A stretch of DNA of 64,000 nt from an uncultured Bacteroidales bacterium (lineage in GTDB: Bacteria > Bacteroidota > Bacteroidia > Bacteroidales > Paludibacteraceae), in NCBI GenBank assembly GCA_902774995.1, contig CACYKR010000010.1, positions 1 through 64,000 on the forward strand, written 5' to 3'. Every line of letters begins with the position of its first letter. The first letter of the stretch is position 1. The position numbers were made by a program, and so were the translations under genes. Shown here piece by piece: positions 1 to 64,000 of this stretch. The notes below the pieces were generated by a model. That model was not told the DNA's origin and did no database searches. It saw nothing but the letters and a program-made list of their open reading frames with translations.

Positions 1-41
1 ACAGGGAACAGAGTGAAATAAAAATTATTTTGCGGAAATCC

Positions 42-72
42 TTGCACATATCAAAAAAAAACATTATCTTTG
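42..72 (+). promoter_or_regulatory. Promoter of the rubrerythrin gene
   Basis: A TTGC box at 42-45 and TATCTTTG at 65-72 match the Bacteroidota -33 and -7 consensus (TTTG and TAnnTTTG) with normal spacing. Transcription would start near 79, about 28 nt before the start codon. Confidence 0.75.
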
Positions 73-106
73 CACTCAAAATTAACCAACTAAATACTAT
101 ATCATT

Positions 107-658
107 ATGACAAAGAAATTCATTTGCCCTATCTGTGGCTATGTACACGAAGGGACCGAGGCACCGGAGCGTTGCCCGCAATGCAAACAAGTAGTTGAAT
201 GGAAAGTTGCAGACGAGAGCAAAGGTCTGGCATGGGCATGCGAGCATGTCGTAGGCGTAGCCAAGGACGTAGAAGATCCGCTCATTCACGACGGTCTGCG
301 CGCCCACTTCATGGGCGAGGCAACCGAAGTAGGACAATATCTGGCGATGGCCCGTCAGGCGGACCGCGAGGGTTATCCCGAGATCGCAGCCGCTTTCCGT
401 CAGTACGCATATGAGGAGGCAGAGCACTGCGCCAAGTTCGCAGAGCTGCTCGGCGAAGTGGTTTGGGACACCAAGACGAACCTGGAGAAACGCATGCTGG
501 CTGAGGCAGGTGCATGCGAAGACAAGTTCGCTATCGCCAAGCGTGCCAAAGAGCTGAACCTCGACGCTATCCACGACACCGTGCATGAGATGGCCAAAGA
601 CGAAGCCCGCCACGGAGCCGGATTCCAAGGATTGTACAACCGTTACTTCAAGAAGTAA
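107..658 (+). CDS. Rubrerythrin with N-terminal rubredoxin domain
   Basis: This 183-residue protein scavenges hydrogen peroxide in the cytoplasm of anaerobes, passing electrons from a rubredoxin centre to a di-iron site. Two CxxC pairs (C7/C10 and C23/C26) form the rubredoxin-like iron site at the N-terminus. The rest is a ferritin-like four-helix domain with the ExxH pairs EEAEH (about residue 104) and DEARH (near the C-terminus). The rubredoxin-first order is the reverse of classical rubrerythrin, as in 'reverse rubrerythrins'. It stands alone with its own promoter and converges on mnmA. The family is certain; the exact electron donor cannot be told from sequence. Confidence 0.93.
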
Positions 659-676
659 CGCGTCAGACAGTTATTG

Positions 677-1786
677 TCAGATTATTATTCCACCGCCTAC
701 AAGGAGATTGTCCCGGTAAAAGACAACCGACTGGCCCGGTGTGATTCCCCAGACGGGAGAGGAGAAAAGCGCCTCTCCCGTTTTTTGTTGTCCGGAGAGA
801 CGGACCTGCACCTCGACAGGCGCAGTACGATAACGTATTTTGGCGGTGAGGGGCAGGTCGCCGGGGAAAGGCCGCAGCGGCGTGACAAGGCGGAAACGCA
901 GGGAGGAAGCGTACATTTCATCGTTCGTGCCGAGGGTCACCTCATTGCGCGCGGCGTCGATATGCGTGACGTACGCCGGATGACCGAGAGCAATACCCAG
1001 CCCCTTGCGCTGGCCGATGGTATAGTTGACAAAGCCCTGATGCGTACCTAAGACTTTTCCCTCCGCGTCCACGTAGTTGCCCTCGCGCACGCGCTCATTA
1101 TAATCGGGCACGTTCGCGCGCAGGAAAGCCCGGTAGTCATCGTTGGGGATGAAACAGATCTCCTGACTCTCGCGTTTCTGAACCAGTTTCTCGTAGCCGT
1201 GCTCACGTGCTATCTCGCGCACCCGGTCCTTGGTCAGCCCGCCCAAGGGGAAGATCGTCCGACGGAGCTGGGGCTCGGTAAGCATCCAGAGGAAATAGGT
1301 CTGGTCCTTCTTCTCATCCGCCGCAGTAGCCAAATAGAGGTGTCCGTCCTGCTCCTCGATGCGGGCGTAATGGCCAGTCGCTACATAATCACAACCTAAC
1401 TCATCCGCCACACGCAGGAGTTCACCCCATTTGATATGACTGTTACACAGCACGCAGGGGTTCGGTGTTCTGCCGGACATGTATTCGTCGATGAAGTTGG
1501 CAATGACGCATCGCTTGAAGGTCTCGCGGAAATCAACGATGTGGTGCTCAAAGCCCATCTTCTCTGCATTATGCTTCGCCTCCATGATTGACTCAACGGA
1601 GCAGCACCCTTTCTCCTTCGCCAAGCAGGATTCCTTGATCGAGTCGTAGGTGCGGAACGTCACGCCTACCACCTCGTAGCCCTGCTCCAGAAGGAGCATG
1701 GCCGAAACGGTGGAGTCTATACCGCCGGACATTCCGAGCAAAACCCTGGGTTTTGCATTTGAGATTTGAGATTTGAGATTTGACAT
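677..1786 (-). CDS. mnmA: tRNA-specific 2-thiouridylase MnmA
   Basis: MnmA places sulfur on U34 of Lys, Glu and Gln tRNAs. The 369-residue protein has the PP-loop SGGIDS (residues 20-25), the catalytic cysteine in NPCVLC (C111), and a second conserved cysteine in SQEICF near residue 209. It also has a CCS cluster around residues 61-63, seen in some anaerobe MnmA proteins. The first ten residues (MSNLKSQISN) are encoded by a tandem heptad array, and no other ATG lies in frame before the PP-loop, so the start codon itself appears to come from the repeat. The upstream transporter stop codon directly abuts the start, implying cotranscription. Confidence 0.95.
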   Translation of the reverse strand: MSNLKSQISNAKPRVLLGMSGGIDSTVSAMLLLEQGYEVVGVTFRTYDSIKESCLAKEKGCCSVESIMEAKHNAEKMGFEHHIVDFRETFKRCVIANFIDEYMSGRTPNPCVLCNSHIKWGELLRVADELGCDYVATGHYARIEEQDGHLYLATAADEKKDQTYFLWMLTEPQLRRTIFPLGGLTKDRVREIAREHGYEKLVQKRESQEICFIPNDDYRAFLRANVPDYNERVREGNYVDAEGKVLGTHQGFVNYTIGQRKGLGIALGHPAYVTHIDAARNEVTLGTNDEMYASSLRFRLVTPLRPFPGDLPLTAKIRYRTAPVEVQVRLSGQQKTGEALFSSPVWGITPGQSVVFYRDNLLVGGGIII

Positions 1787-1790
1787 TTAC
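1757..1790. repeat. Heptad array (ATTTGAG word) supplying the mnmA start
   Basis: Five consecutive 7-nt units, mainly ATTTGAG and ATTTGAC, cover the junction of the ABC transporter stop and the mnmA start. The same words recur at 56220-56261 and 56615-56663, so this is a dispersed word and not a private slippage event. Confidence 0.85.
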
Positions 1791-3643
1791 TGCTGCATAT
1801 CAACGAGTTTGGTATAATAACCGCCGAGGGCGTAGAGGTCTTCGTGCGTGCCGCGCTCCACGATACGTCCCTCGTGCATGACGCAGATGAGGTCGGCGTG
1901 GCGGATGGTAGAGAGTCGGTGCGCCACGACGAGGGTCGTCCGCTCTTGCATGAGGTGCTCCAGCGCCTCCTGCACCAGCCTTTCGGACTCGCTGTCCAGC
2001 GCCGAGGTAGCTTCGTCGAGGATGAGAATAGGCGGGTTCTTGAGTATTGCACGGGCTATACTGAGCCGCTGGCGTTGACCGCCGGAGAGACGGCTGCCGC
2101 GGTCTCCGATAACCGTCTGGTAACCTTCCGGCATCCGGACGACGAACTCATGAGCGTTGGCTATCCGTGCCGCCTGCTCCACCGCCTCGGGCCAACTCAT
2201 GCCTGACGGTGCAGGTTGGGTGGTGTCCACGCCGAAAGTGATGTTATTATAGACCGTGTCGTTAAAGAGAATCGGCTCCTGGCAGACAATGCCCATGAGA
2301 GCACGCAGGTCGCGGGTCCGGAACGAACGGATATCCGTACCGTCAATGGTGATAGCGCCTTGCTGCGGGTCATAGAAACGCGGCACGAGGTCAGTGAGCG
2401 TCGTCTTGCCGCTACCCGACTGACCTACCAACGCTACCGTCTTGCCTTTCTCCACCTCCAGCACGATGTCCGTCAGCACCTCCCGCTCGCGGTTATAGCC
2501 GAAATGCACATGGTCGAAAGCAATACACTTGTCAAAAGTCACGGCCTTCGCCTGCTCCGGCTCCCGGATATCCGAGACGGTATTGAGGATTGCGTCAATA
2601 CGCTCCAGCGACGCCATGCCCCGGCGGATGCCGTAAGAGGCTTTGCTGAGATCCTTGGCGGGGTTGATAATCGAATAGAAGATCACCAGATAATAGATGA
2701 ACGTAGCGGCGTCTATGGTGGCATGGTCGCTGAGGATCAGCATTCCTCCGAACCACAGGATAACGGCTATCAGCGCCGTGCCCAGAAACTCCGAGAGAGG
2801 GTGAGCCAGGTAATAACGGCGGTTGATACGGTTGAAGGTTGCCCGCGTGGCGTTGATGAGCGCCGTGAAGCGGAGGCGCAGCTTGTCCTGGGCATTGAAA
2901 CCCTTCACCACACGCAGGCCTAACAAAGTCTCGTCAATGGACGAGAGGATCTCTGCGTTCTGCTCCTGTCCGCGTGCGGAAGCGCGTTTGAGCGAACGGC
3001 CTATACGGCCTATTAAGAAAACCGCCACAGGCATCAACAGCAACACGAAGAGAGTCAGCTGCCATGAGATAACCAGCAGCGTAACGAGATAGACGAGAAT
3101 CATGACCGGATCCTTGAAGAGTATATCCAGCGCACTCATGATAGAAGCCTCCACCTCGCCTACGTCGTTCGTCATACGGCTGATCACATCGCCGCGCCGC
3201 GCCTCCGTGAAATAACCCATCGGCAGCGTCAGCACCTTGTCGTACAGCTGCTGACGCAGATCGCGCAGCACGCCCGTGCGGATAGGTACCATATAGTAGT
3301 TCGCCAGCCACGCTGTGAGGCATTTCAGCCCTGTCATCAGTACCAGGAAGATACCTAACAGGAACAGCACGTACCCCGCGCCGTGAAGCGCAATCTGCTC
3401 GTTGAGCAGGCAGTACATATTCGTCCGTAGGCCTGCTATGAGTTCCTGCAAACCGCTGACGGCAGAGAGATCCACCCGCACAGCCTCCTCCGTGCTGAGC
3501 CCGAACAGGATACGCAGCACCGGAATGATAGCCGCAAACGAGAAGAGCGACAGGACCGTAGAGACCAGGTTGAACAGGATATTCAGCGCCATCTGGCCCT
3601 TGTAGGGCGGTACGAAACGGCGTATGAGCGTAATAAAATGCAT
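1787..3643 (-). CDS. msbA: MsbA-like ABC exporter (permease-ATPase fusion)
   Basis: This 618-residue half-transporter has an N-terminal six-helix exporter domain (about residues 15-320) and a C-terminal nucleotide-binding domain. Walker A is GQSGSGKTT (about 400), the signature is LSGGQRQR, and Walker B is ILILDEAT. Such proteins work as homodimers in the inner membrane. The neighbour lpxK is the classic partner of msbA in Gram-negative bacteria, which favours a role as the lipid A core flippase, but drug or peptide export cannot be excluded from sequence alone. It ends immediately before mnmA and starts 4 nt after lpxK ends. Confidence 0.85.
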   Translation of the reverse strand: MHFITLIRRFVPPYKGQMALNILFNLVSTVLSLFSFAAIIPVLRILFGLSTEEAVRVDLSAVSGLQELIAGLRTNMYCLLNEQIALHGAGYVLFLLGIFLVLMTGLKCLTAWLANYYMVPIRTGVLRDLRQQLYDKVLTLPMGYFTEARRGDVISRMTNDVGEVEASIMSALDILFKDPVMILVYLVTLLVISWQLTLFVLLLMPVAVFLIGRIGRSLKRASARGQEQNAEILSSIDETLLGLRVVKGFNAQDKLRLRFTALINATRATFNRINRRYYLAHPLSEFLGTALIAVILWFGGMLILSDHATIDAATFIYYLVIFYSIINPAKDLSKASYGIRRGMASLERIDAILNTVSDIREPEQAKAVTFDKCIAFDHVHFGYNREREVLTDIVLEVEKGKTVALVGQSGSGKTTLTDLVPRFYDPQQGAITIDGTDIRSFRTRDLRALMGIVCQEPILFNDTVYNNITFGVDTTQPAPSGMSWPEAVEQAARIANAHEFVVRMPEGYQTVIGDRGSRLSGGQRQRLSIARAILKNPPILILDEATSALDSESERLVQEALEHLMQERTTLVVAHRLSTIRHADLICVMHEGRIVERGTHEDLYALGGYYTKLVDMQQ

Positions 3644-3647
3644 AATA

Positions 3648-4664
3648 TTATTTGCGACAGTTTTCGTGTACGTAATTCAAAACATGTCTGTCAAAAGCCT
3701 CGTGGGGCGTGCAGAAACGCATCTTGACAGGGAGAGTGACAAGCTTTTTGCCTTGCGCCCGCAACTGCTTTTCCAGATCGGTTGCACGGAGGCGTTGGAG
3801 GTCTTTCTCCGTAGTGATGACAAAGTCAAAGGCTTCCGTTCTCTTTACAATCGCCTGTATCTCCTTCCGGGTGAACGTGTGGTGATCCGGAAATGCCATC
3901 ATTTGCGCCTGGGGGTATTGCTCCTGCACATGCGTCAGGAGGTACTGCGGCTGCGCTATGCCGCAGACTATCAGCGGCGTACCTTCCTCGCTCAACGGTG
4001 CATACTCCAGTCCCGCAAAATGCAGACGCTGGTAAGCCGGCAGATGCAGGCGGTTGTCCACCACCCGCATGTCTATCGGCCGGATCGTGTCCGGACATTT
4101 GGTTACCACAATATCATCGGCTTTCCCTGCACGCGACGGCAGGTCACGCAACCTGCCCCACGGCAGCATATGATCATCTATATAGAGCCTGTCGAAAGGC
4201 GTGAGCAGAACCGTGTAGCCGCAGCGGAGAGGCCGGTGCTGCATGGCGTCGTCCAGCAGGACAACATCCAGCTCCTTCACCAGATGCGCCAACTGGCGCA
4301 CGCCCTTCACCCGGTTCTCGCACACCGCCACCGGCACTTCCGGAAAAGCCAGGTGGAGCTGCATCGGCTCATCGCCGATAGTAGCCGCTGTAGCCTGTCC
4401 GTCCGCGAGCACGAAACCGTTTGTCCGGCGTTTATAGCCGCGGGAGAGCACCACCGGGTGATAGCCGTTCGCCAGCAACAGCCGCAGCAGGTACTCCACC
4501 ATCGGGGTCTTGCCCGTCCCTCCTACCGCGATATTCCCCACGCAGATAGTAGGCACATCCGCCTTGCAGGAGAGGAGCAGATGCTTGTCGTAGAGGAAAT
4601 GGCGGAACGCCACGCCTGCTGCGTAGAGCCAAGAGAGCGGTATATAGATGACGTTTCGTAACAT
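3648..4664 (-). CDS. lpxK: Tetraacyldisaccharide 4'-kinase
   Basis: LpxK phosphorylates the 4' position of the lipid A disaccharide precursor on the inner membrane. The 338-residue protein has a hydrophobic N-terminal segment with aromatic residues and the family P-loop GNIAVGGTGKTP (about residues 43-54). The start codon overlaps the sppA stop as TAATG, which suggests translational coupling. With the msbA-like gene just downstream, this is a lipid A synthesis and export pair. Confidence 0.95.
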   Translation of the reverse strand: MLRNVIYIPLSWLYAAGVAFRHFLYDKHLLLSCKADVPTICVGNIAVGGTGKTPMVEYLLRLLLANGYHPVVLSRGYKRRTNGFVLADGQATAATIGDEPMQLHLAFPEVPVAVCENRVKGVRQLAHLVKELDVVLLDDAMQHRPLRCGYTVLLTPFDRLYIDDHMLPWGRLRDLPSRAGKADDIVVTKCPDTIRPIDMRVVDNRLHLPAYQRLHFAGLEYAPLSEEGTPLIVCGIAQPQYLLTHVQEQYPQAQMMAFPDHHTFTRKEIQAIVKRTEAFDFVITTEKDLQRLRATDLEKQLRAQGKKLVTLPVKMRFCTPHEAFDRHVLNYVHENCRK

Positions 4665-6439
4665 TATTGGATCTTCACTTCCGGCATCAATGCCATGATA
4701 CGCGGTTTGGAGCAGAACTCACGCACTTTCAGCACCAGTTTCTCCTCCTCTGTAGTGTTATCCAGCATCTTGAGCAGTTCCTCGTACGGGTCTTTCTTTT
4801 CCGGATAATAACTCAGTTTGTAGGATTCCAGTCCGGCTAACTCCACGGCTTTGGCAACAGCATCGTCCAGATTTCCCAGTTGATCCACTATACCTATCTC
4901 TACGCCCTTGGTACCAAGCCATACACGGCCCTCGCCGATGGTCTTGATATAATCCTGCTCCACGTGGCGTCCCTCGGCGCAACGGCGGGTGAAGAGGTCA
5001 TAACCGCGCTCCACCATCGTCTGCATCAGTGCATGCTCCTCCGGATTCATGCCTTTGTAGATCATGTTCGCCTCCAGATCCGAGTGTTTGTTTGTGGTCA
5101 CGCCGTCAATATCCAACCCCACCTTATTGCGCAGTTTGGATACATTAGGTACTGTACCGAAGATACCGATGGAACCGGTGAGCGTCGTCGGCTCCGCATA
5201 GATATAATCGGCGCCGCAGGAGATATAATAGCCACCCGAAGCGGCGTAGTCGCCCATGGATACCACTACAGGAATACTGTCGCTCTTGATATTTTGGATG
5301 GCATGCCATATCTGCTCGCTGGCATCCGCCGAACCGCCGGGGCTGTTGACACGCAGCACGAGGGCTTTCACGTCTTTGTCCTTGCGAATCTTCTTGAGCG
5401 TCTTCACCACCTCTTTGCCGACGATACCGTCGCCGTCCTCATCGGTGATACCACCCTCCAGATAGAGCACCGCCACTTTCTCTTGCGCCTTGGATTTAGG
5501 ACGCTCTACTTTGGCTAACTTGGAGGTCTTCATCAGACTATAGTCTTTCGTACCGGCATAGACACGCAACAGTGAATCCATATCCTGCATATAAACGATT
5601 GTGTCCGCCAGACCGCCGGCGAGCAGCTCTTCCGTAGGTTGCAGCCCCATGTAACGGTCAGCCAACTTGTCCAACTGCTCTTCGGTCAGATGACGGGAAG
5701 CGGCTACCGCAGACTTGTATTCATCCCAGATACCGGCCAGATACTGTTGGGTCTGCATCTTATCCGCCTCACTCATCGAGGTGCGGAAATACGGTTCTAC
5801 AGCCGATTTGAAAGTCCCGACCTTGAGGATCTGCATCTCCACGCCGACCTTCTCCATCACACGGGTGTAATACATCTTCTGCGCAGAGAGACCGTTCCAC
5901 TCCACAGCCCCCGTAGGATCTACACAGATACGGTCCGCCACGGAAGCTACATAATAATTGGTCTGGCCGAAGGTCTTAGCCGAAGCGATGATCCATTTGC
6001 CGCTCTGTTTGAAATCCAGCAGGGCGTCACGGATAGCTTTTGCGGAAGCAGGAGCCATGGACAGTTCGCCGCCGTCCAGCCAGATACCGAGGATCTTGTC
6101 GTCGTTCTTCGCCAGGCGGATATTACTCAGTATCTCATCCAGACCTACCGTACCCTCCGTTGCATAACTGCTATAATACGGCATCGAACCCATCAGCCCG
6201 GCAAAAGGATTCTCCTCCTGCGCCTGCTCTACCAATGTACCTTTCATCTCCAGACGATAAACGGTCTTGTCCTTCAACTCCACGGAAGAAGAGGAAAGCA
6301 AATCGCCCATCAGCCAGCCCATCAGGGCACTGCTGATGAAATATACGGCAAAGAAAATCAGACATCCGCCCAGGCAGCCTATCCTGCGGCGGGGACGAGG
6401 TTGTTGATTCACCTCGGTTGCACGAGAAAAGAAAATCAT
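4664..6439 (-). CDS. sppA: Signal peptide peptidase SppA, 67K type
   Basis: SppA is a membrane serine protease that degrades cleaved signal peptides. The 591-residue double-domain form has a basic N-terminus and one transmembrane helix (about 22-45). The Ser/Lys dyad is visible: K211 in GTFKSAVEPYF and S401 in DYAASGGYY. The length and order match the long E. coli-type enzyme. It shares one base with lpxK downstream and lies 18 nt from rnhB upstream. Confidence 0.95.
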   Translation of the reverse strand: MIFFSRATEVNQQPRPRRRIGCLGGCLIFFAVYFISSALMGWLMGDLLSSSSVELKDKTVYRLEMKGTLVEQAQEENPFAGLMGSMPYYSSYATEGTVGLDEILSNIRLAKNDDKILGIWLDGGELSMAPASAKAIRDALLDFKQSGKWIIASAKTFGQTNYYVASVADRICVDPTGAVEWNGLSAQKMYYTRVMEKVGVEMQILKVGTFKSAVEPYFRTSMSEADKMQTQQYLAGIWDEYKSAVAASRHLTEEQLDKLADRYMGLQPTEELLAGGLADTIVYMQDMDSLLRVYAGTKDYSLMKTSKLAKVERPKSKAQEKVAVLYLEGGITDEDGDGIVGKEVVKTLKKIRKDKDVKALVLRVNSPGGSADASEQIWHAIQNIKSDSIPVVVSMGDYAASGGYYISCGADYIYAEPTTLTGSIGIFGTVPNVSKLRNKVGLDIDGVTTNKHSDLEANMIYKGMNPEEHALMQTMVERGYDLFTRRCAEGRHVEQDYIKTIGEGRVWLGTKGVEIGIVDQLGNLDDAVAKAVELAGLESYKLSYYPEKKDPYEELLKMLDNTTEEEKLVLKVREFCSKPRIMALMPEVKIQ

Positions 6440-6457
6440 AAAGCTATAAAATTTTTA

Positions 6458-7075
6458 TCAGTTATTTATCTTCAGATTAAACGTCATCCTATGATAGGGC
6501 GTGGGGCCGTATTTCTTCAGCGCGGCATAATGCGCCGCAGTGGGGTATCCTTTGTTCTCCGCCCATCCGTATTGGGGGTATTCCTCATGCAGACGGACCA
6601 TATAATCGTCCCGGTAGGTCTTCGCCAGCACACTTGCCGCCGCGATAGACAGATACGTAGCGTCGCCGTGTACCACCGTGTCTGCGGGTATCTCCAGCAA
6701 CTCCCCTTCCGGTACGTACGGCTTCCATTTGTTACCGTCCACCAGGATGTGTTGCGGCCGTACGGCGAGTCTGTCCAACGCCCGCTGCATGCCCAAGATA
6801 GAGCATTGCAGGATATTCCGTTCGTCTATCTCCCGCGCGCTCACTTCCACTACCGCCCAACTCACCGCCTCGCGTTCTATCACCGGCCGCAGGGCGTACC
6901 GCTGTTTGTCGGTCAGTTGCTTCGAGTCGTTCAGTCCTTCGAACTCCGGCACCTCCTCTACCCTTTGGGGGTCCAAGACCACTGCGGCACAGAACACGCT
7001 CCCCGCCAGCGGACCTCTCCCCGCCTCGTCGCACCCGGCTTCCATAAGCCCCGATATCATGTAAGTCTTTAACAT
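6458..7075 (-). CDS. rnhB: Ribonuclease HII
   Basis: RNase HII removes RNA from RNA-DNA hybrids and nicks at single ribonucleotides. The 205-residue protein has the catalytic DEAGRGPLAG motif (about residue 16), VDGNKW, and the block around DATYLSIAAASVLAK. The ATG used gives a short leader before DEAGRG that is normal for Bacteroidales. It sits between sppA and the Omp85 gene in the same minus-strand block. Confidence 0.95.
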   Translation of the reverse strand: MLKTYMISGLMEAGCDEAGRGPLAGSVFCAAVVLDPQRVEEVPEFEGLNDSKQLTDKQRYALRPVIEREAVSWAVVEVSAREIDERNILQCSILGMQRALDRLAVRPQHILVDGNKWKPYVPEGELLEIPADTVVHGDATYLSIAAASVLAKTYRDDYMVRLHEEYPQYGWAENKGYPTAAHYAALKKYGPTPYHRMTFNLKINN

Positions 7076-7111
7076 CCGTCTCCGTATATTGGTCCTTCGT
7101 CACCTAGTCAC

Positions 7112-9277
7112 TTAGAATGGGTATCCTATCGCGAAATGGAACGTCATGTCATCTTTCCACCCCAGCCCGTTATTCGCCGTGCGCCACTGCGTGCCGGCGG
7201 AGATACGGCTCGGATCGTACAGTTTGACTCCGAAATCGATACGGAAAATCAGGATTGAGAGGTCAAAACGCACTCCCACTCCGTAACTCCACGCAATCTG
7301 CTTGTAAAACTCATCAAAGAGGAACACACCGCCCGGTTGGGTCTGATAACTGTCGATGGTCCAGATATTGCCGGCATCGGTGAATGCCGCCAGCTCCATA
7401 TACCGCAGTACCTTGAAGCGGTACTCCAGGCTGGCATCCAGATGGATATCTCCCGCCTGCAGGTCATATACCAGCGCCGAACCCGTTCCGCGGAACGTAC
7501 CGGGGCCCAGTGTACGCGCCTGCCATCCGCGGTTGCCGTTCGCTCCGCCGCCGAAATAGCGTTTCTGGAACGGCACGGCACTCGCGTTGAGGTACGGCAC
7601 TACGACACCTAACCCCAGATGGGTCACCAACTGGTGCTTGGGGTTGATCACGCCGTGGTAGGTGAAATTGAAGTCTCCTTTGGCGTACTGCGCAAACGGT
7701 ATCCGCCAAAGGACGTAAGCCCCATTATTATTCCGCGAGAAACCGCAGGCTTTGCTCAGACCGTAGAGGGCGTTACCCGCCGTCTCTACCTGCAAAGCCA
7801 GCTGTACGTACGAACGCTCGGGATGACGGGCGTTATAGTTGGAATAAGAGCAGGTGTAGCTCCAGTCCAGAATAAAATGATCTTCGTAACTGGCTTTGAA
7901 GACCGAAGACTTGTTCATGAAATCTTCCCGGAACCGGTCTGACACCCATGGCAGGTAGATATAGTTGATATCAACGAGGTTGAACTGGTGGGTCCACCCG
8001 CTGCCGGCTTTCCGGGGGATGATATAACTCAGTCCGGCATTGGCAATCGTACGGGTGTATTCATCCGGCCGTTGCTGGTAGTTATAGGCGATATTCACCT
8101 TCACATTGGACGGGAAGAGCAATCCTGCTTCCGCCTTGGCCTCTATAGCCCGTCCGCCGTTGGCGCGCCATTCATAGGAAGCGCGGCCGCCCAAGGTCAG
8201 TACCTCCGCGCCGTGGAAGATATTCTTGTTGCTGTAGTTCAGCCCGGCAGCTATACCCCAATCGCCTGCGCTGTAAGTTCCCTCCACCTCGGCGGAGACG
8301 GAGTTGAGCTTTCCGCGCGAGACGGTGATACGGCAATCCAGCAGGGAGTCCTCCACCGGCGTGAACGCTATATCGACATACTTCACCGGCGGCAGGGCAT
8401 TCATCCGGGCATAGGTCCGCTCCACGCGCCACTCGGCATAACGGTCTCCGGCCTTTAGACGGCTGGCACGACGCAACGCGTTCTTGCGCAAGAACGGATG
8501 GTCCTGACTGTAGTGCACGTCGCGAATATAATAACGGGTATGGAGCCGCTTGAGAGCTGCGGAGTCGAGTTCCGCCACGTACGGAGCCATATGGATACGG
8601 ATATCCACCTCGTTGGTATTCAACGAACTGTCGGCAGTAAACTCCAGCATCGACTTCTCGAAATAGAAATAGCCTCTGTTCCGGATGGCGGTGGTGATAC
8701 GCGCCCGCTCTTCGTCCAGCACGGAGGTGGAGAACTGCTCGCCTTCACGCACCAGACACCGCTGTTTGTTTTCCGCTATCTTCCGCACATCCGCCATCGG
8801 GATATCCACCTCGTAATGGCGGATCTTGTAGGGTTGGCTTGCGGTCACGAGATACGTCAGCCGGACTTTGCGTTTCTTATATACTTTCTGGGTATCCACA
8901 CGGGCCTGGAAATAGCCCATATTATTCATCTGCTGGCGCAACTGCTGCATGCTCACGCGGGTCAGTTCCTCGTCGTAGATAACGGGGGCTTCTCCCATCT
9001 TATGCGCATTACGCGCCAGCCGTTTGTTGCTCTTCGTGGTCGTGTCCCGGGGAGCCGTGTTATACACATGAAGCTGTAATTTCCAGAAACCGAGAATCTC
9101 GGTGTTCTGCTTCTGACGCAGGTAGTTTCGGAGCGAAGAAGTGGAGACGCTCTTGTCATCCGTACATTTGACGGTCGCCTTGTCCAGCAGATACTCGCCC
9201 TGCGGCACATATTTCGTAGTGCTGCAGGATGCCAGTACGAGGACCAGCGCCAGCAATATGTAGTGCTTACTTCTCAC
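7112..9277 (-). CDS. TamL-type Omp85 family outer-membrane lipoprotein
   Basis: This is a BamA/TamA-superfamily assembly factor of the Bacteroidota kind, anchored by an N-terminal lipid. The best start is a GTG at 9277: it overlaps the TrmH stop by 11 nt and puts a clean lipoprotein signal at the N-terminus (hydrophobic stretch ending LASCS, lipidated Cys about residue 18). The 721-residue protein then has POTRA-like repeats and a C-terminal barrel of about 350 residues with GGANGNRGW and a final aromatic (YPF). TamL proteins are thought to help insert outer-membrane proteins with TamB; no tamB gene is in the window. Confidence 0.85.
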   Translation of the reverse strand: MRSKHYILLALVLVLASCSTTKYVPQGEYLLDKATVKCTDDKSVSTSSLRNYLRQKQNTEILGFWKLQLHVYNTAPRDTTTKSNKRLARNAHKMGEAPVIYDEELTRVSMQQLRQQMNNMGYFQARVDTQKVYKKRKVRLTYLVTASQPYKIRHYEVDIPMADVRKIAENKQRCLVREGEQFSTSVLDEERARITTAIRNRGYFYFEKSMLEFTADSSLNTNEVDIRIHMAPYVAELDSAALKRLHTRYYIRDVHYSQDHPFLRKNALRRASRLKAGDRYAEWRVERTYARMNALPPVKYVDIAFTPVEDSLLDCRITVSRGKLNSVSAEVEGTYSAGDWGIAAGLNYSNKNIFHGAEVLTLGGRASYEWRANGGRAIEAKAEAGLLFPSNVKVNIAYNYQQRPDEYTRTIANAGLSYIIPRKAGSGWTHQFNLVDINYIYLPWVSDRFREDFMNKSSVFKASYEDHFILDWSYTCSYSNYNARHPERSYVQLALQVETAGNALYGLSKACGFSRNNNGAYVLWRIPFAQYAKGDFNFTYHGVINPKHQLVTHLGLGVVVPYLNASAVPFQKRYFGGGANGNRGWQARTLGPGTFRGTGSALVYDLQAGDIHLDASLEYRFKVLRYMELAAFTDAGNIWTIDSYQTQPGGVFLFDEFYKQIAWSYGVGVRFDLSILIFRIDFGVKLYDPSRISAGTQWRTANNGLGWKDDMTFHFAIGYPF

Positions 9278-9992
9278 CTCTTCTGAATTCTGCCAGGACG
9301 ATGGCGGTAGCAATCGACACATTCAGGCTCTCGGATGTCTCTGTGCCCTTGGGATAAGAGGGGATACGGATAGGGTGCGTGACAAATTTCCGCACCTCCT
9401 CGGAGATACCGTTTCCTTCGTTTCCCATAATGATTACTGCGTGACCGGCTTCGGACTGTAAGACTTCATACATATCTTTCCCGTCCAGCAATGTGCCGTA
9501 GAGGGGGCATTGCTGCGTCGCAAGCCACTCGGGCAGGTTCGCATAATGCACACGCACGCGTACAAGCGCCCCCATGGTAGCCTGAACGACCTTGGGGTTA
9601 TAGCAATCGGCGGTGTCGCGGGAACAGACAATATCGTGTACCCCGAACCAGTCACAGGTACGGATAATCGTGCCTAAGTTTCCGGGGTTCTGCACCCCGT
9701 CGAGCACCAGCAAAATCTCTCTCCCCGCCCTCTCCTCAAGAGAGGGAGCTAAAGGAAGGACGGGTTTGCGGAAGACGGCAATAGTGCCTTGTGGCGTTTT
9801 GAGGCCGCTCATCTGCTCTATCTCCGCCCGCGTAGCATTCTCGCCCTCACGGTAGAGATAGAGCAGTTCAAAGCCTTTCTGCAACTCTTCCACGCATTTG
9901 TCCCCTTCGGCTACAAAGAGCCCGAGTTCGTCGCGGAATTTCTTCTGTTGCAGAGAGCGCACCTGTTTTATTTGCGCTTTACTAATGCTCAA
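9267..9992 (-). CDS. TrmH-family (SPOUT) RNA methyltransferase
   Basis: This 241-residue 2'-O-ribose methyltransferase uses the knotted SPOUT fold. The three SPOUT motifs are visible: NPGNLGTIIRTCDWFG, IIMGNEGNGIS and the C-terminal SESLNVSIATAIVLAEF. The substrate (tRNA or 23S rRNA) is not predictable. The start is a TTG at 9992, at the edge of a tandem A/T array, giving MSISKAQIKQVRSL, which matches the usual N-terminus. Between the N-terminal domain and the SPOUT domain the segment APSLEERAGR is encoded by a GC-rich palindromic repeat. It overlaps the Omp85 gene by 11 nt. Confidence 0.9.
   Translation of the reverse strand: MSISKAQIKQVRSLQQKKFRDELGLFVAEGDKCVEELQKGFELLYLYREGENATRAEIEQMSGLKTPQGTIAVFRKPVLPLAPSLEERAGREILLVLDGVQNPGNLGTIIRTCDWFGVHDIVCSRDTADCYNPKVVQATMGALVRVRVHYANLPEWLATQQCPLYGTLLDGKDMYEVLQSEAGHAVIIMGNEGNGISEEVRKFVTHPIRIPSYPKGTETSESLNVSIATAIVLAEFRRGEK
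9719..9757. repeat. GC-rich palindromic repeat in frame inside the TrmH-family gene
   Basis: CCCTCTC (9728-9734) and GAGAGGG (9740-9746) form a perfect 7-bp hairpin with loop CTCAA, flanked by further C-rich/G-rich sequence. A very similar element lies in frame in the outer-membrane receptor at 34171-34200, and the dnaK terminator has related words. Confidence 0.75.
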
Positions 9993-9994
9993 TT

Positions 9995-10023
9995 TTGAAT
10001 TTTTAATTTTTAATTTTTAATTC
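9995..10023. repeat. Octamer array (TAATTTTT) between trmH and thrS
   Basis: About three and a half copies of an 8-nt T-rich unit fill the 29-nt gap between the TTG start of the methyltransferase gene and the TGA stop of thrS. Confidence 0.75.
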
Positions 10024-11965
10024 AATACGCGTTCATCTGCGCTTTAACCGTCTCGTTGATGAAATCGGCGAACTCCTGAATGGTCATGGAGCCCTTCTCC
10101 TCTGCGCCTTGCTGGCGGACGGAGACAAGACCCTGCTCCGCCTCTTTCTCACCGACGATAAGCATGTACGGAATACGTTTCAGTTCGTTGTCGCGGATCT
10201 TACGGCCCAGTTTCTCGTTGCGGTCATCTACGATAACGCGGACGTCCTGAGCCTCCAGCATCTCTTTCACTTTCCATGCGTACTCGTTGCTCTTCTCGGA
10301 GATCGGCAGTACCACCGCCTGGTCCGGCGTCAGCCAGAGCGGGAACTTGCCCGCCGTATGCTCGATGAGGACGGCTACGAAACGCTCCATGGAGCCGAAC
10401 GGCGCACGGTGGATCATGACGGGACGGTGTTTCTGGTTGTCTTCGCCCGTGTATTCCAGTTCAAAGCGCTCCGGCAGGTTGTAGTCCACTTGGATGGTAC
10501 CGAGTTGCCAACGACGACCGAGGGCATCCTTTACCATGAAGTCGAGTTTCGGACCATAGAAAGCCGCTTCGCCGGTCTCTTCGCGAGCGGGGAGGTTCAT
10601 TTCTTTGCAAGCCTCGCGGATAGCGTTCTCTGCGTGCTCCCATATCTCGTCAGAACCCACGTATTTCTCGTGGTTGTTCGGGTCACGGAGGGATATCTGC
10701 GCCTCGTAGTTCTCGAAGTTAAGCGCCTTGAAGATGATATTGATGATCTCCATGACGCGGATAAACTCTTGTTTCACCTGGTCCTGACGGCAGAAGATAT
10801 GGGCATCGTCCTGCGTGAACGAACGCACGCGGGTCAAGCCGTGCAGCTCGCCGCTCTGCTCGTAGCGATAGACCGTACCGAACTCCGCGCAGCGGAAGGG
10901 CAGATCCTTGTAGCTCTTCGGGCTGTTCTTGTATATCGCGCAGTGGTGCGGGCAGTTCATCGGCTTAAGCATATATACCTCGCCTTCCTCCGGCGTGGTG
11001 ATAGGCTGGAAGGAGTCCTTGCCGTAGTGGTCCCAGTGACCGGAAGTCATATACAGCTGCTTGGAACCGATATGCGGAGTGATGACCTGCTGGTAACCGT
11101 AGCGCTTCTGGATTTTCTTCAGGAAATCCTCCAGACGCAGACGCAACGCCGTGCCTTTCGGCAGCCAGATAGGCAGACCTTTGCCTACCATGTCGGAGAA
11201 CATGAACAGCTCTAATTCCTTGCCTATCTTACGGTGGTCACGTTTCTTCGCCTCTTCGAGCAGTGCCAGATACTCGTCCAGCATTGCTTTCTTCGGGAAG
11301 GAGATACCGTAGATACGGGTCATCATAGGCCGTTTCTCATCGCCGCGCCAGTAAGCCGCGGAGCAACTCAGCACTTTGACTGCCTTGATCGGCTCGGTGC
11401 TCAGGAGGTGCGGACCCTTGCAAAGGTCGGTAAACGCACCCTGCGTATAGGTGCTGATATGGCCGTCCTCCAGCTCGCTGATCAGTTCGCATTTGTACGT
11501 CTGACCTTTGTCGCCGAACGCCTTCAGCGCATCGGCTTTGGAGATTGACTTCTTGACCAGTTGCTCTTTCTTCGCGCGCAACTCCATCATTTTTGCCTCG
11601 ATAGCCGGGAAGTCGGTATCTTTGATAACCACGCCCTCGGGCGGCATCACGTCGTAATAGAACCCGTTCTCGATAGCGGGACCTATACCGAACTGGATAC
11701 CCGGATACAACTCCTGCAGCGCTTCCGCCATAAGGTGGCTGGAGGTGTGCCAGAAAGCATGCTTCGCTTCCTCGTCCTCCCATTTGTGCAACTTGATAGC
11801 CGCATCCTCGGTAATGGGGGTATTCAATTCTACAATCTTCTCATTGATACTTGCGCACAGAATATCCTGCGCCAGACGTGTGCTGATCGACTCAGCTACC
11901 TGCAGCGGCGTCACGCCGCTCTCATACTCACGGACGCCTCCGTCCGGAAAAGTAATTTTAATCAT
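10022..11965 (-). CDS. thrS: Threonyl-tRNA synthetase
   Basis: ThrRS charges tRNA-Thr and edits mis-charged serine. The start chosen, MIKITFPDG at 11965, matches the normal N-terminus; an in-frame ATG ten codons upstream is less likely. The 647-residue protein has an N-terminal TGS domain, an editing domain with HTSSHL and the class II catalytic core ([36 protein letters not shown] region), then a C-terminal anticodon-binding domain. Its promoter at about 12005-12035 is divergent from that of the endonuclease gene. Confidence 0.97.
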
Positions 11966-12004
11966 AATATGGTGTATTTTGTGATATTCTTTCAAAAACG
12001 GCTA

Positions 12005-12052
12005 CAAAATTACTAAAAAATTTTGATATGTGCAAATTTTATTGTACCTTTG
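12005..12052. promoter_or_regulatory. Divergent promoters of thrS and the endonuclease gene
   Basis: Minus strand: CAAAATTA (12005-12012, a reversed TAATTTTG) and GCAA (12032-12035). Plus strand: TTTG (12022-12025) and TACCTTTG (12045-12052). The two sets interlock, so the two genes probably compete for polymerase. Confidence 0.7.
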
Positions 12053-12090
12053 CAGGAAAATTCAGATATTACCGCTAAAAAAGACTTATC

Positions 12091-13290
12091 ATGAAAAAGA
12101 TTTTCCTATTGGGTACGATGCTTGCGGCGATGACGGCAGCGAGCGCAAAAGTGGATATGCAAGCGCATATGGGTACGAGCGAAGCGCAAGAGGCCTACAG
12201 CACGTATCAAGCCAAGCAAAAGGCTTATTACTCCGGCAACTATAGTTACGACGAGTTACGCAAACTGAGCGGCAACGACCTTTTCGGTGCCCTGAACACC
12301 CTTATGGGCAACACCAGCCGGATAGGCGACAGCCGTTTAAGTTACAACTCGCTCCGCTACGCGTACGTAGATGTGGACAAGGACCTGAACAAATCCGGAT
12401 ATATCATCGGTTATTACGACGGAGCGTCTTTTTCCGCCACTTGGGACAGCGGCAAAACATGGAACCGCGAGCATACATGGCCGCAGTCCAAAGGGGCGAA
12501 CAGCTCCACCCCGATGGGGCATGATATGCAGTCCGTACGTCCGGCACGGGTTGAGCAGAACAGCGACCGCGGCAATACCGCCTACGGCGAGAGCAGGGCA
12601 TATTACGACCCGGACGAGGTGAGCATCAACAACACCTATTACAACCCCGCCAACTTGGGTTCGTACCGCGGAGACGCCGCACGCGTGATCCTCTACGATT
12701 ATGTGGTCTATGGCGAAGCGGGAGGACATAAGAACTCCCTCTACAACGGCGAGGCACAGCTCCTGTCCAAATTAGGCGGCAGCGGTGTCTTCGAGTCCAT
12801 CCCGGTCCTGCTCAAATGGCATATGAACGACCCGGTATCGCTCACCGAAATGGTGCGTAACGACGGAGGCCAGAACTACCAGGGCAACCGCAATCCGTTC
12901 ATCGACTATCCGGAGATGGCGATAGAGATGCTGCAGAACGTCTCGGGCGTCACCACCTATACCGTTACCGCCACCGGCGCACCGCTTTGGCCTGCCTACC
13001 GGCTGACACTCAAGAGCGGTTTCATCGCCTATCTAGGCACCAAAGACAGCCGCCCGGAGTATGTCACCGTCACCGGAGCCTCGTATTCGTATAACAAAGA
13101 GAACGGCAGGCTCACCCTCACGAATGTCACCGGCAAGGTATCTATCTCGTCCCCGTGGGAAGAAGAGGAGGTGACGGCGCTGGAGTTCGCGCCGGTGGAG
13201 CGTCATTCCTATAAAACAATCCGCCACGGACAGGTGGTGATTGTCCGTGACGGAAAGATTTTCAACGTCTTGGGTCAGATGATCCAATAA
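12091..13290 (+). CDS. Secreted endonuclease I family nuclease with C-terminal signal
   Basis: This 399-residue secreted DNase/RNase has a signal peptide (about residues 1-19) and the endonuclease I active-site block NREHTWPQS (126-134), then DMQSVRPARVEQNSDRGN (about 145-162). The last 40 residues form a short C-terminal module ending HGQVVIVRDGKIFNVLGQMI, which resembles the end of the FN3 protein at 20719-22713 and looks like a type IX-style sorting signal. A role in scavenging extracellular DNA is inferred. It stands alone with its own promoter. Confidence 0.88.
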   Translation: MKKIFLLGTMLAAMTAASAKVDMQAHMGTSEAQEAYSTYQAKQKAYYSGNYSYDELRKLSGNDLFGALNTLMGNTSRIGDSRLSYNSLRYAYVDVDKDLNKSGYIIGYYDGASFSATWDSGKTWNREHTWPQSKGANSSTPMGHDMQSVRPARVEQNSDRGNTAYGESRAYYDPDEVSINNTYYNPANLGSYRGDAARVILYDYVVYGEAGGHKNSLYNGEAQLLSKLGGSGVFESIPVLLKWHMNDPVSLTEMVRNDGGQNYQGNRNPFIDYPEMAIEMLQNVSGVTTYTVTATGAPLWPAYRLTLKSGFIAYLGTKDSRPEYVTVTGASYSYNKENGRLTLTNVTGKVSISSPWEEEEVTALEFAPVERHSYKTIRHGQVVIVRDGKIFNVLGQMIQ

Positions 13291-13303
13291 GATTCATCCT
13301 CTC

Positions 13304-13359
13304 CTTTGTACTTTGTACATCGTCCCTTTGTACGTTGTACATCGTCCCTTTGTACATTT
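13304..13359. repeat. Array of TACTTTG/CCCTTTG words between convergent genes
   Basis: TTTGTAC and ATCGTCCC words alternate in about two and a half 20-nt units, between the end of the endonuclease gene and the stop codon of the DUF4301 gene. The stop codon lies in the last unit. Confidence 0.8.
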
Positions 13360-14719
13360 ATTGGTGCTGCTCGCGGAGCAGGTCGTTCACCGTCTTTACG
13401 GGGTTGAAGGTGCTTACCGGCACTTCCACGAAGATGGTGTTCCAGCGGCTCATAGCGCCGTTCCAGAGACCCGGCAGCTCCAGAGCCAGCAGTTCCTTGC
13501 CGTCCTTCGACTTGTTGGAGATAAAGCCTGTCTGCGGATCTACGTAGTCCGGCAGGTTGAACGGTTTCCCCTCGTAATCCTTGATAGCGCATACCAGATC
13601 CACCGGATTGAAGTGGGTCGATTGGGCCATCAGTTCGGGGTCGCTTATCTGGGTGGACTCGAGTATCTGGCAGCTGATTGAGCCGTCCGCCTCGCGTACC
13701 AGGAACGGTCCGCCGCCGGGTTCGCCGGTGTTCTTCACCACGCCGCATACGCGGATAGGACGGTTCAGCCGGGCGCGCTCCTCGTCGCTCAGGTCCGGGT
13801 TCTGCAATGCTTCAAAGACACGTTTCTGCTCGGTGACAAGTACACCCGCAAGGATCTGTTTGTAACGGACGGTGTCTTTCTTGAGCCGGTCGGGCACCAC
13901 ATTGTCGATATTCTTGATGAACACGATATCCGCGTCCTGTTGGTTGAGGTTCTCGATGAGCGCTCCGTGTCCGCCCGGACGGAAAAGCAGTTTGCCGTCC
14001 TTCGTGCGGAACGGCGTACCATCCGGATTAGCCGCCAGCGTGTCGGTACTCGGCAGCTGCTCGGAGAAGGTAACGTCGTATTTCACGCCGTATTTGTCTT
14101 CGAATTTCTTGAGGTTGTCAGCTATGTGCTGGCGGAAAAGCGGCAGGTGGTCATGGCTTACCGTAAAATGCAGATAGACAACCGGTTTCTTGCCATTCTC
14201 GGCAGGCTCGGCGCAATAGAGCGCTCCCTCTACCAAATGCTCCAGCGCAGGCGTACGTGCGCCGTCACGGTATTTATGGAAGAGGAGCAGACCTTTCGGC
14301 AGCTCGCCGTAGTGCATATCCTGCAGCAGGTAACGCACCGCCTCCTGTCCCTCCTTGCCGCTCAGCTGCGGGCCGAAAGCGAAGCAGTCTTTATGTGCCA
14401 GGAAATCCTGGATAAACGGAGTCTCAATACCGTCCTCCAGATACTGGAAAAGGTTCTTGAACATACGGCTGGCAGCACCCGAAGCCGGTACGAATTTGAG
14501 AATCTTGTGTCCTTCCTTGAGGTATTGCTGCCAGGCAGCGATGTACTCCTCCTGCTCCGCGCGTTTGGGAGCCAGGATACCATTCTTGGTCGAAGCCGGA
14601 GCTACGATGTCCAACTGCGGAAAACCGTTACGGAAACACTCCAGCTGCGCTTCCGCTTTCTCTACCGAGATACCCCGTGCCTGCAACTGCTCGAGGTCTT
14701 GTGCATTGAATTCATTCAT
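13358..14719 (-). CDS. DUF4301 family protein
   Basis: The 453-residue protein matches a Bacteroidota family of unknown function, with the recognisable N-terminal block KFVPASGAASRMFKNLF (about residue 76) and later LPKGLLLFHKY. The ASGAASRM sequence resembles the phosphate loop of nucleotidyltransferase-like proteins, but no reaction is established. It has no signal peptide, so it is cytoplasmic. It follows the M16 protease gene by 15 nt on the same strand and is probably cotranscribed with it. Confidence 0.85.
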   Translation of the reverse strand: MNEFNAQDLEQLQARGISVEKAEAQLECFRNGFPQLDIVAPASTKNGILAPKRAEQEEYIAAWQQYLKEGHKILKFVPASGAASRMFKNLFQYLEDGIETPFIQDFLAHKDCFAFGPQLSGKEGQEAVRYLLQDMHYGELPKGLLLFHKYRDGARTPALEHLVEGALYCAEPAENGKKPVVYLHFTVSHDHLPLFRQHIADNLKKFEDKYGVKYDVTFSEQLPSTDTLAANPDGTPFRTKDGKLLFRPGGHGALIENLNQQDADIVFIKNIDNVVPDRLKKDTVRYKQILAGVLVTEQKRVFEALQNPDLSDEERARLNRPIRVCGVVKNTGEPGGGPFLVREADGSISCQILESTQISDPELMAQSTHFNPVDLVCAIKDYEGKPFNLPDYVDPQTGFISNKSKDGKELLALELPGLWNGAMSRWNTIFVEVPVSTFNPVKTVNDLLREQHQ

Positions 14720-14734
14720 GGTTGATAGTATCAG

Positions 14735-17641
14735 TTAGTAAACAAAAATATCTTTGAGTTTGAGGTTCCTAACCTCACCCAGGCTCTTGAGATAGTCCAT
14801 ATCCAGCTCTTTCGGGTCGCCCAGAACCATGTAGCGGTAGGTCTTGTCGGCCATGTGCGCTTTCTGGAAGGCTACTATATCGTCCATCGTGAGGTGCTGC
14901 ACCTGTTCATAGACCTGCTCGTAGAGGTCGCTCTTCCATCCCAAACGGGTGTATCGCACATAAGCGTCAATGGGCTGCGAGCGGACATAACGCGTTTGTC
15001 CCAACTTATGGAGGGCAGAAGCCTTGGCGTTCTCAAACGCCGCTTCCGATTGCGGCATATGGTCGCATATCTCCGTCAGAGTCTCGATACACTCTTTGAG
15101 TTTGTCGTTCTGGGTCAGCACGCCCTTGAAGATATAGTTCGCCTCGCCTTGGTAGTCCGCCGTTCTGTAGTCCGCCCACGCGGTGTAGCACAGGGCGCGC
15201 GACTCACGCATCTCTTGGAACACGATACCGCCCATCGAGCCGGCGAAATACTCGTTGAAGAGGTACGCCGCAGCCAGATCCTTCGGGTCGTACAGCTCTC
15301 CCCAGTTGGCGTACGCGGCGATGAAGACGTTATTCGCCTTGTACGGTGCTACAAGCACCTCGGCTTTGTCCACCGGCAGGCGCTGGGCACGCGGCAAGTC
15401 CTTGCGAAGCGAGGCATCGGCTTTCGCCATGATCTGCGACGAAGCCAGCATCCGTTTCACCTCCTCCTCGCTCAGCGGGCCGTAGTATTCCACCCGCCGG
15501 ATGACCGGCAGCACGGCTCTGAGGCGTGTCAGCAACTCCGGTGCCGACAGTTTCTTCATCTGTTTCGGGGTCAGGATACGGCGGTGAGCGGCCTCGGCAC
15601 CGTAGATACCGTAGGCACTGAGTTTGGAGAAACACTCCCGCTGGTCGTTCTTGGCATCGGCGTGCTCTTTCTTCTCATCCCGGATAATCTCCTGGAGCAC
15701 CGCCTTGTCGGGTTTCGCACTCAGCACGTGCTCCTCCATGAGCCGCAGTGCCTCGGGCATCGACTCGTTCAGACCGTGCAGGTAGAAATAGGTGTTGTTC
15801 TGTCCCACTACCGTCACTGCCTCCGCCGCCTGGGTATAAAGCGCCTGCTGGTAAGCGGCGGTGGAGAGCGTAGCGGTACCGAGATAGCCCAGAAGCTCTG
15901 CGGCGAACTCCAGCTTCGGATCCTGCGTAGCTCCCTGTTGCGCGACAAACGTCAGGTCGGTCAGTTCGTTCTCCGTATTCCGGCAATAGAGCAGCTCCAC
16001 GCCGTTCGGGAGCACCGTCCGGCTCAGGTCTTTCTCAAAATCCAGGAACTGCGGTCGGGGACGTTCGGTCTCGATAGCCATGACGCTCTCGTAGAAAGAA
16101 GAGTTCTTCCCGCGGTTCATCTCGATAGGCGTGATAGCCGGTTTCTCCATCTTAGGCGGGTTGGCGTCCTCGTGGTGCTGCTTGAAGACACAGGCGTAAC
16201 TGTCGGTGAAGTATTTATTGGCTACGCGGACAATATCGTCTTTGGTAATCTGCTCCTTGCGCTCCATGTCACGAACGATCTCCTCGTACGGTATCTGATA
16301 GACATGAGCGGAGATGAATTTCTCCACACGGGCGTCGTTGTCCTGCAAGGCCAGCAGCTCGTTGCGCTTGGCGTTGCGGAGGATAGCTGCCAGCAGATCG
16401 GCGGAGAAATCGCCTTTCTTGAGTTTCTCTATCTCCGCCAAGAGGATAGCACGCACCTGCTCCGGGGTCTGTTTCTGTTTGGGCGAGCCGTAGAGGAAAT
16501 AGGTGGTGTAATCGCCTTCCGGCAAGGCAAAAGCGCCGGAAGCGAGCAGCGTCTGGCGTTGGTCTATATCCAGATCGAACAGACCGCACTTGCCGTTCTT
16601 GAGCACCGCGTCCAGCACCTCGATGACCGGATAATCCTCGTCCGTCACCGCCGGCATCTTCCATGCCAGCCACACCTCCGGTGCCTCGTTGCCATAGACG
16701 ACGGTGTCCTTGTGCGTCTTGAGCGACGGCTGGTCGTAATGCACCGGCTTCGGTGTCTCTTTGGGGTCCCACGTGCCGAAATACGTATCTATGACTTCTA
16801 TCGCTTCGTCGTACTCGAAATCGCCGGCGAGACAGAGGGCTACGTTGTTCGGGCGGTAGTACGTGTCGTAGAAAGCGCGTATGTTCTTGATACTCGGGTT
16901 CTTGAGATGCTCCTGGGTGCCGAGAACCGTGTGCTGGCGGTACGGGACAGCAGGGAAGAGCGTCTGGTCGATAGCCAGCCACACCTTGCGGAAGTCCATG
17001 GTGGCGTTCATGTTAAACTCCTCATACACCGCCTCTAATTCCGTGTGGAAACCGCGGATGACGAGGTTCTGGAACCGGTCGGCTTCAATGATAGCCCACC
17101 GCCCCAACTCCGTGGAAGGAATTACCTCGTGGTAACAGGTCATGGAGGTGGAGGTATAGGCATTCACGCCCGTAGCGCCGATGCCGGACATCAGTTTGTC
17201 AAACTCATTGGCGATAGCGATCTTCGATCCCTCGTAAGAGAACGAGTCGATCTGATGGTAGATAGCCTTGCGCTGTTCGGGGTCGGTGGTGTGACCATAG
17301 AGTTCGTAGAGCGAGTCGATGGCAAGGAGGTTCGGCAACTCTTTCCCGTAGTCCGTCGTGCCGTACCGCTGCGTACCTTTGAACATGATATGCTCCAAAT
17401 AATGCGCCAGCCCGGTGGACTCCAGCGGGTCGTTGGCGGCACCGGCACGCACTGCGATGAGAGTCTGGATCTCCGGCTTGGCTGTGTTACGGCTCATATA
17501 TACCGTCAAACCGTTCTCCAACGTGTATATACGCGCCTGAAGAGGGTCGCCGTCCACTGTACGGTACGTATATTCCTTCGCCTCCACGGAGGAGATACAA
17601 ACGGCTATAACCGCCGCTACAAAAAAGATATATTTCCGCAT
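14735..17641 (-). CDS. M16 family zinc metallopeptidase, double-domain, periplasmic
   Basis: This 968-residue pitrilysin-like protease has a signal peptide (about 1-21), so it acts in the periplasm or envelope. The inverted zinc motif HYLEH is at H80-H84, and the third ligand is expected in ELEAVYEEFN about 75 residues on. The second half repeats the fold without the zinc motif, as usual for single-chain M16 enzymes. Such proteins degrade small peptides. It has its own promoter and precedes the DUF4301 gene. Confidence 0.93.
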   Translation of the reverse strand: MRKYIFFVAAVIAVCISSVEAKEYTYRTVDGDPLQARIYTLENGLTVYMSRNTAKPEIQTLIAVRAGAANDPLESTGLAHYLEHIMFKGTQRYGTTDYGKELPNLLAIDSLYELYGHTTDPEQRKAIYHQIDSFSYEGSKIAIANEFDKLMSGIGATGVNAYTSTSMTCYHEVIPSTELGRWAIIEADRFQNLVIRGFHTELEAVYEEFNMNATMDFRKVWLAIDQTLFPAVPYRQHTVLGTQEHLKNPSIKNIRAFYDTYYRPNNVALCLAGDFEYDEAIEVIDTYFGTWDPKETPKPVHYDQPSLKTHKDTVVYGNEAPEVWLAWKMPAVTDEDYPVIEVLDAVLKNGKCGLFDLDIDQRQTLLASGAFALPEGDYTTYFLYGSPKQKQTPEQVRAILLAEIEKLKKGDFSADLLAAILRNAKRNELLALQDNDARVEKFISAHVYQIPYEEIVRDMERKEQITKDDIVRVANKYFTDSYACVFKQHHEDANPPKMEKPAITPIEMNRGKNSSFYESVMAIETERPRPQFLDFEKDLSRTVLPNGVELLYCRNTENELTDLTFVAQQGATQDPKLEFAAELLGYLGTATLSTAAYQQALYTQAAEAVTVVGQNNTYFYLHGLNESMPEALRLMEEHVLSAKPDKAVLQEIIRDEKKEHADAKNDQRECFSKLSAYGIYGAEAAHRRILTPKQMKKLSAPELLTRLRAVLPVIRRVEYYGPLSEEEVKRMLASSQIMAKADASLRKDLPRAQRLPVDKAEVLVAPYKANNVFIAAYANWGELYDPKDLAAAYLFNEYFAGSMGGIVFQEMRESRALCYTAWADYRTADYQGEANYIFKGVLTQNDKLKECIETLTEICDHMPQSEAAFENAKASALHKLGQTRYVRSQPIDAYVRYTRLGWKSDLYEQVYEQVQHLTMDDIVAFQKAHMADKTYRYMVLGDPKELDMDYLKSLGEVRNLKLKDIFVY

Positions 17642-17707
17642 ATGCTGCCTGTAATGTTTAAAATAGGTATGGTTCGCTCATTTTTGCCCGACTTTGCAAC
17701 TTTGCTA

Positions 17708-17738
17708 CAAAGGTACTGCTTTTTTTTGACATATGCAA
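17708..17738 (-). promoter_or_regulatory. Promoter of the M16 peptidase gene
   Basis: On the minus strand TTGC (17735-17738) and TACCTTTG (17708-17715) give a full consensus promoter about 65 nt upstream of the start codon. Confidence 0.75.
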
Positions 17739-17824
17739 GAGGAAGGGTCATTTTCTTCAATTTATCGGGTTTAGCGTGTATGCAAACGCCTTGATACACA
17801 ATAGATTATAAGATAGCTATCGGA

Positions 17825-17868
17825 GGCAAGTCGGAGTCATATCGGAGTCATATCGGAGTCAAATGCTG
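17825..17868. repeat. 11-nt tandem array (GTCATATCGGA)
   Basis: Four consecutive 11-nt units, GGCAAGTCGGA, GTCATATCGGA twice and GTCAAATGCTG, lie in the 359-nt gap between the M16 gene and the membrane protein gene. The gap also holds the M16 promoter and a terminator; no gene was seen in it. Confidence 0.85.
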
Positions 17869-17933
17869 TAAAAGACCTGCACGCTCCACTCCAAAAAGTT
17901 GCCGATTATTAAGATTCGGGCGTTATGAAAAGG

Positions 17934-17960
17934 GGGTGTGCCAATCGTTTTGACACACCC
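17934..17960 (-). terminator. Terminator of the 18001-18645 membrane protein gene
   Basis: GGGTGTGCCAA (17934-17944) pairs with TTGACACACCC (17950-17960) with one mismatch. On the minus strand the hairpin is followed by a short run of T. Confidence 0.6.
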
Positions 17961-18000
17961 TCTTGTCGATTCTAAAAAGCGGAGCGGTCAGAAGATGCTG

Positions 18001-18645
18001 TTACTCAGCAGGAGCAGGGGCAGGCTCGCCGACAAACTCGCCGGAGGTGAGCTGTTTGTAGATAGATGCCTCTACGCCCATGATAGCCGGAACGGCGAAC
18101 ACAACCAGCACCACTACAAGGAAGTTGCCGATAGCCTCCAGCCAGGAGATCTCTCCGATACCGAAGATAGCCTGAACAAGAGCTACAGCTACCTCCAAAC
18201 ACAATACCACCAGCAGCTCCGCGCCGAAGATACGCCATTTGTTACCGTAAGTAAGGCGGTTGGACTCATGCAAAGCATCCATGGCATTCATCTCCTTGTC
18301 CACGAAGAGGACAGCCGCAAACGACCATGCTACCGAAATAACGATTCCCGGAATGATGCCGAAGAAGAAACCTACCATGACAGCGCCGAACATAAGCGCC
18401 GAGAGGATAAAGAACTCACCCATATTCTTGCGGTACTTGCCGTCAAAGATAAAGAGCGGGTTCATCACATTGCCCTTAGCCATCTGCGCAGGCAGCGAAG
18501 CCATGGCTATCGTAGTGCCGACGTTCAGATAGGGAATCCAGATAGTCACCAGATACAGAAACGCCGCCAGAACGAGGCTCAGATAATTGACTAACGCGAG
18601 ACCAAGACCGTCCTTGATTGTCGCAATGATGTTCAGTTTTTTCAT
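18001..18645 (-). CDS. Integral membrane protein of unknown function
   Basis: The 214-residue protein starts at the ATG at 18645 (MKKLNIIATIKDG); a TTG two codons upstream is less likely. It has about five or six hydrophobic segments, with an N-terminal amphipathic stretch, paired helices around residues 20-50 and 75-120, and two near 150-195, and ends with a Pro/Ala/Glu-rich tail. It resembles unannotated Bacteroidales inner-membrane proteins; no catalytic motif was seen. A terminator follows it. The lipoprotein gene upstream on the same strand may be cotranscribed. Confidence 0.75.
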   Translation of the reverse strand: MKKLNIIATIKDGLGLALVNYLSLVLAAFLYLVTIWIPYLNVGTTIAMASLPAQMAKGNVMNPLFIFDGKYRKNMGEFFILSALMFGAVMVGFFFGIIPGIVISVAWSFAAVLFVDKEMNAMDALHESNRLTYGNKWRIFGAELLVVLCLEVAVALVQAIFGIGEISWLEAIGNFLVVVLVVFAVPAIMGVEASIYKQLTSGEFVGEPAPAPAE

Positions 18646-18683
18646 ACTCAATGATATTTAGGGTTGATTAGTTGATTGGCTGA

Positions 18684-19211
18684 TTATAAGTTTACGCGCA
18701 CAAAGGACAAGCGATAAGTCTTGCCGGGTTGGATAGCCGATAAGACACCTCCCTGGGAAGCGCAGCAGGTGACTGCCGCATGGGTGCCGCCGGCACCTAT
18801 ACGGATGGGATATAGGCCGATTCTGGCTCCATCCTCGTCATTGATCTGCACCACCACCTTGACAATACTCTCCTCCGGTTTGTCCATCTTCAGGTCAATC
18901 AAGACACAACCGTCCTTGTCCGCTTTCACGGCTTCGGCGGTGAAACGGATCATATTACCGTCGGAACCGTTAATCGCTACCTTCTCCGATTCGCCGGCTA
19001 CTGTCTCCTGCTCCACTGGCGTTTCTTCGTTTGCCGCATCCCCGAGGGGCTCTTCCGCTCCCTCGGCGGCTAAAGAATCCGGCATCTCTTCTGCCATTTC
19101 CGTTACTGCTTGCTCCTGCTGGTCAGAAGCCTGTCCTTCTGCGGGTTTCGTGCCGCACGCGATTAGCGCCATACTCAGGACCGCTAACGCCAGATAAGTA
19201 CATTTTTTCAT
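18684..19211 (-). CDS. Hypothetical lipoprotein
   Basis: The 175-residue protein has a lipoprotein signal ending ALIACG, so lipidation is expected at about C19. A low-complexity acidic Glu/Ala/Gln-rich linker follows (about 20-75), then a small probably beta-rich domain with two cysteines near the C-terminus (TCCASQGG). The function is unknown. It has a consensus promoter, divergent from the galactanase gene. Confidence 0.75.
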   Translation of the reverse strand: MKKCTYLALAVLSMALIACGTKPAEGQASDQQEQAVTEMAEEMPDSLAAEGAEEPLGDAANEETPVEQETVAGESEKVAINGSDGNMIRFTAEAVKADKDGCVLIDLKMDKPEESIVKVVVQINDEDGARIGLYPIRIGAGGTHAAVTCCASQGGVLSAIQPGKTYRLSFVRVNL

Positions 19212-19256
19212 ATAATGCGGGTATTAAAAGTTTCGACAATTAGTTCAAAACCGCTG

Positions 19257-19325
19257 CAAAGATATAACATTTTTTCTAATTATGCAAGTTTTATTTGCAA
19301 ATATTGAAAAAAAAGTGTACTTTTG
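19257..19325. promoter_or_regulatory. Divergent promoters: lipoprotein gene and GH53 gene
   Basis: Minus strand: GCAA (19284-19287) with CAAAGATA (19257-19264). Plus strand: TTTG (19294-19297) with TACTTTTG (19318-19325). Both sets have normal spacing and lie back to back. Confidence 0.75.
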
Positions 19326-19347
19326 CAACTGTTTTGAACTAATAGCC

Positions 19348-20409
19348 ATGAAAAAGGTATTTTTTTGTATTCTATTCATCTTAATATGTACGCTGACTCC
19401 ATGTGCTCAACCGATAGCCGTCAAAGGGGCTGATGTGAGTTGGGTGACGGAGCAGGAGGCGGACGGCGTGGCGTTCCGTAATGCGGCGGGCGACACCACG
19501 GATCTGTTTGTTATCATGCGCGAGGAGGGCGTGAACGCCATCCGGCTGAGGGTGTTCGTCGCTCCCGTGGCTTCGGGTTACGGACCATGGTGCGACCTGC
19601 AAGACGCAATTGTCAAAGCCCGGAGAGCGCAGGCGCAAGGGATGGAAGTGATGATTGATTTTCATTACAGCGATTTCTTCGCCGACCCGGGTTGCCAGCG
19701 GATACCTGCATCATGGCAAGACACATCGCTACAAGCGCTAAAGGAGCGAGTGGACCGTTATACCCGCGAGTCGATGGAGAGGCTGCGTGCGGCAGGCATC
19801 ACGCCGCGGTGGGTGCAGGTGGGCAACGAGACGACGAGTGGCATGTTACTCCCCACCGGCCGCATCCAATGGGAAGACCAACCGGGACACCGTTTTGACC
19901 GATATGTAGCACTCAGCAACGCCGGCTACGAAGCCGTCAAGGCCGTTTGCCCGAAGACAGAAGTAGTGATACACATTGACAATGGTTTTCAGGCCTGGGA
20001 AGGTGACTGCTGCTGGTTCCGTGAGTATATAGAGGCGGGCGGCAAGGTGGATGTGATAGGTCTGTCGCATTACGCCACGCCGGAGTTTTGGAACAAGGAC
20101 TCCGTGCATGTGCCATCGAACATCAATGCAGCGAAGTCGGTAGAAGCCTTGCACAGGAAATTCGGCAAGCCGGTGATGCTGGTAGAGACAGGATTCCCGA
20201 CCGACGACCCGGAACTATGGCGGACGGCGATGAGCGACCTCTATGCACGTCTGCAAGCCGGAAAGAGCTGTGCCGGCGTGTTCTACTGGGAGCCGCAGGT
20301 ATTCCGGTGGTGGCGGCCGGGATATTACATCCGCAACGACTGGGGCGCGTATAACATGGGCGCCTTCACCTGGGACGGCCAGCCGATGAAAGGCTTCCTA
20401 CCGGAGTAA
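19348..20409 (+). CDS. GH53 arabinogalactan endo-beta-1,4-galactanase
   Basis: This enzyme cleaves beta-1,4-galactan side chains of pectin. The start is the ATG at 19348 (MKKVFFCILF), downstream of the promoter. The 353-residue protein has a signal peptide (about 1-18) and the GH53 TIM barrel, with GADVSW near the start, the acid/base Glu in VQVGNETTSG (about 161) and the nucleophile Glu in MLVETGFPT (about 279). No carbohydrate-binding module or SusC/D pair is near, so it is not part of a full polysaccharide locus in this window. Confidence 0.92.
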   Translation: MKKVFFCILFILICTLTPCAQPIAVKGADVSWVTEQEADGVAFRNAAGDTTDLFVIMREEGVNAIRLRVFVAPVASGYGPWCDLQDAIVKARRAQAQGMEVMIDFHYSDFFADPGCQRIPASWQDTSLQALKERVDRYTRESMERLRAAGITPRWVQVGNETTSGMLLPTGRIQWEDQPGHRFDRYVALSNAGYEAVKAVCPKTEVVIHIDNGFQAWEGDCCWFREYIEAGGKVDVIGLSHYATPEFWNKDSVHVPSNINAAKSVEALHRKFGKPVMLVETGFPTDDPELWRTAMSDLYARLQAGKSCAGVFYWEPQVFRWWRPGYYIRNDWGAYNMGAFTWDGQPMKGFLPE

Positions 20410-20476
20410 GGAAGCTTTTCATTATTTAGAAAAAACAAGAAAAAACTAAAAAACAACAGGATCCCATTCCAAACAG

Positions 20477-20635
20477 TTAGAATGGACGACGCGGGGCACG
20501 GGACAATCTGGGATCATTACCATCGTCGCCAGATCCGCTGGTAGTGGTTGAAGTACTATCGCCGGATGTACCCAAAATAACGTGCATGCGTATGCTGTCT
20601 ATGGACAAAGCGGGTGTTATATAATGCCTTTTCAT
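20477..20635 (-). CDS. Small Ser/Thr/Gly-rich protein, 52 residues
   Basis: An ATG at 20635 opens a 52-codon frame ending TAA at 20477. The product starts MKRHYITPALSIDSIRMHVI, followed by a Gly/Ser/Thr/Asp-rich middle and a basic end (SRAPRRPF). This layout, an N-terminal block of the kind MKK.Y..P.....RM followed by a disordered tail, is typical of small Bacteroidales proteins often found beside secreted-protein genes. It lies between the GH53 gene and the FN3 protein gene, on the strand of the latter. No function is known. Confidence rests on composition and the clean frame only. Confidence 0.55.
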   Translation of the reverse strand: MKRHYITPALSIDSIRMHVILGTSGDSTSTTTSGSGDDGNDPRLSRAPRRPF

Positions 20636-20650
20636 TCTCGAAGGGATTTT

Positions 20651-20714
20651 ATAGTTGACTGGTTGGATAGTCCACTAGTATTCTAGTTTAGTAGTCTTCT
20701 TGTATAGTAGGGTT
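20651..20714. repeat. Degenerate tandem array of TAGT words
   Basis: About four loosely related 16-nt units rich in ATAGT/CTAGT/TTAGT lie directly after the stop of the FN3 protein gene. They resemble the CTAGTTTA array upstream of dnaK at 26507-26552, but copies are diverged. Confidence 0.4.
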
Positions 20715-20718
20715 TTAG

Positions 20719-22713
20719 TTAGCGGAGTTGGAGTCCCATTACGTTGTAGCGGATGTTGTCACGGATGATGACCAGTTCGCCGTTCTCCAAGTGTTTTTCT
20801 GATCCGCCAAACTTGACGGATGTGTTTTCTACGCCGGTCGCCACTTGTTCTTGCAATACGATGCGCGCAGGCATGCCCTGACGGACAGGCGAGGCGGCAG
20901 GAGAGCTACGCAAAGAAGGAATATCGAAATACGCCCGGAAGCCATACATATTATTATCCGTATTGGGCCAATACAATGTATTGTTTGCTCCTAAAAACAA
21001 ATAATTCTTGTTGTAGATACCTAAATGTTGCTGATCCAAGTTGCCGATAAAGCGCACAAGGGCGGTTCGTTCTTCATCTTCCACGCCGACAATGGTGTCG
21101 CCCTTCGATTTGGTAATCGTAACATTATAGAATATGAGTTCGGTCAGTTTCTCACCTGTGTTTGCCCATTTCAGGAGATACGGCACACCTGCCACAAGGT
21201 TGTCCGTCTTGCGCATCTCTATGTCTAATCGCGACGAGCCAAGCACTTTAGCTCCCACAAACTCATAGAGTTCGCAACCGGCTATCGGACTGGTAGCAAG
21301 TGCTGATGCCGACAAGTCAAACGGCAAACAGAGGGTATTGAAATCACCGTCTTTATACAGCGTACGGGTGATAGTAATCGATGGAACGGCAACATTGATT
21401 AAGTTTTGCAAATCGGCTTCAATCGTTTCTCCTGTTTCATGAATAGAAGGCGCGGTGCCTCCGACAAGCACAGTCTTTCGCGGTGCGGAAGAAGCAGACT
21501 GACCTCCGCTGGCATTCACGGAGCGAACACGCCAGTAATATTCGTGGTCATCCGGATCATTCAGACCTTCCACATGCGCACTCGTACCGTTAACCGTCAT
21601 GTTGTTGTATTCACCCACCATATTATGGAAATCTTCGTCAGTCGCTACGTCCAAACGGTAGGAATCGGCACCGGCTACGGCATCCCATTCCACGTCGAAA
21701 CTCTCTGATGTGATATTGCTTGTTCTCATCGGAGCGCGGCTATGTGGAGCCGGATTAGCATCGGGAGCAGCTACTTCGGCAGTCTTGCCTGTCACGGCGA
21801 AGATGACAAGACCACAGTTATCATCTCCAGCACCTGTAAATTTTACGGAATCCAATAATTTGTGTTGATTTATAGGCATTTCGCAAACAACCGCATAACA
21901 GGATCTATTGTAATAGTTAAACTTGTGTGTTGTATCAACCTTTTCTTTCGTATTATCAGAATTATATCTATAATTTTTAAACGTAAAAGAGCAAAAACCA
22001 GTTGCTGATTCATCTACCACGCTATAATTACCGAAATTATCATGACAAGCCGCATATCTGTTATAATATGCAACAGCTTTTCCCACATCAGCATGGTCAT
22101 AAAAATCAAATCGGGTCGTATCATTGGTTCTATCCGAATAATATGCGATAGCTCCCATATAACGCTTATCATCAGCAACACCTGAACCTGTTGCTGCAAC
22201 TAAAAAATATAAATGCTGATAGCAACCGACATTCTTAAAGGTAAATTTACCTGTTAGAGTAATGCCTTTTCTTACACACAAAGCATTAGGACCATTGTAA
22301 GGAGCCAACTGCCAATATAACCCGGGAATAGAATCGGTAATACATTCCACATGACCGTCATCGGGAAAACCGGTATTCGCTTTATCTTTCCCCGCAATTG
22401 TACCGACAGTAGCTTGCGTAGCAAATGAATAACTAATAGGTTGTGCATTGTACATTTCCTGTGAAGATGCAAGTTGATCATTCGTTACATAATAAGAAGT
22501 AACCACTTCATTCGTAATTGTCGGGTGCGTACAACCCTCTATATAAACCACACTCTCTGCTATCACATCTCTATTAAAACACGTATCTTCTATCTCAAGT
22601 GGTTCAAACCACTTGCGTGCAGCAAAGTCTTCCTCTGTAGCAGTTAAATGTTCATCAGACCATGCGGCTGAAGCAATAAGCATTCCTGCGAGTAAAGTGA
22701 ATAATTTTCTCAT
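20719..22713 (-). CDS. Secreted protein with fibronectin type III domain and C-terminal signal
   Basis: The 664-residue secreted protein has a signal peptide (about 1-18), an N-terminal domain of about 310 residues without recognised family, one FN3-like domain (about 335-420, with SYRLDVATD and YYWRVRSVNA), and a C-terminal region ending ENGELVIIRDNIRYNVMG. That end resembles the last residues of the endonuclease at 12091-13290. The N-terminal half (about 21800-22713) is clearly more AT-rich than the rest, suggesting a mosaic origin. Surface display or secretion is inferred. Confidence 0.75.
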   Translation of the reverse strand: MRKLFTLLAGMLIASAAWSDEHLTATEEDFAARKWFEPLEIEDTCFNRDVIAESVVYIEGCTHPTITNEVVTSYYVTNDQLASSQEMYNAQPISYSFATQATVGTIAGKDKANTGFPDDGHVECITDSIPGLYWQLAPYNGPNALCVRKGITLTGKFTFKNVGCYQHLYFLVAATGSGVADDKRYMGAIAYYSDRTNDTTRFDFYDHADVGKAVAYYNRYAACHDNFGNYSVVDESATGFCSFTFKNYRYNSDNTKEKVDTTHKFNYYNRSCYAVVCEMPINQHKLLDSVKFTGAGDDNCGLVIFAVTGKTAEVAAPDANPAPHSRAPMRTSNITSESFDVEWDAVAGADSYRLDVATDEDFHNMVGEYNNMTVNGTSAHVEGLNDPDDHEYYWRVRSVNASGGQSASSAPRKTVLVGGTAPSIHETGETIEADLQNLINVAVPSITITRTLYKDGDFNTLCLPFDLSASALATSPIAGCELYEFVGAKVLGSSRLDIEMRKTDNLVAGVPYLLKWANTGEKLTELIFYNVTITKSKGDTIVGVEDEERTALVRFIGNLDQQHLGIYNKNYLFLGANNTLYWPNTDNNMYGFRAYFDIPSLRSSPAASPVRQGMPARIVLQEQVATGVENTSVKFGGSEKHLENGELVIIRDNIRYNVMGLQLR

Positions 22714-22881
22714 CTTATATTGGATTTAAATGTTACAAAAACAAAAAGACAGCACCCGGCATGACTACCGAGCACCGCCTAAAGCGTTGCGATTGTTTGT
22801 ATTCGATTGATTAGCGGCGCATTCGCACCAAATGGGGGGTATTTCGCATATCCTCTCTAACAGTTATTATCAAAACCGGCG

Positions 22882-22912
22882 CAAAGGTACGAAAAATAAT
22901 TGGAATATGCAA
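22882..22912 (-). promoter_or_regulatory. Promoter of the FN3 protein gene
   Basis: TTGC (22909-22912) and TACCTTTG (22882-22889) on the minus strand match the consensus, about 170 nt upstream of the start codon. Confidence 0.7.
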
Positions 22913-23089
22913 ATATTTGAGAGTGAATTTTATTTTTTTATGGAAAAGCCGGAAAATCCGGAATTTCCGGACCGCTTTGTAAATCCGGAGGGGAGGAGAA
23001 GGTCAGCATATTTGCCGACGGTACAACAAAGAAGGAAAGGCCGAATGGGGGAGAAATGCCAGATCTGATTCGGCGGAAAAGAAGAAGGA

Positions 23090-23119
23090 AAACGCCCGAG
23101 GGATTAGCCTCGGGCGTTT
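23090..23119 (-). terminator. Terminator after the Ser-rich protein gene
   Basis: A perfect 12-bp hairpin (23090-23101 with 23108-23119, loop GATTAG) lies about 20 nt past the stop of the 23142-23552 gene. On the minus strand it is followed by a T-rich run. Confidence 0.85.
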
Positions 23120-23141
23120 GCAATCAGATATTATATCCATG

Positions 23142-23552
23142 TTATTTGCTAAATGGAACACATTCTACTCTTTCTGCAGTGCTAGTGGTTGTAGTTGTGG
23201 AGTTTCCATAAGTTTGTGATCGATTGCTTGAAGAAGAAACACCCATTGATCCGCTGATACTAGGACCTGTTAAACTTGCAGATGCACTCGAGGATGTACT
23301 ACTAGAGTTGCTATAACCATTGCTATTAGAAGATGAATTAGAAGAAGATGTCGTTGTTGTTCTGGTGTACCCTGTAGTTTGGTATGTTCCCCTATTTCCA
23401 TTTGCATCTCGGCACACTCCTCTACCTTCTTCTACAGACCGTACGATTCTTTGAGTAGCCTCATTCTTTGTGTTGTAGTTGTAATCGTCGGCGATTAAGT
23501 TTACATTGATGGCCAAAAATAGAGCGGCCACACTGAATAAAAACTTTTTCAT
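23142..23552 (-). CDS. Ser/Thr-rich secreted protein, unknown
   Basis: The 136-residue protein has a signal peptide (about 1-21), then DDYNYNTKNEATQRIV, and a long Ser/Thr/Asn-rich, probably disordered stretch (about 60-125) before a short end with VECVPFSK. Two cysteines (about 47 and 132) could form a disulfide. No family is recognised. Its leader shares a 26-bp identical sequence with the leader of the next gene upstream, and both are AT-rich relative to the rest of the window. Confidence 0.65.
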   Translation of the reverse strand: MKKFLFSVAALFLAINVNLIADDYNYNTKNEATQRIVRSVEEGRGVCRDANGNRGTYQTTGYTRTTTTSSSNSSSNSNGYSNSSSTSSSASASLTGPSISGSMGVSSSSNRSQTYGNSTTTTTSTAERVECVPFSK

Positions 23553-23570
23553 TTTGTTTGTTGGCGGTTA

Positions 23571-23596
23571 TATCCCATCGCCTCATCGGTTTTAAA
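23571..23596. repeat. 26-bp leader repeat, copy 1
   Basis: This 26-mer is identical to 24087-24112. It lies 19 nt upstream of the start codon of the Ser-rich protein gene, in the presumed 5' leader. Confidence 0.85.
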
Positions 23597-23634
23597 ATAG
23601 AATATGGTATAATAAATTCCCCATTAAAAGGGCT

Positions 23635-24072
23635 TTATTCATATGAAATAACAGTTGCTGAGTATTTATATATCTTTTGTTGGCGGTCTTTTTTTCTGTA
23701 TTGGGCACTCGAACCTACTACATTTGAATAATATTCTTCATCCTCAAGATATTCATAATCTATGTCATATTTAAGGCCTATAACATCTATATTAGAGTAA
23801 TATCTTCCATATTCTCTTTTCGCTTGTTCCAAACATATTTTGTTTATTTGGTCATATGAAAAATCTTTTGTATCATCTCTTGATCCCAAATGCCGCCACC
23901 CCGCTAAATACTCCCGGAAAGAATCAGCTGAAGACTTGTAAAGTTCGAACATTTCACCTGCATTTTGAATGCCAGAGACACTACCAATCACTCTGTAATT
24001 TTGAGCAGACATAGCAGAAATTCCAAAGATAAATAGCAACAGTAATAGTGCTTTTTTCTTTATTGCGTTCAT
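23635..24072 (-). CDS. Secreted protein of unknown function, 145 residues
   Basis: A signal peptide (about 1-23, ending SAMSA) is followed by a small domain with NYRVIGSVSG and a tyrosine/acidic-rich middle (DIDYEYLEDEEYY). No family is recognised. A hairpin at 23611-23639 overlaps the stop codon and may terminate transcription. The gene is AT-rich and lies downstream of an unusually long leader containing a large inverted repeat. The shared leader sequence suggests it is regulated together with the Ser-rich gene. Confidence 0.65.
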   Translation of the reverse strand: MNAIKKKALLLLLFIFGISAMSAQNYRVIGSVSGIQNAGEMFELYKSSADSFREYLAGWRHLGSRDDTKDFSYDQINKICLEQAKREYGRYYSNIDVIGLKYDIDYEYLEDEEYYSNVVGSSAQYRKKDRQQKIYKYSATVISYE

Positions 24073-24086
24073 AGTTTAGCAGCTGT

Positions 24087-24112
24087 TATCCCATCGCCTC
24101 ATCGGTTTTAAA
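24087..24112. repeat. 26-bp leader repeat, copy 2
   Basis: This 26-mer, starting TATCCCATCGCCTCATC, is identical to 23571-23596. It lies 15 nt upstream of the start codon of the 145-residue protein gene. Confidence 0.85.
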
Positions 24113-24179
24113 TTGATTAATAAGTAATATGATATCTCATATCCAACTATATAAAAAGAAATATGAGCGTTTCTTACCA

Positions 24180-24297
24180 TCCTTGAGGCTGTGAGAAATG
24201 CCCATACACCGATAAGCCACGCCCATATGTATATATACAATATGGACGTTTGTGACTTATTATTGGTGCATCTTTAAAACTTCTCACATTCCAAGGA
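24180..24297. repeat. Large imperfect inverted repeat
   Basis: TCCTTG..TGTGAGAA at the left end pairs with TTCTCAC..CAAGGA at the right. Internal blocks CACCGATAAG and CCCATAT pair with CTTATTATTGGTG and ATATGG around a centre near 24230. The arms are about 50-60 nt with bulges. A smaller 7-bp hairpin (CTCATAT/ATATGAG) lies just left at about 24137-24166. It sits inside the apparent leader of the 23635-24072 gene and may be a MITE-like remnant or a structured leader. Confidence 0.6.
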
Positions 24298-24381
24298 TTC
24301 CAATAAATCGCAAACGCGAAAAAATCAACATGTCACCGCTTTTTAGCGCTGTCGGAGCCAGCGGTCTGCTGAAAGACGGTG

Positions 24382-24412
24382 CAAAGGTACAACTATTTTT
24401 TGATATATGCAA
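24382..24412 (-). promoter_or_regulatory. Promoter reading toward the orphan secreted genes
   Basis: TTGC (24409-24412) and TACCTTTG (24382-24389) on the minus strand match the consensus. The nearest downstream gene start is about 300 nt away, so the transcript would have a long structured leader. Confidence 0.7.
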
Positions 24413-24486
24413 ATAATAAGTGCAAAATTTGCCGAAATACGTCACTTTAGGCAAAAAGCAGGCAAAACCGCAGCGGTTAGAACACA

Positions 24487-24522
24487 AAACTCCCCCACTC
24501 CGGCAAGGGAGAGGGGGAGTTT
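24487..24522 (-). terminator. Terminator of dnaK
   Basis: AAACTCCCCC (24487-24496) pairs perfectly with GGGGGAGTTT (24513-24522). It lies 36 nt beyond the dnaK stop. Its inner sequence (CAAGGGAGAGGGGGAG) resembles the palindromic elements inside the TrmH and receptor genes. Confidence 0.8.
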
Positions 24523-24557
24523 CATTGACCATTAGGTCATTTACGATTTGGTCATTT
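24523..24557. repeat. Array of GGTCATTTA words after dnaK
   Basis: CCATTAGGTCATTTA and CGATTTGGTCATTTA form two 15-nt units between the terminator and the dnaK stop codon. They share words with the era/tdh array. Confidence 0.7.
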
Positions 24558-24558
24558 A

Positions 24559-26478
24559 TTACTTAACTTCTTCGAAGTCAACGTCCTCGGCGGTTGGGTT
24601 GCCACCATTGTTGGTGTCGTTTGCGCCTCCGGCGTTGTTTGAGGTTGTTTGGGCTCCGCCCTGTTGTGCCTGCTGCTGTGCAGCGTACATCTCAGCGGAA
24701 GCAGCCTGGAAAGCGGACATCAGTTCGTTGTTGTAACGCTCGCAGTCGTCCGCGTTCTTTTTCTCATACGCCTCTTTGAGGTTCTTGAGCGCCGCCTCAA
24801 TCGGAGCTTTCTTGTCTGCCGGGATCTTGTCACCCAGTTCGGCCAACTGCTTCTCTGTCTGGAAGATAGTAGCGTCTGCTTTGTTGAGTTTGTCGGCTTG
24901 CTCTTTGGCTTTCTTATCAGCCTCAGCGTTAGCTTCAGCCTCAGCTTTCATACGCTTGATCTCTTCGTCAGACAGACCAGAGGATGCTTCAATACGGATC
25001 TTCTGCTCCTTGCCGGTAGCTTTATCCTTGGCAGTGACGTTCAAGATACCGTTGGCGTCGATATCGAAGGTAACCTCAATCTGCGGTTCGCCACGACGTG
25101 CCGGCATGATTCCATCGAGGTGGAAGATACCAATCTGCTTGTTCTGGGCAGCCATCGGACGCTCACCTTGGAGCACTTTGATCTCTACAGAAGGCTGGTT
25201 ATCTACCGCGGTAGTGAAGGTCTCGGTCTTCTTGGTCGGGATAGTGGTGTTCGCCTCAATCATCTTGGTCATGACACCTCCCATGGTCTCGATACCGAGG
25301 CTCAGCGGGGTTACATCGAGCAGGAGGACATCCTTGACATCACCCGTGAGGACACCACCTTGGATCGCTGCGCCAACTGCTACTACCTCGTCGGGGTTAA
25401 CGCCTTTGGACGGAGCTTTGCCGAAGAATTTCTGTACAGCATCCTGGATAGCCGGGATACGAGTCGAACCACCAACCAAGATGATTTCGTCGATATCGGA
25501 GGTCTTCAATCCGGCATGCTCGAGGGCGGTACGACACGGAGCGATGGTACGCTGGATAAGGTCGTCGATGAGTTGCTCAAATTTCGCACGAGTCAGCGTC
25601 TTAACCAAGTGTGCAGGTACGCCGTTTACCGGCATGATATACGGCAGGTTGATTTCCGTAGAGGTAGAAGAAGACAGCTCGATCTTCGCTTTCTCGGCAG
25701 CCTCTTTCAGACGCTGCATCGCCATCGGGTCTTTGCTCAGGTCGGCACCGCCGTTCTCGTTCTTGAACTCCTGAACGAGCCAGTCGATAATACGGTGGTC
25801 GAAATCATCACCACCAAGGTGGGTATCACCATCGGTTGCTTTTACCTCGAAGACACCGTCACCGAGTTCGAGCACGGATACATCGTGGGTACCACCACCG
25901 CAGTCGAAGACTACAATCTTCATATCCTTGTTGGACTTGTCGAGTCCATAAGCCAAGGCAGCTGCAGTCGGCTCGTTGACGATACGGCGTACGTTGAGAC
26001 CTGCGATCTCGCCGGCTTCCTTAGTAGCCTGACGCTGCGAGTCGTTGAAGTATGCCGGCACGGTGATGACAGCTTCGGTGACCTCCTGTCCGAGGTAGTC
26101 CTCAGCGGTTTTCTTCATCTTCTGAAGGATGATAGCCGAGATCTCCTGCGGGGTGTAGAGACGTCCGTCGATGTCCACACGCGGGGTGTTGTTATCGCCT
26201 TTAGTTACCTTATAAGGAACACGCGCGATTTCAGACTGCAAGCGGTCGTAGGTCTCACCCATGAAACGCTTGATAGAATAAATAGTTTTGGTCGGGTTTG
26301 TGATGGCTTGACGTTTAGCCGGATCACCTACTTTACGCTCACCGCCTTCAATAAATCCGACAACAGACGGAGTAGTACGCTTACCTTCAGCGTTAGCAAT
26401 AACGATAGGTTCGTTACCCTCCATAACGGCTACACACGAGTTGGTAGTACCGAGGTCAATTCCAATAATCTTAGACAT
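24559..26478 (-). CDS. dnaK: Chaperone DnaK (Hsp70)
   Basis: DnaK is the ATP-driven Hsp70 chaperone of the cytoplasm. The 639-residue protein begins [18 protein letters not shown] and has the nucleotide-binding domain (1-380, with [12 protein letters not shown] and [10 protein letters not shown]), the substrate-binding domain and a Gly/Asn/Gln-rich lid tail. The GGGT loop has His where Thr or Phe is common (GGGTHDVS). It ends DVDFEEVK instead of the usual EEVK-type tail with minor variation. No dnaJ or grpE lies nearby. No clear consensus promoter was found; a tandem array occupies its leader. Confidence 0.97.
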
Positions 26479-26506
26479 AGTATTTTTCCTTTCTTTAATT
26501 AATTTT

Positions 26507-26552
26507 CGATTTATAGTTTACTAGTCTACTAGTTTTCTAGTTTACTAGTCAC
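26507..26552. repeat. Array of CTAGTTTA words upstream of dnaK
   Basis: Repeated TAGTTTACTAGTCTACTAGT words lie in the dnaK leader, 30-75 nt before the start codon. The period is 7-8 nt with some variation. Confidence 0.7.
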
Positions 26553-26584
26553 CCAAATAATGACAAATCGTGTGCCAAACAAAA

Positions 26585-26607
26585 AAGCCTGCCAAATTGG
26601 CAGACTT
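26585..26607 (-). terminator. Terminator of era
   Basis: AAGCCTGCC (26585-26593) pairs with GGCAGACTT (26599-26607) and is followed on the minus strand by a run of T. It begins right at the era stop codon. Confidence 0.85.
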
Positions 26608-27501
26608 TCATGTCAGGTCGTAACCGTAATGCTTGAGGCGGGAGATGTTGGAACGCCAATCTTTGTCCACTTTGACGAAGAGCTGGAGGAAGACCTGCTT
26701 CCCGAAGAAGTCCTCTATGTCCTTGCGAGCTTGCGAGCCGACGCGCTTGAGGGCAGAACCGGCCTTGCCGATGATTATGCCCTTCTGGGAGTCGCGCTCG
26801 CAGTAGATGACGGCATCTATGCGGATGAGTTTGTCCTCTTCCTTGAAGGACTCCACCTCCACCTCGACGGAGTACGGGATTTCCTTGTCGTAGTTGAGGA
26901 GGATCTTCTCGCGGATAATCTCATCTACGAAGAACCGTGCCGGTTTGTCGGTGAGTTGGTCTTTGGGGAAGAACGGCGGTCCGACAGGCAGTGCTTCTTT
27001 GATGGCATCGAAGAGCTGCGCTACGCCGAAACGCTCCTGTGCGGAAATGGGGAATATTTCAGCCTCGGGCAGTTGGTTGTGCCAGAAAGCCACAAGGGAC
27101 TCCAGCGTCTCCTGGGTAGTAAGGTCAATCTTATTGATAATAAGGAACACGCGCGTACCTGCCGCAGCCATGCGCTTTACCTTCTCCAGAAAATCGGCAT
27201 TGCGGTCGGCAGTGTCCTGCGGTTCGGTCACATAGAGGAGCACGTCGGCATCCACGAGGGCGGAGCGGCTGAACTCCAGCATCTTCTCCTGCAAGCGGTA
27301 GTTCGGGGAGAGGACACCCGGTGTATCGGAATAGACCATCTGGAAATCCTCGCCGTTGACGATACCGAGGATGCGGTGGCGGGTAGTCTGCGCCTTCGAG
27401 GTAATGATGGACAGACGCTCGCCCACCAAGGCGTTCATGAGGGTCGATTTGCCTACGTTGGGGTTGCCAACAATATTTACAAACCCGCTCTTATGTACCA
27501 T
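26608..27501 (-). CDS. era: GTPase Era
   Basis: Era binds 16S rRNA and is needed for 30S subunit assembly. From the start at 27501 the protein is 297 residues: MVHKSGFVNIVGNPNVGKST (G1 loop), DTPG (G3), NKID (G4), and a C-terminal KH domain (GIIIGKAGSALKRVG). Two further in-frame ATGs at 27516 and 27531 arise because a 15-nt unit (ATGGTAAATGACAAA) is tandemly repeated. The most upstream overlaps the tdh stop. The third ATG fits the family best. Confidence 0.94.
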   Translation of the reverse strand: MVHKSGFVNIVGNPNVGKSTLMNALVGERLSIITSKAQTTRHRILGIVNGEDFQMVYSDTPGVLSPNYRLQEKMLEFSRSALVDADVLLYVTEPQDTADRNADFLEKVKRMAAAGTRVFLIINKIDLTTQETLESLVAFWHNQLPEAEIFPISAQERFGVAQLFDAIKEALPVGPPFFPKDQLTDKPARFFVDEIIREKILLNYDKEIPYSVEVEVESFKEEDKLIRIDAVIYCERDSQKGIIIGKAGSALKRVGSQARKDIEDFFGKQVFLQLFVKVDKDWRSNISRLKHYGYDLT

Positions 27502-27533
27502 TTTGTCATTTACCATTTTGTCATTTACCATTC
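27498..27533. repeat. 15-nt array carrying three in-frame ATGs at the era start
   Basis: ATGGTAAATGACAAA is repeated twice plus a partial copy. Each copy carries an ATG in the era frame, and the tdh stop codon (TGG TAA) is within the first copy. Confidence 0.85.
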
Positions 27534-28550
27534 TAATAATACCTTTCCGCACTGACCGCTGACCATGACATCGAAGCCTTTCTGGAAATCCTCGAACTTG
27601 AAGCGGTGGGTGATGACCGGACTGAGGTCCAGTCCTCCGAGGAGCATCTGCTCCATCTGGTACCATGTCTCCCACATCCGGCGGCCGGTGATACCTTTGA
27701 TAGTCAGTGCATTGAAGATGACGTCCGACCAGTTCACCTGCGTATTGGAGGGCAGAATACCTAATTGGGCTATGTTCGCTCCCTTGTACATATGTGCAAT
27801 CATATCATTGAAAGCCGCCGGTGCACCGCTCATCTCCAGTCCCACATCGAAACCTCTGATGCCTAATTGCTTCATCGCACCTTCAACGGTCTCGCCTTTG
27901 GAACCGTCAACCGTCAGCGTGGCACCCATCTTCTTGGCTATCTCCAGCCGGAGCGGGTTAAGGTCTGTAACGACGATGTTCTTCGCGCCGGCGTAACGGC
28001 AGATACCTGCCGCCATCGTTCCGATGAGTCCTGCGCCGGTAATCAGCACATCCTCGCCCAGAAGCGGGAAAGCCAGTGCCGTGTGGGTGGCGTTACCGAA
28101 GGGGTCCATAATGGCGGCGAAGTCATCGGGAATCTCCGGACGCAGTTTGACCACGTTGCTTTCGGGAATAGTGACGTATTCCGCGAAGCAACCGTCCTTT
28201 CCCATGATACCTACAGAGATGGTGTTCTCGCATACATGCCCCATGCCTCGGCGGCAGTTACGGCAGTGTCCGCAAACGATGTGTCCTTCGGCTGTGACTC
28301 GCTCACCGACTTTGAAGTTCCGCACACCGGGTCCCACTTCGGCTACAACGCCCACGAACTCGTGACCCATCGTATAAGGCGGTTTGCAGTGGGCTTGCGA
28401 CCACTCGTCCCATTTATACATATGCAGGTCGGTGCCGCAGATAGCGGCTTTGATAACCTTAATCAGTACGTCGTTGACCCCCACTTCCGGCATCGGCACA
28501 TCTTCCATCCAGATGCCGGGCTCCGCGTATTTCTTAACTAATGCTTTCAT
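27525..28550 (-). CDS. tdh: L-threonine 3-dehydrogenase
   Basis: Tdh oxidises threonine to 2-amino-3-ketobutyrate with NAD. The 341-residue medium-chain dehydrogenase has the catalytic zinc ligands (CGTDLH, GHEFVGVV), the structural zinc cysteines (CGHCRNCRRGMGHVC) and the Rossmann motif GAGLIG. The adjacent kbl gene provides the next step, so the two form the threonine-to-glycine pathway. Its stop codon falls inside the array that precedes era. Confidence 0.96.
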   Translation of the reverse strand: MKALVKKYAEPGIWMEDVPMPEVGVNDVLIKVIKAAICGTDLHMYKWDEWSQAHCKPPYTMGHEFVGVVAEVGPGVRNFKVGERVTAEGHIVCGHCRNCRRGMGHVCENTISVGIMGKDGCFAEYVTIPESNVVKLRPEIPDDFAAIMDPFGNATHTALAFPLLGEDVLITGAGLIGTMAAGICRYAGAKNIVVTDLNPLRLEIAKKMGATLTVDGSKGETVEGAMKQLGIRGFDVGLEMSGAPAAFNDMIAHMYKGANIAQLGILPSNTQVNWSDVIFNALTIKGITGRRMWETWYQMEQMLLGGLDLSPVITHRFKFEDFQKGFDVMVSGQCGKVLLEW

Positions 28551-28553
28551 TTC

Positions 28554-28592
28554 CTTTGTACTTTGTACTTTGTCCCTTTGTCACTTCGTCAA
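28554..28592. repeat. Heptad array (TACTTTG) between tdh and kbl
   Basis: TTTGTACTTTGTACTTTGTCCC and related words fill the 30-nt gap and run into the last codons of kbl. The same words occur at 13304-13359 and, as TACTTGG, at 40434-40812. Confidence 0.8.
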
Positions 28593-29774
28593 TACACCAA
28601 GTTCCATGCCAATCTTCGTGAAGGCGGCGATACATTTATCTAATTGTTCGCGCGTGTGCGCTGCGGAAACCTGCACGCGGATACGTGCCTGCCCCTTCGG
28701 CACAACCGGATAATAGAAGCCCGTGACGTATATTCCCTCGTCTTGCAGTTTGGCTGCAAACTCTTGCGAGAGCCGCGCATCGTAGAGCATTACGGCACAG
28801 ATAGCAGACTGCGTCGGCTTGATGTCAAAGCCTGCCGCTTTCATCCGGGCCACGAAGTATGCCGTATTCTCGTGCAGGCGGTCCTGCAGTTCGTTACTCC
28901 GTGTCAGTATCTCAAAAGTCTTGATACCCGCCGCAGCAATCATCGGCGGGATGGAGTTCGAGAAGAGATACGGACGGCTGCGTTGGCGCAGGAGGTCGAT
29001 GATCTCTTTCTTACCTGTCGTGAAACCGCCTACCGAGCCTCCGAAGGCTTTTCCGAGCGTGCCGGTGATAATCTCCACCTTGCCGCGCATGTTGTACAGT
29101 TCGGTCACGCCGTGTCCGGTCTTGCCGACTACGCCTGCGGAGTGGCTCTCATCCACCATGACGAGCGCGTTGTATTTCTGCGCGAGTTCGTAAATCTTGT
29201 CCAGCGGACACACATTGCCGTCCATGGAGAAGACGCCGTCGGTAGCGATGATACGGAATCGTTGCGTCTGTGCTTTCTTGAGCTGCTCCTCCAGATCCGC
29301 CATGTCGCCGTTCGCGTAACGGTAACGCACCGCCTTGCACAGACGCACGCCGTCGATAATAGAAGCGTGGTTGAGTGCGTCAGAGATGATAGCGTCTTCC
29401 TCCGTCAGCAGCGGTTCGAACAGTCCGCCGTTGGCGTCAAAGCAGGCGGCATAAAGGATAGTATCCTCTGTGCCGAAGAAATCGGAGATTACCTTCTCCA
29501 ACTCTTTGTGCGTATCCTGCGTACCGCAGATAAAACGCACCGATGCCATGCCGTAACCGCGTGCATCCATGCGGTCCTTGGCGGCCTGAATCAGTTCGGG
29601 ATTGTCCGCCAAACCGAGATAGTTGTTCGCGCAGAAGTTAATCACTTCCTGTCCGCCCTCTACGGCAATGCCCGACGACTGCGGAGTGATAATCACCCGC
29701 TCGTTCTTATATAAACCAGCATCTTTGATCTCTTGCAAAGTCTGCTGCAGATGTTTCTGAAAATCGTTGTACAT
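28581..29774 (-). CDS. kbl: Glycine C-acetyltransferase (2-amino-3-ketobutyrate CoA ligase)
   Basis: Kbl cleaves 2-amino-3-ketobutyrate with CoA to glycine and acetyl-CoA, using PLP. The 397-residue protein has the alpha-oxoamine synthase features: NNYLGLAD, ACFDANGG, DESHSAG and the PLP lysine in GTLGKAFGGSVGG (about 246). It precedes tdh in the same operon, so together they degrade threonine. Confidence 0.96.
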   Translation of the reverse strand: MYNDFQKHLQQTLQEIKDAGLYKNERVIITPQSSGIAVEGGQEVINFCANNYLGLADNPELIQAAKDRMDARGYGMASVRFICGTQDTHKELEKVISDFFGTEDTILYAACFDANGGLFEPLLTEEDAIISDALNHASIIDGVRLCKAVRYRYANGDMADLEEQLKKAQTQRFRIIATDGVFSMDGNVCPLDKIYELAQKYNALVMVDESHSAGVVGKTGHGVTELYNMRGKVEIITGTLGKAFGGSVGGFTTGKKEIIDLLRQRSRPYLFSNSIPPMIAAAGIKTFEILTRSNELQDRLHENTAYFVARMKAAGFDIKPTQSAICAVMLYDARLSQEFAAKLQDEGIYVTGFYYPVVPKGQARIRVQVSAAHTREQLDKCIAAFTKIGMELGVLTK

Positions 29775-29818
29775 AATTGCTTTTTTGTTATAGCGACCTT
29801 AGTACGACGTTAGCCTTG

Positions 29819-29862
29819 ACTGTCGGTTGACCGTCGGCTGACCGTCGGCTGACCGTCGGTAT
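29819..29862. repeat. 11-nt tandem array (ACCGTCGGCTG)
   Basis: Four 11-nt units (ACTGTCGGTTG, ACCGTCGGCTG twice, ACCGTCGGTAT) lie between gdhA and kbl, ending just before the gdhA stop codon. Confidence 0.85.
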
Positions 29863-29864
29863 TC

Positions 29865-31208
29865 TTAAATGATTCCCTGTTCAAGCATCGCGGTTGCGAC
29901 CTTCATGAATCCGGCTATGTTAGCGCCCTTCACGTAGTCAATGGTGCCGTCGGGCTGTGTGCCGTAGCGGACGCACTGCTCGTGGATGGACTCCATGATA
30001 TGATGCAGCCGCTCGTCCACTTCTTTGCCTGTCCATGAGAGGTGCTCGGCGTTCTGCGTCATCTCCAGGCCGGAGGTTGCCACGCCGCCGGCGTTGACCG
30101 CCTTGCCCGGAGCAAAGAGCACTCCGTTGTGCTGGAAGAAATGGATAGCTCCCGGCTGGCAGCCCATGTTCGATACCTCGCAGCAGCACCAGCAGCCGTT
30201 CGCTTTCAGTTCTTTGGCATCATCTTCGCTCAACTCGTTCTGGAACGCACACGGCAGAGCGATGTCGCACGGGATCGACCATGCTTTCTTGCCTTCCGTG
30301 AAGACGCAGAGGTTCGGGAACTTGTCCGCCATGTCTTGCACTTTGTTGCGGTTCGACGCACGCATAACGAGCATGTAGTCGATCATCTCTTTGGTAATAC
30401 CGTCCTTAATAGCCACTACGCCGTCGGGTCCGGATATCGCCACCACTTTGGCGCCCAACTCAACCGCTTTAGTAGCCGCGCCCCATGCCACGTTGCCGAA
30501 ACCGGAGATCGCCACGCGTTTTCCCTTGATATCTTTGCCTGCCTTGTGCAGGAGGTGTTGCGTGAAATAGAGTGCTCCGAAGCCTGTTGCCTCCGGGCGG
30601 AGGATTGAACCGCCCCAAGTCATGCCTTTGCCGGTAAGCACGCCGGTGTGGTATTCGCGTGCGAGTTTCTGGTACATGCCGTTGAGGAATCCTATTTCCC
30701 GTCCGCCTACGCCTACATCACCTGCCGGAATATCCTGGTCCGGACCGATGCAACGCCATAGTTCGAGCATGAACGCCTGGCAGAAACGCATGATCTCCGC
30801 GTCGCTCTTGCCAACGGGGTCAAAGTCCGAACCGCCTTTCGCGCCACCCATCGGAAGGGTCGTCAGTGCGTTTTTAAAAGTCTGCTCGAAACCGAGGAAC
30901 TTCAGCATGGACGGCGTCACGGCTCTGTGGAAACGCAGACCGCCTTTGTACGGACCGATGGCGCTGTTGAACTGCACGCGATAACCGAGGTTCGTCTGCA
31001 CTTCGCCCTGATCGTCAATCCATGTCACGCGGAACGTGAAGATACGGTCGGGCTCCACCATGCGCTCCACGATCTTCGCCTGCTCGAACTCGGGGTGCTG
31101 GTTGTACACCTCTTCGATTGACTCCAATACTTCCTGAACCGCCTGCAGGTACTCTGCTTCCCCCGGGTGTTTCGCAGCCAAAGACTGCATAATGTCTTGT
31201 ACTTTCAT
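29865..31208 (-). CDS. gdhA: Glutamate dehydrogenase, hexameric GdhA type
   Basis: GdhA interconverts 2-oxoglutarate plus ammonia and glutamate and is the main ammonia-assimilating enzyme in many Bacteroidales. The start chosen, MKVQDIMQSLAAKHPG at 31208, gives 447 residues, normal for the family. Visible are GPYKGGLRFH, LPMGGAKGGSDFDP with the catalytic lysine, and the Rossmann motif SGFGNVAWGA. Cofactor preference is not certain. It may be cotranscribed with the NUDIX gene 13 nt upstream. Confidence 0.95.
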   Translation of the reverse strand: MKVQDIMQSLAAKHPGEAEYLQAVQEVLESIEEVYNQHPEFEQAKIVERMVEPDRIFTFRVTWIDDQGEVQTNLGYRVQFNSAIGPYKGGLRFHRAVTPSMLKFLGFEQTFKNALTTLPMGGAKGGSDFDPVGKSDAEIMRFCQAFMLELWRCIGPDQDIPAGDVGVGGREIGFLNGMYQKLAREYHTGVLTGKGMTWGGSILRPEATGFGALYFTQHLLHKAGKDIKGKRVAISGFGNVAWGAATKAVELGAKVVAISGPDGVVAIKDGITKEMIDYMLVMRASNRNKVQDMADKFPNLCVFTEGKKAWSIPCDIALPCAFQNELSEDDAKELKANGCWCCCEVSNMGCQPGAIHFFQHNGVLFAPGKAVNAGGVATSGLEMTQNAEHLSWTGKEVDERLHHIMESIHEQCVRYGTQPDGTIDYVKGANIAGFMKVATAMLEQGII

Positions 31209-31221
31209 TATTTTGTGTTTT

Positions 31222-31782
31222 TTATGGTTGATTAAGTGCAAAGTATTTCCATAGCGGTGCGGCGTGGAGGGCCTGGATGATCTCGCCGTCCTGCAACATC
31301 TCCAGCACCTGCTCCTTCTCCATGATATCCACATGAATGTCCTCCGTCAGCTCCTGGTGCTGCTCGCGGCGTTTCTCCACGCCCGTAGCCAGGAAGGTAT
31401 AGGACAGGTTGTTGTGATTCGTGGGGTTCGGCGAAAGGGTCATGAAGAGACTCCATTCCCCTCCCTCGTATCCGGTTTCTTCGCTCAGTTCGCGTTTGGC
31501 AGCCTCTAATGGTGTCTCACCCGGATCAATCACGCCGGCGACCAGTTCATAATGGGTCTCGCCCAGCGCGTGACGGTACTGGTCCTCCATAACCATCTTG
31601 CCGTCCTTGGTAATGGCAATCACGTTGATCCAGTCCGGGAACTCCAAGATATACCACGTCGGTATCTGCGTGCCGGAAGGCAGCTCCACACATTCCTGCC
31701 GCACCGAGAGCCATGGCCCCAGGTGCAGGATGTTCTCGCTATGCACCACTTTCCACGGACGATTGTCTATTTTCGGATACAT
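31222..31782 (-). CDS. NUDIX hydrolase, ADP-ribose pyrophosphatase-like
   Basis: The 186-residue enzyme, from the ATG at 31782 (MYPKIDNRPWKVV), has a full Nudix box GVIDPGETPLEAAKRELSEE (about 99-118) and the surrounding fold of ADP-sugar pyrophosphatases. It likely hydrolyses ADP-ribose or a similar nucleotide sugar. A consensus promoter lies about 30 nt upstream of the start, and gdhA follows closely. Confidence 0.88.
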   Translation of the reverse strand: MYPKIDNRPWKVVHSENILHLGPWLSVRQECVELPSGTQIPTWYILEFPDWINVIAITKDGKMVMEDQYRHALGETHYELVAGVIDPGETPLEAAKRELSEETGYEGGEWSLFMTLSPNPTNHNNLSYTFLATGVEKRREQHQELTEDIHVDIMEKEQVLEMLQDGEIIQALHAAPLWKYFALNQP

Positions 31783-31809
31783 TTCTTTTTCCTCTATCAA
31801 TTTTGCACG

Positions 31810-31840
31810 CAAAATTACTAAAAAAAAATGACATACGCAA
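31810..31840 (-). promoter_or_regulatory. Promoter of the NUDIX gene
   Basis: TTGC (31837-31840) and TAATTTTG (31810-31817) on the minus strand match the consensus. Confidence 0.75.
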
Positions 31841-31876
31841 GAGCGCACGTCATTTTTCCGCATTTTTATGGTTCCG

Positions 31877-34387
31877 CTATTGACCAAGGGAAGTTCCGCT
31901 GCCGAGGCGGGAAGATTCGTCGAGTTCGCCCACACGGCGGTGTTTATGCTGTTGCTGCGTGCCGAACATCCAAACGACGGAAAGCATGACGCGCTGCTGC
32001 CTGACGGTCTGGCGATACCAACTCGTGTAGCCGGATTGCTGCCCCATATCGGTGGTGGTGAAACGCATCGAACGTGCCAGATCTTGGACGTTGAGGTTGA
32101 AGACCAGCCCCTTTTTCATGTACATCTTACGAATGCCGAAGGACAGATAATAACTACTCTCCTGCCGCTCATAACCGGTTGTCATCGGCGAAGACCAGTT
32201 GCCGTCAAACGTCACGGTCCAATCTTTCGGCAAATAAGCCGAGAGCGTGCCGCCTACATAACCGTAGTGATTGCCGAGTTGGTAAACCGGCTTGCCGTCC
32301 GGTTTCTTGTCGTACGATTTATTGAGGAAATGATACCACCCTGCATTGACGGTAAGTGCGAGCCAAGCACCAGACAATTTACGATTTGGACATTTACCAT
32401 TTACCATTTGGCTTTCATCGCATTTCTCGTATTTGGGCACTAAAGGCAACTCGGTCAGAGAGATGTTTCCGCCATGCGTGGTACAGGTACCGAAATTGAC
32501 CCAACGCATTCTGCCCGTGCCATCGGAAAGAATATCCGTCTTGCGGTTGAACATGTTCTGCGTATGCGCAAAATTGAAGGTCAGATTGAGGTATTGCGTC
32601 CAGCTGAAATGCAGTTCCACATCGTTGTTGAACTCCGGGGAGAGCTCCGTGTTTCCCTCCTGATAACTATAAGCATCCACATACGTACGGAAGGGGTTCA
32701 GCATCCAGTAGTTCGGCCGTTTGATACGTCGCGTGTATGAGGCGGAAACGGCTACCGGTTGTTGCAGTTTACCCAGCGGTTTAGAGGTATAACCGACATA
32801 AGCTGTGGGGAAGGGATCAAAATACGACTTGTTCGTAATCGAGTCCGCGGATGCCCAGTTACCGTGTGAGAAGGTGTACTCCCCGCGCAGACCGAGTTTC
32901 ACCGACCAGTGCTCGCCAAACTGCTTGCCGACGGAGATATAAGCCGCAGCCACGTGCTCTTGGTAACGGAAGTCGGAAACGGCTTGCGGACTTTGGGTTC
33001 CATTGACGGTGGAGTCCGTTGTCATATGGTTATCGGTGGTAGAAAGGGCATATTTGACCCCAGTCTCAATCATGCCGGTTTTCCAGAACTTCGTCTGAAA
33101 ATCCAACTTCGCCGAGTAGATCTGTGCCGTCTGGCGAGGACGCAGATCCAAGTCCAGCGATCGTGTGCCGTAGTCGGAATGCTGCATATTCTTCGTACGC
33201 GTGGAATAGCGGTTATAATCCACATTGACTGTCAGTTCACGCTCCAACGCCTCATTGAACGTGTGCGTATAGTTGAGGTTTGCCGTGTGTTGCGGAGCTT
33301 GCGTCGAGGTGTTCGTAGATGTATAGCTGAACGTAGTGTCCGAACCTAAAACGGTATAACCGATATTGCGATCATCAATAATGTCCTGCCGGATGCGCAT
33401 ATACGGAACTTGCAGAATAAAACCGAAAGTGTTGGCGGAATCAATATACCAGTCGTTGCCGAGTTTCATCATATAATATTGAAACTCAATGTCGTAGCCC
33501 GAATACGAATAGTTCTCCATCGCCTTACCTGAACCGTCGGAAGGTGCTTTTCTACGGGTTTCAAAATCCGCATCATTCTGCGCAAAGACCTGTGTCAGTT
33601 GACCGAAAGTATAGGTCTTTTCGCCGCGATAATTGAGGTTAAGCGATAACATATCGTTGTTCAACCATCGTCTGACATCGCCGAAATACATACCGCCGTA
33701 GGCGGCAGAGAGCATTCCGTTCAGGCCTTTCATCATATTGCGTTTGGTCTTGATATTGATGATTCCGCCCTGTCCGGAAGCGTCATATTTGGCGGAAGGG
33801 TTGGAGATGATTTCTATCTTCTCTATGGTGTTGCCGTCCGTACCGTCCAGCATGGCTTTCAACTGTTGCCCGGATAGGTAGGAAGGCTTGCCGTCCAGAT
33901 AAATCTCCACCGATTTGCCGTTGACAGTGATATTGCCGTCCTTGTCGATACGCACGCCCGGCGAACGACGGAGAATATCGTTCCCGTTAGAGCCTGCGGC
34001 GAGAGGAGATGCGGACACGTTCACCACCAACTTGTCCATCTGCCGTTCGATAAGCGGTTTCTTGGCCTTGACCTCCACTTCCGCCAACTGCTCCGCCTCT
34101 TCACGCAGAACAAAATCGGGTCCGCCGAACGCCGTTTGGTAACCCACATACGAAGCCTGAATAATATATTTCTCCTCCCTTGAGGGGAGGTCGGGAGGGG
34201 TTACTATATACTTTCCCTCCTCATCCGTGATAGCACCGGTAAGAAGCGTGGAGTCCTTTGTGAGAACAGAAATCGTCACAAACGGCATGACTTCGCCGCG
34301 GCTGTCCACCACAGAGCCTTTGAGCGTTTCTGCGGAAGTCATCACAGAAACAAAACAAACTATTATACTCAATAAGATTTTGCGCAT
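31877..34387 (-). CDS. Outer-membrane receptor-type beta-barrel protein
   Basis: The 836-residue protein, starting at 34387 (MRKILLSIIVCFVSV), has a signal peptide, a carboxypeptidase-regulatory-like beta-sandwich (about 22-100), a plug-like domain (about 110-230, with VNGKSVEIYLDGKPSYLS and ASGQGGIINIKTK) and a large TonB-receptor-like barrel. It matches the Bacteroidota family of TonB-dependent-receptor relatives without SusD partners; the ligand is unknown. Two repeats are in frame: a palindrome giving PPDLPSREEK in the first domain and a heptad array giving QMVNGKCPNRK in a probable loop of the barrel. Confidence 0.85.
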   Translation of the reverse strand: MRKILLSIIVCFVSVMTSAETLKGSVVDSRGEVMPFVTISVLTKDSTLLTGAITDEEGKYIVTPPDLPSREEKYIIQASYVGYQTAFGGPDFVLREEAEQLAEVEVKAKKPLIERQMDKLVVNVSASPLAAGSNGNDILRRSPGVRIDKDGNITVNGKSVEIYLDGKPSYLSGQQLKAMLDGTDGNTIEKIEIISNPSAKYDASGQGGIINIKTKRNMMKGLNGMLSAAYGGMYFGDVRRWLNNDMLSLNLNYRGEKTYTFGQLTQVFAQNDADFETRRKAPSDGSGKAMENYSYSGYDIEFQYYMMKLGNDWYIDSANTFGFILQVPYMRIRQDIIDDRNIGYTVLGSDTTFSYTSTNTSTQAPQHTANLNYTHTFNEALERELTVNVDYNRYSTRTKNMQHSDYGTRSLDLDLRPRQTAQIYSAKLDFQTKFWKTGMIETGVKYALSTTDNHMTTDSTVNGTQSPQAVSDFRYQEHVAAAYISVGKQFGEHWSVKLGLRGEYTFSHGNWASADSITNKSYFDPFPTAYVGYTSKPLGKLQQPVAVSASYTRRIKRPNYWMLNPFRTYVDAYSYQEGNTELSPEFNNDVELHFSWTQYLNLTFNFAHTQNMFNRKTDILSDGTGRMRWVNFGTCTTHGGNISLTELPLVPKYEKCDESQMVNGKCPNRKLSGAWLALTVNAGWYHFLNKSYDKKPDGKPVYQLGNHYGYVGGTLSAYLPKDWTVTFDGNWSSPMTTGYERQESSYYLSFGIRKMYMKKGLVFNLNVQDLARSMRFTTTDMGQQSGYTSWYRQTVRQQRVMLSVVWMFGTQQQHKHRRVGELDESSRLGSGTSLGQ
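32375..32409. repeat. Heptad array in frame in the receptor gene
   Basis: Five 7-nt units (CAATTTA, CGATTTG, GACATTT, ACCATTT, ACCATTT) encode part of the segment QMVNGKCPNRKLSG on the minus strand. The words are those of the era, dnaK and mfd arrays. Confidence 0.8.
34171..34200. repeat. GC-rich palindromic repeat in frame in the receptor gene
   Basis: CCTCCC (34174-34179) pairs with GGGAGG (34185-34190), followed by TCGGGAGGGG. It is closely similar to 9719-9757 and encodes TPPDLPSREE on the minus strand. Confidence 0.75.
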
Positions 34388-34395
34388 GGCGTTTG

Positions 34396-34590
34396 CTATT
34401 TGATGTTCTTGTAACTGTCGTAGCAAACGAAAGCACCCACGAAGAAAATGATACCGGCTGCGAAAAAAGGTTCGTACTCGTTCTCCCACTGTTCTGAAAT
34501 GAAAGTGAGAGGGATGATACCTGTTAAGCAAAGCAAACGAAAAACTGCGGCTAACGCCAGAACGGCTCCAATGATAAATCTCAGTTTCAT
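34396..34590 (-). CDS. Small membrane protein, 64 residues
   Basis: The start is the ATG at 34590 (MKLRFIIGAVLALAAVFRLL). The product has two hydrophobic segments (about 3-28 and 40-57) separated by a short loop, so it is a two-helix inner-membrane protein. It lies 8 nt upstream of the receptor gene on the same strand and is probably in the same transcript. No function is known. A TACTTTTG -7-like box lies at 34616-34623. Confidence 0.7.
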   Translation of the reverse strand: MKLRFIIGAVLALAAVFRLLCLTGIIPLTFISEQWENEYEPFFAAGIIFFVGAFVCYDSYKNIK

Positions 34591-34671
34591 ACAATACAAA
34601 ATTTGAAATCCGGTGCAAAAGTACTGCTTTTCTTGCACCCGGTATATGAAAAAACGGACATTTGCTTGTTT

Positions 34672-35532
34672 TTATGCAAAAAAGACAGAAAAATCGTCCG
34701 TCAAAGGAATACCGAGCATTCGAAATTGCCCGGGAGAAACGCACCCCATCTGCTGAAACTCCAACGCAGCATGACTGAGGTCGTAATAGCCATGGCGGAG
34801 AACAGTTGCTAACAAATCAATCGTTTTGCCTTGTGCCGCTTGCTGCTGCATGTCCTGAATCGTGCTGTGGAAACGCCTGAGGCGGATGAATTGTTTGGGC
34901 GTGACACCGGCATACTGACGGAAAACACGCAGGAACTGCCTCTCTCCGAGACAAGCCGCCTCCGCCATCTGAAGCGCAGTAACAGCCCCTCTCGCTTCAT
35001 CGCACGCCGCCACTACTTTGCATACGCGCGAATAATTAAGGTCCGTTTGTTGCGGCAGGCGGCTCATCAGGAACTCGTCCAGCCGTATGGCGATCTCGGC
35101 TGCGTCGGCTGTATGCTTGAACATATCATCGCAAGCCATGAGTCCCTCGTCGCCATATTCGGCAGATGTCAGCACCTGTCCGACCAACTGCTGCATGTCG
35201 ATACCCAACAAAGCGTGCATTGCTCCGGGCTCAAAATCCGCCATCATTCCTTCGTACCAACCGCTGAGGGTGGTCAGACCCAGAGTCGTCTGGTTGGCTC
35301 CCAGTAGAAACAGTCCGTTGCATATTTTACCGCCGATTTCTGTCTGTACGTTGCGCTGGAAAATCAGGCTTCCATAATTAGGCAGCAAGGGTTGGACGTG
35401 CTTTCCGTTCACGAACCGCGGATCTCCATCCGGCGGCATCATCGTGTCCGTTGAGCCTTCCGCACGCACAAACACGTAGCGGCGGATATAAGGGCGCAAA
35501 GCACCTGAAGGCTGAAGAATACTAAAAATCAT
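34672..35532 (-). CDS. AraC-family transcriptional regulator
   Basis: The 286-residue protein has an N-terminal ligand- or partner-sensing domain (about 1-150, with SGALRPYIRRYVFVRAEG and FEPGAMHALLGID, DUF6597-like) and a C-terminal AraC helix-turn-helix pair (about 180-275, with ERQFLRVFRQYAGVTPKQF). Its start overlaps the stop of the histidine kinase gene by ATGA, so the two are translationally coupled. It has no receiver domain, so phosphorelay from the kinase is not obvious. Confidence 0.88.
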   Translation of the reverse strand: MIFSILQPSGALRPYIRRYVFVRAEGSTDTMMPPDGDPRFVNGKHVQPLLPNYGSLIFQRNVQTEIGGKICNGLFLLGANQTTLGLTTLSGWYEGMMADFEPGAMHALLGIDMQQLVGQVLTSAEYGDEGLMACDDMFKHTADAAEIAIRLDEFLMSRLPQQTDLNYSRVCKVVAACDEARGAVTALQMAEAACLGERQFLRVFRQYAGVTPKQFIRLRRFHSTIQDMQQQAAQGKTIDLLATVLRHGYYDLSHAALEFQQMGCVSPGQFRMLGIPLTDDFSVFFA

Positions 35533-37010
35533 TTTTTGCGCAGATAGATAAAGAAAGTGGTGCCTTTGGGCGAGGTTTCGAACTCAATGCGTCCCCCGGA
35601 GCCTTCAACAATGTGTTTGGAGATAGCCAGACCGAGTCCGTTGCCGTTGGATTTGGTAGTGAAATTCGGGCGGAAGATCTTATCCTGCAACTTCTCGGGT
35701 ATGCCGGGGCCGTTATCGGAGACGGATATCTGTATCTCGCGTTCGGAATAGACGGCATTGAGAATGATGATGATATCCGGGGAATTGCCATTCGTCCGTT
35801 TGCTATCTGCAATTTCTTCGCTTCCTAACGCCTGGATGGCATTGCGGATGATGTTAACGAAGACCTGTGTAATCTGCTCATTGTCGGCGCGGACGATGAC
35901 TCCGCTGTCGGGTCCTACATAGCGGATAGGTATCTGCTCGTCATTGGCGCGCTGGAGGGTGATGACATTCGACAGTTTCTGCGCCACATCGACCTCCGTG
36001 GTAACCACCTCCGGCTGTTTGGCAAAGGTAGAGAAAGACTGGGCTATATGAGCGAGGTTGTCTATCTCGGCGATGAGCATCTTCGTGGTCTTGTCAAAAT
36101 ACTCGTCAAAGCCGTCGGTACCGCGTTTGAGTTGCAGTTTCTGGACGGAGAGTTTCATTGGCGTAAGCGGATTGTTAATCTCGTGCGCAATCTGCCGCGC
36201 CATGGTCCGCCATGCGCCCTCGCGTTCCGCCTTTGCCAGCTGTTCGGCACTCTCCTCCACGCGGTCCACGAGGAGGTTATAGCGCTCGACGAGTGCTCCC
36301 AGCTCGTCATGGTAGGGGTAGTCGATATGATTGTCCTTCGCCCCTATCTCGAACCGTTTCATCTTCTCCTCCATCATCGTGATAGGCGCCGTCATCCTGC
36401 GCGTAGCCGAATAGGAGAAGAGCAGCGAGAGAATCAGCGCAACGAGATAGGTAGGGATCAAGCGCTCCAGCAAGTCCCGCACCTCCGCCTTGCGTGTCTC
36501 CTCGCTCAGATAATAGGGTACGGCGATATATCCGATGGTCACAAAAGCGCCGTTATGGAAAGGCAGATAGGCGATGAGATAAGGATGACCGTTAATCTGC
36601 TCGTAGCAGAGGGCTATATGCTCGTCGTTGAAGACCGGTTCGCTCATGCTCATCCTCCGCGAGAGCACTCCTCCGTCGAAGAGCTCCGGAGAGGACGACG
36701 CCAGCAGTTCGCCGCTCAGGTCATAGACATGCAGGTCCTGCTGCATATCGATACTGAGGTCCCGCAAGTCGATCGCCAGACCGTCCGACTGGGCAGGCGT
36801 GAGGACGACATCCCAGTAATAGAGCGAGCGGAGATAGGACTGTATATACTCCGAACGCATCTGCAGGTCCCGCTGCTGCTGCTGCGCCACGCTGGCATAG
36901 ACATAGCGGATGGACATGAAGAGGGTGAAGACAAAAATACCCGTCACGCAGGCAAAGACGACATACATGATACGCGTCGTGATTGGTATATTCCGGAGGG
37001 ATTTCTTCAT
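35529..37010 (-). CDS. Membrane sensor histidine kinase
   Basis: The 493-residue kinase, from the ATG at 37010 (MKKSLRNIPITTRI), has two transmembrane helices (about 15-38 and 225-245) flanking a periplasmic sensor, a HAMP linker (MTAPITMMEEKMKRFEIG), and a HisKA domain with the phospho-acceptor in MARQIAHEINNPLTPMK. The ATPase domain has NIIRNAIQAL, DNGPGI and GNGLGLAISKHIVEGSGG. The layout is NtrY-like. No response regulator is adjacent; an AraC regulator overlaps its end. Its promoter is divergent from the CcdA-like transporter gene. Confidence 0.93.
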   Translation of the reverse strand: MKKSLRNIPITTRIMYVVFACVTGIFVFTLFMSIRYVYASVAQQQQRDLQMRSEYIQSYLRSLYYWDVVLTPAQSDGLAIDLRDLSIDMQQDLHVYDLSGELLASSSPELFDGGVLSRRMSMSEPVFNDEHIALCYEQINGHPYLIAYLPFHNGAFVTIGYIAVPYYLSEETRKAEVRDLLERLIPTYLVALILSLLFSYSATRRMTAPITMMEEKMKRFEIGAKDNHIDYPYHDELGALVERYNLLVDRVEESAEQLAKAEREGAWRTMARQIAHEINNPLTPMKLSVQKLQLKRGTDGFDEYFDKTTKMLIAEIDNLAHIAQSFSTFAKQPEVVTTEVDVAQKLSNVITLQRANDEQIPIRYVGPDSGVIVRADNEQITQVFVNIIRNAIQALGSEEIADSKRTNGNSPDIIIILNAVYSEREIQISVSDNGPGIPEKLQDKIFRPNFTTKSNGNGLGLAISKHIVEGSGGRIEFETSPKGTTFFIYLRKK

Positions 37011-37039
37011 TTCGGCGTCTTTATTCCGTTTTTCGATTG

Positions 37040-37087
37040 CAAAGGTAGTAAAAAATTTGCATATGTGCAAAAAAATATGTACCTTTG
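37040..37087. promoter_or_regulatory. Overlapping divergent promoters of the kinase and transporter genes
   Basis: Minus strand: TTGC (37067-37070) and TACCTTTG (37040-37047). Plus strand: TTTG (37056-37059) and TACCTTTG (37080-37087). The two -33 boxes form the near-palindrome TTTGCATATGTGCAAA. Confidence 0.8.
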
Positions 37088-37113
37088 CAGGCTTTTTTGC
37101 AAAAAAAATATTT

Positions 37114-37842
37114 ATGGTACAGATTTTTACGGCTTTTCTGTTAGGACTGCTGACCATCCTCGACCCCTGCACGCTGATGACGAGTATCACCGCCATCGGT
37201 TATATCGACAAGGAGATCAACAACAAACGTATGGTACTGACCAACGGACTGATGTTCGTGCTGGGCAAGTTAGCGACGTATGTGCTGCTCAGTATCCCTT
37301 TCCTGACGGGTGCGCAGACGGAGGGTATCCGGTATGTGTTAGGCCACTGGGGCGAACCGATTCTGGCGGGCTGCATGCTCATATGCGGCGTGGTGCTGCT
37401 GTTCAGCGGGCATCACCACCACACCCATGACCACGGCATCAGCAAATGGCTCAAAGACACGGACAGCAAGGAGAGCTGGCTGTGGTCGTTCATCTTAGGT
37501 ATCTTCTTTGCGATAGCTTTCTGCCCCCACCGGCTGGTATATTTCCTGACAATGATTGACATCACGCTCACGCTTCCCGGCTCGTGGAACTGGCTGATGC
37601 CCGTCATCTTCGGTTTGGGTACAGGTCTGCCTATCATGCTGATAGCGTGGCTGGTGAGCTACAGCGCAGTCAGCATCGCCAGTCTCACCAGTAAGATGGG
37701 TGCTTTCGAGAAATGGTTCCGGCATATATGCGCGGTGCTGTTTCTGGTGTTAGGCGTCTATCTGGCGGTACATTGCGTGATAGAATACCACGAACACGAG
37801 CACGGAGACTGCTGCCACCACCATACGGAACTGGTCAAATGA
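37114..37842 (+). CDS. CcdA/DsbD-type membrane transporter with His-rich loops
   Basis: The 242-residue protein, from the ATG at 37114, has about six transmembrane helices. Conserved cysteines sit in LTILDPCTLMTS and IAFCPHRLV, as in CcdA/DsbD proteins that carry electrons across the membrane and the related ArsG-type permeases. A cytoplasmic or periplasmic loop GHHHHTHDHG (about 100) and a C-terminal HEHEHGDCCHHHTE suggest metal binding. Export or handling of a thiophilic metal or metalloid is inferred, not shown. Confidence 0.78.
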   Translation: MVQIFTAFLLGLLTILDPCTLMTSITAIGYIDKEINNKRMVLTNGLMFVLGKLATYVLLSIPFLTGAQTEGIRYVLGHWGEPILAGCMLICGVVLLFSGHHHHTHDHGISKWLKDTDSKESWLWSFILGIFFAIAFCPHRLVYFLTMIDITLTLPGSWNWLMPVIFGLGTGLPIMLIAWLVSYSAVSIASLTSKMGAFEKWFRHICAVLFLVLGVYLAVHCVIEYHEHEHGDCCHHHTELVK

Positions 37843-37853
37843 CCCTATAGTAC

Positions 37854-37878
37854 ATCGTAAATCGTCCAATCGTAAATG
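37854..37878. repeat. Short array of ATCGTAA words
   Basis: ATCGTAA, ATCGTCC and AATCGTAA run directly into the start of the damaged TrmN6-type gene. Confidence 0.65.
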
Positions 37879-38558
37879 AACTTGGGTAAGTAGGAACTGA
37901 CGGCGTTCTGCTCGGAGCGTGGGCGGAGCCGGCAGTCAGCATTCAGCCGTCTGCATTCCGCATTTTGGATGTTGGTACAGGTAGCGGTTTGGTGGCTCTC
38001 ATGCTCGCCCAGCGGTTTCCCGAAGCGCATATTGACGCGATTGACATAGACGAAGCTGCCGTAGAGCAAGCCGCAGAGAACTTCGCCGCTTCGCCTTGGT
38101 CCGACCGACTGCATGCATTCCATGCACGCCTGCAAGAGTGGCAAAGCCATTCAGTCCCCTCCCTCATCGTATCCAATCCCCCTTATTTTCAGAACAGCCT
38201 CAAGAACCCTGACAAAGGACGGGAATTGGCGCGACATACGGACACCCTCAGTTACGAAGAGTTGCTATACCACAGCGCACGGTTATTGTCCGAGCATGGC
38301 CGGTTAGCTATTATCCTGCCTGCCGAAGCGGAGCAAGAGATACGTACTCTCGCCGCGCAACACTCCTTATTTACCACGCGTGTCACGCGCGTATACAGCA
38401 AGGAGACAAAACCGGCAAGGAGAGTGTTATTGCAATTCGAGAAATCGGATTACCGGGATACGGATATATCCATAGCCGAAGACAGCCTCGTCTTAGAGGA
38501 CGGGAAGGGCGGCCGTTCCGCCGCGTACCAAGAAATAACAAAGGACTTCTACCTGTAG
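37876..38558 (+). pseudogene. TrmN6-type tRNA1(Val) methyltransferase, 5' end damaged
   Basis: The reading frame from 37890 encodes a near-complete TrmN6-like N6-adenine methyltransferase: VGTDGVLLGAWAE, DVGTGSGLVALMLAQR (SAM site), the catalytic SNPPYFQN and a normal C-terminus ending ITKDFYL. But the usual first 25 or so residues (an aromatic/KQF segment before AMKVGTDG) are missing. A stop at 37887 blocks upstream extension. An ATG at 37876 reads MNLGK and would join the frame only if one G were added after 37890. So the gene is frameshifted and truncated against the repeat array, unless translation starts at an inner codon such as the TTG at 37965. Confidence 0.6.
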
Positions 38559-38573
38559 GCAGAAGTCCTTTGT
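38538..38573. terminator. Bidirectional terminator between the TrmN6-type gene and rny
   Basis: A perfect 13-bp hairpin (38538-38550 with 38561-38573) spans the stop codon of the methyltransferase gene. An 18-nt perfect palindrome (TCAGCCATGCATGGCTGA, 38577-38594) follows, abutting the rny stop. Confidence 0.8.
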
Positions 38574-38594
38574 ATATCAGCCATGCATGGCTGA

Positions 38595-40127
38595 TTACTT
38601 GGCGACATTGACGGCGCGTACCTCCCGGATGACGGTTACCTTGATCTGACCCGGATAGGTCATCTCGTCCTGGATACGTTTCGCCAGATCGAACGAGAGC
38701 AACTCGACATCCTTGTCGGTCACCTTGTCGGCTCCTACGATGACGCGTAACTCGCGACCCGCCTGCAGAGCATAGGTCTTCACTACGCCGGGGAACGACA
38801 TAGCGAGGTTCTCCAGGTCGTTGAGACGCTTCACGTAACTCTCCACGATCTCGCGGCGGGCACCCGGACGGGCACCGGAGATAGCATCGCAGGCCTGTAC
38901 GATAGGCGCGATGAGGGTCGTCATCTCGCACTCGTCATGGTGCGCTCCGACGGCATTGCATATATCGGGTTTCTCGCCGTATTTCTCACACAGCTTCATA
39001 CCGAGTTCTGCGTGCGGCAGCTCCACATCGTCGTCAGCCACCTTGCCTATATCGTGCAGCAGTCCGGCACGCTTGGCGGCCTTCACGTTCAGACCTAACT
39101 CACCCGCCATAGCGGCACAGAGGTTCGCCGTCTCGCGGCTGTGCTGCAACAGGTTCTGACCGTACGAAGAGCGGTATTTCATCTTACCTACCAGACGCAC
39201 CAGTTCCGGATGGAGACCGTGGATACCGAGGTCGATAGTGGTACGCTTGCCGGTCTCGATGATCTCGTCCTCCACCTGTTTGGTCACTTTCGCTACTACC
39301 TCCTCGATACGAGCGGGGTGGATACGTCCGTCCTGTACCAGCTGGTGCAACGCCAGACGCGCTATCTCACGGCGTACAGGGTCGAAAGCCGAGAGAGTGA
39401 TGGCCTCCGGTGTGTCGTCCACCACGATCTCTACACCCGTAGCCGCTTCCAACGCACGGATGTTACGTCCCTCGCGACCGATGATACGGCCTTTCACCTC
39501 GTCGTTCTCGATATGGAAAACAGACACAGTGCTCTCAGCGGCTGTCTCGGAGGAGACACGCTGGATGGTCTGGATGATGATTTTCTTGGCTTCTTTGTTC
39601 GCCTCCAGACGGGCGTTGTCCATAATCTCGTTGATATAACTCATCGCCGCGGTCTTCGCCTCGTCCTTGAGTGTCTCCACCAGTTGTTTCTTCGCCTCCT
39701 CGGCAGACATGCCGGACAACTGCTCCAGCTGCTTCTCCGCCTGCTGGTGCATTTTCTCGACCTCTTGCTGCTTGTATTCCAGCGCCTGCTGACGCTGCTC
39801 CATGGCCTGGGCCTTCTGGTTCACTTCGTTGAGGCTGCGCTGGATATCCCCCTGACGCTGGTTGAGCTGCTGCTCACGCTGCTGCAAACGCTGCTCATGC
39901 TGCTGTATGCGTTTGTCCTGCTCGCGCACCGTATTGTCGTGCTCCAATTTCAGGGCGATAAACTTCTCCTTGGCCTCAACAATCTTGTTTTTCTTGATTA
40001 CCTCGGCTTCCTCCTCCGCTTTCTTGAGCAGATTGGCGGCAGCCAGGCGGGAGATGAGGTAATAGATACCCGCTCCGAACAGGACTCCTACCAACCCGCC
40101 GATGATTGCAATGATTGTTGTGTTCAT
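38595..40127 (-). CDS. rny: Ribonuclease Y
   Basis: RNase Y starts decay of many mRNAs from the membrane. The 510-residue protein has one N-terminal transmembrane helix (about 3-25), a long coiled coil (about 30-190, Gln/Glu-rich), a KH domain with [15 protein letters not shown] and an HD domain with GLLHDIGKV. The length is standard. It closes the operon DUF3078-ZapB-like-zapA-rny. Confidence 0.96.
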
Positions 40128-40142
40128 GTATATTTATCGTTT

Positions 40143-40433
40143 TTAACTGTTTAATGCTTCCGACACCTCTTCGTTGAGGTGTTTGAGTGCCGTCTCCACC
40201 GGCACGAGGCTCTTCTCGCGTGCGTCGGACTGCAACGCGACGGCTACCTCCAGAGCCGTGTACATCCATAACTGCTCCGCCGAAGCGTTCGGACGCAACT
40301 TAAGGTAATACTGATACCTCCTGTTCAGCAATTCTGCCGCCTTGCGGTAATTCACCTCCTGGCTGCGCTCCACATCCAGCCCCACCGTGTGGGCATCCAG
40401 ATGCAGGTTGATATGTTGCTTGTCCGAAATCAT
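40143..40433 (-). CDS. zapA: Cell division protein ZapA
   Basis: ZapA bundles FtsZ filaments at midcell. The 96-residue protein has the ZapA fold: an N-terminal strand pair (INLHLDAHTVGLDV) and a C-terminal helical dimerisation region. In Bacteroidales zapA commonly precedes rny, as here (15-nt gap). A ZapB-like coiled-coil gene lies just upstream, consistent with a FtsZ-ring accessory pair. Confidence 0.85.
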   Translation of the reverse strand: MISDKQHINLHLDAHTVGLDVERSQEVNYRKAAELLNRRYQYYLKLRPNASAEQLWMYTALEVAVALQSDAREKSLVPVETALKHLNEEVSEALNS

Positions 40434-40469
40434 TCCTTGGTACTTGGTACTTCGTCCCTTGGTTCTTTA
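40434..40469. repeat. Heptad array (TACTTGG) between zapA and the coiled-coil gene
   Basis: CTTGGTACTTGGTACTTCGTCCCTTGG words fill the 33-nt gap and include the stop of the coiled-coil gene. Confidence 0.8.
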
Positions 40470-40742
40470 GCGTTTCAGCGCTGCTATGGCTCTGTCCACC
40501 TGGGCAATCAGCGCACTGATGCGCTTATAGGCCTCCTCACTCGTCTCCGCGTTGGTCATGGCATTGGCGGTGGCTATACGGCGGTTCTGCTGCTGCAACG
40601 CCACCAGCTCGCTGTGCGTCCGGATCAACTCCTCCCGCTGCCGCTCGATGTCCTCTTTCAGACGCGTGTTCTCCTCCCAGAGCGCACGGTAGCGCTCCAG
40701 AAGAAGGTGTACGTTTTGCGAAAGGTCATCTAATGCCTGCAT
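40467..40742 (-). CDS. ZapB-like coiled-coil protein
   Basis: The 91-residue protein is almost entirely heptad-patterned coiled coil (about 8-60, LLLERYRALWEENTRLKEDI), with a short helical tail. Position directly before zapA suggests a divisome role like ZapB, but the sequence itself is too generic to prove it. Confidence 0.7.
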   Translation of the reverse strand: MQALDDLSQNVHLLLERYRALWEENTRLKEDIERQREELIRTHSELVALQQQNRRIATANAMTNAETSEEAYKRISALIAQVDRAIAALKR

Positions 40743-40812
40743 CCTTACACTTGGTACTTGGTACTTGGTACTTAGTCCCTTGGTACTTGGTACTTAGTCC
40801 CTTGGTACTTAG
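40743..40812. repeat. Long heptad array (TACTTGG/TACTTAG/TCCCTTGG)
   Basis: About nine 7-8-nt units, in which the order TACTTGG-TACTTAG-TCCCTTGG is itself repeated, fill the gap between the coiled-coil gene and the DUF3078 gene and contain the DUF3078 stop codon (TAA at 40809-40811 on the minus strand). Confidence 0.88.
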
Positions 40813-42023
40813 AAACTGTATCCTACGCCCAGACCGATCACGCCCTTGAACTGAACGCGCTCAGCCTCAAAACCGTCTTTGTCGGCGATGAGCGTTCCGT
40901 TGTAGTATTTCAGGCTGGTCTGGAGAGTCACCTGCAGACATTTCAGGAACTGGTAACTCAACGCCACGTCCCAGTCCACATCAAAATTACCGAACTGGCG
41001 GTTCTTGTTCGAATAACGGAAATAGCCGTCATAGGTCTGACCGGGGTTAGCCTTCTCGAACGCCTCTTTCACGTCAAAGCCCTTGCCCTGGTACGGAGTG
41101 AAGAGCGCCAGCGTGGTACTGAGCTTGAAATCCTTGTAGGTGTAAGCGATAGCACCCTTGAAGCTCAAACCGAACTCAGCGCGGAAGTCACGCAGCGTCT
41201 GGTTGCCCGCCTCGTCATAGGTGTAGGTACCGACCGTCTGCTGCAGGGTGCTGCGCAGGTCTGCCTTGTTCTCCACCATCTTGTCGAAGTCATAAGCGGC
41301 TACGGCTGCGTCGTAAGCGGTTTGGTCAATCGCGCCGGTGTTCAACTGGTAATCCAGCGCACCCATGTAAGCCTCCTTGGTATAACGCTTGTTCCACGCG
41401 TCGCCGGTATAAGCCGTGGAGATACGGCCGGCTATCGGAGAGAGATAAACGCTGAAATCAGCACCCTTGTAGCTGTACTTGTAGTCAATACCGACAGAGA
41501 TATCGGTATAGGACGGAGCCAGCCATTTGGAGATGATATTGTTGTATCCCTCCGTGTAGTTGCGGCCGAGGGCGTACTGGCTCTGGAAGCCGCCCAGTAC
41601 CGTCAAATACCAGTTTTTCTTGAACTCCCATCCGAACTTGGTAGCCAGTTTGATGTTATCGCTGGATTTTTGGAAAGCGTCCTCCTTCTGGTCAATCCAG
41701 GTCATACCGAAATCGGTGTCAAAATTGGTTTCCCAAGCGATAGCATCCTTGTGATAGAGGAGGTGCAGCTTGGCATACGCGATACCGTTTACATTATTCT
41801 TACCGCCGGCTGCCCAGTTCACCAGCCCCGTAGCGGCAGCGTTCAGACCTACAGTACCATCGAATTTCCACGCTTTCTCGCCGGTATCCAGTTTCTTGAG
41901 ATCACCCGCAGCCTTCTCAGCTGCCTCCGCCTTGTCCGTTACAAGCGCCTTGTCCACATCCTGGGCGTTCATTGTCAGCGCCGCCATCAGGCAAAGCGCT
42001 ACAGATAAAATTGATTTCTTCAT
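40809..42023 (-). CDS. DUF3078 outer-membrane beta-barrel protein
   Basis: The 404-residue protein has a signal peptide (about 1-20, ending MNAQ) and a DUF3078 barrel with the opening WKFDGTVGLNAAATGLVNWA and NTNFDTDFGMTW-type strands, ending in an aromatic (GVGYSF). Such proteins are common outer-membrane proteins in Bacteroidota; no function is proven. It has its own promoter and leads the division operon. Confidence 0.88.
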   Translation of the reverse strand: MKKSILSVALCLMAALTMNAQDVDKALVTDKAEAAEKAAGDLKKLDTGEKAWKFDGTVGLNAAATGLVNWAAGGKNNVNGIAYAKLHLLYHKDAIAWETNFDTDFGMTWIDQKEDAFQKSSDNIKLATKFGWEFKKNWYLTVLGGFQSQYALGRNYTEGYNNIISKWLAPSYTDISVGIDYKYSYKGADFSVYLSPIAGRISTAYTGDAWNKRYTKEAYMGALDYQLNTGAIDQTAYDAAVAAYDFDKMVENKADLRSTLQQTVGTYTYDEAGNQTLRDFRAEFGLSFKGAIAYTYKDFKLSTTLALFTPYQGKGFDVKEAFEKANPGQTYDGYFRYSNKNRQFGNFDVDWDVALSYQFLKCLQVTLQTSLKYYNGTLIADKDGFEAERVQFKGVIGLGVGYSF

Positions 42024-42090
42024 ACGTTATTCAAAAATTGTTTGTTACAATATATCACCTCGTTTTCCGAGGTATTACAGAATTCGGGCA

Positions 42091-42121
42091 CAAAGTTACA
42101 AAAAAAATCTCATATACGCAA
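42091..42121 (-). promoter_or_regulatory. Promoter of the DUF3078-rny operon
   Basis: TTGC (42118-42121) and TAACTTTG (42091-42098) on the minus strand match the consensus, about 65 nt upstream of the start. Confidence 0.75.
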
Positions 42122-42227
42122 ATAAAAGCAGAAAAAAAATGCGCGTACGCGTGCCGCGGCGAGCAGAAAATTCCCGTATATGGGGTCAGGAAGCCATCGA
42201 GATGGGTTATGAACGCAGTCGAAAGTA

Positions 42228-42282
42228 ACACACTTATGGCGTACTTATTGCGCACTAATCGCGCACTTATCACGCACTAATT
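42228..42282. repeat. 11-nt tandem array (GCGCACTTATC)
   Basis: Five 11-nt units (ACACACTTATG, GCGTACTTATT, GCGCACTAATC, GCGCACTTATC, ACGCACTAATT) lie in the 552-nt gap between DUF3078 and the 1204-residue cargo gene. The rest of the gap holds two promoters and a palindrome; no gene was accepted. Confidence 0.88.
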
Positions 42283-42302
42283 TAAGCCCTTTAACACGTT
42301 GG

Positions 42303-42325
42303 TATTATATACACAGTATATAATA
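42303..42325. promoter_or_regulatory. Perfect 10-bp palindrome, candidate operator
   Basis: TATTATATAC and GTATATAATA are separated by ACA. The site is upstream of the cargo gene promoter and just after the 11-nt array. It could be an operator or a cruciform. Confidence 0.45.
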
Positions 42326-42485
42326 CTATAGAAGAGGTACAAGTTTGCGAAAAAGAGTGCAAAAAGAGGCAGAGTTCGCAGGTGAAGCGGAAGAAGCGAA
42401 GAAGAGGTGGAAAAAATGTGTTTTGTGTACAAAAAAACACGGAGTGTCAATTTTTACACATTTTTTCTTAATATATACACATATA

Positions 42486-42509
42486 TTTGCAAAAAAAGTA
42501 GTAATTTTG
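42486..42509 (+). promoter_or_regulatory. Putative promoter of the 1204-residue cargo gene
   Basis: TAATTTTG (42502-42509) matches the -7 box. The TTTG at 42486 is closer than usual (16 nt instead of about 23), so the -33 assignment is weak. Confidence 0.5.
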
Positions 42510-42575
42510 CAGTGTGAAATAATATCGGGTATTGCGCCCATGCAGTAAACAAAGAAAATTTAACTCAACACACAT

Positions 42576-45500
42576 ATGACAAACACAATCAAAAAGAGTT
42601 TGGTAATCCTCGCTGCTTTGGTTATGGCGGGTTTTAGTTATGCTCAAAATCAAACAGTTAAGACATATGATTTCTCGAGTGCTAATGCCTTGGATGACTG
42701 GACATTTACTGTAGAGAATCCTAAAAACGGTACAGCCAAATATGAAATAACGTCATCTCTTCAAAGTCTGAACCCAGGTGATGGTTCTTATGTAGGTTTC
42801 TCTTTCTTGAACCAGAGCAAGATCCGGATAACGATGACCTCCAACGAATCATTCAAAAACATCTCCAACATTTACTATGATGTATGCTCGGCCGACAACA
42901 GCAAACCGGATTTCACCTTGAATATTGTGGATGACAATGGAACGATCGTCCAAAACATCTATTCTAACAAACAGGCAAAAAATGATTTCGGAACGGGCGG
43001 TGTGAATAACTGGGGCAAATCGAATAGTGCTATTTCTCCTGCGCAAACCGGCCACGTACAAATATCCATGTACGCCTCTTCTTCCGGCAAATATGCAGCC
43101 ATTGACAATATAAAAGTAACTTATTCTGCCGGGCCGTCCACCGACGCGACGTTAAAAACGCTGACTTACGACGGGACTTCGGTTCCTTCGTTCTCGGCAA
43201 CGAAACTGACCTACGACATTGAGTTACCGGCGGGAACGACCCAAGTGCCGGTTGTAGCGGCTACAGCCAATGACACCAAAGCGACTGTCTCGATTACCCA
43301 GGCGGACAAACTACCGGGTGCGGCGACCGTCACCGTCACTGCCGAGGACGGCAAGACCAAGCAGACCTATACCGTCAATTTCACCAAGTCGGACGGTATT
43401 CCTGTGGTCCTGAGTGCGACATGGGCGAACATCTCCGGCACACCGACTATCACGCATCCGGAGGGCACCACCAACGGTACTATCCACGGCAAAGTGACTT
43501 ACGGGGCTTCGTTAACCCTAACCCCCACTTTCACGGGCAAAAACATCAAGTCCTGGACGCCGGACGGTGCCCAAGATTTCAGCAAAGGGGCGGTGACATA
43601 TATCATCTCCGGCGAAGGTCCGATCGCCTATTATGATCTCAGCATTGAGTCCGAGCCGTTTGTTAACGTCACCGGTGTCTCGCTGGATCAAACGGAACTG
43701 TCACTCAAAGAGGGTGCCAGTGCTACGCTCAAAGCGACCGTCACGCCGGACAACGCCACCGACAAAAACGTCACATGGAAAAGCAGCAACGAGGCCGTAG
43801 CGACCGTGGCAAACGGTGTGGTGAAAGCAAAAGGCGAAGGAGAAGCGACTATCACCGTCACCACGGCAGACGGCAAACAAAATGCCACCTGCACGGTAAA
43901 AGTTACGGCAGGAGATCCCGTTCCAGCCACAAACCTCACTCTTCACCAGCCGGGAATTTACGAAGAAGAAAGCGCTGCGGGAGGCTATAACACGGAACTC
44001 CGTGTACACAACGGATACGAATATGAAGTTTATTATACGTTCAAAGGAAAAATCTCCGGAAGCAGCGTAGCCGCTGTGGCCACAACACCCGGAGGAGTGT
44101 ACCTGACAGATGCAAATTCTGATGCCATTGACGGATGGTTTGAAGCAAATCCCGGCAGCATGGAAGAAAGCGGTGCTCCGGCCATGGAAGAGTTTGCTGA
44201 AGGAAACGGGGACTGGAAGATGAAGGGAGAATCCTTAAAACTGCACGTCAAGGGCTACGATATGTTCAAAATAGTAGCCGCTGATAATGATCCCTCTAAT
44301 GCGGAAAAACGATTCCACGTATTTCTCAATGGGAACGAGCAGACAATGACGTATAGCAATACTCCGACAACGCGCGCATTCGCACTCTCTCCATCCCAAG
44401 AATACCTCATCGAAGTCAAAGCAGGTTCCAGCACCCAGATCAAACTATACGGTTTCTCTCTGCGTGTTCCCAGAGAGCCCCGCGTCAAATACCTTGACGG
44501 TAATGACAGTACCCAATCGGTTTTGCAGACCAGCAGTATCAAGCCCATTACTTACGCCACCAAATACAATAATATCCAGGGAGCAGAGACCCGTCTGGTA
44601 TGGGACGGCAAGGAAGCTAGCGGTATCTCGCTCACCAAGATACCAGGCGAGTTGTCCGACACCTTGGTCCTGAAAGGAAAAGCCAACTGCCCGGTAGGCG
44701 AATACAAATACCGTATAGCGGCCTACTACAACGGCGCTGAGACCAACGGTTTGTCCGGTACCTTCAGGGTAAGTTCATCTATTGTCGCCAAAACGGATAC
44801 CTGCGTCTATGCCTATACCAACGAAGAGATGGACCAAATCTGTTTCACGTACTATGCGCTGTCAGCCGACGACGTTCATCTGAACTGGCCGAACGGCAAG
44901 CCGGAAGGCATTGACGGCTCCGGGGCTAACGGCAAATATATCATCGGCGGAACCCCTACCGCCACCGGCACTTTCCCCTACTGGATCACAACGACAGACG
45001 GAGACACTACCATCACCGGCCAGATCATAATCAAGACGCTGACCTACAGCGAGAAATCCGTATTGTATATCTACAAGAACAACCTGGCTTTCGATAACGA
45101 CGCCGTATATCAATATCTGAGCGGAGCATGGGAACTCATTCCCCGCAAGCAGAAAGAAGACGGTCTGCGTCCTGTAGAACAGTACGCTAACTACAAATGG
45201 GTGCTGATCTCCGAGGACGCCGATGCTAACAACGAAGAGGTGCTCCGCCTGATCCAGGGCAACGGAAGCAGTTTTGTCAACATCCCCGTTCTCAACCTCA
45301 AAAGCTTCACCTACTCTACTGACCGTTTGGCATGGGGAAGACCGAACAACGGCTCGATAGACACGCTCACGGCGGGTGCCACCAAGCTCTATGTGCAGCG
45401 TGAGGACCATAGTATCTTCCAATCGCTCAACAAGAAACACGGCGACTCCATTACTATCGTAGAGATGGAGAAAGGCAAACAAGGTGTCATGCCTGTCGAG

Positions 45501-46190
45501 ATCCAGCAGGACGATTTCTCCTACTCCCTTGCTACCGCCCATACGCGTGATATAAATGACTACTACAGGGACGGCGAGTTGCAGACCGTCCTGCATGAGA
45601 TGCCGGCGGCGATGCGCGGAGGCAACAAATACATCTGCCTGGGTCTGGCACGCAAGGTGACTCTCACGGCGGAGGGAAAGAAACTGCTTGACGCCATCGT
45701 CAAATACCTGACGGCGGAGAAAGCCGAGACCCTCACTGCGCCTGAACTGCAGATCACCCGGTTTGCCGTAAACGGCATAGAAGGAGAGATAGACGACTAT
45801 GACAAGACCATCACCGTCAAGATAGACACACTCGCCAACCCGGGGTTGGATTATTCGGCACTCAAGACGAAGATCGAACTGAAAGACCCGGTTTACACCT
45901 ATGTCAAACCGGCAGACGGCAGCGAAGTGAACTATCTCTATGCGGCTAACACACCGGTGAAGTTCATCGTATCGGATTATGTACGGCGCGAGGTGTATAA
46001 CGTGAAAGTAAAACGCTTCATGCCGCAAGGTATAGAAGAAGTTTACGAAGTCGGACAATGGGTGAATATCTATGATATCTACGGCCGCAAGGTCACTACA
46101 ACCAACGAAGATATCTATACGATGGAGCTGCCGCGCGGAATGTATATTGTTGTCACGGAGGCAGGACAAACTCTCAAAATCATGCGATAA
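42576..46190 (+). CDS. Large secreted protein with BIG2 domain and type IX C-terminal signal
   Basis: The 1204-residue protein has a signal peptide (about 1-24), an N-terminal beta-sandwich-like region (about 25-185), cadherin-like strand-rich repeats (about 190-270), a BIG2 Ig-like domain (about 365-450, VTGVSLDQTELSLKEG and NVTWKSSNEAVATV), further unrecognised beta-rich regions, and a C-terminal domain ending VNIYDIYGRKV and LPRGMYIVVTEAGQTLKIMR, the classic type A type IX sorting signal. It is most likely an exported surface or adhesin-like protein; no catalytic domain was seen. Confidence 0.82.
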   Translation: MTNTIKKSLVILAALVMAGFSYAQNQTVKTYDFSSANALDDWTFTVENPKNGTAKYEITSSLQSLNPGDGSYVGFSFLNQSKIRITMTSNESFKNISNIYYDVCSADNSKPDFTLNIVDDNGTIVQNIYSNKQAKNDFGTGGVNNWGKSNSAISPAQTGHVQISMYASSSGKYAAIDNIKVTYSAGPSTDATLKTLTYDGTSVPSFSATKLTYDIELPAGTTQVPVVAATANDTKATVSITQADKLPGAATVTVTAEDGKTKQTYTVNFTKSDGIPVVLSATWANISGTPTITHPEGTTNGTIHGKVTYGASLTLTPTFTGKNIKSWTPDGAQDFSKGAVTYIISGEGPIAYYDLSIESEPFVNVTGVSLDQTELSLKEGASATLKATVTPDNATDKNVTWKSSNEAVATVANGVVKAKGEGEATITVTTADGKQNATCTVKVTAGDPVPATNLTLHQPGIYEEESAAGGYNTELRVHNGYEYEVYYTFKGKISGSSVAAVATTPGGVYLTDANSDAIDGWFEANPGSMEESGAPAMEEFAEGNGDWKMKGESLKLHVKGYDMFKIVAADNDPSNAEKRFHVFLNGNEQTMTYSNTPTTRAFALSPSQEYLIEVKAGSSTQIKLYGFSLRVPREPRVKYLDGNDSTQSVLQTSSIKPITYATKYNNIQGAETRLVWDGKEASGISLTKIPGELSDTLVLKGKANCPVGEYKYRIAAYYNGAETNGLSGTFRVSSSIVAKTDTCVYAYTNEEMDQICFTYYALSADDVHLNWPNGKPEGIDGSGANGKYIIGGTPTATGTFPYWITTTDGDTTITGQIIIKTLTYSEKSVLYIYKNNLAFDNDAVYQYLSGAWELIPRKQKEDGLRPVEQYANYKWVLISEDADANNEEVLRLIQGNGSSFVNIPVLNLKSFTYSTDRLAWGRPNNGSIDTLTAGATKLYVQREDHSIFQSLNKKHGDSITIVEMEKGKQGVMPVEIQQDDFSYSLATAHTRDINDYYRDGELQTVLHEMPAAMRGGNKYICLGLARKVTLTAEGKKLLDAIVKYLTAEKAETLTAPELQITRFAVNGIEGEIDDYDKTITVKIDTLANPGLDYSALKTKIELKDPVYTYVKPADGSEVNYLYAANTPVKFIVSDYVRREVYNVKVKRFMPQGIEEVYEVGQWVNIYDIYGRKVTTTNEDIYTMELPRGMYIVVTEAGQTLKIMR

Positions 46191-46210
46191 AAGCTACGCA
46201 GACAAGTGAT

Positions 46211-49200
46211 TTGAATATATTATTCAGTCAGCATCCGGAGATTGCAGCCGCAAACCGGGAGTTGGCAAAAGGGAAGGTGTGCCACCTTCTCTTAACCGGT
46301 CTGCACGCGAGCGCCCGTGCATTAGCGCTTACGCACGTGAAGGCTCCGCTGTTCATCGTGCTGGATAACGCGGAGGCTGCCCAGTACCTCTACGGCGATT
46401 TCCGGTCGCTGGGAGCCAACGCACTCTTCTTCCCCTCCAGCAAACGGCGCAGGACGACGGACGAGGCAATGGTCATCCAGCGCACAGAGGTGCTGGCTTC
46501 GCTTAGCAAACAGGCAGCAGAAGGCGCTCTGCAGATCGTAGTGACCTACCCGGAGGCTATCGCTGAGACCGTACCGTTGCAGAAAGACCTTACCGGCCGC
46601 AGCCTCACGCTCAAGGCCGGGCAAGAGATACAACAGACGGAGATCAGCCGCCAACTGACAGAACTGGGATTTGAGCACGTGGATTTCGTCTTCCAGCCCG
46701 GCCAGTACGCCATCCGCGGAAGTATCATCGATATCTACAGCTACAGCCATGACAACCCTTACCGTTTCGACTTCTTCGGCGACGAGATAGACTCCATCCG
46801 CGAGTTCGACATAGAGGACCAGTTGTCCAAGAACAAAGTCAACGAAGCTACCGTCACCGCTTCGCCTTCCTCCCCGGAAGGAGACAACGCGGCTACTATC
46901 ATAGATTACCTGGCGGAACAGACCATCTGGGTAAGCAACGACTGGAGCGTAGTACAGTATAAATCGGAGGGCTTAGGTCTCGGCAGTCTGGGCGTGGAGG
47001 AACGCCGGACGATAGAGATAGCGTCCAAGAGCACTTTCCCTACGCATAGCAAAATCAGCTACGACACCCTACCCCAACCGGTCTTCCACAAGCAGTTCGA
47101 CCTGCTCACGGAGGATATCAAACGGCATATCGGCGAGGGGTATCAAATCTATATTCTCGCCGAGCAGCAGAAGCAACTCGACCGCCTGAGAGCAATCATG
47201 GAAGCGACCCTTGACAATGCCGATGAGGCGAAAGAGGGGCTGTTTATCGGTGTCAATGCCACGCTGCATGAAGGGTTCGTAGATAACGGACTGAAAATCT
47301 GCTGCTATACCGACCACCAGATCTTCGAGCGTTACCACCGCGTGACGATGGCGAGCGAGAACGCCCGCCGCGGCAAGGCTATCATCACCCTCCGCGAGAT
47401 CAACCAGCTCCAGATAGGCGATTACGTAGTACACTCCGACCACGGTATTGCGAAGTTCGGCGGGCTCGTCACGACGCCTGTCAACGGCAAGCCGCAGGAG
47501 ATGATCAAGCTCAACTACCGCGACGGCGCAAACGTCTTTGTATCCATCCATAACCTCCACCGCATCTCCAAATACAAAGGCCGCGAGGGATCGGAACCGA
47601 CGATAGCCAAGTTAGGCAGCGGCGCGTGGGAGCGACTCAAAGAGCGGACCAAAGAGAAAGTCAAAGATATAGCCCGCGACCTGATCCGGCTCTACGCTAC
47701 CCGCAAGCAGCAGAAAGGCTTCGCCTACTCGCCCGACGGCTACATGCAGCACGAGCTGGAGGCCTCGTTCCTGTACGAAGACACGCCCGACCAGGCAAAG
47801 GCTACCGCCGATATCAAACGCGACCTGGAGAGCCCGATGCCGATGGACCGCCTCGTCTGCGGCGATGTAGGATTCGGCAAGACCGAGGTGGCTATGCGTG
47901 CCGCCTTCAAGGTAGCTACGGACGGCAAACAGGTAGCCGTACTGGTACCGACCACCGTGCTGGCATTGCAACACTACAACACCTTCCGCGAACGGATGAA
48001 GAACCTGCCGGTACGGATAGAATACCTCAGCCGTCTGAAAAGCCCGAAAGAGATCAAAGAGCTGCTCGCCGACCTGGAGGCAGGCAAGATAGATATCCTC
48101 ATCGGCACCCACAAACTCATCGGCAAGTCCGTCAAATGGCACGACCTGGGACTGCTGATTATCGACGAGGAGCAGAAGTTCGGCGTAGCAGCCAAAGAGA
48201 AGCTGAAGACGCTCCGTACGAACATTGACGTACTGACCCTCACGGCGACACCTATCCCGAGGACCTTGCAGTTCTCGCTCTTAGGGGCACGGGATCTGAG
48301 CGTCATGACCACTCCGCCGCCCAACAGGTACCCCGTACAGACCGAACTCATCACCGTGGAGGACGAGGACCTTATTAAAGAGGCGATAGACTTAGAGATG
48401 GAGCGCAACGGACAGGTGTTCATCGTCAACAACAGGATTGAGATGATCCCCCGTATCGAGAACCGCATCCGCAAACTCTGCCCCGAAGCCCGTATCATCA
48501 CCGCCCACGGCCAGATGCCTGCGGGCGAGATGGAGGAGAGGCTGGAAGCGTTTATCAACTATGACTACGACATCCTCATCTCCACCACCATTATTGAGTC
48601 CGGCGTAGATATACCGAATGTCAATACAATCTTGATTTTCAGCGCCAACCACTATGGTCTGGCAGACCTGCACCAGTTGCGCGGAAGGGTCGGTCGCTCC
48701 AACCGCAAGGCGTACTGCTACCTCATTGCGCCGCAGAAAGAGCTGCTGACCGACGATGCCCGCCGCCGTCTGGAAGCGTTAAGCACGTTTGCGGAATTAG
48801 GCGCCGGTTTCAACCTCGCCATGCAGGACCTCGATATACGCGGAGCGGGAAACATGCTCGGCTCCGAGCAATCGGGCTTCATCGCCGACCTCGGATACGA
48901 GACCTACCAGCGCATCCTCAACGAAGCCGTGGAGGAACTGCGCGAAGAGGAAGGACTCGGTTCCGATGAAGGCCAAATGGCAAATGGTAAATGGACAAAT
49001 GAGAAAATGAACTGGTGCTCCGACAGCCAGCTGGAGACCGATCTGCCTGTCAGTTTCCCGACGGATTATATCGAAAACATATCCGAGCGCATCACCCTCT
49101 ACCGCGAGCTGGACAACCTCAACAGCGAGGAGCAGCTGCTGGACTACCGCAAGCGTCTGATAGACCGTTTCGGCGTACTGCCGGAGCCGGCGGAGGAACT

Positions 49201-49495
49201 GCTGAGCGTGGTACGGCTGAGATGGCTCTGCTGCCGGCTGGGTATCGAGAAGATCCTCCTCAAACAGGAGCGGATGACCCTTTACCTCGTACAGCATAAA
49301 GACGCCTACTGGCAATCGGAGATATTCGGAAACATCATCCAATATGCCGTCTCACGCGCCGAACGGTGCTCGCTGCACGAGGAGAAAGACAAGAAAGGTA
49401 TCCCCACCGGACGGCGGTACGTCACCATCACCAACGTAAAAACAATAGCAGGGGCTATCACCTTGCTGACCAAGATAGAAAAAGGAGAATTATGA
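46211..49495 (+). CDS. mfd: Transcription-repair coupling factor Mfd
   Basis: Mfd removes stalled RNA polymerase and recruits UvrA. The start is a TTG at 46211; no ATG or GTG lies in frame between the previous stop and it. The 1094-residue protein has the UvrB-like N-terminal domain, the RNA polymerase-interacting domain (QIGDYVVHSDHGIAKFGG), the translocase with VCGDVGFGKTE and IIDEEQKFGV, and the TRCF C-terminal domain. In the linker before that domain, QMANGKWTNEKM (about residue 921) is encoded by a heptad array. It overlaps kdsB by ATGA. Confidence 0.96.
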   Translation: MNILFSQHPEIAAANRELAKGKVCHLLLTGLHASARALALTHVKAPLFIVLDNAEAAQYLYGDFRSLGANALFFPSSKRRRTTDEAMVIQRTEVLASLSKQAAEGALQIVVTYPEAIAETVPLQKDLTGRSLTLKAGQEIQQTEISRQLTELGFEHVDFVFQPGQYAIRGSIIDIYSYSHDNPYRFDFFGDEIDSIREFDIEDQLSKNKVNEATVTASPSSPEGDNAATIIDYLAEQTIWVSNDWSVVQYKSEGLGLGSLGVEERRTIEIASKSTFPTHSKISYDTLPQPVFHKQFDLLTEDIKRHIGEGYQIYILAEQQKQLDRLRAIMEATLDNADEAKEGLFIGVNATLHEGFVDNGLKICCYTDHQIFERYHRVTMASENARRGKAIITLREINQLQIGDYVVHSDHGIAKFGGLVTTPVNGKPQEMIKLNYRDGANVFVSIHNLHRISKYKGREGSEPTIAKLGSGAWERLKERTKEKVKDIARDLIRLYATRKQQKGFAYSPDGYMQHELEASFLYEDTPDQAKATADIKRDLESPMPMDRLVCGDVGFGKTEVAMRAAFKVATDGKQVAVLVPTTVLALQHYNTFRERMKNLPVRIEYLSRLKSPKEIKELLADLEAGKIDILIGTHKLIGKSVKWHDLGLLIIDEEQKFGVAAKEKLKTLRTNIDVLTLTATPIPRTLQFSLLGARDLSVMTTPPPNRYPVQTELITVEDEDLIKEAIDLEMERNGQVFIVNNRIEMIPRIENRIRKLCPEARIITAHGQMPAGEMEERLEAFINYDYDILISTTIIESGVDIPNVNTILIFSANHYGLADLHQLRGRVGRSNRKAYCYLIAPQKELLTDDARRRLEALSTFAELGAGFNLAMQDLDIRGAGNMLGSEQSGFIADLGYETYQRILNEAVEELREEEGLGSDEGQMANGKWTNEKMNWCSDSQLETDLPVSFPTDYIENISERITLYRELDNLNSEEQLLDYRKRLIDRFGVLPEPAEELLSVVRLRWLCCRLGIEKILLKQERMTLYLVQHKDAYWQSEIFGNIIQYAVSRAERCSLHEEKDKKGIPTGRRYVTITNVKTIAGAITLLTKIEKGEL
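48972..49008. repeat. Heptad array in frame in mfd
   Basis: AAATGG-CAAATGG-TAAATGG-ACAAATG-AGAAAATG, read in the gene's frame, encodes QMANGKWTNEKM. The words match the era and receptor arrays. Confidence 0.85.
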
Positions 49496-50238
49496 AATTC
49501 ATAGGAATCATTCCCGCCCGGTACGCTTCCACGCGTTTCCCCGGCAAACCATTGGCAGAGATATGCGGCAAGACCGTCATCCGCCGTGTATATGAGCAAG
49601 CCTCCAAGGCACTTGACACCGTAGTCGTAGCTACGGATGATGAGCGTATCTACAATGACGTAGAGTCTTTTGGCGGCAAAGTAGTAATGACCCGCCCGGA
49701 CCACAAGTGCGGTACCGACCGCTGCCTGGAGGCCTATCTGGCAATCACTACGCCTACCTGGCGCGAGCAGAACAACGCCGAGACCGTAGTCATCAATATC
49801 CAGGGCGACGAGCCGTTTATCCAACCCGAGCAGATAGAGACGCTCATGGCTTGTTTTGACCGCCCAGATACAGACATAGCTACACTCGTACAACCCTTTG
49901 CAGAGGATAAGAACGCTATCGAAAACCCCAACTCGCCCAAGGTGGACTGGGACATTGAGAGCGCCCGAGCGAAGATGTTCTCACGCAAGGTGATAGCCGC
50001 CTCCGACGGCAAGTATTACAAGCACATCGGTATCTACGCTTACCGCGCCGACGTGCTGGCCAAGATCACCACGCTGCCCCAGAGCCCGCTGGAGATAGCC
50101 GAGCGGCTGGAGCAACTGCGATGGCTGGAGAACGGATATACCATCCGCGTAGGCGTCACCTCGCAATCCACCATCGGCATCGACACCCCCGAGGACCTGC
50201 AAAAGGCAATCGAGTGGTATAAGTATAACGGGGATTGA
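49492..50238 (+). CDS. kdsB: 3-deoxy-manno-octulosonate cytidylyltransferase
   Basis: KdsB makes CMP-Kdo for lipopolysaccharide core synthesis. From the ATG at 49492 (MKFIGIIPARYASTRFPGKP) the 248-residue enzyme shows the nucleotide-binding R-Y-x-S-x-R-x-P-G-K motif, VVVATDDERI, NIQGDEPFI and the C-terminal GIDTPEDL. The start overlaps the mfd stop (ATGA). The stop codon (GATTGA) is within a heptad array. Confidence 0.96.
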   Translation: MKFIGIIPARYASTRFPGKPLAEICGKTVIRRVYEQASKALDTVVVATDDERIYNDVESFGGKVVMTRPDHKCGTDRCLEAYLAITTPTWREQNNAETVVINIQGDEPFIQPEQIETLMACFDRPDTDIATLVQPFAEDKNAIENPNSPKVDWDIESARAKMFSRKVIAASDGKYYKHIGIYAYRADVLAKITTLPQSPLEIAERLEQLRWLENGYTIRVGVTSQSTIGIDTPEDLQKAIEWYKYNGD

Positions 50239-50266
50239 TAATTGATAATTGATAATTGACATTTGA
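50234..50266. repeat. Heptad array (ATAATTG) after kdsB
   Basis: GATTGATAATTGATAATTGATAATTGACATTTGA: four 7-nt units starting inside the last codons of kdsB. The word carries TGA and TAA, and because 7 is not a multiple of 3 it places stops in all frames. Confidence 0.85.
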
Positions 50267-50294
50267 TATATTAACCTTAAAACACAAAACAACT

Positions 50295-51011
50295 ATGGCA
50301 AAAGAGAACTGTCCTACTCCGCATATCGGTGCGCAGTACGGTGAAATTGCAAAAACAGTGATTATGGCAGGTGACCCGCTGCGTGCCAAACTGATGGCAG
50401 AGCGGTATCTGGAGAACCCGAAGTTAGTAACCTCCGTACGGAACATGTACGGCTATACAGGTATGTATAAAGGTAAGGAGATTTCCGTCATGGGTCATGG
50501 AATGGGAATCCCGTCCATCGGTATCTATACCTATGAGCTCTTTAATTTCTACGACGTAGAGACTATCATCCGTGTAGGTTCCTGCGGTGCCCGCCAGATG
50601 CACGTACATCTGGGTGACTTGGTAATAGCTCTGGGCAGCTGCACGGACAGCAACTACGCCCAGCAATACGACTTAGGCGGCAGTTTTGCACCTATAGCGG
50701 ACTTCCAACTGGCGCGCAAAGCGGCTGACGCCTGCGAGAAATTCGGTTACACCTACCATGTAGGGAACGTCTTCTCCGCCGACATCTTCTATAGCGAGGA
50801 TCCGCGCAAGGCGAACTGGACGAAGATGGGTGTGCTGGCAGACGAGATGGAAGCTCCGGCACTCTATATGAACGCGGCACGCGCAGGTAAGAGAGCGCTG
50901 GTGATCTGTACCGTGAGCGACCATATTCTGACAGGCGAGGCCACTACCGCTGAGCAGCGCCAGAACTCGTTCACCAACATGATGGATGTAGCATTCGATA
51001 TCGTCGGCTAA
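50295..51011 (+). CDS. deoD: Purine-nucleoside phosphorylase, DeoD type
   Basis: DeoD phosphorolyses purine nucleosides for salvage. The 238-residue protein from the ATG at 50295 has TPHIGAQYG, MAGDPLRAK, GHGMGIPS, RVGSCGA, EMEAPALY and the catalytic aspartate in TVSDHILTGE. The stop overlaps the next start by one base. Confidence 0.94.
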   Translation: MAKENCPTPHIGAQYGEIAKTVIMAGDPLRAKLMAERYLENPKLVTSVRNMYGYTGMYKGKEISVMGHGMGIPSIGIYTYELFNFYDVETIIRVGSCGARQMHVHLGDLVIALGSCTDSNYAQQYDLGGSFAPIADFQLARKAADACEKFGYTYHVGNVFSADIFYSEDPRKANWTKMGVLADEMEAPALYMNAARAGKRALVICTVSDHILTGEATTAEQRQNSFTNMMDVAFDIVG

Positions 51012-51766
51012 TGAAAAAGATACTATTTACAATCACATTCGTACTGCTGTCCCTGGGCCTCTGCGCCCAGGAACAGGGTACGTCTGCTTACCAGGAGGGA
51101 GACGCAGCCTCACCGCGGAAAGAGCAGAAGAAAAAATCTTCGGGTATCATCACCGGCCTGTCCGGGGGAATGATGATTCATGGCGGCTATCTCTTCACGG
51201 ATGACCCCCGCAAAGTATTCAGCAGCACGGGTCTGGGCAGCGACGAGTACATGAAAAGTCTGCCCAAGAGCGGCTTTACGATGGGTATAGGCGGTGCGCT
51301 GCGGTTACATCTGATTAACCATATTCACCTGGGAGCCGAGGGTTTTGTCAGTACGATGCCGTTGATGGGTTCCGGCTCCAATGTACGCTCCGGATGGGGA
51401 GGTGCATTCTGCGACGCCTATACCGAGTGGGGCAAAGTGCGCCCGATGATCGGTCTGACCATCGGAGGAGGCTCCATGAGCAGGCTCTTTGTGCCCGACG
51501 AGGCGCAAGTGGTATCCAACCCCTCGGACAGCATCTCTTATAATGCGTCCTACACCAAGACGCCGTTCTTCTTACTCGACCCCTATATCGGGCTGGAGAT
51601 AGCCCTCCAATCCCACGTGGCATTGCTCATCCGCGTGGATTACATGCTGCCCTTCGGCAAAAGCGGCAGCTCGCTGACGAAGAACGTCAACTGGAGCAAT
51701 TTCATGAGCCCGAACGGACCGCGCCTGTATGTAGGCTTTATGTTCGGCAAGTTAAAGAAACGATAA
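51011..51766 (+). CDS. Predicted outer-membrane beta-barrel protein
   Basis: The 251-residue protein has a signal peptide (about 1-19, ending LCAQ), a charged linker (EQKKKS) and a set of amphipathic strands rich in Gly and aromatics ending GPRLYVGFMFGKLKKR. It looks like a small eight-strand barrel or an assembly partner; no family is recognised. It is translationally coupled to deoD (TAATG). Confidence 0.75.
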   Translation: MKKILFTITFVLLSLGLCAQEQGTSAYQEGDAASPRKEQKKKSSGIITGLSGGMMIHGGYLFTDDPRKVFSSTGLGSDEYMKSLPKSGFTMGIGGALRLHLINHIHLGAEGFVSTMPLMGSGSNVRSGWGGAFCDAYTEWGKVRPMIGLTIGGGSMSRLFVPDEAQVVSNPSDSISYNASYTKTPFFLLDPYIGLEIALQSHVALLIRVDYMLPFGKSGSSLTKNVNWSNFMSPNGPRLYVGFMFGKLKKR

Positions 51767-51775
51767 ACAGTCACA

Positions 51776-51809
51776 AACGGCAAACTATAATAAACGACAA
51801 ACTATAAAT
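51776..51809. repeat. 17-nt direct repeat before yidC
   Basis: AACGGCAAACTATAATA and AACGACAAACTATAAAT lie head to tail. The second copy ends in the yidC start codon. Confidence 0.75.
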
Positions 51810-53664
51810 GGATAAAAACACTTGGATCGGCTTTTTACTGATAGCCGCAATTATTGTGGGGTTCACCATGCTCAACCGTCCATCGAAAGAGCAGCTGGCG
51901 GAACGCCAACGCGTACATGATTCTATTACAGCCATCCGCCTGATGGAAGCGGAGGCGCAACGTCTGTCGGATTCCATCCGTGCGCTCACGGATACCACCA
52001 CGGCAGAACAACCGCAACAGCAGTCCAAACCGGAGGAGCAATGGGTGACTTTGCAGAACGAACACCTCCGCCTTACCCTCTCCACCTACGGCGGTGCTAT
52101 CCAGCGCGCGGAGCTGCCGGAGTACCACGCCTCGGGCGACAGCGTCAACCCGCTGTGCCTCTTCCGTGCCGACGAGGCTTCCTTCGGCTTCACCCTCATT
52201 ACCATCAACAACCGTATATTACACACCTCCAACCTCGTCTTCACGCCTGTACCGTGCGAGGAGCCGAACAAAGCTATCATGCGTCTGCCCGGCAGCACGG
52301 AGGATGCGTATCTCGACTTCGTCTATGAGCTCTCGGAGGATTATATGGTACATCTGTCCCTCGTGCCGCATAACATGCAGAACGAGCTGGCGCAGAATGT
52401 CAACTCCTTAGACCTGCAATGGCGCCAGCTCATTCCGCAACAGGAGAAGGGACGCAAGTTCGAGGAACGTTACGCCCAGTTGCAATATATGCTTGTAGGG
52501 GGCGATATGGAGAAGCTGAGCGAGAGCAAGGACGACAGCGAGAAAGAGTCCGCACGCGTCAAATGGATCGGCTACAAGGACCAGTTCTTCTCTACCGTCC
52601 TCATCGCCGATGAGGCATTCTCGTCCTCGGAGTTCCGGTCCACCATGCAGAGCCGCCACTCGGGCTATATCAAGGAGTACAGCACCCACACCACGGTGCC
52701 GTTCGATATCACAGGCAAGTCCATTACGGGCATGCGTTTCTACTGCGGTCCTAACCATTACCACACGCTCAAGGCGTACGACGAAGGCGTAGCGCGCGAG
52801 GAGCGGCTGCACCTGAACGAGTTGGTGCCGTTAGGATGGAAGATCGTGAGCTGGATTAACACCGCATTGGTCATCCCCATGTTCGACCTGTTCACCGGCT
52901 GGGGGCTGCATATCGGTATCGTCATTCTGCTGATGACGCTGGTCATCAAGCTTATTATCCTGCCGTTCGTGTTCGTCTCCTATAAGTCGAGCGCGAAGAT
53001 GAAAGCGCTGAAGCCGCAGTTGGACGCCATCAATGAGAAATACCCTGCGGAGAAGATGCAGGAGCGCCAGGCGGCTACCATGCAGCTCTACCAGCAGGCG
53101 GGTGTCAGTCCTATGTCCGGCTGTCTGCCGATGCTGTTCCAGTTCCCGGTACTGATGGCTATGTTCTGGTTCCTGCCTACCGCTATCGAGCTTCGCGGCA
53201 AGTCGCTCTTCTGGGCGGACGACCTCTCTACCTATGACGCCGTCTTCCATTGGGGCTTCAACATCCCGCTGTTAGGCGACCACCTGTCGCTGTTCTGCCT
53301 CCTGATGACCATCTGTAACATCGGTTACACCTATATCACCATGCAGTCGCAGGCTACGGACCCAAACATGAAGTTCATGAAATATATGATGTACGCTATG
53401 CCGTTGATGTTCCTCTTTATCTTCAACGACTATGCTGCGGGTCTGAGCTATTACTACCTGCTGTCGCTGTTCGTGACGATCATCCAGACGATGATCTTCC
53501 GTTGGACCTTAGACGACGAGAAGATGCTGGCGGAGATAGAAGAGAATAAAAAGAAAAAAGCCGGCAAACCTAAGTCCGGCTTTATGGAGCGATTGGAGAA
53601 GATGCAGCGCGAGCAGCAACGCTTAGCCCGCGAGCAGGCCAAAGCGGCTGCTAAACGTCGATAG
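51808..53664 (+). CDS. yidC: Membrane protein insertase YidC
   Basis: YidC inserts proteins into the inner membrane alone or with SecYEG. The 618-residue Gram-negative type has an N-terminal transmembrane helix (about 5-22), a large periplasmic domain (about 40-345) and the conserved core with WGLHIGIVILLMTLVIKLI, SGCLPMLFQFPVLMAMF and PLMFLFIFNDYAAGLSYYY. It ends in a basic tail (AKAAAKRR). Its last 42 nt overlap the converging gene at 53623-54120. Confidence 0.97.
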   Translation: MDKNTWIGFLLIAAIIVGFTMLNRPSKEQLAERQRVHDSITAIRLMEAEAQRLSDSIRALTDTTTAEQPQQQSKPEEQWVTLQNEHLRLTLSTYGGAIQRAELPEYHASGDSVNPLCLFRADEASFGFTLITINNRILHTSNLVFTPVPCEEPNKAIMRLPGSTEDAYLDFVYELSEDYMVHLSLVPHNMQNELAQNVNSLDLQWRQLIPQQEKGRKFEERYAQLQYMLVGGDMEKLSESKDDSEKESARVKWIGYKDQFFSTVLIADEAFSSSEFRSTMQSRHSGYIKEYSTHTTVPFDITGKSITGMRFYCGPNHYHTLKAYDEGVAREERLHLNELVPLGWKIVSWINTALVIPMFDLFTGWGLHIGIVILLMTLVIKLIILPFVFVSYKSSAKMKALKPQLDAINEKYPAEKMQERQAATMQLYQQAGVSPMSGCLPMLFQFPVLMAMFWFLPTAIELRGKSLFWADDLSTYDAVFHWGFNIPLLGDHLSLFCLLMTICNIGYTYITMQSQATDPNMKFMKYMMYAMPLMFLFIFNDYAAGLSYYYLLSLFVTIIQTMIFRWTLDDEKMLAEIEENKKKKAGKPKSGFMERLEKMQREQQRLAREQAKAAAKRR

Positions 53665-54120
53665 TACGTTCTCCACGAGCGCTTGTCCCTCGCGGGAGAG
53701 CGTCACGCCGTCTTGTTCGAGGAGCTGCTCATAATGAGCACTCTCGAGCATCGGCGAGGTGATATCAATCAGGTGCACGCACTGGGTGGACGCCAAGCGG
53801 AAGAGGGAGAGGTTATACAGGGCGTGGAGGTTACGCAAACGCTCCGTCTTACCTCCCAGCCAGTAGAGTACGTTCTTGCGCTCCTGCATGGACATGCCTC
53901 TCGTGACAGACGCGAAATAGCGGTCCTCGTCCATAATAGGCAGGCTCACCAAGACAGGTTCCAGACCGCGTGCACGCGCTTGTGCAATCTTATTCGTATA
54001 AAGAGCCTTGTAGGCAACCAAGTCCATTTGAGGCTCATGATGACCTGACGGGTTAGCCGCAATGGCTTTCCAATCGTACTGTAAACCGCTCTCGGGCTGA
54101 ATAATAATTGTCTTGTCCAT
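53623..54120 (-). CDS. Hypothetical protein, weakly SGNH-like
   Basis: The start is taken at 54120 (MDKTIIIQPESGLQYDW, 165 residues); an upstream ATG at 54147 is only about 11 nt from the predicted transcript start. The sequence has LEPVLVSLPIMDEDRYF, a helix-rich middle, and a C-terminal SPMLE...EQDGVTLSREGQ block. That block recalls the D-x-x-H region of SGNH hydrolases, but the His is replaced by Thr. No N-terminal GDS block is seen. It could be a catalytically inactive relative; the assignment is weak. It converges on and overlaps yidC. Confidence 0.6.
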   Translation of the reverse strand: MDKTIIIQPESGLQYDWKAIAANPSGHHEPQMDLVAYKALYTNKIAQARARGLEPVLVSLPIMDEDRYFASVTRGMSMQERKNVLYWLGGKTERLRNLHALYNLSLFRLASTQCVHLIDITSPMLESAHYEQLLEQDGVTLSREGQALVENVLSTFSSRFGLLAG

Positions 54121-54164
54121 ATCTGTAATCGTTAAATAGTTGTACATTCGTTGATTTGACGGTG

Positions 54165-54195
54165 CAAAATTACTACTATTTTGCGAGGGGTGCAA
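54165..54195 (-). promoter_or_regulatory. Promoter of the 53623-54120 gene
   Basis: TTGC (54192-54195) and TAATTTTG (54165-54172) on the minus strand match the consensus. Confidence 0.7.
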
Positions 54196-54202
54196 GTAAT
54201 TG

Positions 54203-54226
54203 TGACGAGTGACAAAAAAAAGTGAC
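54203..54226. promoter_or_regulatory. TGAC repeats upstream of the LytTR gene
   Basis: GTGACGAGTGACAAAAAAAAGTGAC has three TGAC words at 54203, 54210 and 54223, and an inverted GTGTG/CACAC pair lies near 54272-54296. LytTR proteins bind short direct repeats, so this is a candidate autoregulatory site. Confidence 0.35.
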
Positions 54227-54315
54227 CAAACAGCCCGTTTTGAGACTAAAATGCCAATATAGGGACGAAAATCAGTGTGTTTTGATTTCGTCACACCAAA
54301 TAAGGAGATAAAAAC

Positions 54316-55110
54316 ATGAATAAAATCCCAGCTTCTTTGCAGTCAGTAACGATGCTACTGATCCATATTTTTGCCGTGCCGGTATTCTTTCTGGTGTTTA
54401 TCCTGCTCTATGAGAGCCGATGGATGACGGATTTTCTGAATGCGGGTAACGAGATGACGACTTTCAACACACTGATACTGACCTCTATCCTCATCGGTAT
54501 CCAGACGTTCTCGCGCGTAGGTATGTTCTTTGCGGGCAAGAAGCACAGGCTCAGCTGGTGGCAATATACGCTGTGGTCATTCGGCGAGGTGTTTGTCTTC
54601 ACCTGCTTTGCCGCGCTGTACATGGCGCTGATATACGGTACGCTCGGTTACTTCCCCGCTTTAGCCAAATGCCAGCAGCTGGCGTTAGGCACGCTCTGTT
54701 TCCCCTATACCATTTTCGCGCTCCTGATGGCTTATATCCGACCCGACGAAGACGAGACGGCGGAGGAAGACTTGGTGCGGTTTGCGGATAACACGGGCCG
54801 CCTGAAGCTGGTGATTGCCCACGACGTAATCTTATATATTGAGGCGCAGGAGAACTATGTCTCCGTCCATTACCTGGAGGGCGAAAAGCAGAAAGAGTAC
54901 TCGCTCCGGCAGTCTATGCGGGGTATCGAGGAACTGATGGAGAAACACGGTATCATCCGTTGCCAGCGGTCCTATTTCGTCAACCCTCGCCACGTGAAAG
55001 TGCTGCGCCGCGACAAAGAAGGGATGATCCAAGCGGAGCTGGATATCGCGGAGAGCAAGCCGGTTCCCGTTTCTCCGAAATACTACGAGCAGCTGAGCAA
55101 ATTGCTATAG
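54316..55110 (+). CDS. Membrane-bound LytTR-family transcriptional regulator
   Basis: The 264-residue protein has four transmembrane helices (about 10-30, 48-68, 82-108 and 118-140) and a C-terminal LytTR DNA-binding domain (about 165-262, with YIEAQENYVSVHYLEG and CQRSYFVNPRHVKVLRRD). Such single-chain regulators act in small membrane circuits in Bacteroidota. It has an unusually clear ribosome-binding site (AAGGAG at 54302-54307) and stands alone, with a strong terminator after it. The signal is unknown. Confidence 0.88.
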   Translation: MNKIPASLQSVTMLLIHIFAVPVFFLVFILLYESRWMTDFLNAGNEMTTFNTLILTSILIGIQTFSRVGMFFAGKKHRLSWWQYTLWSFGEVFVFTCFAALYMALIYGTLGYFPALAKCQQLALGTLCFPYTIFALLMAYIRPDEDETAEEDLVRFADNTGRLKLVIAHDVILYIEAQENYVSVHYLEGEKQKEYSLRQSMRGIEELMEKHGIIRCQRSYFVNPRHVKVLRRDKEGMIQAELDIAESKPVPVSPKYYEQLSKLL

Positions 55111-55121
55111 TGCATCCAAGC

Positions 55122-55154
55122 AACACCCCCGCAGATTGACTCTGCTGGGGTGTT
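55122..55154. terminator. Bidirectional terminator between the LytTR gene and ruvB
   Basis: A 14-nt hairpin (55122-55135 with 55141-55154, loop TTGAC) has one mismatch and is followed by a T-rich run on the plus strand. It lies between convergent genes. Confidence 0.85.
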
Positions 55155-55197
55155 GGTTATTTACGCCGATAAGTTTTGTTCGTATTTTGTGTCTTTT

Positions 55198-56235
55198 TCA
55201 GAAGATAGACTGCTGTCCGTCCGGGGCGAGAGGGGTCTTACCGAGGTGCTGATACGCCAGCGGAGTAGCCTCGCGTCCGCGCGGGGTACGTTTGATGAAG
55301 CCTTCCTTGATGAGATACGGCTCATAGACGTCTTCTATCGTGCCGGCGTCCTCTCCCATGGCGGTAGCAATGGTATTGAGTCCGACAGGTCCTCCGCGGA
55401 ACTTGTCGATGATGGTCGTAAGGAGTTTGTTGTCTATCTGGTCGAGTCCGAAGGTGTCGATATTAAGTGCCTCAAGGGCGTATTGGGCTATGTCAAGGTC
55501 GATGGCGCCATCGCCTTTGACCTGTGCGAAGTCACGCACACGGCGCAGCAAGGCGTTGGCTATACGGGGCGTACCGCGCGAGCGGCGGGCTATCTCTCCT
55601 GCCGCCTTGGAATTGATTTCCACTCCCAGCAGTCCGGCAGAACGGGTGACGATACCCGAAAGGATGTCCGCATCATAATACTCGAGATGGCAGTTGATAC
55701 CAAAACGCGCACGGAGCGGGGAGGTGAGCAGACCGGAACGGGTGGTAGCACCGATGAGGGTAAAGGGGTTGAGGTCTATCTGTATCGTGCGCGCAGACGG
55801 TCCTTTATCTATCATGATATCTATGCGGTAGTCCTCCATGGCGGAATAGAGGTACTCCTCCACCACCGGGCTCAGACGGTGGATCTCATCGATGAAGAGC
55901 ACGTCGTTGGGTTCCAGCGAAGTAAGCAAGCCCGCGAGGTCGCCGGGTTTATCAAGGACGGGTCCGGAGGTGACTTTGAAGCCTACCCCGAGCTCGTTGG
56001 CGATGATATTGGAGAGGGTGGTTTTTCCCAGTCCCGGAGGGCCGAAGAGGAGCACATGGTCGAGGGACTCATGGCGGAGTTTGGCTGCCTCTACGAAGAT
56101 CTTCAGGTTCGAAGTGACCTTGCTTTGACCGGCAAAATCGGCAAAGCATAACGGACGGAGGGCAGAATCCTGTTCTTTCTCGTTTATCTGGTTGTGGATA
56201 TCAAAATCGGACATAGGGAATTTGAGATTTGACAT
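55198..56235 (-). CDS. ruvB: Holliday junction helicase subunit RuvB
   Basis: RuvB drives branch migration with RuvA. The protein has Walker [11 protein letters not shown], Walker [10 protein letters not shown], sensor ATTRSGLL, and the C-terminal winged helix ([16 protein letters not shown]). The first ATG at 56235 is inside a heptad array ([11 protein letters not shown]); a second at 56214 ([15 protein letters not shown]) is closer to the usual start, giving 338 residues. It is cotranscribed with the GldA-like ATPase gene 18 nt upstream. Confidence 0.95.
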
Positions 56236-56261
56236 TTGAGATTTGACATTTTGTCATTTAG
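56220..56261. repeat. Heptad array (ATTTGAG/ATTTGAC) at the ruvB start
   Basis: Six units of 7-8 nt join the ruvB start to the stop codon of the ABC ATPase gene (TGA at 56254-56256). The word is the mnmA word. Confidence 0.85.
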
Positions 56262-56922
56262 TAGCCTCGCGAAAGAGAGATTCCAAATCCGGGATCTGTT
56301 TCATGGGCATATCGGCTTTGACGGTACCATGGTCGAGGATAATAATCCGGTCGCACATCTCACGCACCTCCTGGAGGATATGGGTGGACAAAATCACCGT
56401 CTTAGCCGAATTGGTCAGTTTCCTGATGAGTGCGCGTATCTCAACGAGTTGGTTGGGGTCGAGACCCGTGGTAGGTTCATCCAAGATGAGCAGTTCGGGG
56501 TTGCCTATCAGCGCCTGGGCGAGACCGACACGCTGCCGGTAGCCTTTGGACAGCTCCCGGATGTGCTTGTGGCGTTCGGGAGTGAGCCCGACTAGGTCGA
56601 TGAGGGGATCTACTATTTGAGATTTGACATTTGAGATTTGAGATTTGTCATTTGTCATTTCAGCCATGAAGCCGAGATACTCGGCTACGTACATCTCCTC
56701 GTAGAGAGGGTTGTTCTCCGGGAGATAGCCTATACGGGGAGGAGCCTGCACAACGCCGGAGTCCGCATTCCAGAGGCCGATGAGAATTTTCATCAGCGTC
56801 GATTTGCCGGCTCCGTTGGGCCCCAGCAAGCCGACAATCTGACCGTCGGGGATGGAGAGCGTGATATCCCGGAGGACTTGCTGCGCGCCAAAAGACTTAT
56901 TCAGATGCTCTATTTGAACCAT
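56254..56922 (-). CDS. GldA-like ABC transporter ATPase
   Basis: The 222-residue ATPase has Walker A GPNGAGKST, the GldA-family block IGYLPENNPLY, signature LSKGYRQR and Walker B LLILDEPTTGLDPNQ. GldA works with GldF/GldG in gliding and type IX-associated systems, but no permease gene lies here, so its partner is unknown. The loop [14 protein letters not shown] (about 89-102) is encoded by seven heptads and replaces the usual linker of similar length. It has a consensus promoter. Confidence 0.85.
   Translation of the reverse strand: MVQIEHLNKSFGAQQVLRDITLSIPDGQIVGLLGPNGAGKSTLMKILIGLWNADSGVVQAPPRIGYLPENNPLYEEMYVAEYLGFMAEMTNDKSQISNVKSQIVDPLIDLVGLTPERHKHIRELSKGYRQRVGLAQALIGNPELLILDEPTTGLDPNQLVEIRALIRKLTNSAKTVILSTHILQEVREMCDRIIILDHGTVKADMPMKQIPDLESLFREATK
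56615..56663. repeat. Seven-unit heptad array in frame in the ABC ATPase gene
   Basis: Seven in-phase 7-nt units: ATTTGAG, ATTTGAC, ATTTGAG, ATTTGAG, ATTTGTC, ATTTGTC, ATTTCAG. This is the cleanest array in the window and lies wholly inside a coding region. Confidence 0.92.
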
Positions 56923-56943
56923 AACCGATTTGCAATTCGGCTA

Positions 56944-56974
56944 CAAAGGTACAACAAAAATTGCACATATGCAA
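56944..56974 (-). promoter_or_regulatory. Promoter of the ABC ATPase-ruvB operon
   Basis: TTGC (56971-56974) and TACCTTTG (56944-56951) on the minus strand match the consensus. Confidence 0.75.
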
Positions 56975-57118
56975 ATAAATTCAGAAAAAAAATAATGACC
57001 AAGTACAGACAAAAAAACAGAATTGGAGTGATATGAAGCATTTTTATTCCAATAAGGAAAAATGATTTTCGATAGTTAATCAATATTTTAATTCTTATTG
57101 ATTTTTTTGCCCGAAAAG

Positions 57119-57150
57119 TTTGCATAATTCAAAAAAAAGCAGTACCTTTG
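57119..57150 (+). promoter_or_regulatory. Promoter of a putative small RNA
   Basis: TTTG (57119-57122) and TACCTTTG (57143-57150) form a full consensus promoter, yet no coding region follows before a terminator. Confidence 0.75.
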
Positions 57151-57156
57151 CATCGA

Positions 57157-57252
57157 GTTTCACAATCTAGTGAGACTAGCCTGTAGAGGTTTTTTCATGT
57201 AATTGTAAGTATTTGGGATCCCGCCGCTCGTGAGAGTAGCGGGATTTTTTTG
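57157..57252 (+). ncRNA. Putative small RNA upstream of rfbA
   Basis: A consensus promoter is followed within about 95 nt by a terminator hairpin, with no open reading frame of more than two codons after an ATG. The 5' part folds as AGTTTCAC/GTGAGACT around a six-base loop (57157-57178). It ends before the separate rfbA promoter. No known RNA family was recognised. It could be a regulatory sRNA or a truncated leader. Confidence 0.6.
57218..57252 (+). terminator. Terminator of the putative small RNA
   Basis: ATCCCGC (57218-57224) pairs with GCGGGAT (57239-57245), followed by seven or more T. Confidence 0.8.
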
Positions 57253-57272
57253 TAATTTTTATGGGCAAATCC

Positions 57273-57303
57273 TTGTATATTCCAAATATTTGTTGTACCT
57301 TTG
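57273..57303 (+). promoter_or_regulatory. Promoter of the rfbA operon
   Basis: TTG (57273-57275) and TACCTTTG (57296-57303) match the consensus, placing the transcript start about 15 nt before the rfbA ATG. Confidence 0.75.
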
Positions 57304-57324
57304 CACCCGCAAAGGTTAAGAGAC

Positions 57325-58191
57325 ATGAAAGGAATTATCTTGGCAGGCGGCAGTGCAACCAGGTTGTACCCCCTGAGTAAAGCCATCAGCAAACAAATCA
57401 TGCCGGTGTATGACAAACCGATGATCTACTATCCGCTGAGCGCATTGATGATGGCCGGTATCCGCGAGGTGTTAGTGATCAGTACGCCCCGTGACTTGCC
57501 TATGTTCCGCGAGTTGTTAGGCAACGGCGAGCGGATAGGCATGAAGTTGGAATACAAGATTCAGGAGGTGCCGAACGGACTGGCTCAGGCGTTTGTGTTA
57601 GGCCGTGAGTTTCTGAACGGTGAACCGGGCTGCCTGATTTTGGGCGACAACATGTTCTACGGCCAGCATTTCGGCCATATGCTCCGCGATGCGGTAGAAG
57701 AGGTACAAAACGGCGGCGCGGTGATCTTCGGATACGAGGTAGCCGACCCGCGTGCGTACGGCGTAGTGGAGTTCGACGAGGCGGGCAAGGTGCTGAGTCT
57801 GGAGGAGAAGCCGGCAGAGCCGAAGAGCAACTATGCCGTACCGGGACTGTATTTCTATGACAATACCGTTTGCGAGAAAGCGGCGGGTCTGCAGCCCAGC
57901 GCGCGCGGCGAATACGAGATTACGGATCTGAACAAACTCTATCTGAAGGAAGGCACACTGAAGGTGAAACTCTTCAGCCGCGGTTTTGCATGGCTGGACA
58001 CGGGTAACTGCGACAGTCTGTTAGACGCCGGCAATTTCATCGCCACCATCCAGAACAGGCAGGGATTCTACGTGAGCTGCATTGAGGAGATAGCCTGGCA
58101 TAACGGCTGGATCAGCACCGAGCAGTTAGCCGCCTTGGGCAAAGAGATGAAGACAGCATACGGCCGGTACCTGGAGCGGATAGCACGATGA
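57325..58191 (+). CDS. rfbA: Glucose-1-phosphate thymidylyltransferase
   Basis: RfbA makes dTDP-glucose, the first step toward dTDP-rhamnose. From the ATG at 57325 (MKGIILAGGSATRLYPLS) the 288-residue enzyme shows the nucleotide-binding loop, KQIMPVYDKPMIYYP, LGDNMFYG and WLDTGNCDSL. No rfbB, C or D is adjacent. Its stop overlaps the start of the hybrid sensor gene (ATGA), an unexpected coupling of sugar-nucleotide synthesis to a regulator. Confidence 0.95.
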   Translation: MKGIILAGGSATRLYPLSKAISKQIMPVYDKPMIYYPLSALMMAGIREVLVISTPRDLPMFRELLGNGERIGMKLEYKIQEVPNGLAQAFVLGREFLNGEPGCLILGDNMFYGQHFGHMLRDAVEEVQNGGAVIFGYEVADPRAYGVVEFDEAGKVLSLEEKPAEPKSNYAVPGLYFYDNTVCEKAAGLQPSARGEYEITDLNKLYLKEGTLKVKLFSRGFAWLDTGNCDSLLDAGNFIATIQNRQGFYVSCIEEIAWHNGWISTEQLAALGKEMKTAYGRYLERIAR

Positions 58192-61100
58192 AGCGGTTCT
58201 ACTCCATATACCTTATTATTCTCGCGGGCATATATAGCGCGCATGCGCACGAGCATTATATCGTGCAGCACTACTCCATCAAGGACGGCATGAGCCAGAA
58301 CACCGTAATGGCTATCATGCAGGACAAAGAGGGGCTTATGTGGTTTGGTACGTGGGACGGGTTAAACCGTTTCGACGGCTATACGTTTACCGTCTATAAG
58401 GCGATGAACGACGGCGTAGAAGCCCAGGTGAACAACCGCGTGACGAGCATCTACGAGGATGAGCAGGAGCGTATATGGTGGGCTACCTACGACGACCATT
58501 ACTACCGTCTGGACAAAACCCGCGAGCACACCACCGCCATGCCCTACGACAGTCTGCCGATAGGGATGACCGAGCAGATGAGCGAGAGCGGCAACCGGAC
58601 GAAGATAGACGGAAACGGCGTTATATGGCAGGCCGACGAGCAATACGGTATCATGCGTTACCGCGAAGGGCAATGGAAACGGTTCACCCCTCCCCTCGAC
58701 AGCCGTTACGCCGGACAGCTACGCGAACATTTCTTCCTCATAGAGGACAATCAGGGACGTACCTGGGTGAACCCCACGGGAGGCGGATGGAGCTATTACG
58801 ACTACGCGAAAGACGAGCTGGTCTATCCCATCGAGGGGCTGACCAACATGATTCACACCGCTTACATGGACCGGGAAGGTCAGATGTGGATAGCCACCTA
58901 TGACGGCGGCGTAGATTGCGTAAACATGGATCCTGCGCCCTACAAGCTGCACGACCTGGGCCGGAGCGGACAGAGCAACGGTGAGGTACGCGCATTCGCG
59001 CTGAACGAGAAAGGCGAGGTAGAGACCTTCCTCAAGAGCGAGACGGGGATCTACTGCGCACAGCTGACCCGATACGGAATGCTGACCGGTACCAAAGGCA
59101 AAGGACTGTACCAGCGCAACCCGCACCGACGGATAGTTACTTCCCACCCGGATATATACGACATCGAGGAAGGAGAGGACGGCACCCTGTATGTAGCTAC
59201 CTACGGCGGCGGCGTGAATATCCTGCGCTACGACGAGAGCAAGCACTCCTGGAGCGAACCGGAAGTAGCAGGCAACGGCATGAAAGTACGCGACATCGAG
59301 ATAGTAGGCAACACGCTATGGTGCGGCACTACGACCGGTGTGCTATGCGTAGAACTGGGTACAGGACGATGCACAGTGCTTCCCAGCTATGACATCCGCA
59401 CCGTCCGGTACCATCAAGGACGGCTGTGGTTGGGTTCTTTCGGCGGCGGACTGATGACAATCGACCTGAGCGCTCCGAAACGGGAGATCACAAGGGTGGA
59501 GACCTATCATGATATCATCCTCGCCATGAGCGGTGACAGCAGCAGTATATGGTTCAGCAGCGAGAGCGACATCGCGGAATTGAACATAGAGAGCGGCGAG
59601 CTGTATTACTACGACGCTTTGGACAACCATCATAACACATGTTTCACAGAGGCGGAAGCTTTACGCACTGCCGACGGCACAATCTATTTCGGCTACAGCA
59701 ACGGCTATTGCACTTTCTCCCCTTCCCGTGTCCGTCACTCCGGTTCCGTTCCCCCGTTACATATCACCCGCATCGAGACCCAGGAGGGAACACTGCCCCC
59801 CGGCGACACCATCGTCCTGCCCGACGGCAGCAACATTACCATTGAGTATGCAGCGATAGACTATATCGGTGCCGACAAGCTGGTATATACCTATCGGATG
59901 GACGGTATCGATGCCGACTGGACCTGCGCAGAGGGTAGCCGGCGAGTGACCTATAACAATCTCCGGTACGGCGAATATATCTTCCACGTACGTTCCACCA
60001 ACCGCGAGGGAGCCGACGTGGCGAACGACAAGCAGATTACGATTATCGTAGAGCGGCCATGGTGGCTCAAATGGTGGGCGTTCATGCTGTTTATCTTCGT
60101 TCTGATAGCGGTCCTGAGCATTGCGGGATACATAGTGAGCCTGTATAACGGACTGCGGCAGAAAGTAATTGTAGAGCAGCAGGTGACGGATATCAAACTG
60201 CGGTTCTTCACCAATATCAGCCATGAACTGCGTACGCCGCTGACGCTGATTGTAGGACCGGTAGAGAATATCCTGCAAAGCGAACGGATCACCTCCTCCG
60301 TACGGAGCCAGCTGGAGATAGTACAGAGCAACAGCCGGCGGATGCTGAGAATGGTGAACCAGCTGTTAGAGTTCCGCAAGATACAGAACCAGAAGATGAA
60401 ACTCAAGATCCAACCCACCCTGCTGAGTGAGCTGGTGAACGAGACGTGCGCCAATTTCAAGAAAGAGGCGATCGACAAACATATCACTTTCACGATAGAG
60501 AACCGCGCGGAAGACTCGACTGTCTGGGTGGACCGCGGCAGGATGGACACGATTCTATGGAACCTGCTGAGCAACGCCTTCAAGTTCACCCCGGCGGGCA
60601 AATGTATCCGCGTGATCATCGACTCCAAACCCGGTTTCGTCACCTTGGCGGTACAGGACGAGGGCGTAGGCATCGCGCCGGAGAAACGGAGTGTGCTTTT
60701 CGAACGGTTCAACAGCAATAACGAACTGAGCGGAAACAACACCACGGGAACGGGTATCGGCATGAACCTGACCAAAGAGCTGGTGGACCTGCACCACGGT
60801 CATATAGAGGTGGAGAGCGAGTTAGGCAAAGGCACTACCTTCACCGTCATGCTCCATACCGGCAGAGAACATTTCGGCGCGGAGGTGGATTTCGTAACGG
60901 AAGAGCCGGTGGCGATAACCAAAGTAGAGAAGAAAAACGAAGACAAGTTAGAGGCTCTCCCGCAGGAGCATGAGGATAACCGGCGCACCATCCTGATCGT
61001 AGATGACAACGAAGAGATGCTGCAGTTCATGGCAGGCATCTTCAGTCGCGAATATGCGATAGAGACCGCCGGCGACGGCGAAGAAGCCGAACAGGTCATC

Positions 61101-61760
61101 AAGACGAAGCATATCGACCTGGTCATCACCGACCTGATGATGCCCAAGGTGGACGGTCTGGAGCTGACACAGCATATCAAATCCGACCCCGACACGAACT
61201 ATATCCCCGTGATTCTGCTGACCGCCAAGACGGCTATCGAGAGCCGGTTGCAGGCGCTGCAATACGGCGCAGACGACTACATGACCAAGCCGTTTGAACC
61301 GGAGTACCTGCGCGCACGCGTACAGAATATACTGAAGCTCCGCACCCAGTTAGAGCGCAACTACCGCGAGCGGTTGTTACGGCTGGAAGCCAAACCTACG
61401 GACGAGGCCATATCGGGCGATACCTTCCTGGCAAAACTGCTGGATATCATGGAGAAGCAGATGGACAACAACACCCTGACGGTAGATGAGCTGGTGGAAG
61501 AGATGAATATGGGCCGCACCGTCTTCTTCAACAAACTGAAGAGCATGACGGGTATGAGTCCCGTAGAGTTCATCCGCGAGATACGCGTGAAACGCGCGGC
61601 ACAGCTGCTGGAGAACCGCAAGCATAACATCACCGAGGTGACCTACATGGTAGGCATGAACGACAGCAGGTATTTCTCCAAATGCTTCAAGAACACCTAT
61701 GGTATGACCCCCAGCGAGTACCGCAAGCAGTTCATCAAAGAGGAGGAGAAAGAGCAATGA
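58188..61760 (+). CDS. Hybrid two-component system regulator
   Basis: This 1190-residue single-chain sensor-regulator has a signal/anchor N-terminus, a beta-propeller of Reg_prop repeats (about 30-540, with LMWFGTWDGLNRFDG and QMWIATYDGGVD), a Y_Y_Y domain (about 560-620), one transmembrane helix (about 625-650), HisKA with FFTNISHELRTPLT, an ATPase with NLLSNAFKFTPAG and TGIGMNL, a receiver (ILIVDDNEEM, phospho-Asp in VITDLMMPK) and an AraC-type HTH. Such proteins usually control polysaccharide-utilisation loci, but no susC/susD genes lie near, so the target is unclear. It overlaps the next gene by ATGA. Confidence 0.94.
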   Translation: MKRFYSIYLIILAGIYSAHAHEHYIVQHYSIKDGMSQNTVMAIMQDKEGLMWFGTWDGLNRFDGYTFTVYKAMNDGVEAQVNNRVTSIYEDEQERIWWATYDDHYYRLDKTREHTTAMPYDSLPIGMTEQMSESGNRTKIDGNGVIWQADEQYGIMRYREGQWKRFTPPLDSRYAGQLREHFFLIEDNQGRTWVNPTGGGWSYYDYAKDELVYPIEGLTNMIHTAYMDREGQMWIATYDGGVDCVNMDPAPYKLHDLGRSGQSNGEVRAFALNEKGEVETFLKSETGIYCAQLTRYGMLTGTKGKGLYQRNPHRRIVTSHPDIYDIEEGEDGTLYVATYGGGVNILRYDESKHSWSEPEVAGNGMKVRDIEIVGNTLWCGTTTGVLCVELGTGRCTVLPSYDIRTVRYHQGRLWLGSFGGGLMTIDLSAPKREITRVETYHDIILAMSGDSSSIWFSSESDIAELNIESGELYYYDALDNHHNTCFTEAEALRTADGTIYFGYSNGYCTFSPSRVRHSGSVPPLHITRIETQEGTLPPGDTIVLPDGSNITIEYAAIDYIGADKLVYTYRMDGIDADWTCAEGSRRVTYNNLRYGEYIFHVRSTNREGADVANDKQITIIVERPWWLKWWAFMLFIFVLIAVLSIAGYIVSLYNGLRQKVIVEQQVTDIKLRFFTNISHELRTPLTLIVGPVENILQSERITSSVRSQLEIVQSNSRRMLRMVNQLLEFRKIQNQKMKLKIQPTLLSELVNETCANFKKEAIDKHITFTIENRAEDSTVWVDRGRMDTILWNLLSNAFKFTPAGKCIRVIIDSKPGFVTLAVQDEGVGIAPEKRSVLFERFNSNNELSGNNTTGTGIGMNLTKELVDLHHGHIEVESELGKGTTFTVMLHTGREHFGAEVDFVTEEPVAITKVEKKNEDKLEALPQEHEDNRRTILIVDDNEEMLQFMAGIFSREYAIETAGDGEEAEQVIKTKHIDLVITDLMMPKVDGLELTQHIKSDPDTNYIPVILLTAKTAIESRLQALQYGADDYMTKPFEPEYLRARVQNILKLRTQLERNYRERLLRLEAKPTDEAISGDTFLAKLLDIMEKQMDNNTLTVDELVEEMNMGRTVFFNKLKSMTGMSPVEFIREIRVKRAAQLLENRKHNITEVTYMVGMNDSRYFSKCFKNTYGMTPSEYRKQFIKEEEKEQ

Positions 61761-62272
61761 GAGCGGTTCTGGTCATATGCCTTGCGATAGGTGTGATGGC
61801 AGGATGCGGGAGGCAGTCCCCCCAGCGTCCGTCGCAGCGCAAAGGGGAAGCGCCCAAGGCGGACAGCACCACCCTGGCGCTGATGGCTATGAACCGGCAG
61901 ATGACGGAGACGGCGGATGAAGAGCTCTACCGGCTGGCAAACGAGGAAGGCGGTTACTCGCTCTACGAGCGGGGCACATGGGCGAAGATCACCCGTCCCG
62001 GCGACAGTAGCCGCCCCGTACATCCCGGCGAGGAGTGCACCGTGCAGATAAGGGTACTGAGCCTCGGCGGCCAACTCTATACCGACAGCGAACTGACCGC
62101 TCATGCCGGCAAATACGAGTTACCGCCGGCCATTGACGAGAACATCACCGAATGGCACCACGGAGAGAGCCTCACCCTCATCGCCCCTTGGTATGCAGCC
62201 TATGGTATCAAAGGTACAGCGGAGATTCCGCCCTACGAGAACGTACGAATAGAATTAACAATAAAAGAATGA
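61757..62272 (+). CDS. FKBP-like peptidyl-prolyl isomerase lipoprotein
   Basis: The 171-residue lipoprotein starts at 61757 with a signal ending VMAGC (lipid on about C16). The C-terminal half has the FKBP pattern: GESLTLIAPWYAAYG, IPPYENVRIEL. It resembles GldI-type periplasmic isomerases. It overlaps both neighbours by ATGA and so is translated with the hybrid regulator and the next lipoprotein. Active-site residues are divergent, so catalysis is uncertain. Confidence 0.78.
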   Translation: MRAVLVICLAIGVMAGCGRQSPQRPSQRKGEAPKADSTTLALMAMNRQMTETADEELYRLANEEGGYSLYERGTWAKITRPGDSSRPVHPGEECTVQIRVLSLGGQLYTDSELTAHAGKYELPPAIDENITEWHHGESLTLIAPWYAAYGIKGTAEIPPYENVRIELTIKE

Positions 62273-62808
62273 GAAAAACAGTATTTTACCTGCTGGCAGG
62301 CGTTGTAATACTGCTGGCGGGATGCAAAGCGAACACCTACTCCAACCTACGCAACAAGGAGAAGAAACTGATAGAAAACTATATCAGTCGCAACAACCTG
62401 AATATCCTGACGGAGATGCCGTCGGACGACTATGTCTGGGGAGAGAAAGACTATTACAAAGACCTCTCCGGTTCCGACGAACTGTATTTCCATCTTCGCC
62501 GTCGCGGGAACAAGAACAGTGAAGTACTGGTCAACGATGATATCGTAACCCGGTACAAGAAATTCGCCCTCACGGAGGGAGCGGACACCCTCAGTTACTG
62601 GACCACGCTGGACCAGCCGCATCCGTATGAGTTTCAGTACGGCAACACCTCCACCTGCGAAGCGGTAGGATGGCATATCGCCGTACAGCTGATGAAATAC
62701 AGCGATTCCGAGTGCGAGATTATCGTACCGAGCAAGTTAGGCTTCGACGCCGACCAGATGTCGGTCACTCCGTATGTATATATCCTGAATATCAAAGTAA
62801 AACAATAA
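62269..62808 (+). CDS. DUF4827-like lipoprotein
   Basis: The 179-residue lipoprotein (signal ending LLAGC, about C19) begins with KANTYSNLRNKEKKLIENYI, like DUF4827 proteins, which are related to FKBP isomerases. The C-terminal part (TCEAVGWHIAVQLMKY, EIIVPSKLGF) shows the same FKBP-like layout as the upstream gene, so the two may be paralogues or partners. It precedes the glmM-type gene by 1 nt. Confidence 0.75.
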   Translation: MRKTVFYLLAGVVILLAGCKANTYSNLRNKEKKLIENYISRNNLNILTEMPSDDYVWGEKDYYKDLSGSDELYFHLRRRGNKNSEVLVNDDIVTRYKKFALTEGADTLSYWTTLDQPHPYEFQYGNTSTCEAVGWHIAVQLMKYSDSECEIIVPSKLGFDADQMSVTPYVYILNIKVKQ

Positions 62809-62809
62809 G

Positions 62810-64000
62810 ATGAGTTTAGTAAAATCTATTTCCGGTATCCGCGGCACGATAGGCGGCCGTGTGGGAGAGGGGCTCAACCCCGTAGATATAGTCCGTTTCA
62901 CGGCTGCGTACGCTACACAACGCCGCGCTGCCATGCCGGACAACAACAAGATTGTAGTAGGCCGCGACGCCCGTCTGAGCGGTCATATGGTAGAGCAGAT
63001 TGTATGCGGTACACTCATGGGAATGGGCTACGACGTAGTGAACATAGGTCTGGCTACCACCCCGACGACCGAGCTGGCCGTCACCGGCGAGCAGGCCACC
63101 GGAGGTATTATCCTCACCGCCAGCCATAACCCCAAACAATGGAACGCCCTGAAACTGCTCAACGAGAAAGGCGAGTTCCTCAACGATGCCGAAGGCAAAG
63201 GCGTACTGGCTATCGCGGAGAAAGAAGATTTCTCATTCGCCGAAGTGGACGAACTGGGACACATGACCGCCAAAGACTACCTGCCCTACCACGTAGAGCA
63301 GGTGCTGAAACTGAAACTGGTGGACACAGAGGCCATCCGGAAACGGCATTTCACCGTAGCTATCGACTGCGTCAACTCCGTAGGAGGCCTGGCTATCCCG
63401 GCTATCCTGCGGGCGGTAGGAGTAGAGAACATTATCGAACTGAACTGCACGCCTGACGGCCGGTTCCCGCATAACCCCGAACCGCTGCCGCAGCACCTGA
63501 CCGAGATCAGCGACCTGCTCAAATCCGGCAAGGCGGATGTAGGTTTTGTTGTCGATCCCGACGTGGACCGACTGGCAATCATCTGCGAGAACGGCGAGAT
63601 GTTCGGCGAGGAATATACGCTCGTCAGCGTAGCGGATTACGTACTGGGGCATACTCCGGGCAACACGGTCAGCAATATGTCCTCCACACGTGCGCTGAGC
63701 GATGTGACGCGAGCTCACGGCGGCGAGTACAGCGCTTCGGCAGTAGGCGAAGTGAACGTAGTAGCGGAGATGAAACGCGTGAACGCCGTCATTGGCGGAG
63801 AGGGCAACGGCGGAGTGATTTACCCCGAATGCCACTACGGCCGCGACGCGCTGGTAGGTATAGCGCTCTTCCTGAGCCATCTGGCCCATCTGGACATGAA
63901 GGTAAGCGAGCTGCGCAAGACACTGCCGGACTACTGCATCTCCAAGAACCGTATCGACCTCACGCCGGATACCGACGTAGATGCCATTCTGGCGAAGGTG
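62810..64000 (+). CDS. glmM: Phosphoglucosamine mutase-type phosphohexomutase (partial)
   Basis: The reading frame runs off the window after 397 residues. It has the phosphoserine loop TASHNPKQWNAL (about residue 105), the metal loop DPDVDRLAI and the sugar-binding GEGNGGVI. Bacteroidales homologues are annotated as phosphoglucosamine mutase, which makes glucosamine-1-phosphate for peptidoglycan and lipopolysaccharide. Phosphomannomutase activity cannot be excluded. It is the last gene of the rfbA operon seen here. Confidence 0.9.
   Translation, partial: MSLVKSISGIRGTIGGRVGEGLNPVDIVRFTAAYATQRRAAMPDNNKIVVGRDARLSGHMVEQIVCGTLMGMGYDVVNIGLATTPTTELAVTGEQATGGIILTASHNPKQWNALKLLNEKGEFLNDAEGKGVLAIAEKEDFSFAEVDELGHMTAKDYLPYHVEQVLKLKLVDTEAIRKRHFTVAIDCVNSVGGLAIPAILRAVGVENIIELNCTPDGRFPHNPEPLPQHLTEISDLLKSGKADVGFVVDPDVDRLAIICENGEMFGEEYTLVSVADYVLGHTPGNTVSNMSSTRALSDVTRAHGGEYSASAVGEVNVVAEMKRVNAVIGGEGNGGVIYPECHYGRDALVGIALFLSHLAHLDMKVSELRKTLPDYCISKNRIDLTPDTDVDAILAKV

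Follow-up and report, generated by a model that had tools for sequence, protein, structure and literature searches.

Heptamer arrays anchored at stop codons in a genus of Bacteroidales, and the possible copying of their words between sites

Short tandem arrays of 7-nt words were found in a 64,000-nt stretch of DNA from an uncultured Bacteroidales bacterium of the Paludibacteraceae (the window) and in related genomes, where they were concentrated at stop codons and also lay in frame within conserved proteins. A first-pass annotation of the window had reported such arrays at gene junctions; this observation was confirmed, and the phenomenon is larger than had been stated. We tentatively propose a genome-wide word-copying process in Bacteroidales, by which a small species-specific lexicon of heptamers would be pasted at stop codons and into loops, whole words would be swapped within a species, and operon spacers and the loops and tails of essential enzymes would be rewritten many times faster than the surrounding genes. 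The main features of the window are as follows.

1757 to 1788, minus strand: three ATTTGAG units and one ATTTGAC, where the ABC exporter gene 1787-3643 ends (TAA) and mnmA starts.
9991 to 10022, minus strand: 7-nt array of AATTAAA, filling the spacer of genes 10022-11965 and 9267-9992.
13303 to 13355, no strand assigned: TTTGTAC words in a 22-nt (7+7+8) higher-order unit, with convergent genes on either side.
24522 to 24558, minus strand: 15-nt array of the AAATGAC/AAATGGT type, immediately 3' of the dnaK stop codon.
26514 to 26549, minus strand: 8-nt array (ACTAGTAA) in the era-dnaK spacer.
27496 to 27532, minus strand: 15-nt array of AAATGGT/AAATGACA, spanning the alcohol dehydrogenase stop and the era start.
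28554 to 28591, minus strand: AAAGTAC/AAAGGGAC words, from the aminotransferase stop to the alcohol dehydrogenase start.
40436 to 40452, minus strand: TACTTGG words at the border of 40143-40433 and 40467-40742, identified by Tandem Repeats Finder (TRF) and from the sequence.
40749 to 40810, minus strand: TACTTGG array with a 22-nt higher-order unit, from the stop of 40809-41987 to the next gene.
50234 to 50266, plus strand: ATTGATA/ATTGACA array, with the cytidylyltransferase stop codon within the first unit.
51775 to 51807, plus strand: 17-nt repeat filling the spacer as far as the yidC start codon.
56220 to 56251, minus strand: AAATGTC/AAATCTC array filling the spacer from the ABC stop to the ruvB start.
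56615 to 56660, minus strand: in-frame array encoding a 15-residue loop inside the ABC ATPase gene.
56254 to 56922, minus strand: ABC ATPase (PF00005), 222 amino acids, host gene of the loop array.

TRF recovered the ATTTGAG arrays at 1757, 56220 and 56615 and the TACTTNG words at 13304, 28554, 40436 and 40749 that had been named at first, and it detected further arrays at 9991, 26510, 27496, 48974, 50234 and 51775. About twenty gene borders had been said to carry arrays. Arrays were present at borders, but this number was too high: among 18 listed arrays of the window, 12 had a called gene border no more than 60 nt away, 3 were in long intergenic regions and 3 were inside genes (shorter arrays, at 18663 and 40436, were detected by TRF only and stand outside this list). 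Nor were all arrays at borders, as those at 56615-56660, at 32391 (gene 31877-34342) and at 48974 (TRF only; gene 46211-49495) sit within genes. The 11-nt arrays (17820, 29816 and 42232) differed as a class, with no preference for short spacers. Read in the mnmA sense as AAATGTC/AAATCTC, the array at 1757 to 1788 keeps an open frame with a predicted N-terminal tail beginning MSNLKSQISN, and many other word-like N-terminal tails were seen in the MnmA homologues among the database matches listed. The array at 27496 to 27532 gives a predicted Era N-terminal tail, MVNDKMVNDKMVHKS.

The arrays greatly exceeded the expectation from composition, the control that the first-pass annotation had named. 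In 448 kb sampled from the window's genome, 46 period-7 arrays were detected versus 0.4 expected, and 135 arrays with periods of 4 to 30 versus 5.2 expected, from order-1 Markov controls built per segment in 5 replicates; a pure origin by composition or chance was ruled out by these controls. Across the 2.18-Mb genome, ATTTGAGATTTGA had 50 matches, some of them overlapping, versus 0 for the same letters reversed. An assembly artefact is an unlikely source, since most arrays are 20 to 60 nt long, occur in many independent MAGs and leave an open reading frame in 30 of 30 ABC loci.

The position of arrays was examined with gene borders from our own simple ORF caller, in which stops are reliable and starts are not. 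Of the 814 stop codons examined in five species of the genus, all rumen or gut bacteria, 83 carried a 7- or 8-nt array. Array coverage of the sampled genes was 0.1 to 0.4% at 60 to 30 nt before the stop end, peaked at 10% at +6 to +12 and dropped to 1.1% at +60, and the excess was also detected at convergent junctions (6 of 66 stops with a gap of >80 nt). Upstream of called starts, coverage was 6.6 to 7.1% of genes at -30 to -12 nt. Arrays had been placed at both kinds of codon; at stops the association was beyond chance, while at starts it was less clear, and the arrays are tied to stop codons more than to start codons. Part of the stop excess is trivial, because an array that carries stops will, on arriving in the end of a gene, supply the new terminus of that gene; the stop itself was part of the array in 38 of 85 stop-side cases. 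Pooled period-7 arrays were approximately 10-fold denser in short co-directional spacers than in other intergenic DNA, an excess that was strong in genomes G000, G034 and G006 and weaker in G022 and G014. Genome G011, of the same genus, had no stop excess (1 observed versus 2.2).

Comparison of orthologous junctions, as had been suggested at first, showed different words or no array. At the junction between the ABC stop and the ruvB start, 16 of 29 species (the window's own included) had no spacer and 10 had arrays of different words. These 10 were the window's own array and nine loci with a tandem score of ≥10, each score being reached by at most 1 in 1,000 letter shuffles of its own spacer; the scores of three other spacers were reached by 60 to 932 of 1,000 shuffles. 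Occupancy, judged by eye, was 5/36 at the era stop and 7/36 at the era start. Parsimony on a tree of 30 ABC cores, with locus L134 excluded, gave 8 changes of array presence; the tree had little resolution, with 18 of its 27 inner branches open, and therefore repeated change alone is claimed, without direction. Three database proteins (P0003, P0012 and P0016) shared an identical 203-residue core and had different word-encoded loops. Such near-identical pairs are known as proteins alone, the DNA unit changes in them being deduced, and some differences in Era and MnmA tails may be due to start-site annotation. Because of the differing words or missing spacers at the ABC-ruvB junction and the differing loops on identical cores, the arrays appear to reflect repeats that turn over quickly, with stop codons as their anchor, rather than conserved regulatory sites. 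A single family of regulatory elements was ruled out by the word diversity at orthologous sites.

A view of the arrays as junction elements only was not supported, as copies also lie in frame within conserved proteins, for example in the ABC ATPase (56254-56922), within its loop 1. This loop is word encoded in several other species of the genus also, with words that change from one species to another, and it varies between near-identical genes. Among the ABC matches listed, a 6-amino-acid peptide encodable by a perfect heptamer array was present in 47 of 108 loops (22 of the 32 distinct loops), while the same 6-mers occurred outside loops at 0.02 per protein. These loop counts cover 108 of 120 listed database proteins; in all, 105 ABC, 120 Era and 110 MnmA proteins were parsed among 120 listed matches each.

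Analysis of the words indicated a vocabulary that is specific to the species rather than one fixed family: 65 of 1,415 pairs of arrays within a genome (4.6%) shared a word, compared to 33 of 4,256 pairs between genomes (0.8%). Identical-word pairs numbered 18 in G000 (26 arrays), 32 in G034 (39 arrays) and 14 in G014 (24 arrays), versus 1.6, 4.4 and 0.9, respectively, after letter permutation; this sharing was reached in 0 of 300 shuffles and also exceeded a null of local flanking 7-mers. A single identical-word pair was found in G022 (8 arrays), a level reached by 20 of 300 permutations, and none was found among the 10 arrays of G006. The claim of a vocabulary shared at distant loci was thus supported in three of five genomes above two nulls, and independent slippage does not easily account for it. 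Recurrent words (perfect dimers at ≥3 places) formed nine classes in the G000 sample and four in G034, and array words within a genome were often one base apart. Words at ≥3 places alone were used because the 56 word classes include chance dimers (approximately 27 expected in 448 kb). Among 76 units at 15 loci, 37 were ATTTGAG and 18 were ATTTGAC, with both words present at 10 of the 15 loci and every other one-step variant accounting for ≤2 units. The initial selection of units favored these two words, and a selection symmetric for one-step variants returned the same 15 loci and counts. Given this two-word mix, copying fits better than recurrent mutation.

We infer, with about as much belief as doubt, a continuing process in which units of 7 nt (sometimes 8 or 15 nt) are likely copied from one array to another within a genome, with slippage probably expanding them afterwards. 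The genome-specific vocabulary, the concentration at stops, the in-frame loops and the differing words in near-identical genes were observed, and the copying steps would run as follows. A replicating or repairing strand would pair with an array elsewhere via a few bases, presumably the TAA, TGA or ATG contained in many words, copy one or more units from it and then return. Inserts would survive selection only at sites that tolerate a 7n-base shift, namely, stop-to-start gaps of neighboring genes, protein ends and surface loops, the last on condition that the total is in frame and a stop-free orientation is used. The products would mostly be filler, either neutral or selfish. They may bring a benefit on the side, since with a 7-nt period successive units place TAA or TGA in each of the three frames and a few units close every frame between operon genes. 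Copying was not seen directly, the most similar pairs being known as proteins only.

Local replication slippage alone, with an array growing from a resident 7-nt stretch and purifying selection sparing borders and loops, is kept as a disfavored rival and appears unlikely. At the ABC-ruvB junction, TAA formed the first three bases of the unit in five of the seven array-bearing species with an ABC gene ending in TAA, and it lay in the unit start with one mismatch in the remaining two; this phasing of units at a native stop counts for slippage and for the copying process alike. In the related MAGs L096 and L097 (94% nucleotide identity), three arrays were unchanged or differed by one base and others differed by 13, 14 or 39 nt with no change in the kind of word, which slippage fits equally well. 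The lack of an identical-word excess in G006 speaks for slippage, as does an earlier explanation of the heptamer excess in bacteria by slippage of the polymerase (Mrazek 2007, cited in PMC4679880). Slippage alone does not readily account for word sharing above both nulls in G000, G034 and G014, an identical two-word mix at 10 of 15 loci, the recurrence of TAACCCR and TAAATCG at different genes in different species or whole-word change between proteins with identical cores.

A selected function is slightly less probable again. The arrays would then be spacers within operons, closing every frame downstream of a stop and providing an unstructured leader for the next start, in bacteria that rely little on Shine-Dalgarno sites. 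Period-7 density was 4.62/kb in co-directional spacers of 5 to 80 nt versus 0.40/kb in longer ones, 51 of 53 arrays in short co-directional spacers occupied roughly half of the spacer or more, and all three frames were closed in the sense direction only in 27 of 89 cases and in the antisense direction only in 5. However, the rate per junction was similar (0.15 to 0.21) in short co-directional gaps and in long co-directional, convergent or divergent ones, occupancy was unconserved at the ABC-ruvB junction and, by eye, at both ends of era, the same kind of word occurred inside proteins, and G011 had almost no period-7 arrays.

Writing of the units by a dedicated enzyme, e.g., a short-template reverse transcriptase or a REP-type transposase, is improbable. 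Genome-specific vocabularies and templated-looking two-word mixes speak for such an enzyme, but RVT_1, matched in 10 of 41 genomes, had no match in array-rich G000, G034, G022, G014 and G006, and Y1_Tnp, matched in 17 of 41, had none in G034, G014 and G006 and was weak in G000 and G022, all of these genomes being incomplete. Both reverse-transcriptase and Y1-transposase writing were rejected on these absences, which also set the arrays apart from diversity-generating retroelements (RVT_1) and, together with the nonpalindromic main words, from REP/RAYT elements or MITEs (Y1_Tnp). The reading that the arrays are bound by a regulator or an RNA-binding protein, which has been proposed for TAACTGA repeats, is the least credible, since placement beside starts and stops (as in PMC4679880) is offset by several unrelated words per genome in both orientations, by words in coding loops and by the absence of conservation at the orthologous junctions examined.

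A literature search found no description of these stop-anchored, word-changing heptamer arrays. The STRR sequences of heterocystous cyanobacteria are, like the present arrays, dispersed heptanucleotide repeats, intergenic and of few words; stop anchoring and strain-level word change did not appear in the search listing for STRR. In contingency-locus SSRs, a repeat near a start whose unit length is not divisible by three can shift the frame when its copy number changes. The present arrays, in contrast, are often degenerate or of mixed words and lie in or beside housekeeping genes (era, mnmA, ruvB and dnaK), not surface genes alone. Near-identical database proteins differed in length and word, in frame where seen, and no on/off states were seen.

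The closest known system is the TAACTGA heptamer arrays of Beggiatoaceae, Cyanobacteria and five Bacteroidetes, with two sets in Paludibacter (MacGregor 2015, PMC4679880). The initial statement that no Bacteroidales family had been described has to be qualified accordingly. Both systems consist of dispersed tandem heptamers near start codons, some overlapping an upstream stop (here the few nucleotides upstream of starts are covered as given above), and in both the forward orientation closes three frames and the reverse codes within ORFs, mostly at protein ends. In that source, TAACTGA is one word whose related heptamers are rarely or never repeated, whereas several words recur per genome here (the nine and four classes of G000 and G034); the present arrays are also species specific, concentrated at stops, found in loops of conserved enzymes and different between near-identical genes. 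TAACTGA (class AACTGAT) was absent from the up to 14 top words listed per sampled genome. A word AACTCAT occurs in G014. Heptamer units are common among long SSRs and satellites of prokaryotes, and GATAGRA is dispersed in Chloroflexus (PMC6749651; Mrazek 2007, cited in PMC4679880). In the available text of PMC6749651, the satellite examples come from other phyla, "bacteroid" gives no hit within the main text, and turnover at orthologous sites, as seen here, is absent.

If the proposed word copying is correct, it would allow rapid in-frame insertion into loops of housekeeping proteins and at the ends of genes, a kind of change that would escape ordinary substitution models and annotation pipelines, with consequences for start and stop calling, operon spacing and the protein families of gut bacteria. 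Two questions would become testable, namely, by which route tandem words spread across unlinked bacterial sites and whether a period of seven persists because it carries stop codons into every frame. The scattered reports of heptamers, such as TAACTGA and STRR, may then fall under one process.

The tandem arrays listed in the first-pass annotation were recovered by Tandem Repeats Finder. In the window and a further 384 kb of its own genome (G000; 2.18 Mb, 114 contigs, 86.7% complete), 46 period-7 arrays were detected compared with 0.4 in Markov controls, and half of the 46 lay outside called genes.

Genes were called in five genomes, giving 814 stops with a called neighbor, and a 7-, 8-, 14- or 15-nt array was counted as a stop array if it began at -25 to +8 relative to the stop end. 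Such arrays were present at 83/814 stops: 55/292 in co-directional gaps of 5 to 80 nt, 18/211 in longer co-directional gaps, 4/173 in gaps under 5 nt and 6/66 in convergent gaps over 80 nt, with 0/72 in the shorter convergent gaps of these genomes. Array coverage was 0.1 to 0.4% in the coding bases 60 to 30 nt before the stop end, peaked at 10% just past the stop and was ~1% at +60. The peak persisted, with small numbers, in gaps of >150 nt, where 7 arrays started ≤15 nt from 119 co-directional stops and 5 from 46 convergent stops, with ~1 array start per 30 nt further away; at 110 divergent starts, 4 arrays ended ≤15 nt away and 4 more at 30 to 45 nt. A separate count of periods 5 to 15, compared with random placement in the intergenic DNA of five genomes, detected 68 stop contacts versus 19.2 expected and 28 start contacts versus 20.4 expected, starts being called less well than stops. 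Counter to this excess, G011, a genome of the same genus, had 1 stop contact versus 2.2 expected.

Period-7 density was 4.62 arrays per kb in short co-directional spacers and 0.40 to 0.42 per kb in longer co-directional, convergent and divergent gaps, with zero in short convergent or divergent gaps, which were few (0.9 kb in all). About half or more of the spacer was filled by the array in 51 of 53 short spacers. The density contrast was strong in G000 and in two of the compared genomes, G034 and G006; it was weaker in G014 (2.1 versus 0.2 to 0.7) and G022 (2.8 versus 0.5 to 2.6). Per junction, rates were alike in short (53/292) and longer (36/211) co-directional gaps and similar in long convergent (7/33) and long divergent (10/66) gaps, and 0/20 short convergent or divergent gaps held an array. 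Because these rates were alike across gap classes, gene-ending gaps were read as having a single principal target at each junction, namely the stop codon, rather than a per-base rate; divergent gaps need another target site, as they contain no stop codon. Separate 11-nt arrays, often GC-rich (CGCGATAAGTG, CCGACGGTCAA, TCGGAGTCATA), lay mostly in long intergenic regions without short-spacer preference (0.20 versus 0.31 in longer co-directional gaps). The 448-kb sample also contained a dispersed palindrome, ACCCCCTCTCAGAGGGGGAGAAG, at 9 loci.

Repeat features in the window and at sampled loci (L numbers)
Window 13303-13355, 28554-28591, 40749-40810: 7+7+8 higher-order unit
Window 56615-56660: array inside the ABC ATPase gene (PF00005; 56254-56922, minus strand)
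Window 17820-17861, 29816-29859, 42232-42278; L012:9578, L017:8212, L019:4213, L022:3636: 11-nt arrays
L023:9580-9627, L025:10735-10781: ACCCCCTCTCAGAGGGGGAGAAG directly adjoining ATTTGAG arrays (two loci)
L026:9414-14201: nine-array stretch (THUMP-like protein, SpoIID protein, glycosyltransferase, unknown)
L127, L128 (ABC loop 1); L011:2856-2905: 16- to 23-nt repeats
L097:12981-13072; L096:3358-3470: inverted flanking heptamer arrays

Pairs of identical words exceeded both nulls in G000, G034 and G014, in stretches not chosen for ATTTGAG; the excess was weak in G022 (8 arrays) and none was found in G006 (10 arrays). The ATTTGAG family of G000 comprised 76 parsed units at 15 loci, including 37 ATTTGAG and 18 ATTTGAC units, with other one-step variants at ≤2 each, and the two words occurred together at 10/15 loci. 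The first parse selected loci by these words themselves; a symmetric selection returned the same 15 loci and unit counts. This mixture is explained more simply by a pool that supplies several units for copying than by repeated G-to-C change at ten loci. The 7+7+8 unit was retained while its words varied by locus (CTTTGTA, CTTGGTA), as if each array had been homogenised locally. Elsewhere, a ~5-kb stretch carried nine 7-, 8- or 15-nt arrays in or between four neighboring genes.

Orthologous junctions were compared at 30 ABC ATPase loci, own included, these being the best 30 of the 57 matching genomes among 61 searched. Between the ABC stop and the start of ruvB, 29 loci were comparable: the genes overlapped or lay within 7 nt in 16, a spacer without a clear array was present in 3 and arrays were present in 10, own included. 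The nine measured arrays scored 10 to 25, matched by ≤1 of 1000 shuffles, and their words differed among species (TAACCCR, TAAATTG, TAAATCG, TAAACTGT, AAATCTC and others). The ABC stop was TAA in seven array-bearing species, occupying positions 1 to 3 of the repeat unit exactly in five and with one mismatch in two; such phase was not seen in the three array-bearing species with TGA or TAG. Judged by eye, arrays were present at the era start in 7/36 loci (two decayed) and at the era stop in 5/36, with words again differing between loci.

The 30 ABC loci aligned with few gaps apart from the ends and some loops. Loop 1 ranged from 11 to 33 residues and was clearly word-encoded in several species: NSQFSIVNSQFSIVNSQFS in L122 by AATTCTC/AATTGTC units, TNRQIVKSSNLQIV in L114 by AAATCGTC units and the window's own loop by AAATGAC/AAATCTC units. 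Loop 2 was likewise encoded by CCCATCA units in L115, and other loops were short and non-repetitive (L119, L124). Further in-gene arrays of the own genome were in XseA, an Omp85-family protein, a C69 peptidase, a FecR protein and glycosyltransferases. Protein loops and borders were likewise filled by longer repeats of 16 to 23 nt whose core resembled GCRAAGCGGTCT.

Proteins closely related to the window's ABC ATPase were present in the protein database. Three of these (P0003, P0012 and P0016) had the same 203-residue core with loops EMTNDKSQISNLKSQIVDP, EMTNDKSSNLKSQIVDP and EMTNLNCQLSTVNS, respectively, the last matching what AACTGTC units would encode, and AACTGTC is also a word of the own genome. 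P0010 had QMTNL in place of QISNL, which is read from the protein as one AAATCTC unit swapped for AAATGAC. Among homologue pairs with ≤4 core differences, change per residue was 0.066 in the ABC slot versus 0.013 in the core; for tails, where start-site calls can affect the comparison, it was 0.54 versus 0.009 in Era and 0.070 versus 0.007 in MnmA, with ≥3 edits in only 4/75 close MnmA pairs. Between L096 and L097, from two Bacteroidales MAGs with 94% DNA identity, three arrays were unchanged or had one base changed, so that word replacement does not affect every array at every step; two 8-nt arrays differed by 13 to 14 nt and some bases, and one 7-nt array differed by 39 nt in length. Some heptamer arrays were inverted around a short core, like the terminal repeats of a miniature element, and one such pair, L097:12981-13072, was missing in L096.

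We give an even chance to a mechanism in which units would be copied from array to array through short matches, slippage would act alongside and selection would act on insert position and reading frame. What was shown is the vocabulary, the siting of the arrays, their phase at TAA, their presence in frame and their turnover; from these we infer the copying step. Local slippage alone, acting within each array, is a doubtful explanation, set beside the words shared between arrays in three genomes. More doubtful is selection for a spacer with stops in all frames, in favor of which closure of all three frames was sense-only in 27/89 arrays in co-directional gaps and antisense-only in 5/89. An RVT_1-family reverse transcriptase or Y1 transposase is unlikely as a common cause, since neither was found in G034, G014 or G006.

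As described in PMC4679880, TAACTGA heptamers are sited before starts and over stops, close all frames and sometimes code at protein ends. The array positions observed here closely resemble these, but the word is not TAACTGA and related repeated heptamers are not rare; as these are two of the defining points of the TAACTGA class, the arrays were not assigned to it. Searches of a paper library did not find a description of a multi-word, species-specific, stop-anchored heptamer form. New relative to PMC4679880 are a vocabulary of several words that is specific to the species, stop anchoring measured across five genomes, slots within conserved enzymes and words that change between near-identical genes.

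Named relatives identified with the window's Era protein were Paludibacteraceae/Bacteroidales MAGs with up to 95% Era identity, mostly from rumen and gut as judged by record titles. Arrays of period 5 to 24 numbered 22 to 33 per 100 kb in G000, G034, G022, G014 and G006, ~14 in G011 and G027, and 0 to 6 in four genomes from other families within the order (the G055 sample being only 21.5 kb). Period 7 accounted for 1/29 arrays in G011, where period 11 was commonest, followed by 8. Dense 7-nt arrays were also present in Bacteroidales loci beyond the best-matching set (L084, L087, L096, L097, L099, L106 and L108), and hence the heptamer-array trait is patchy and extends beyond the genus.
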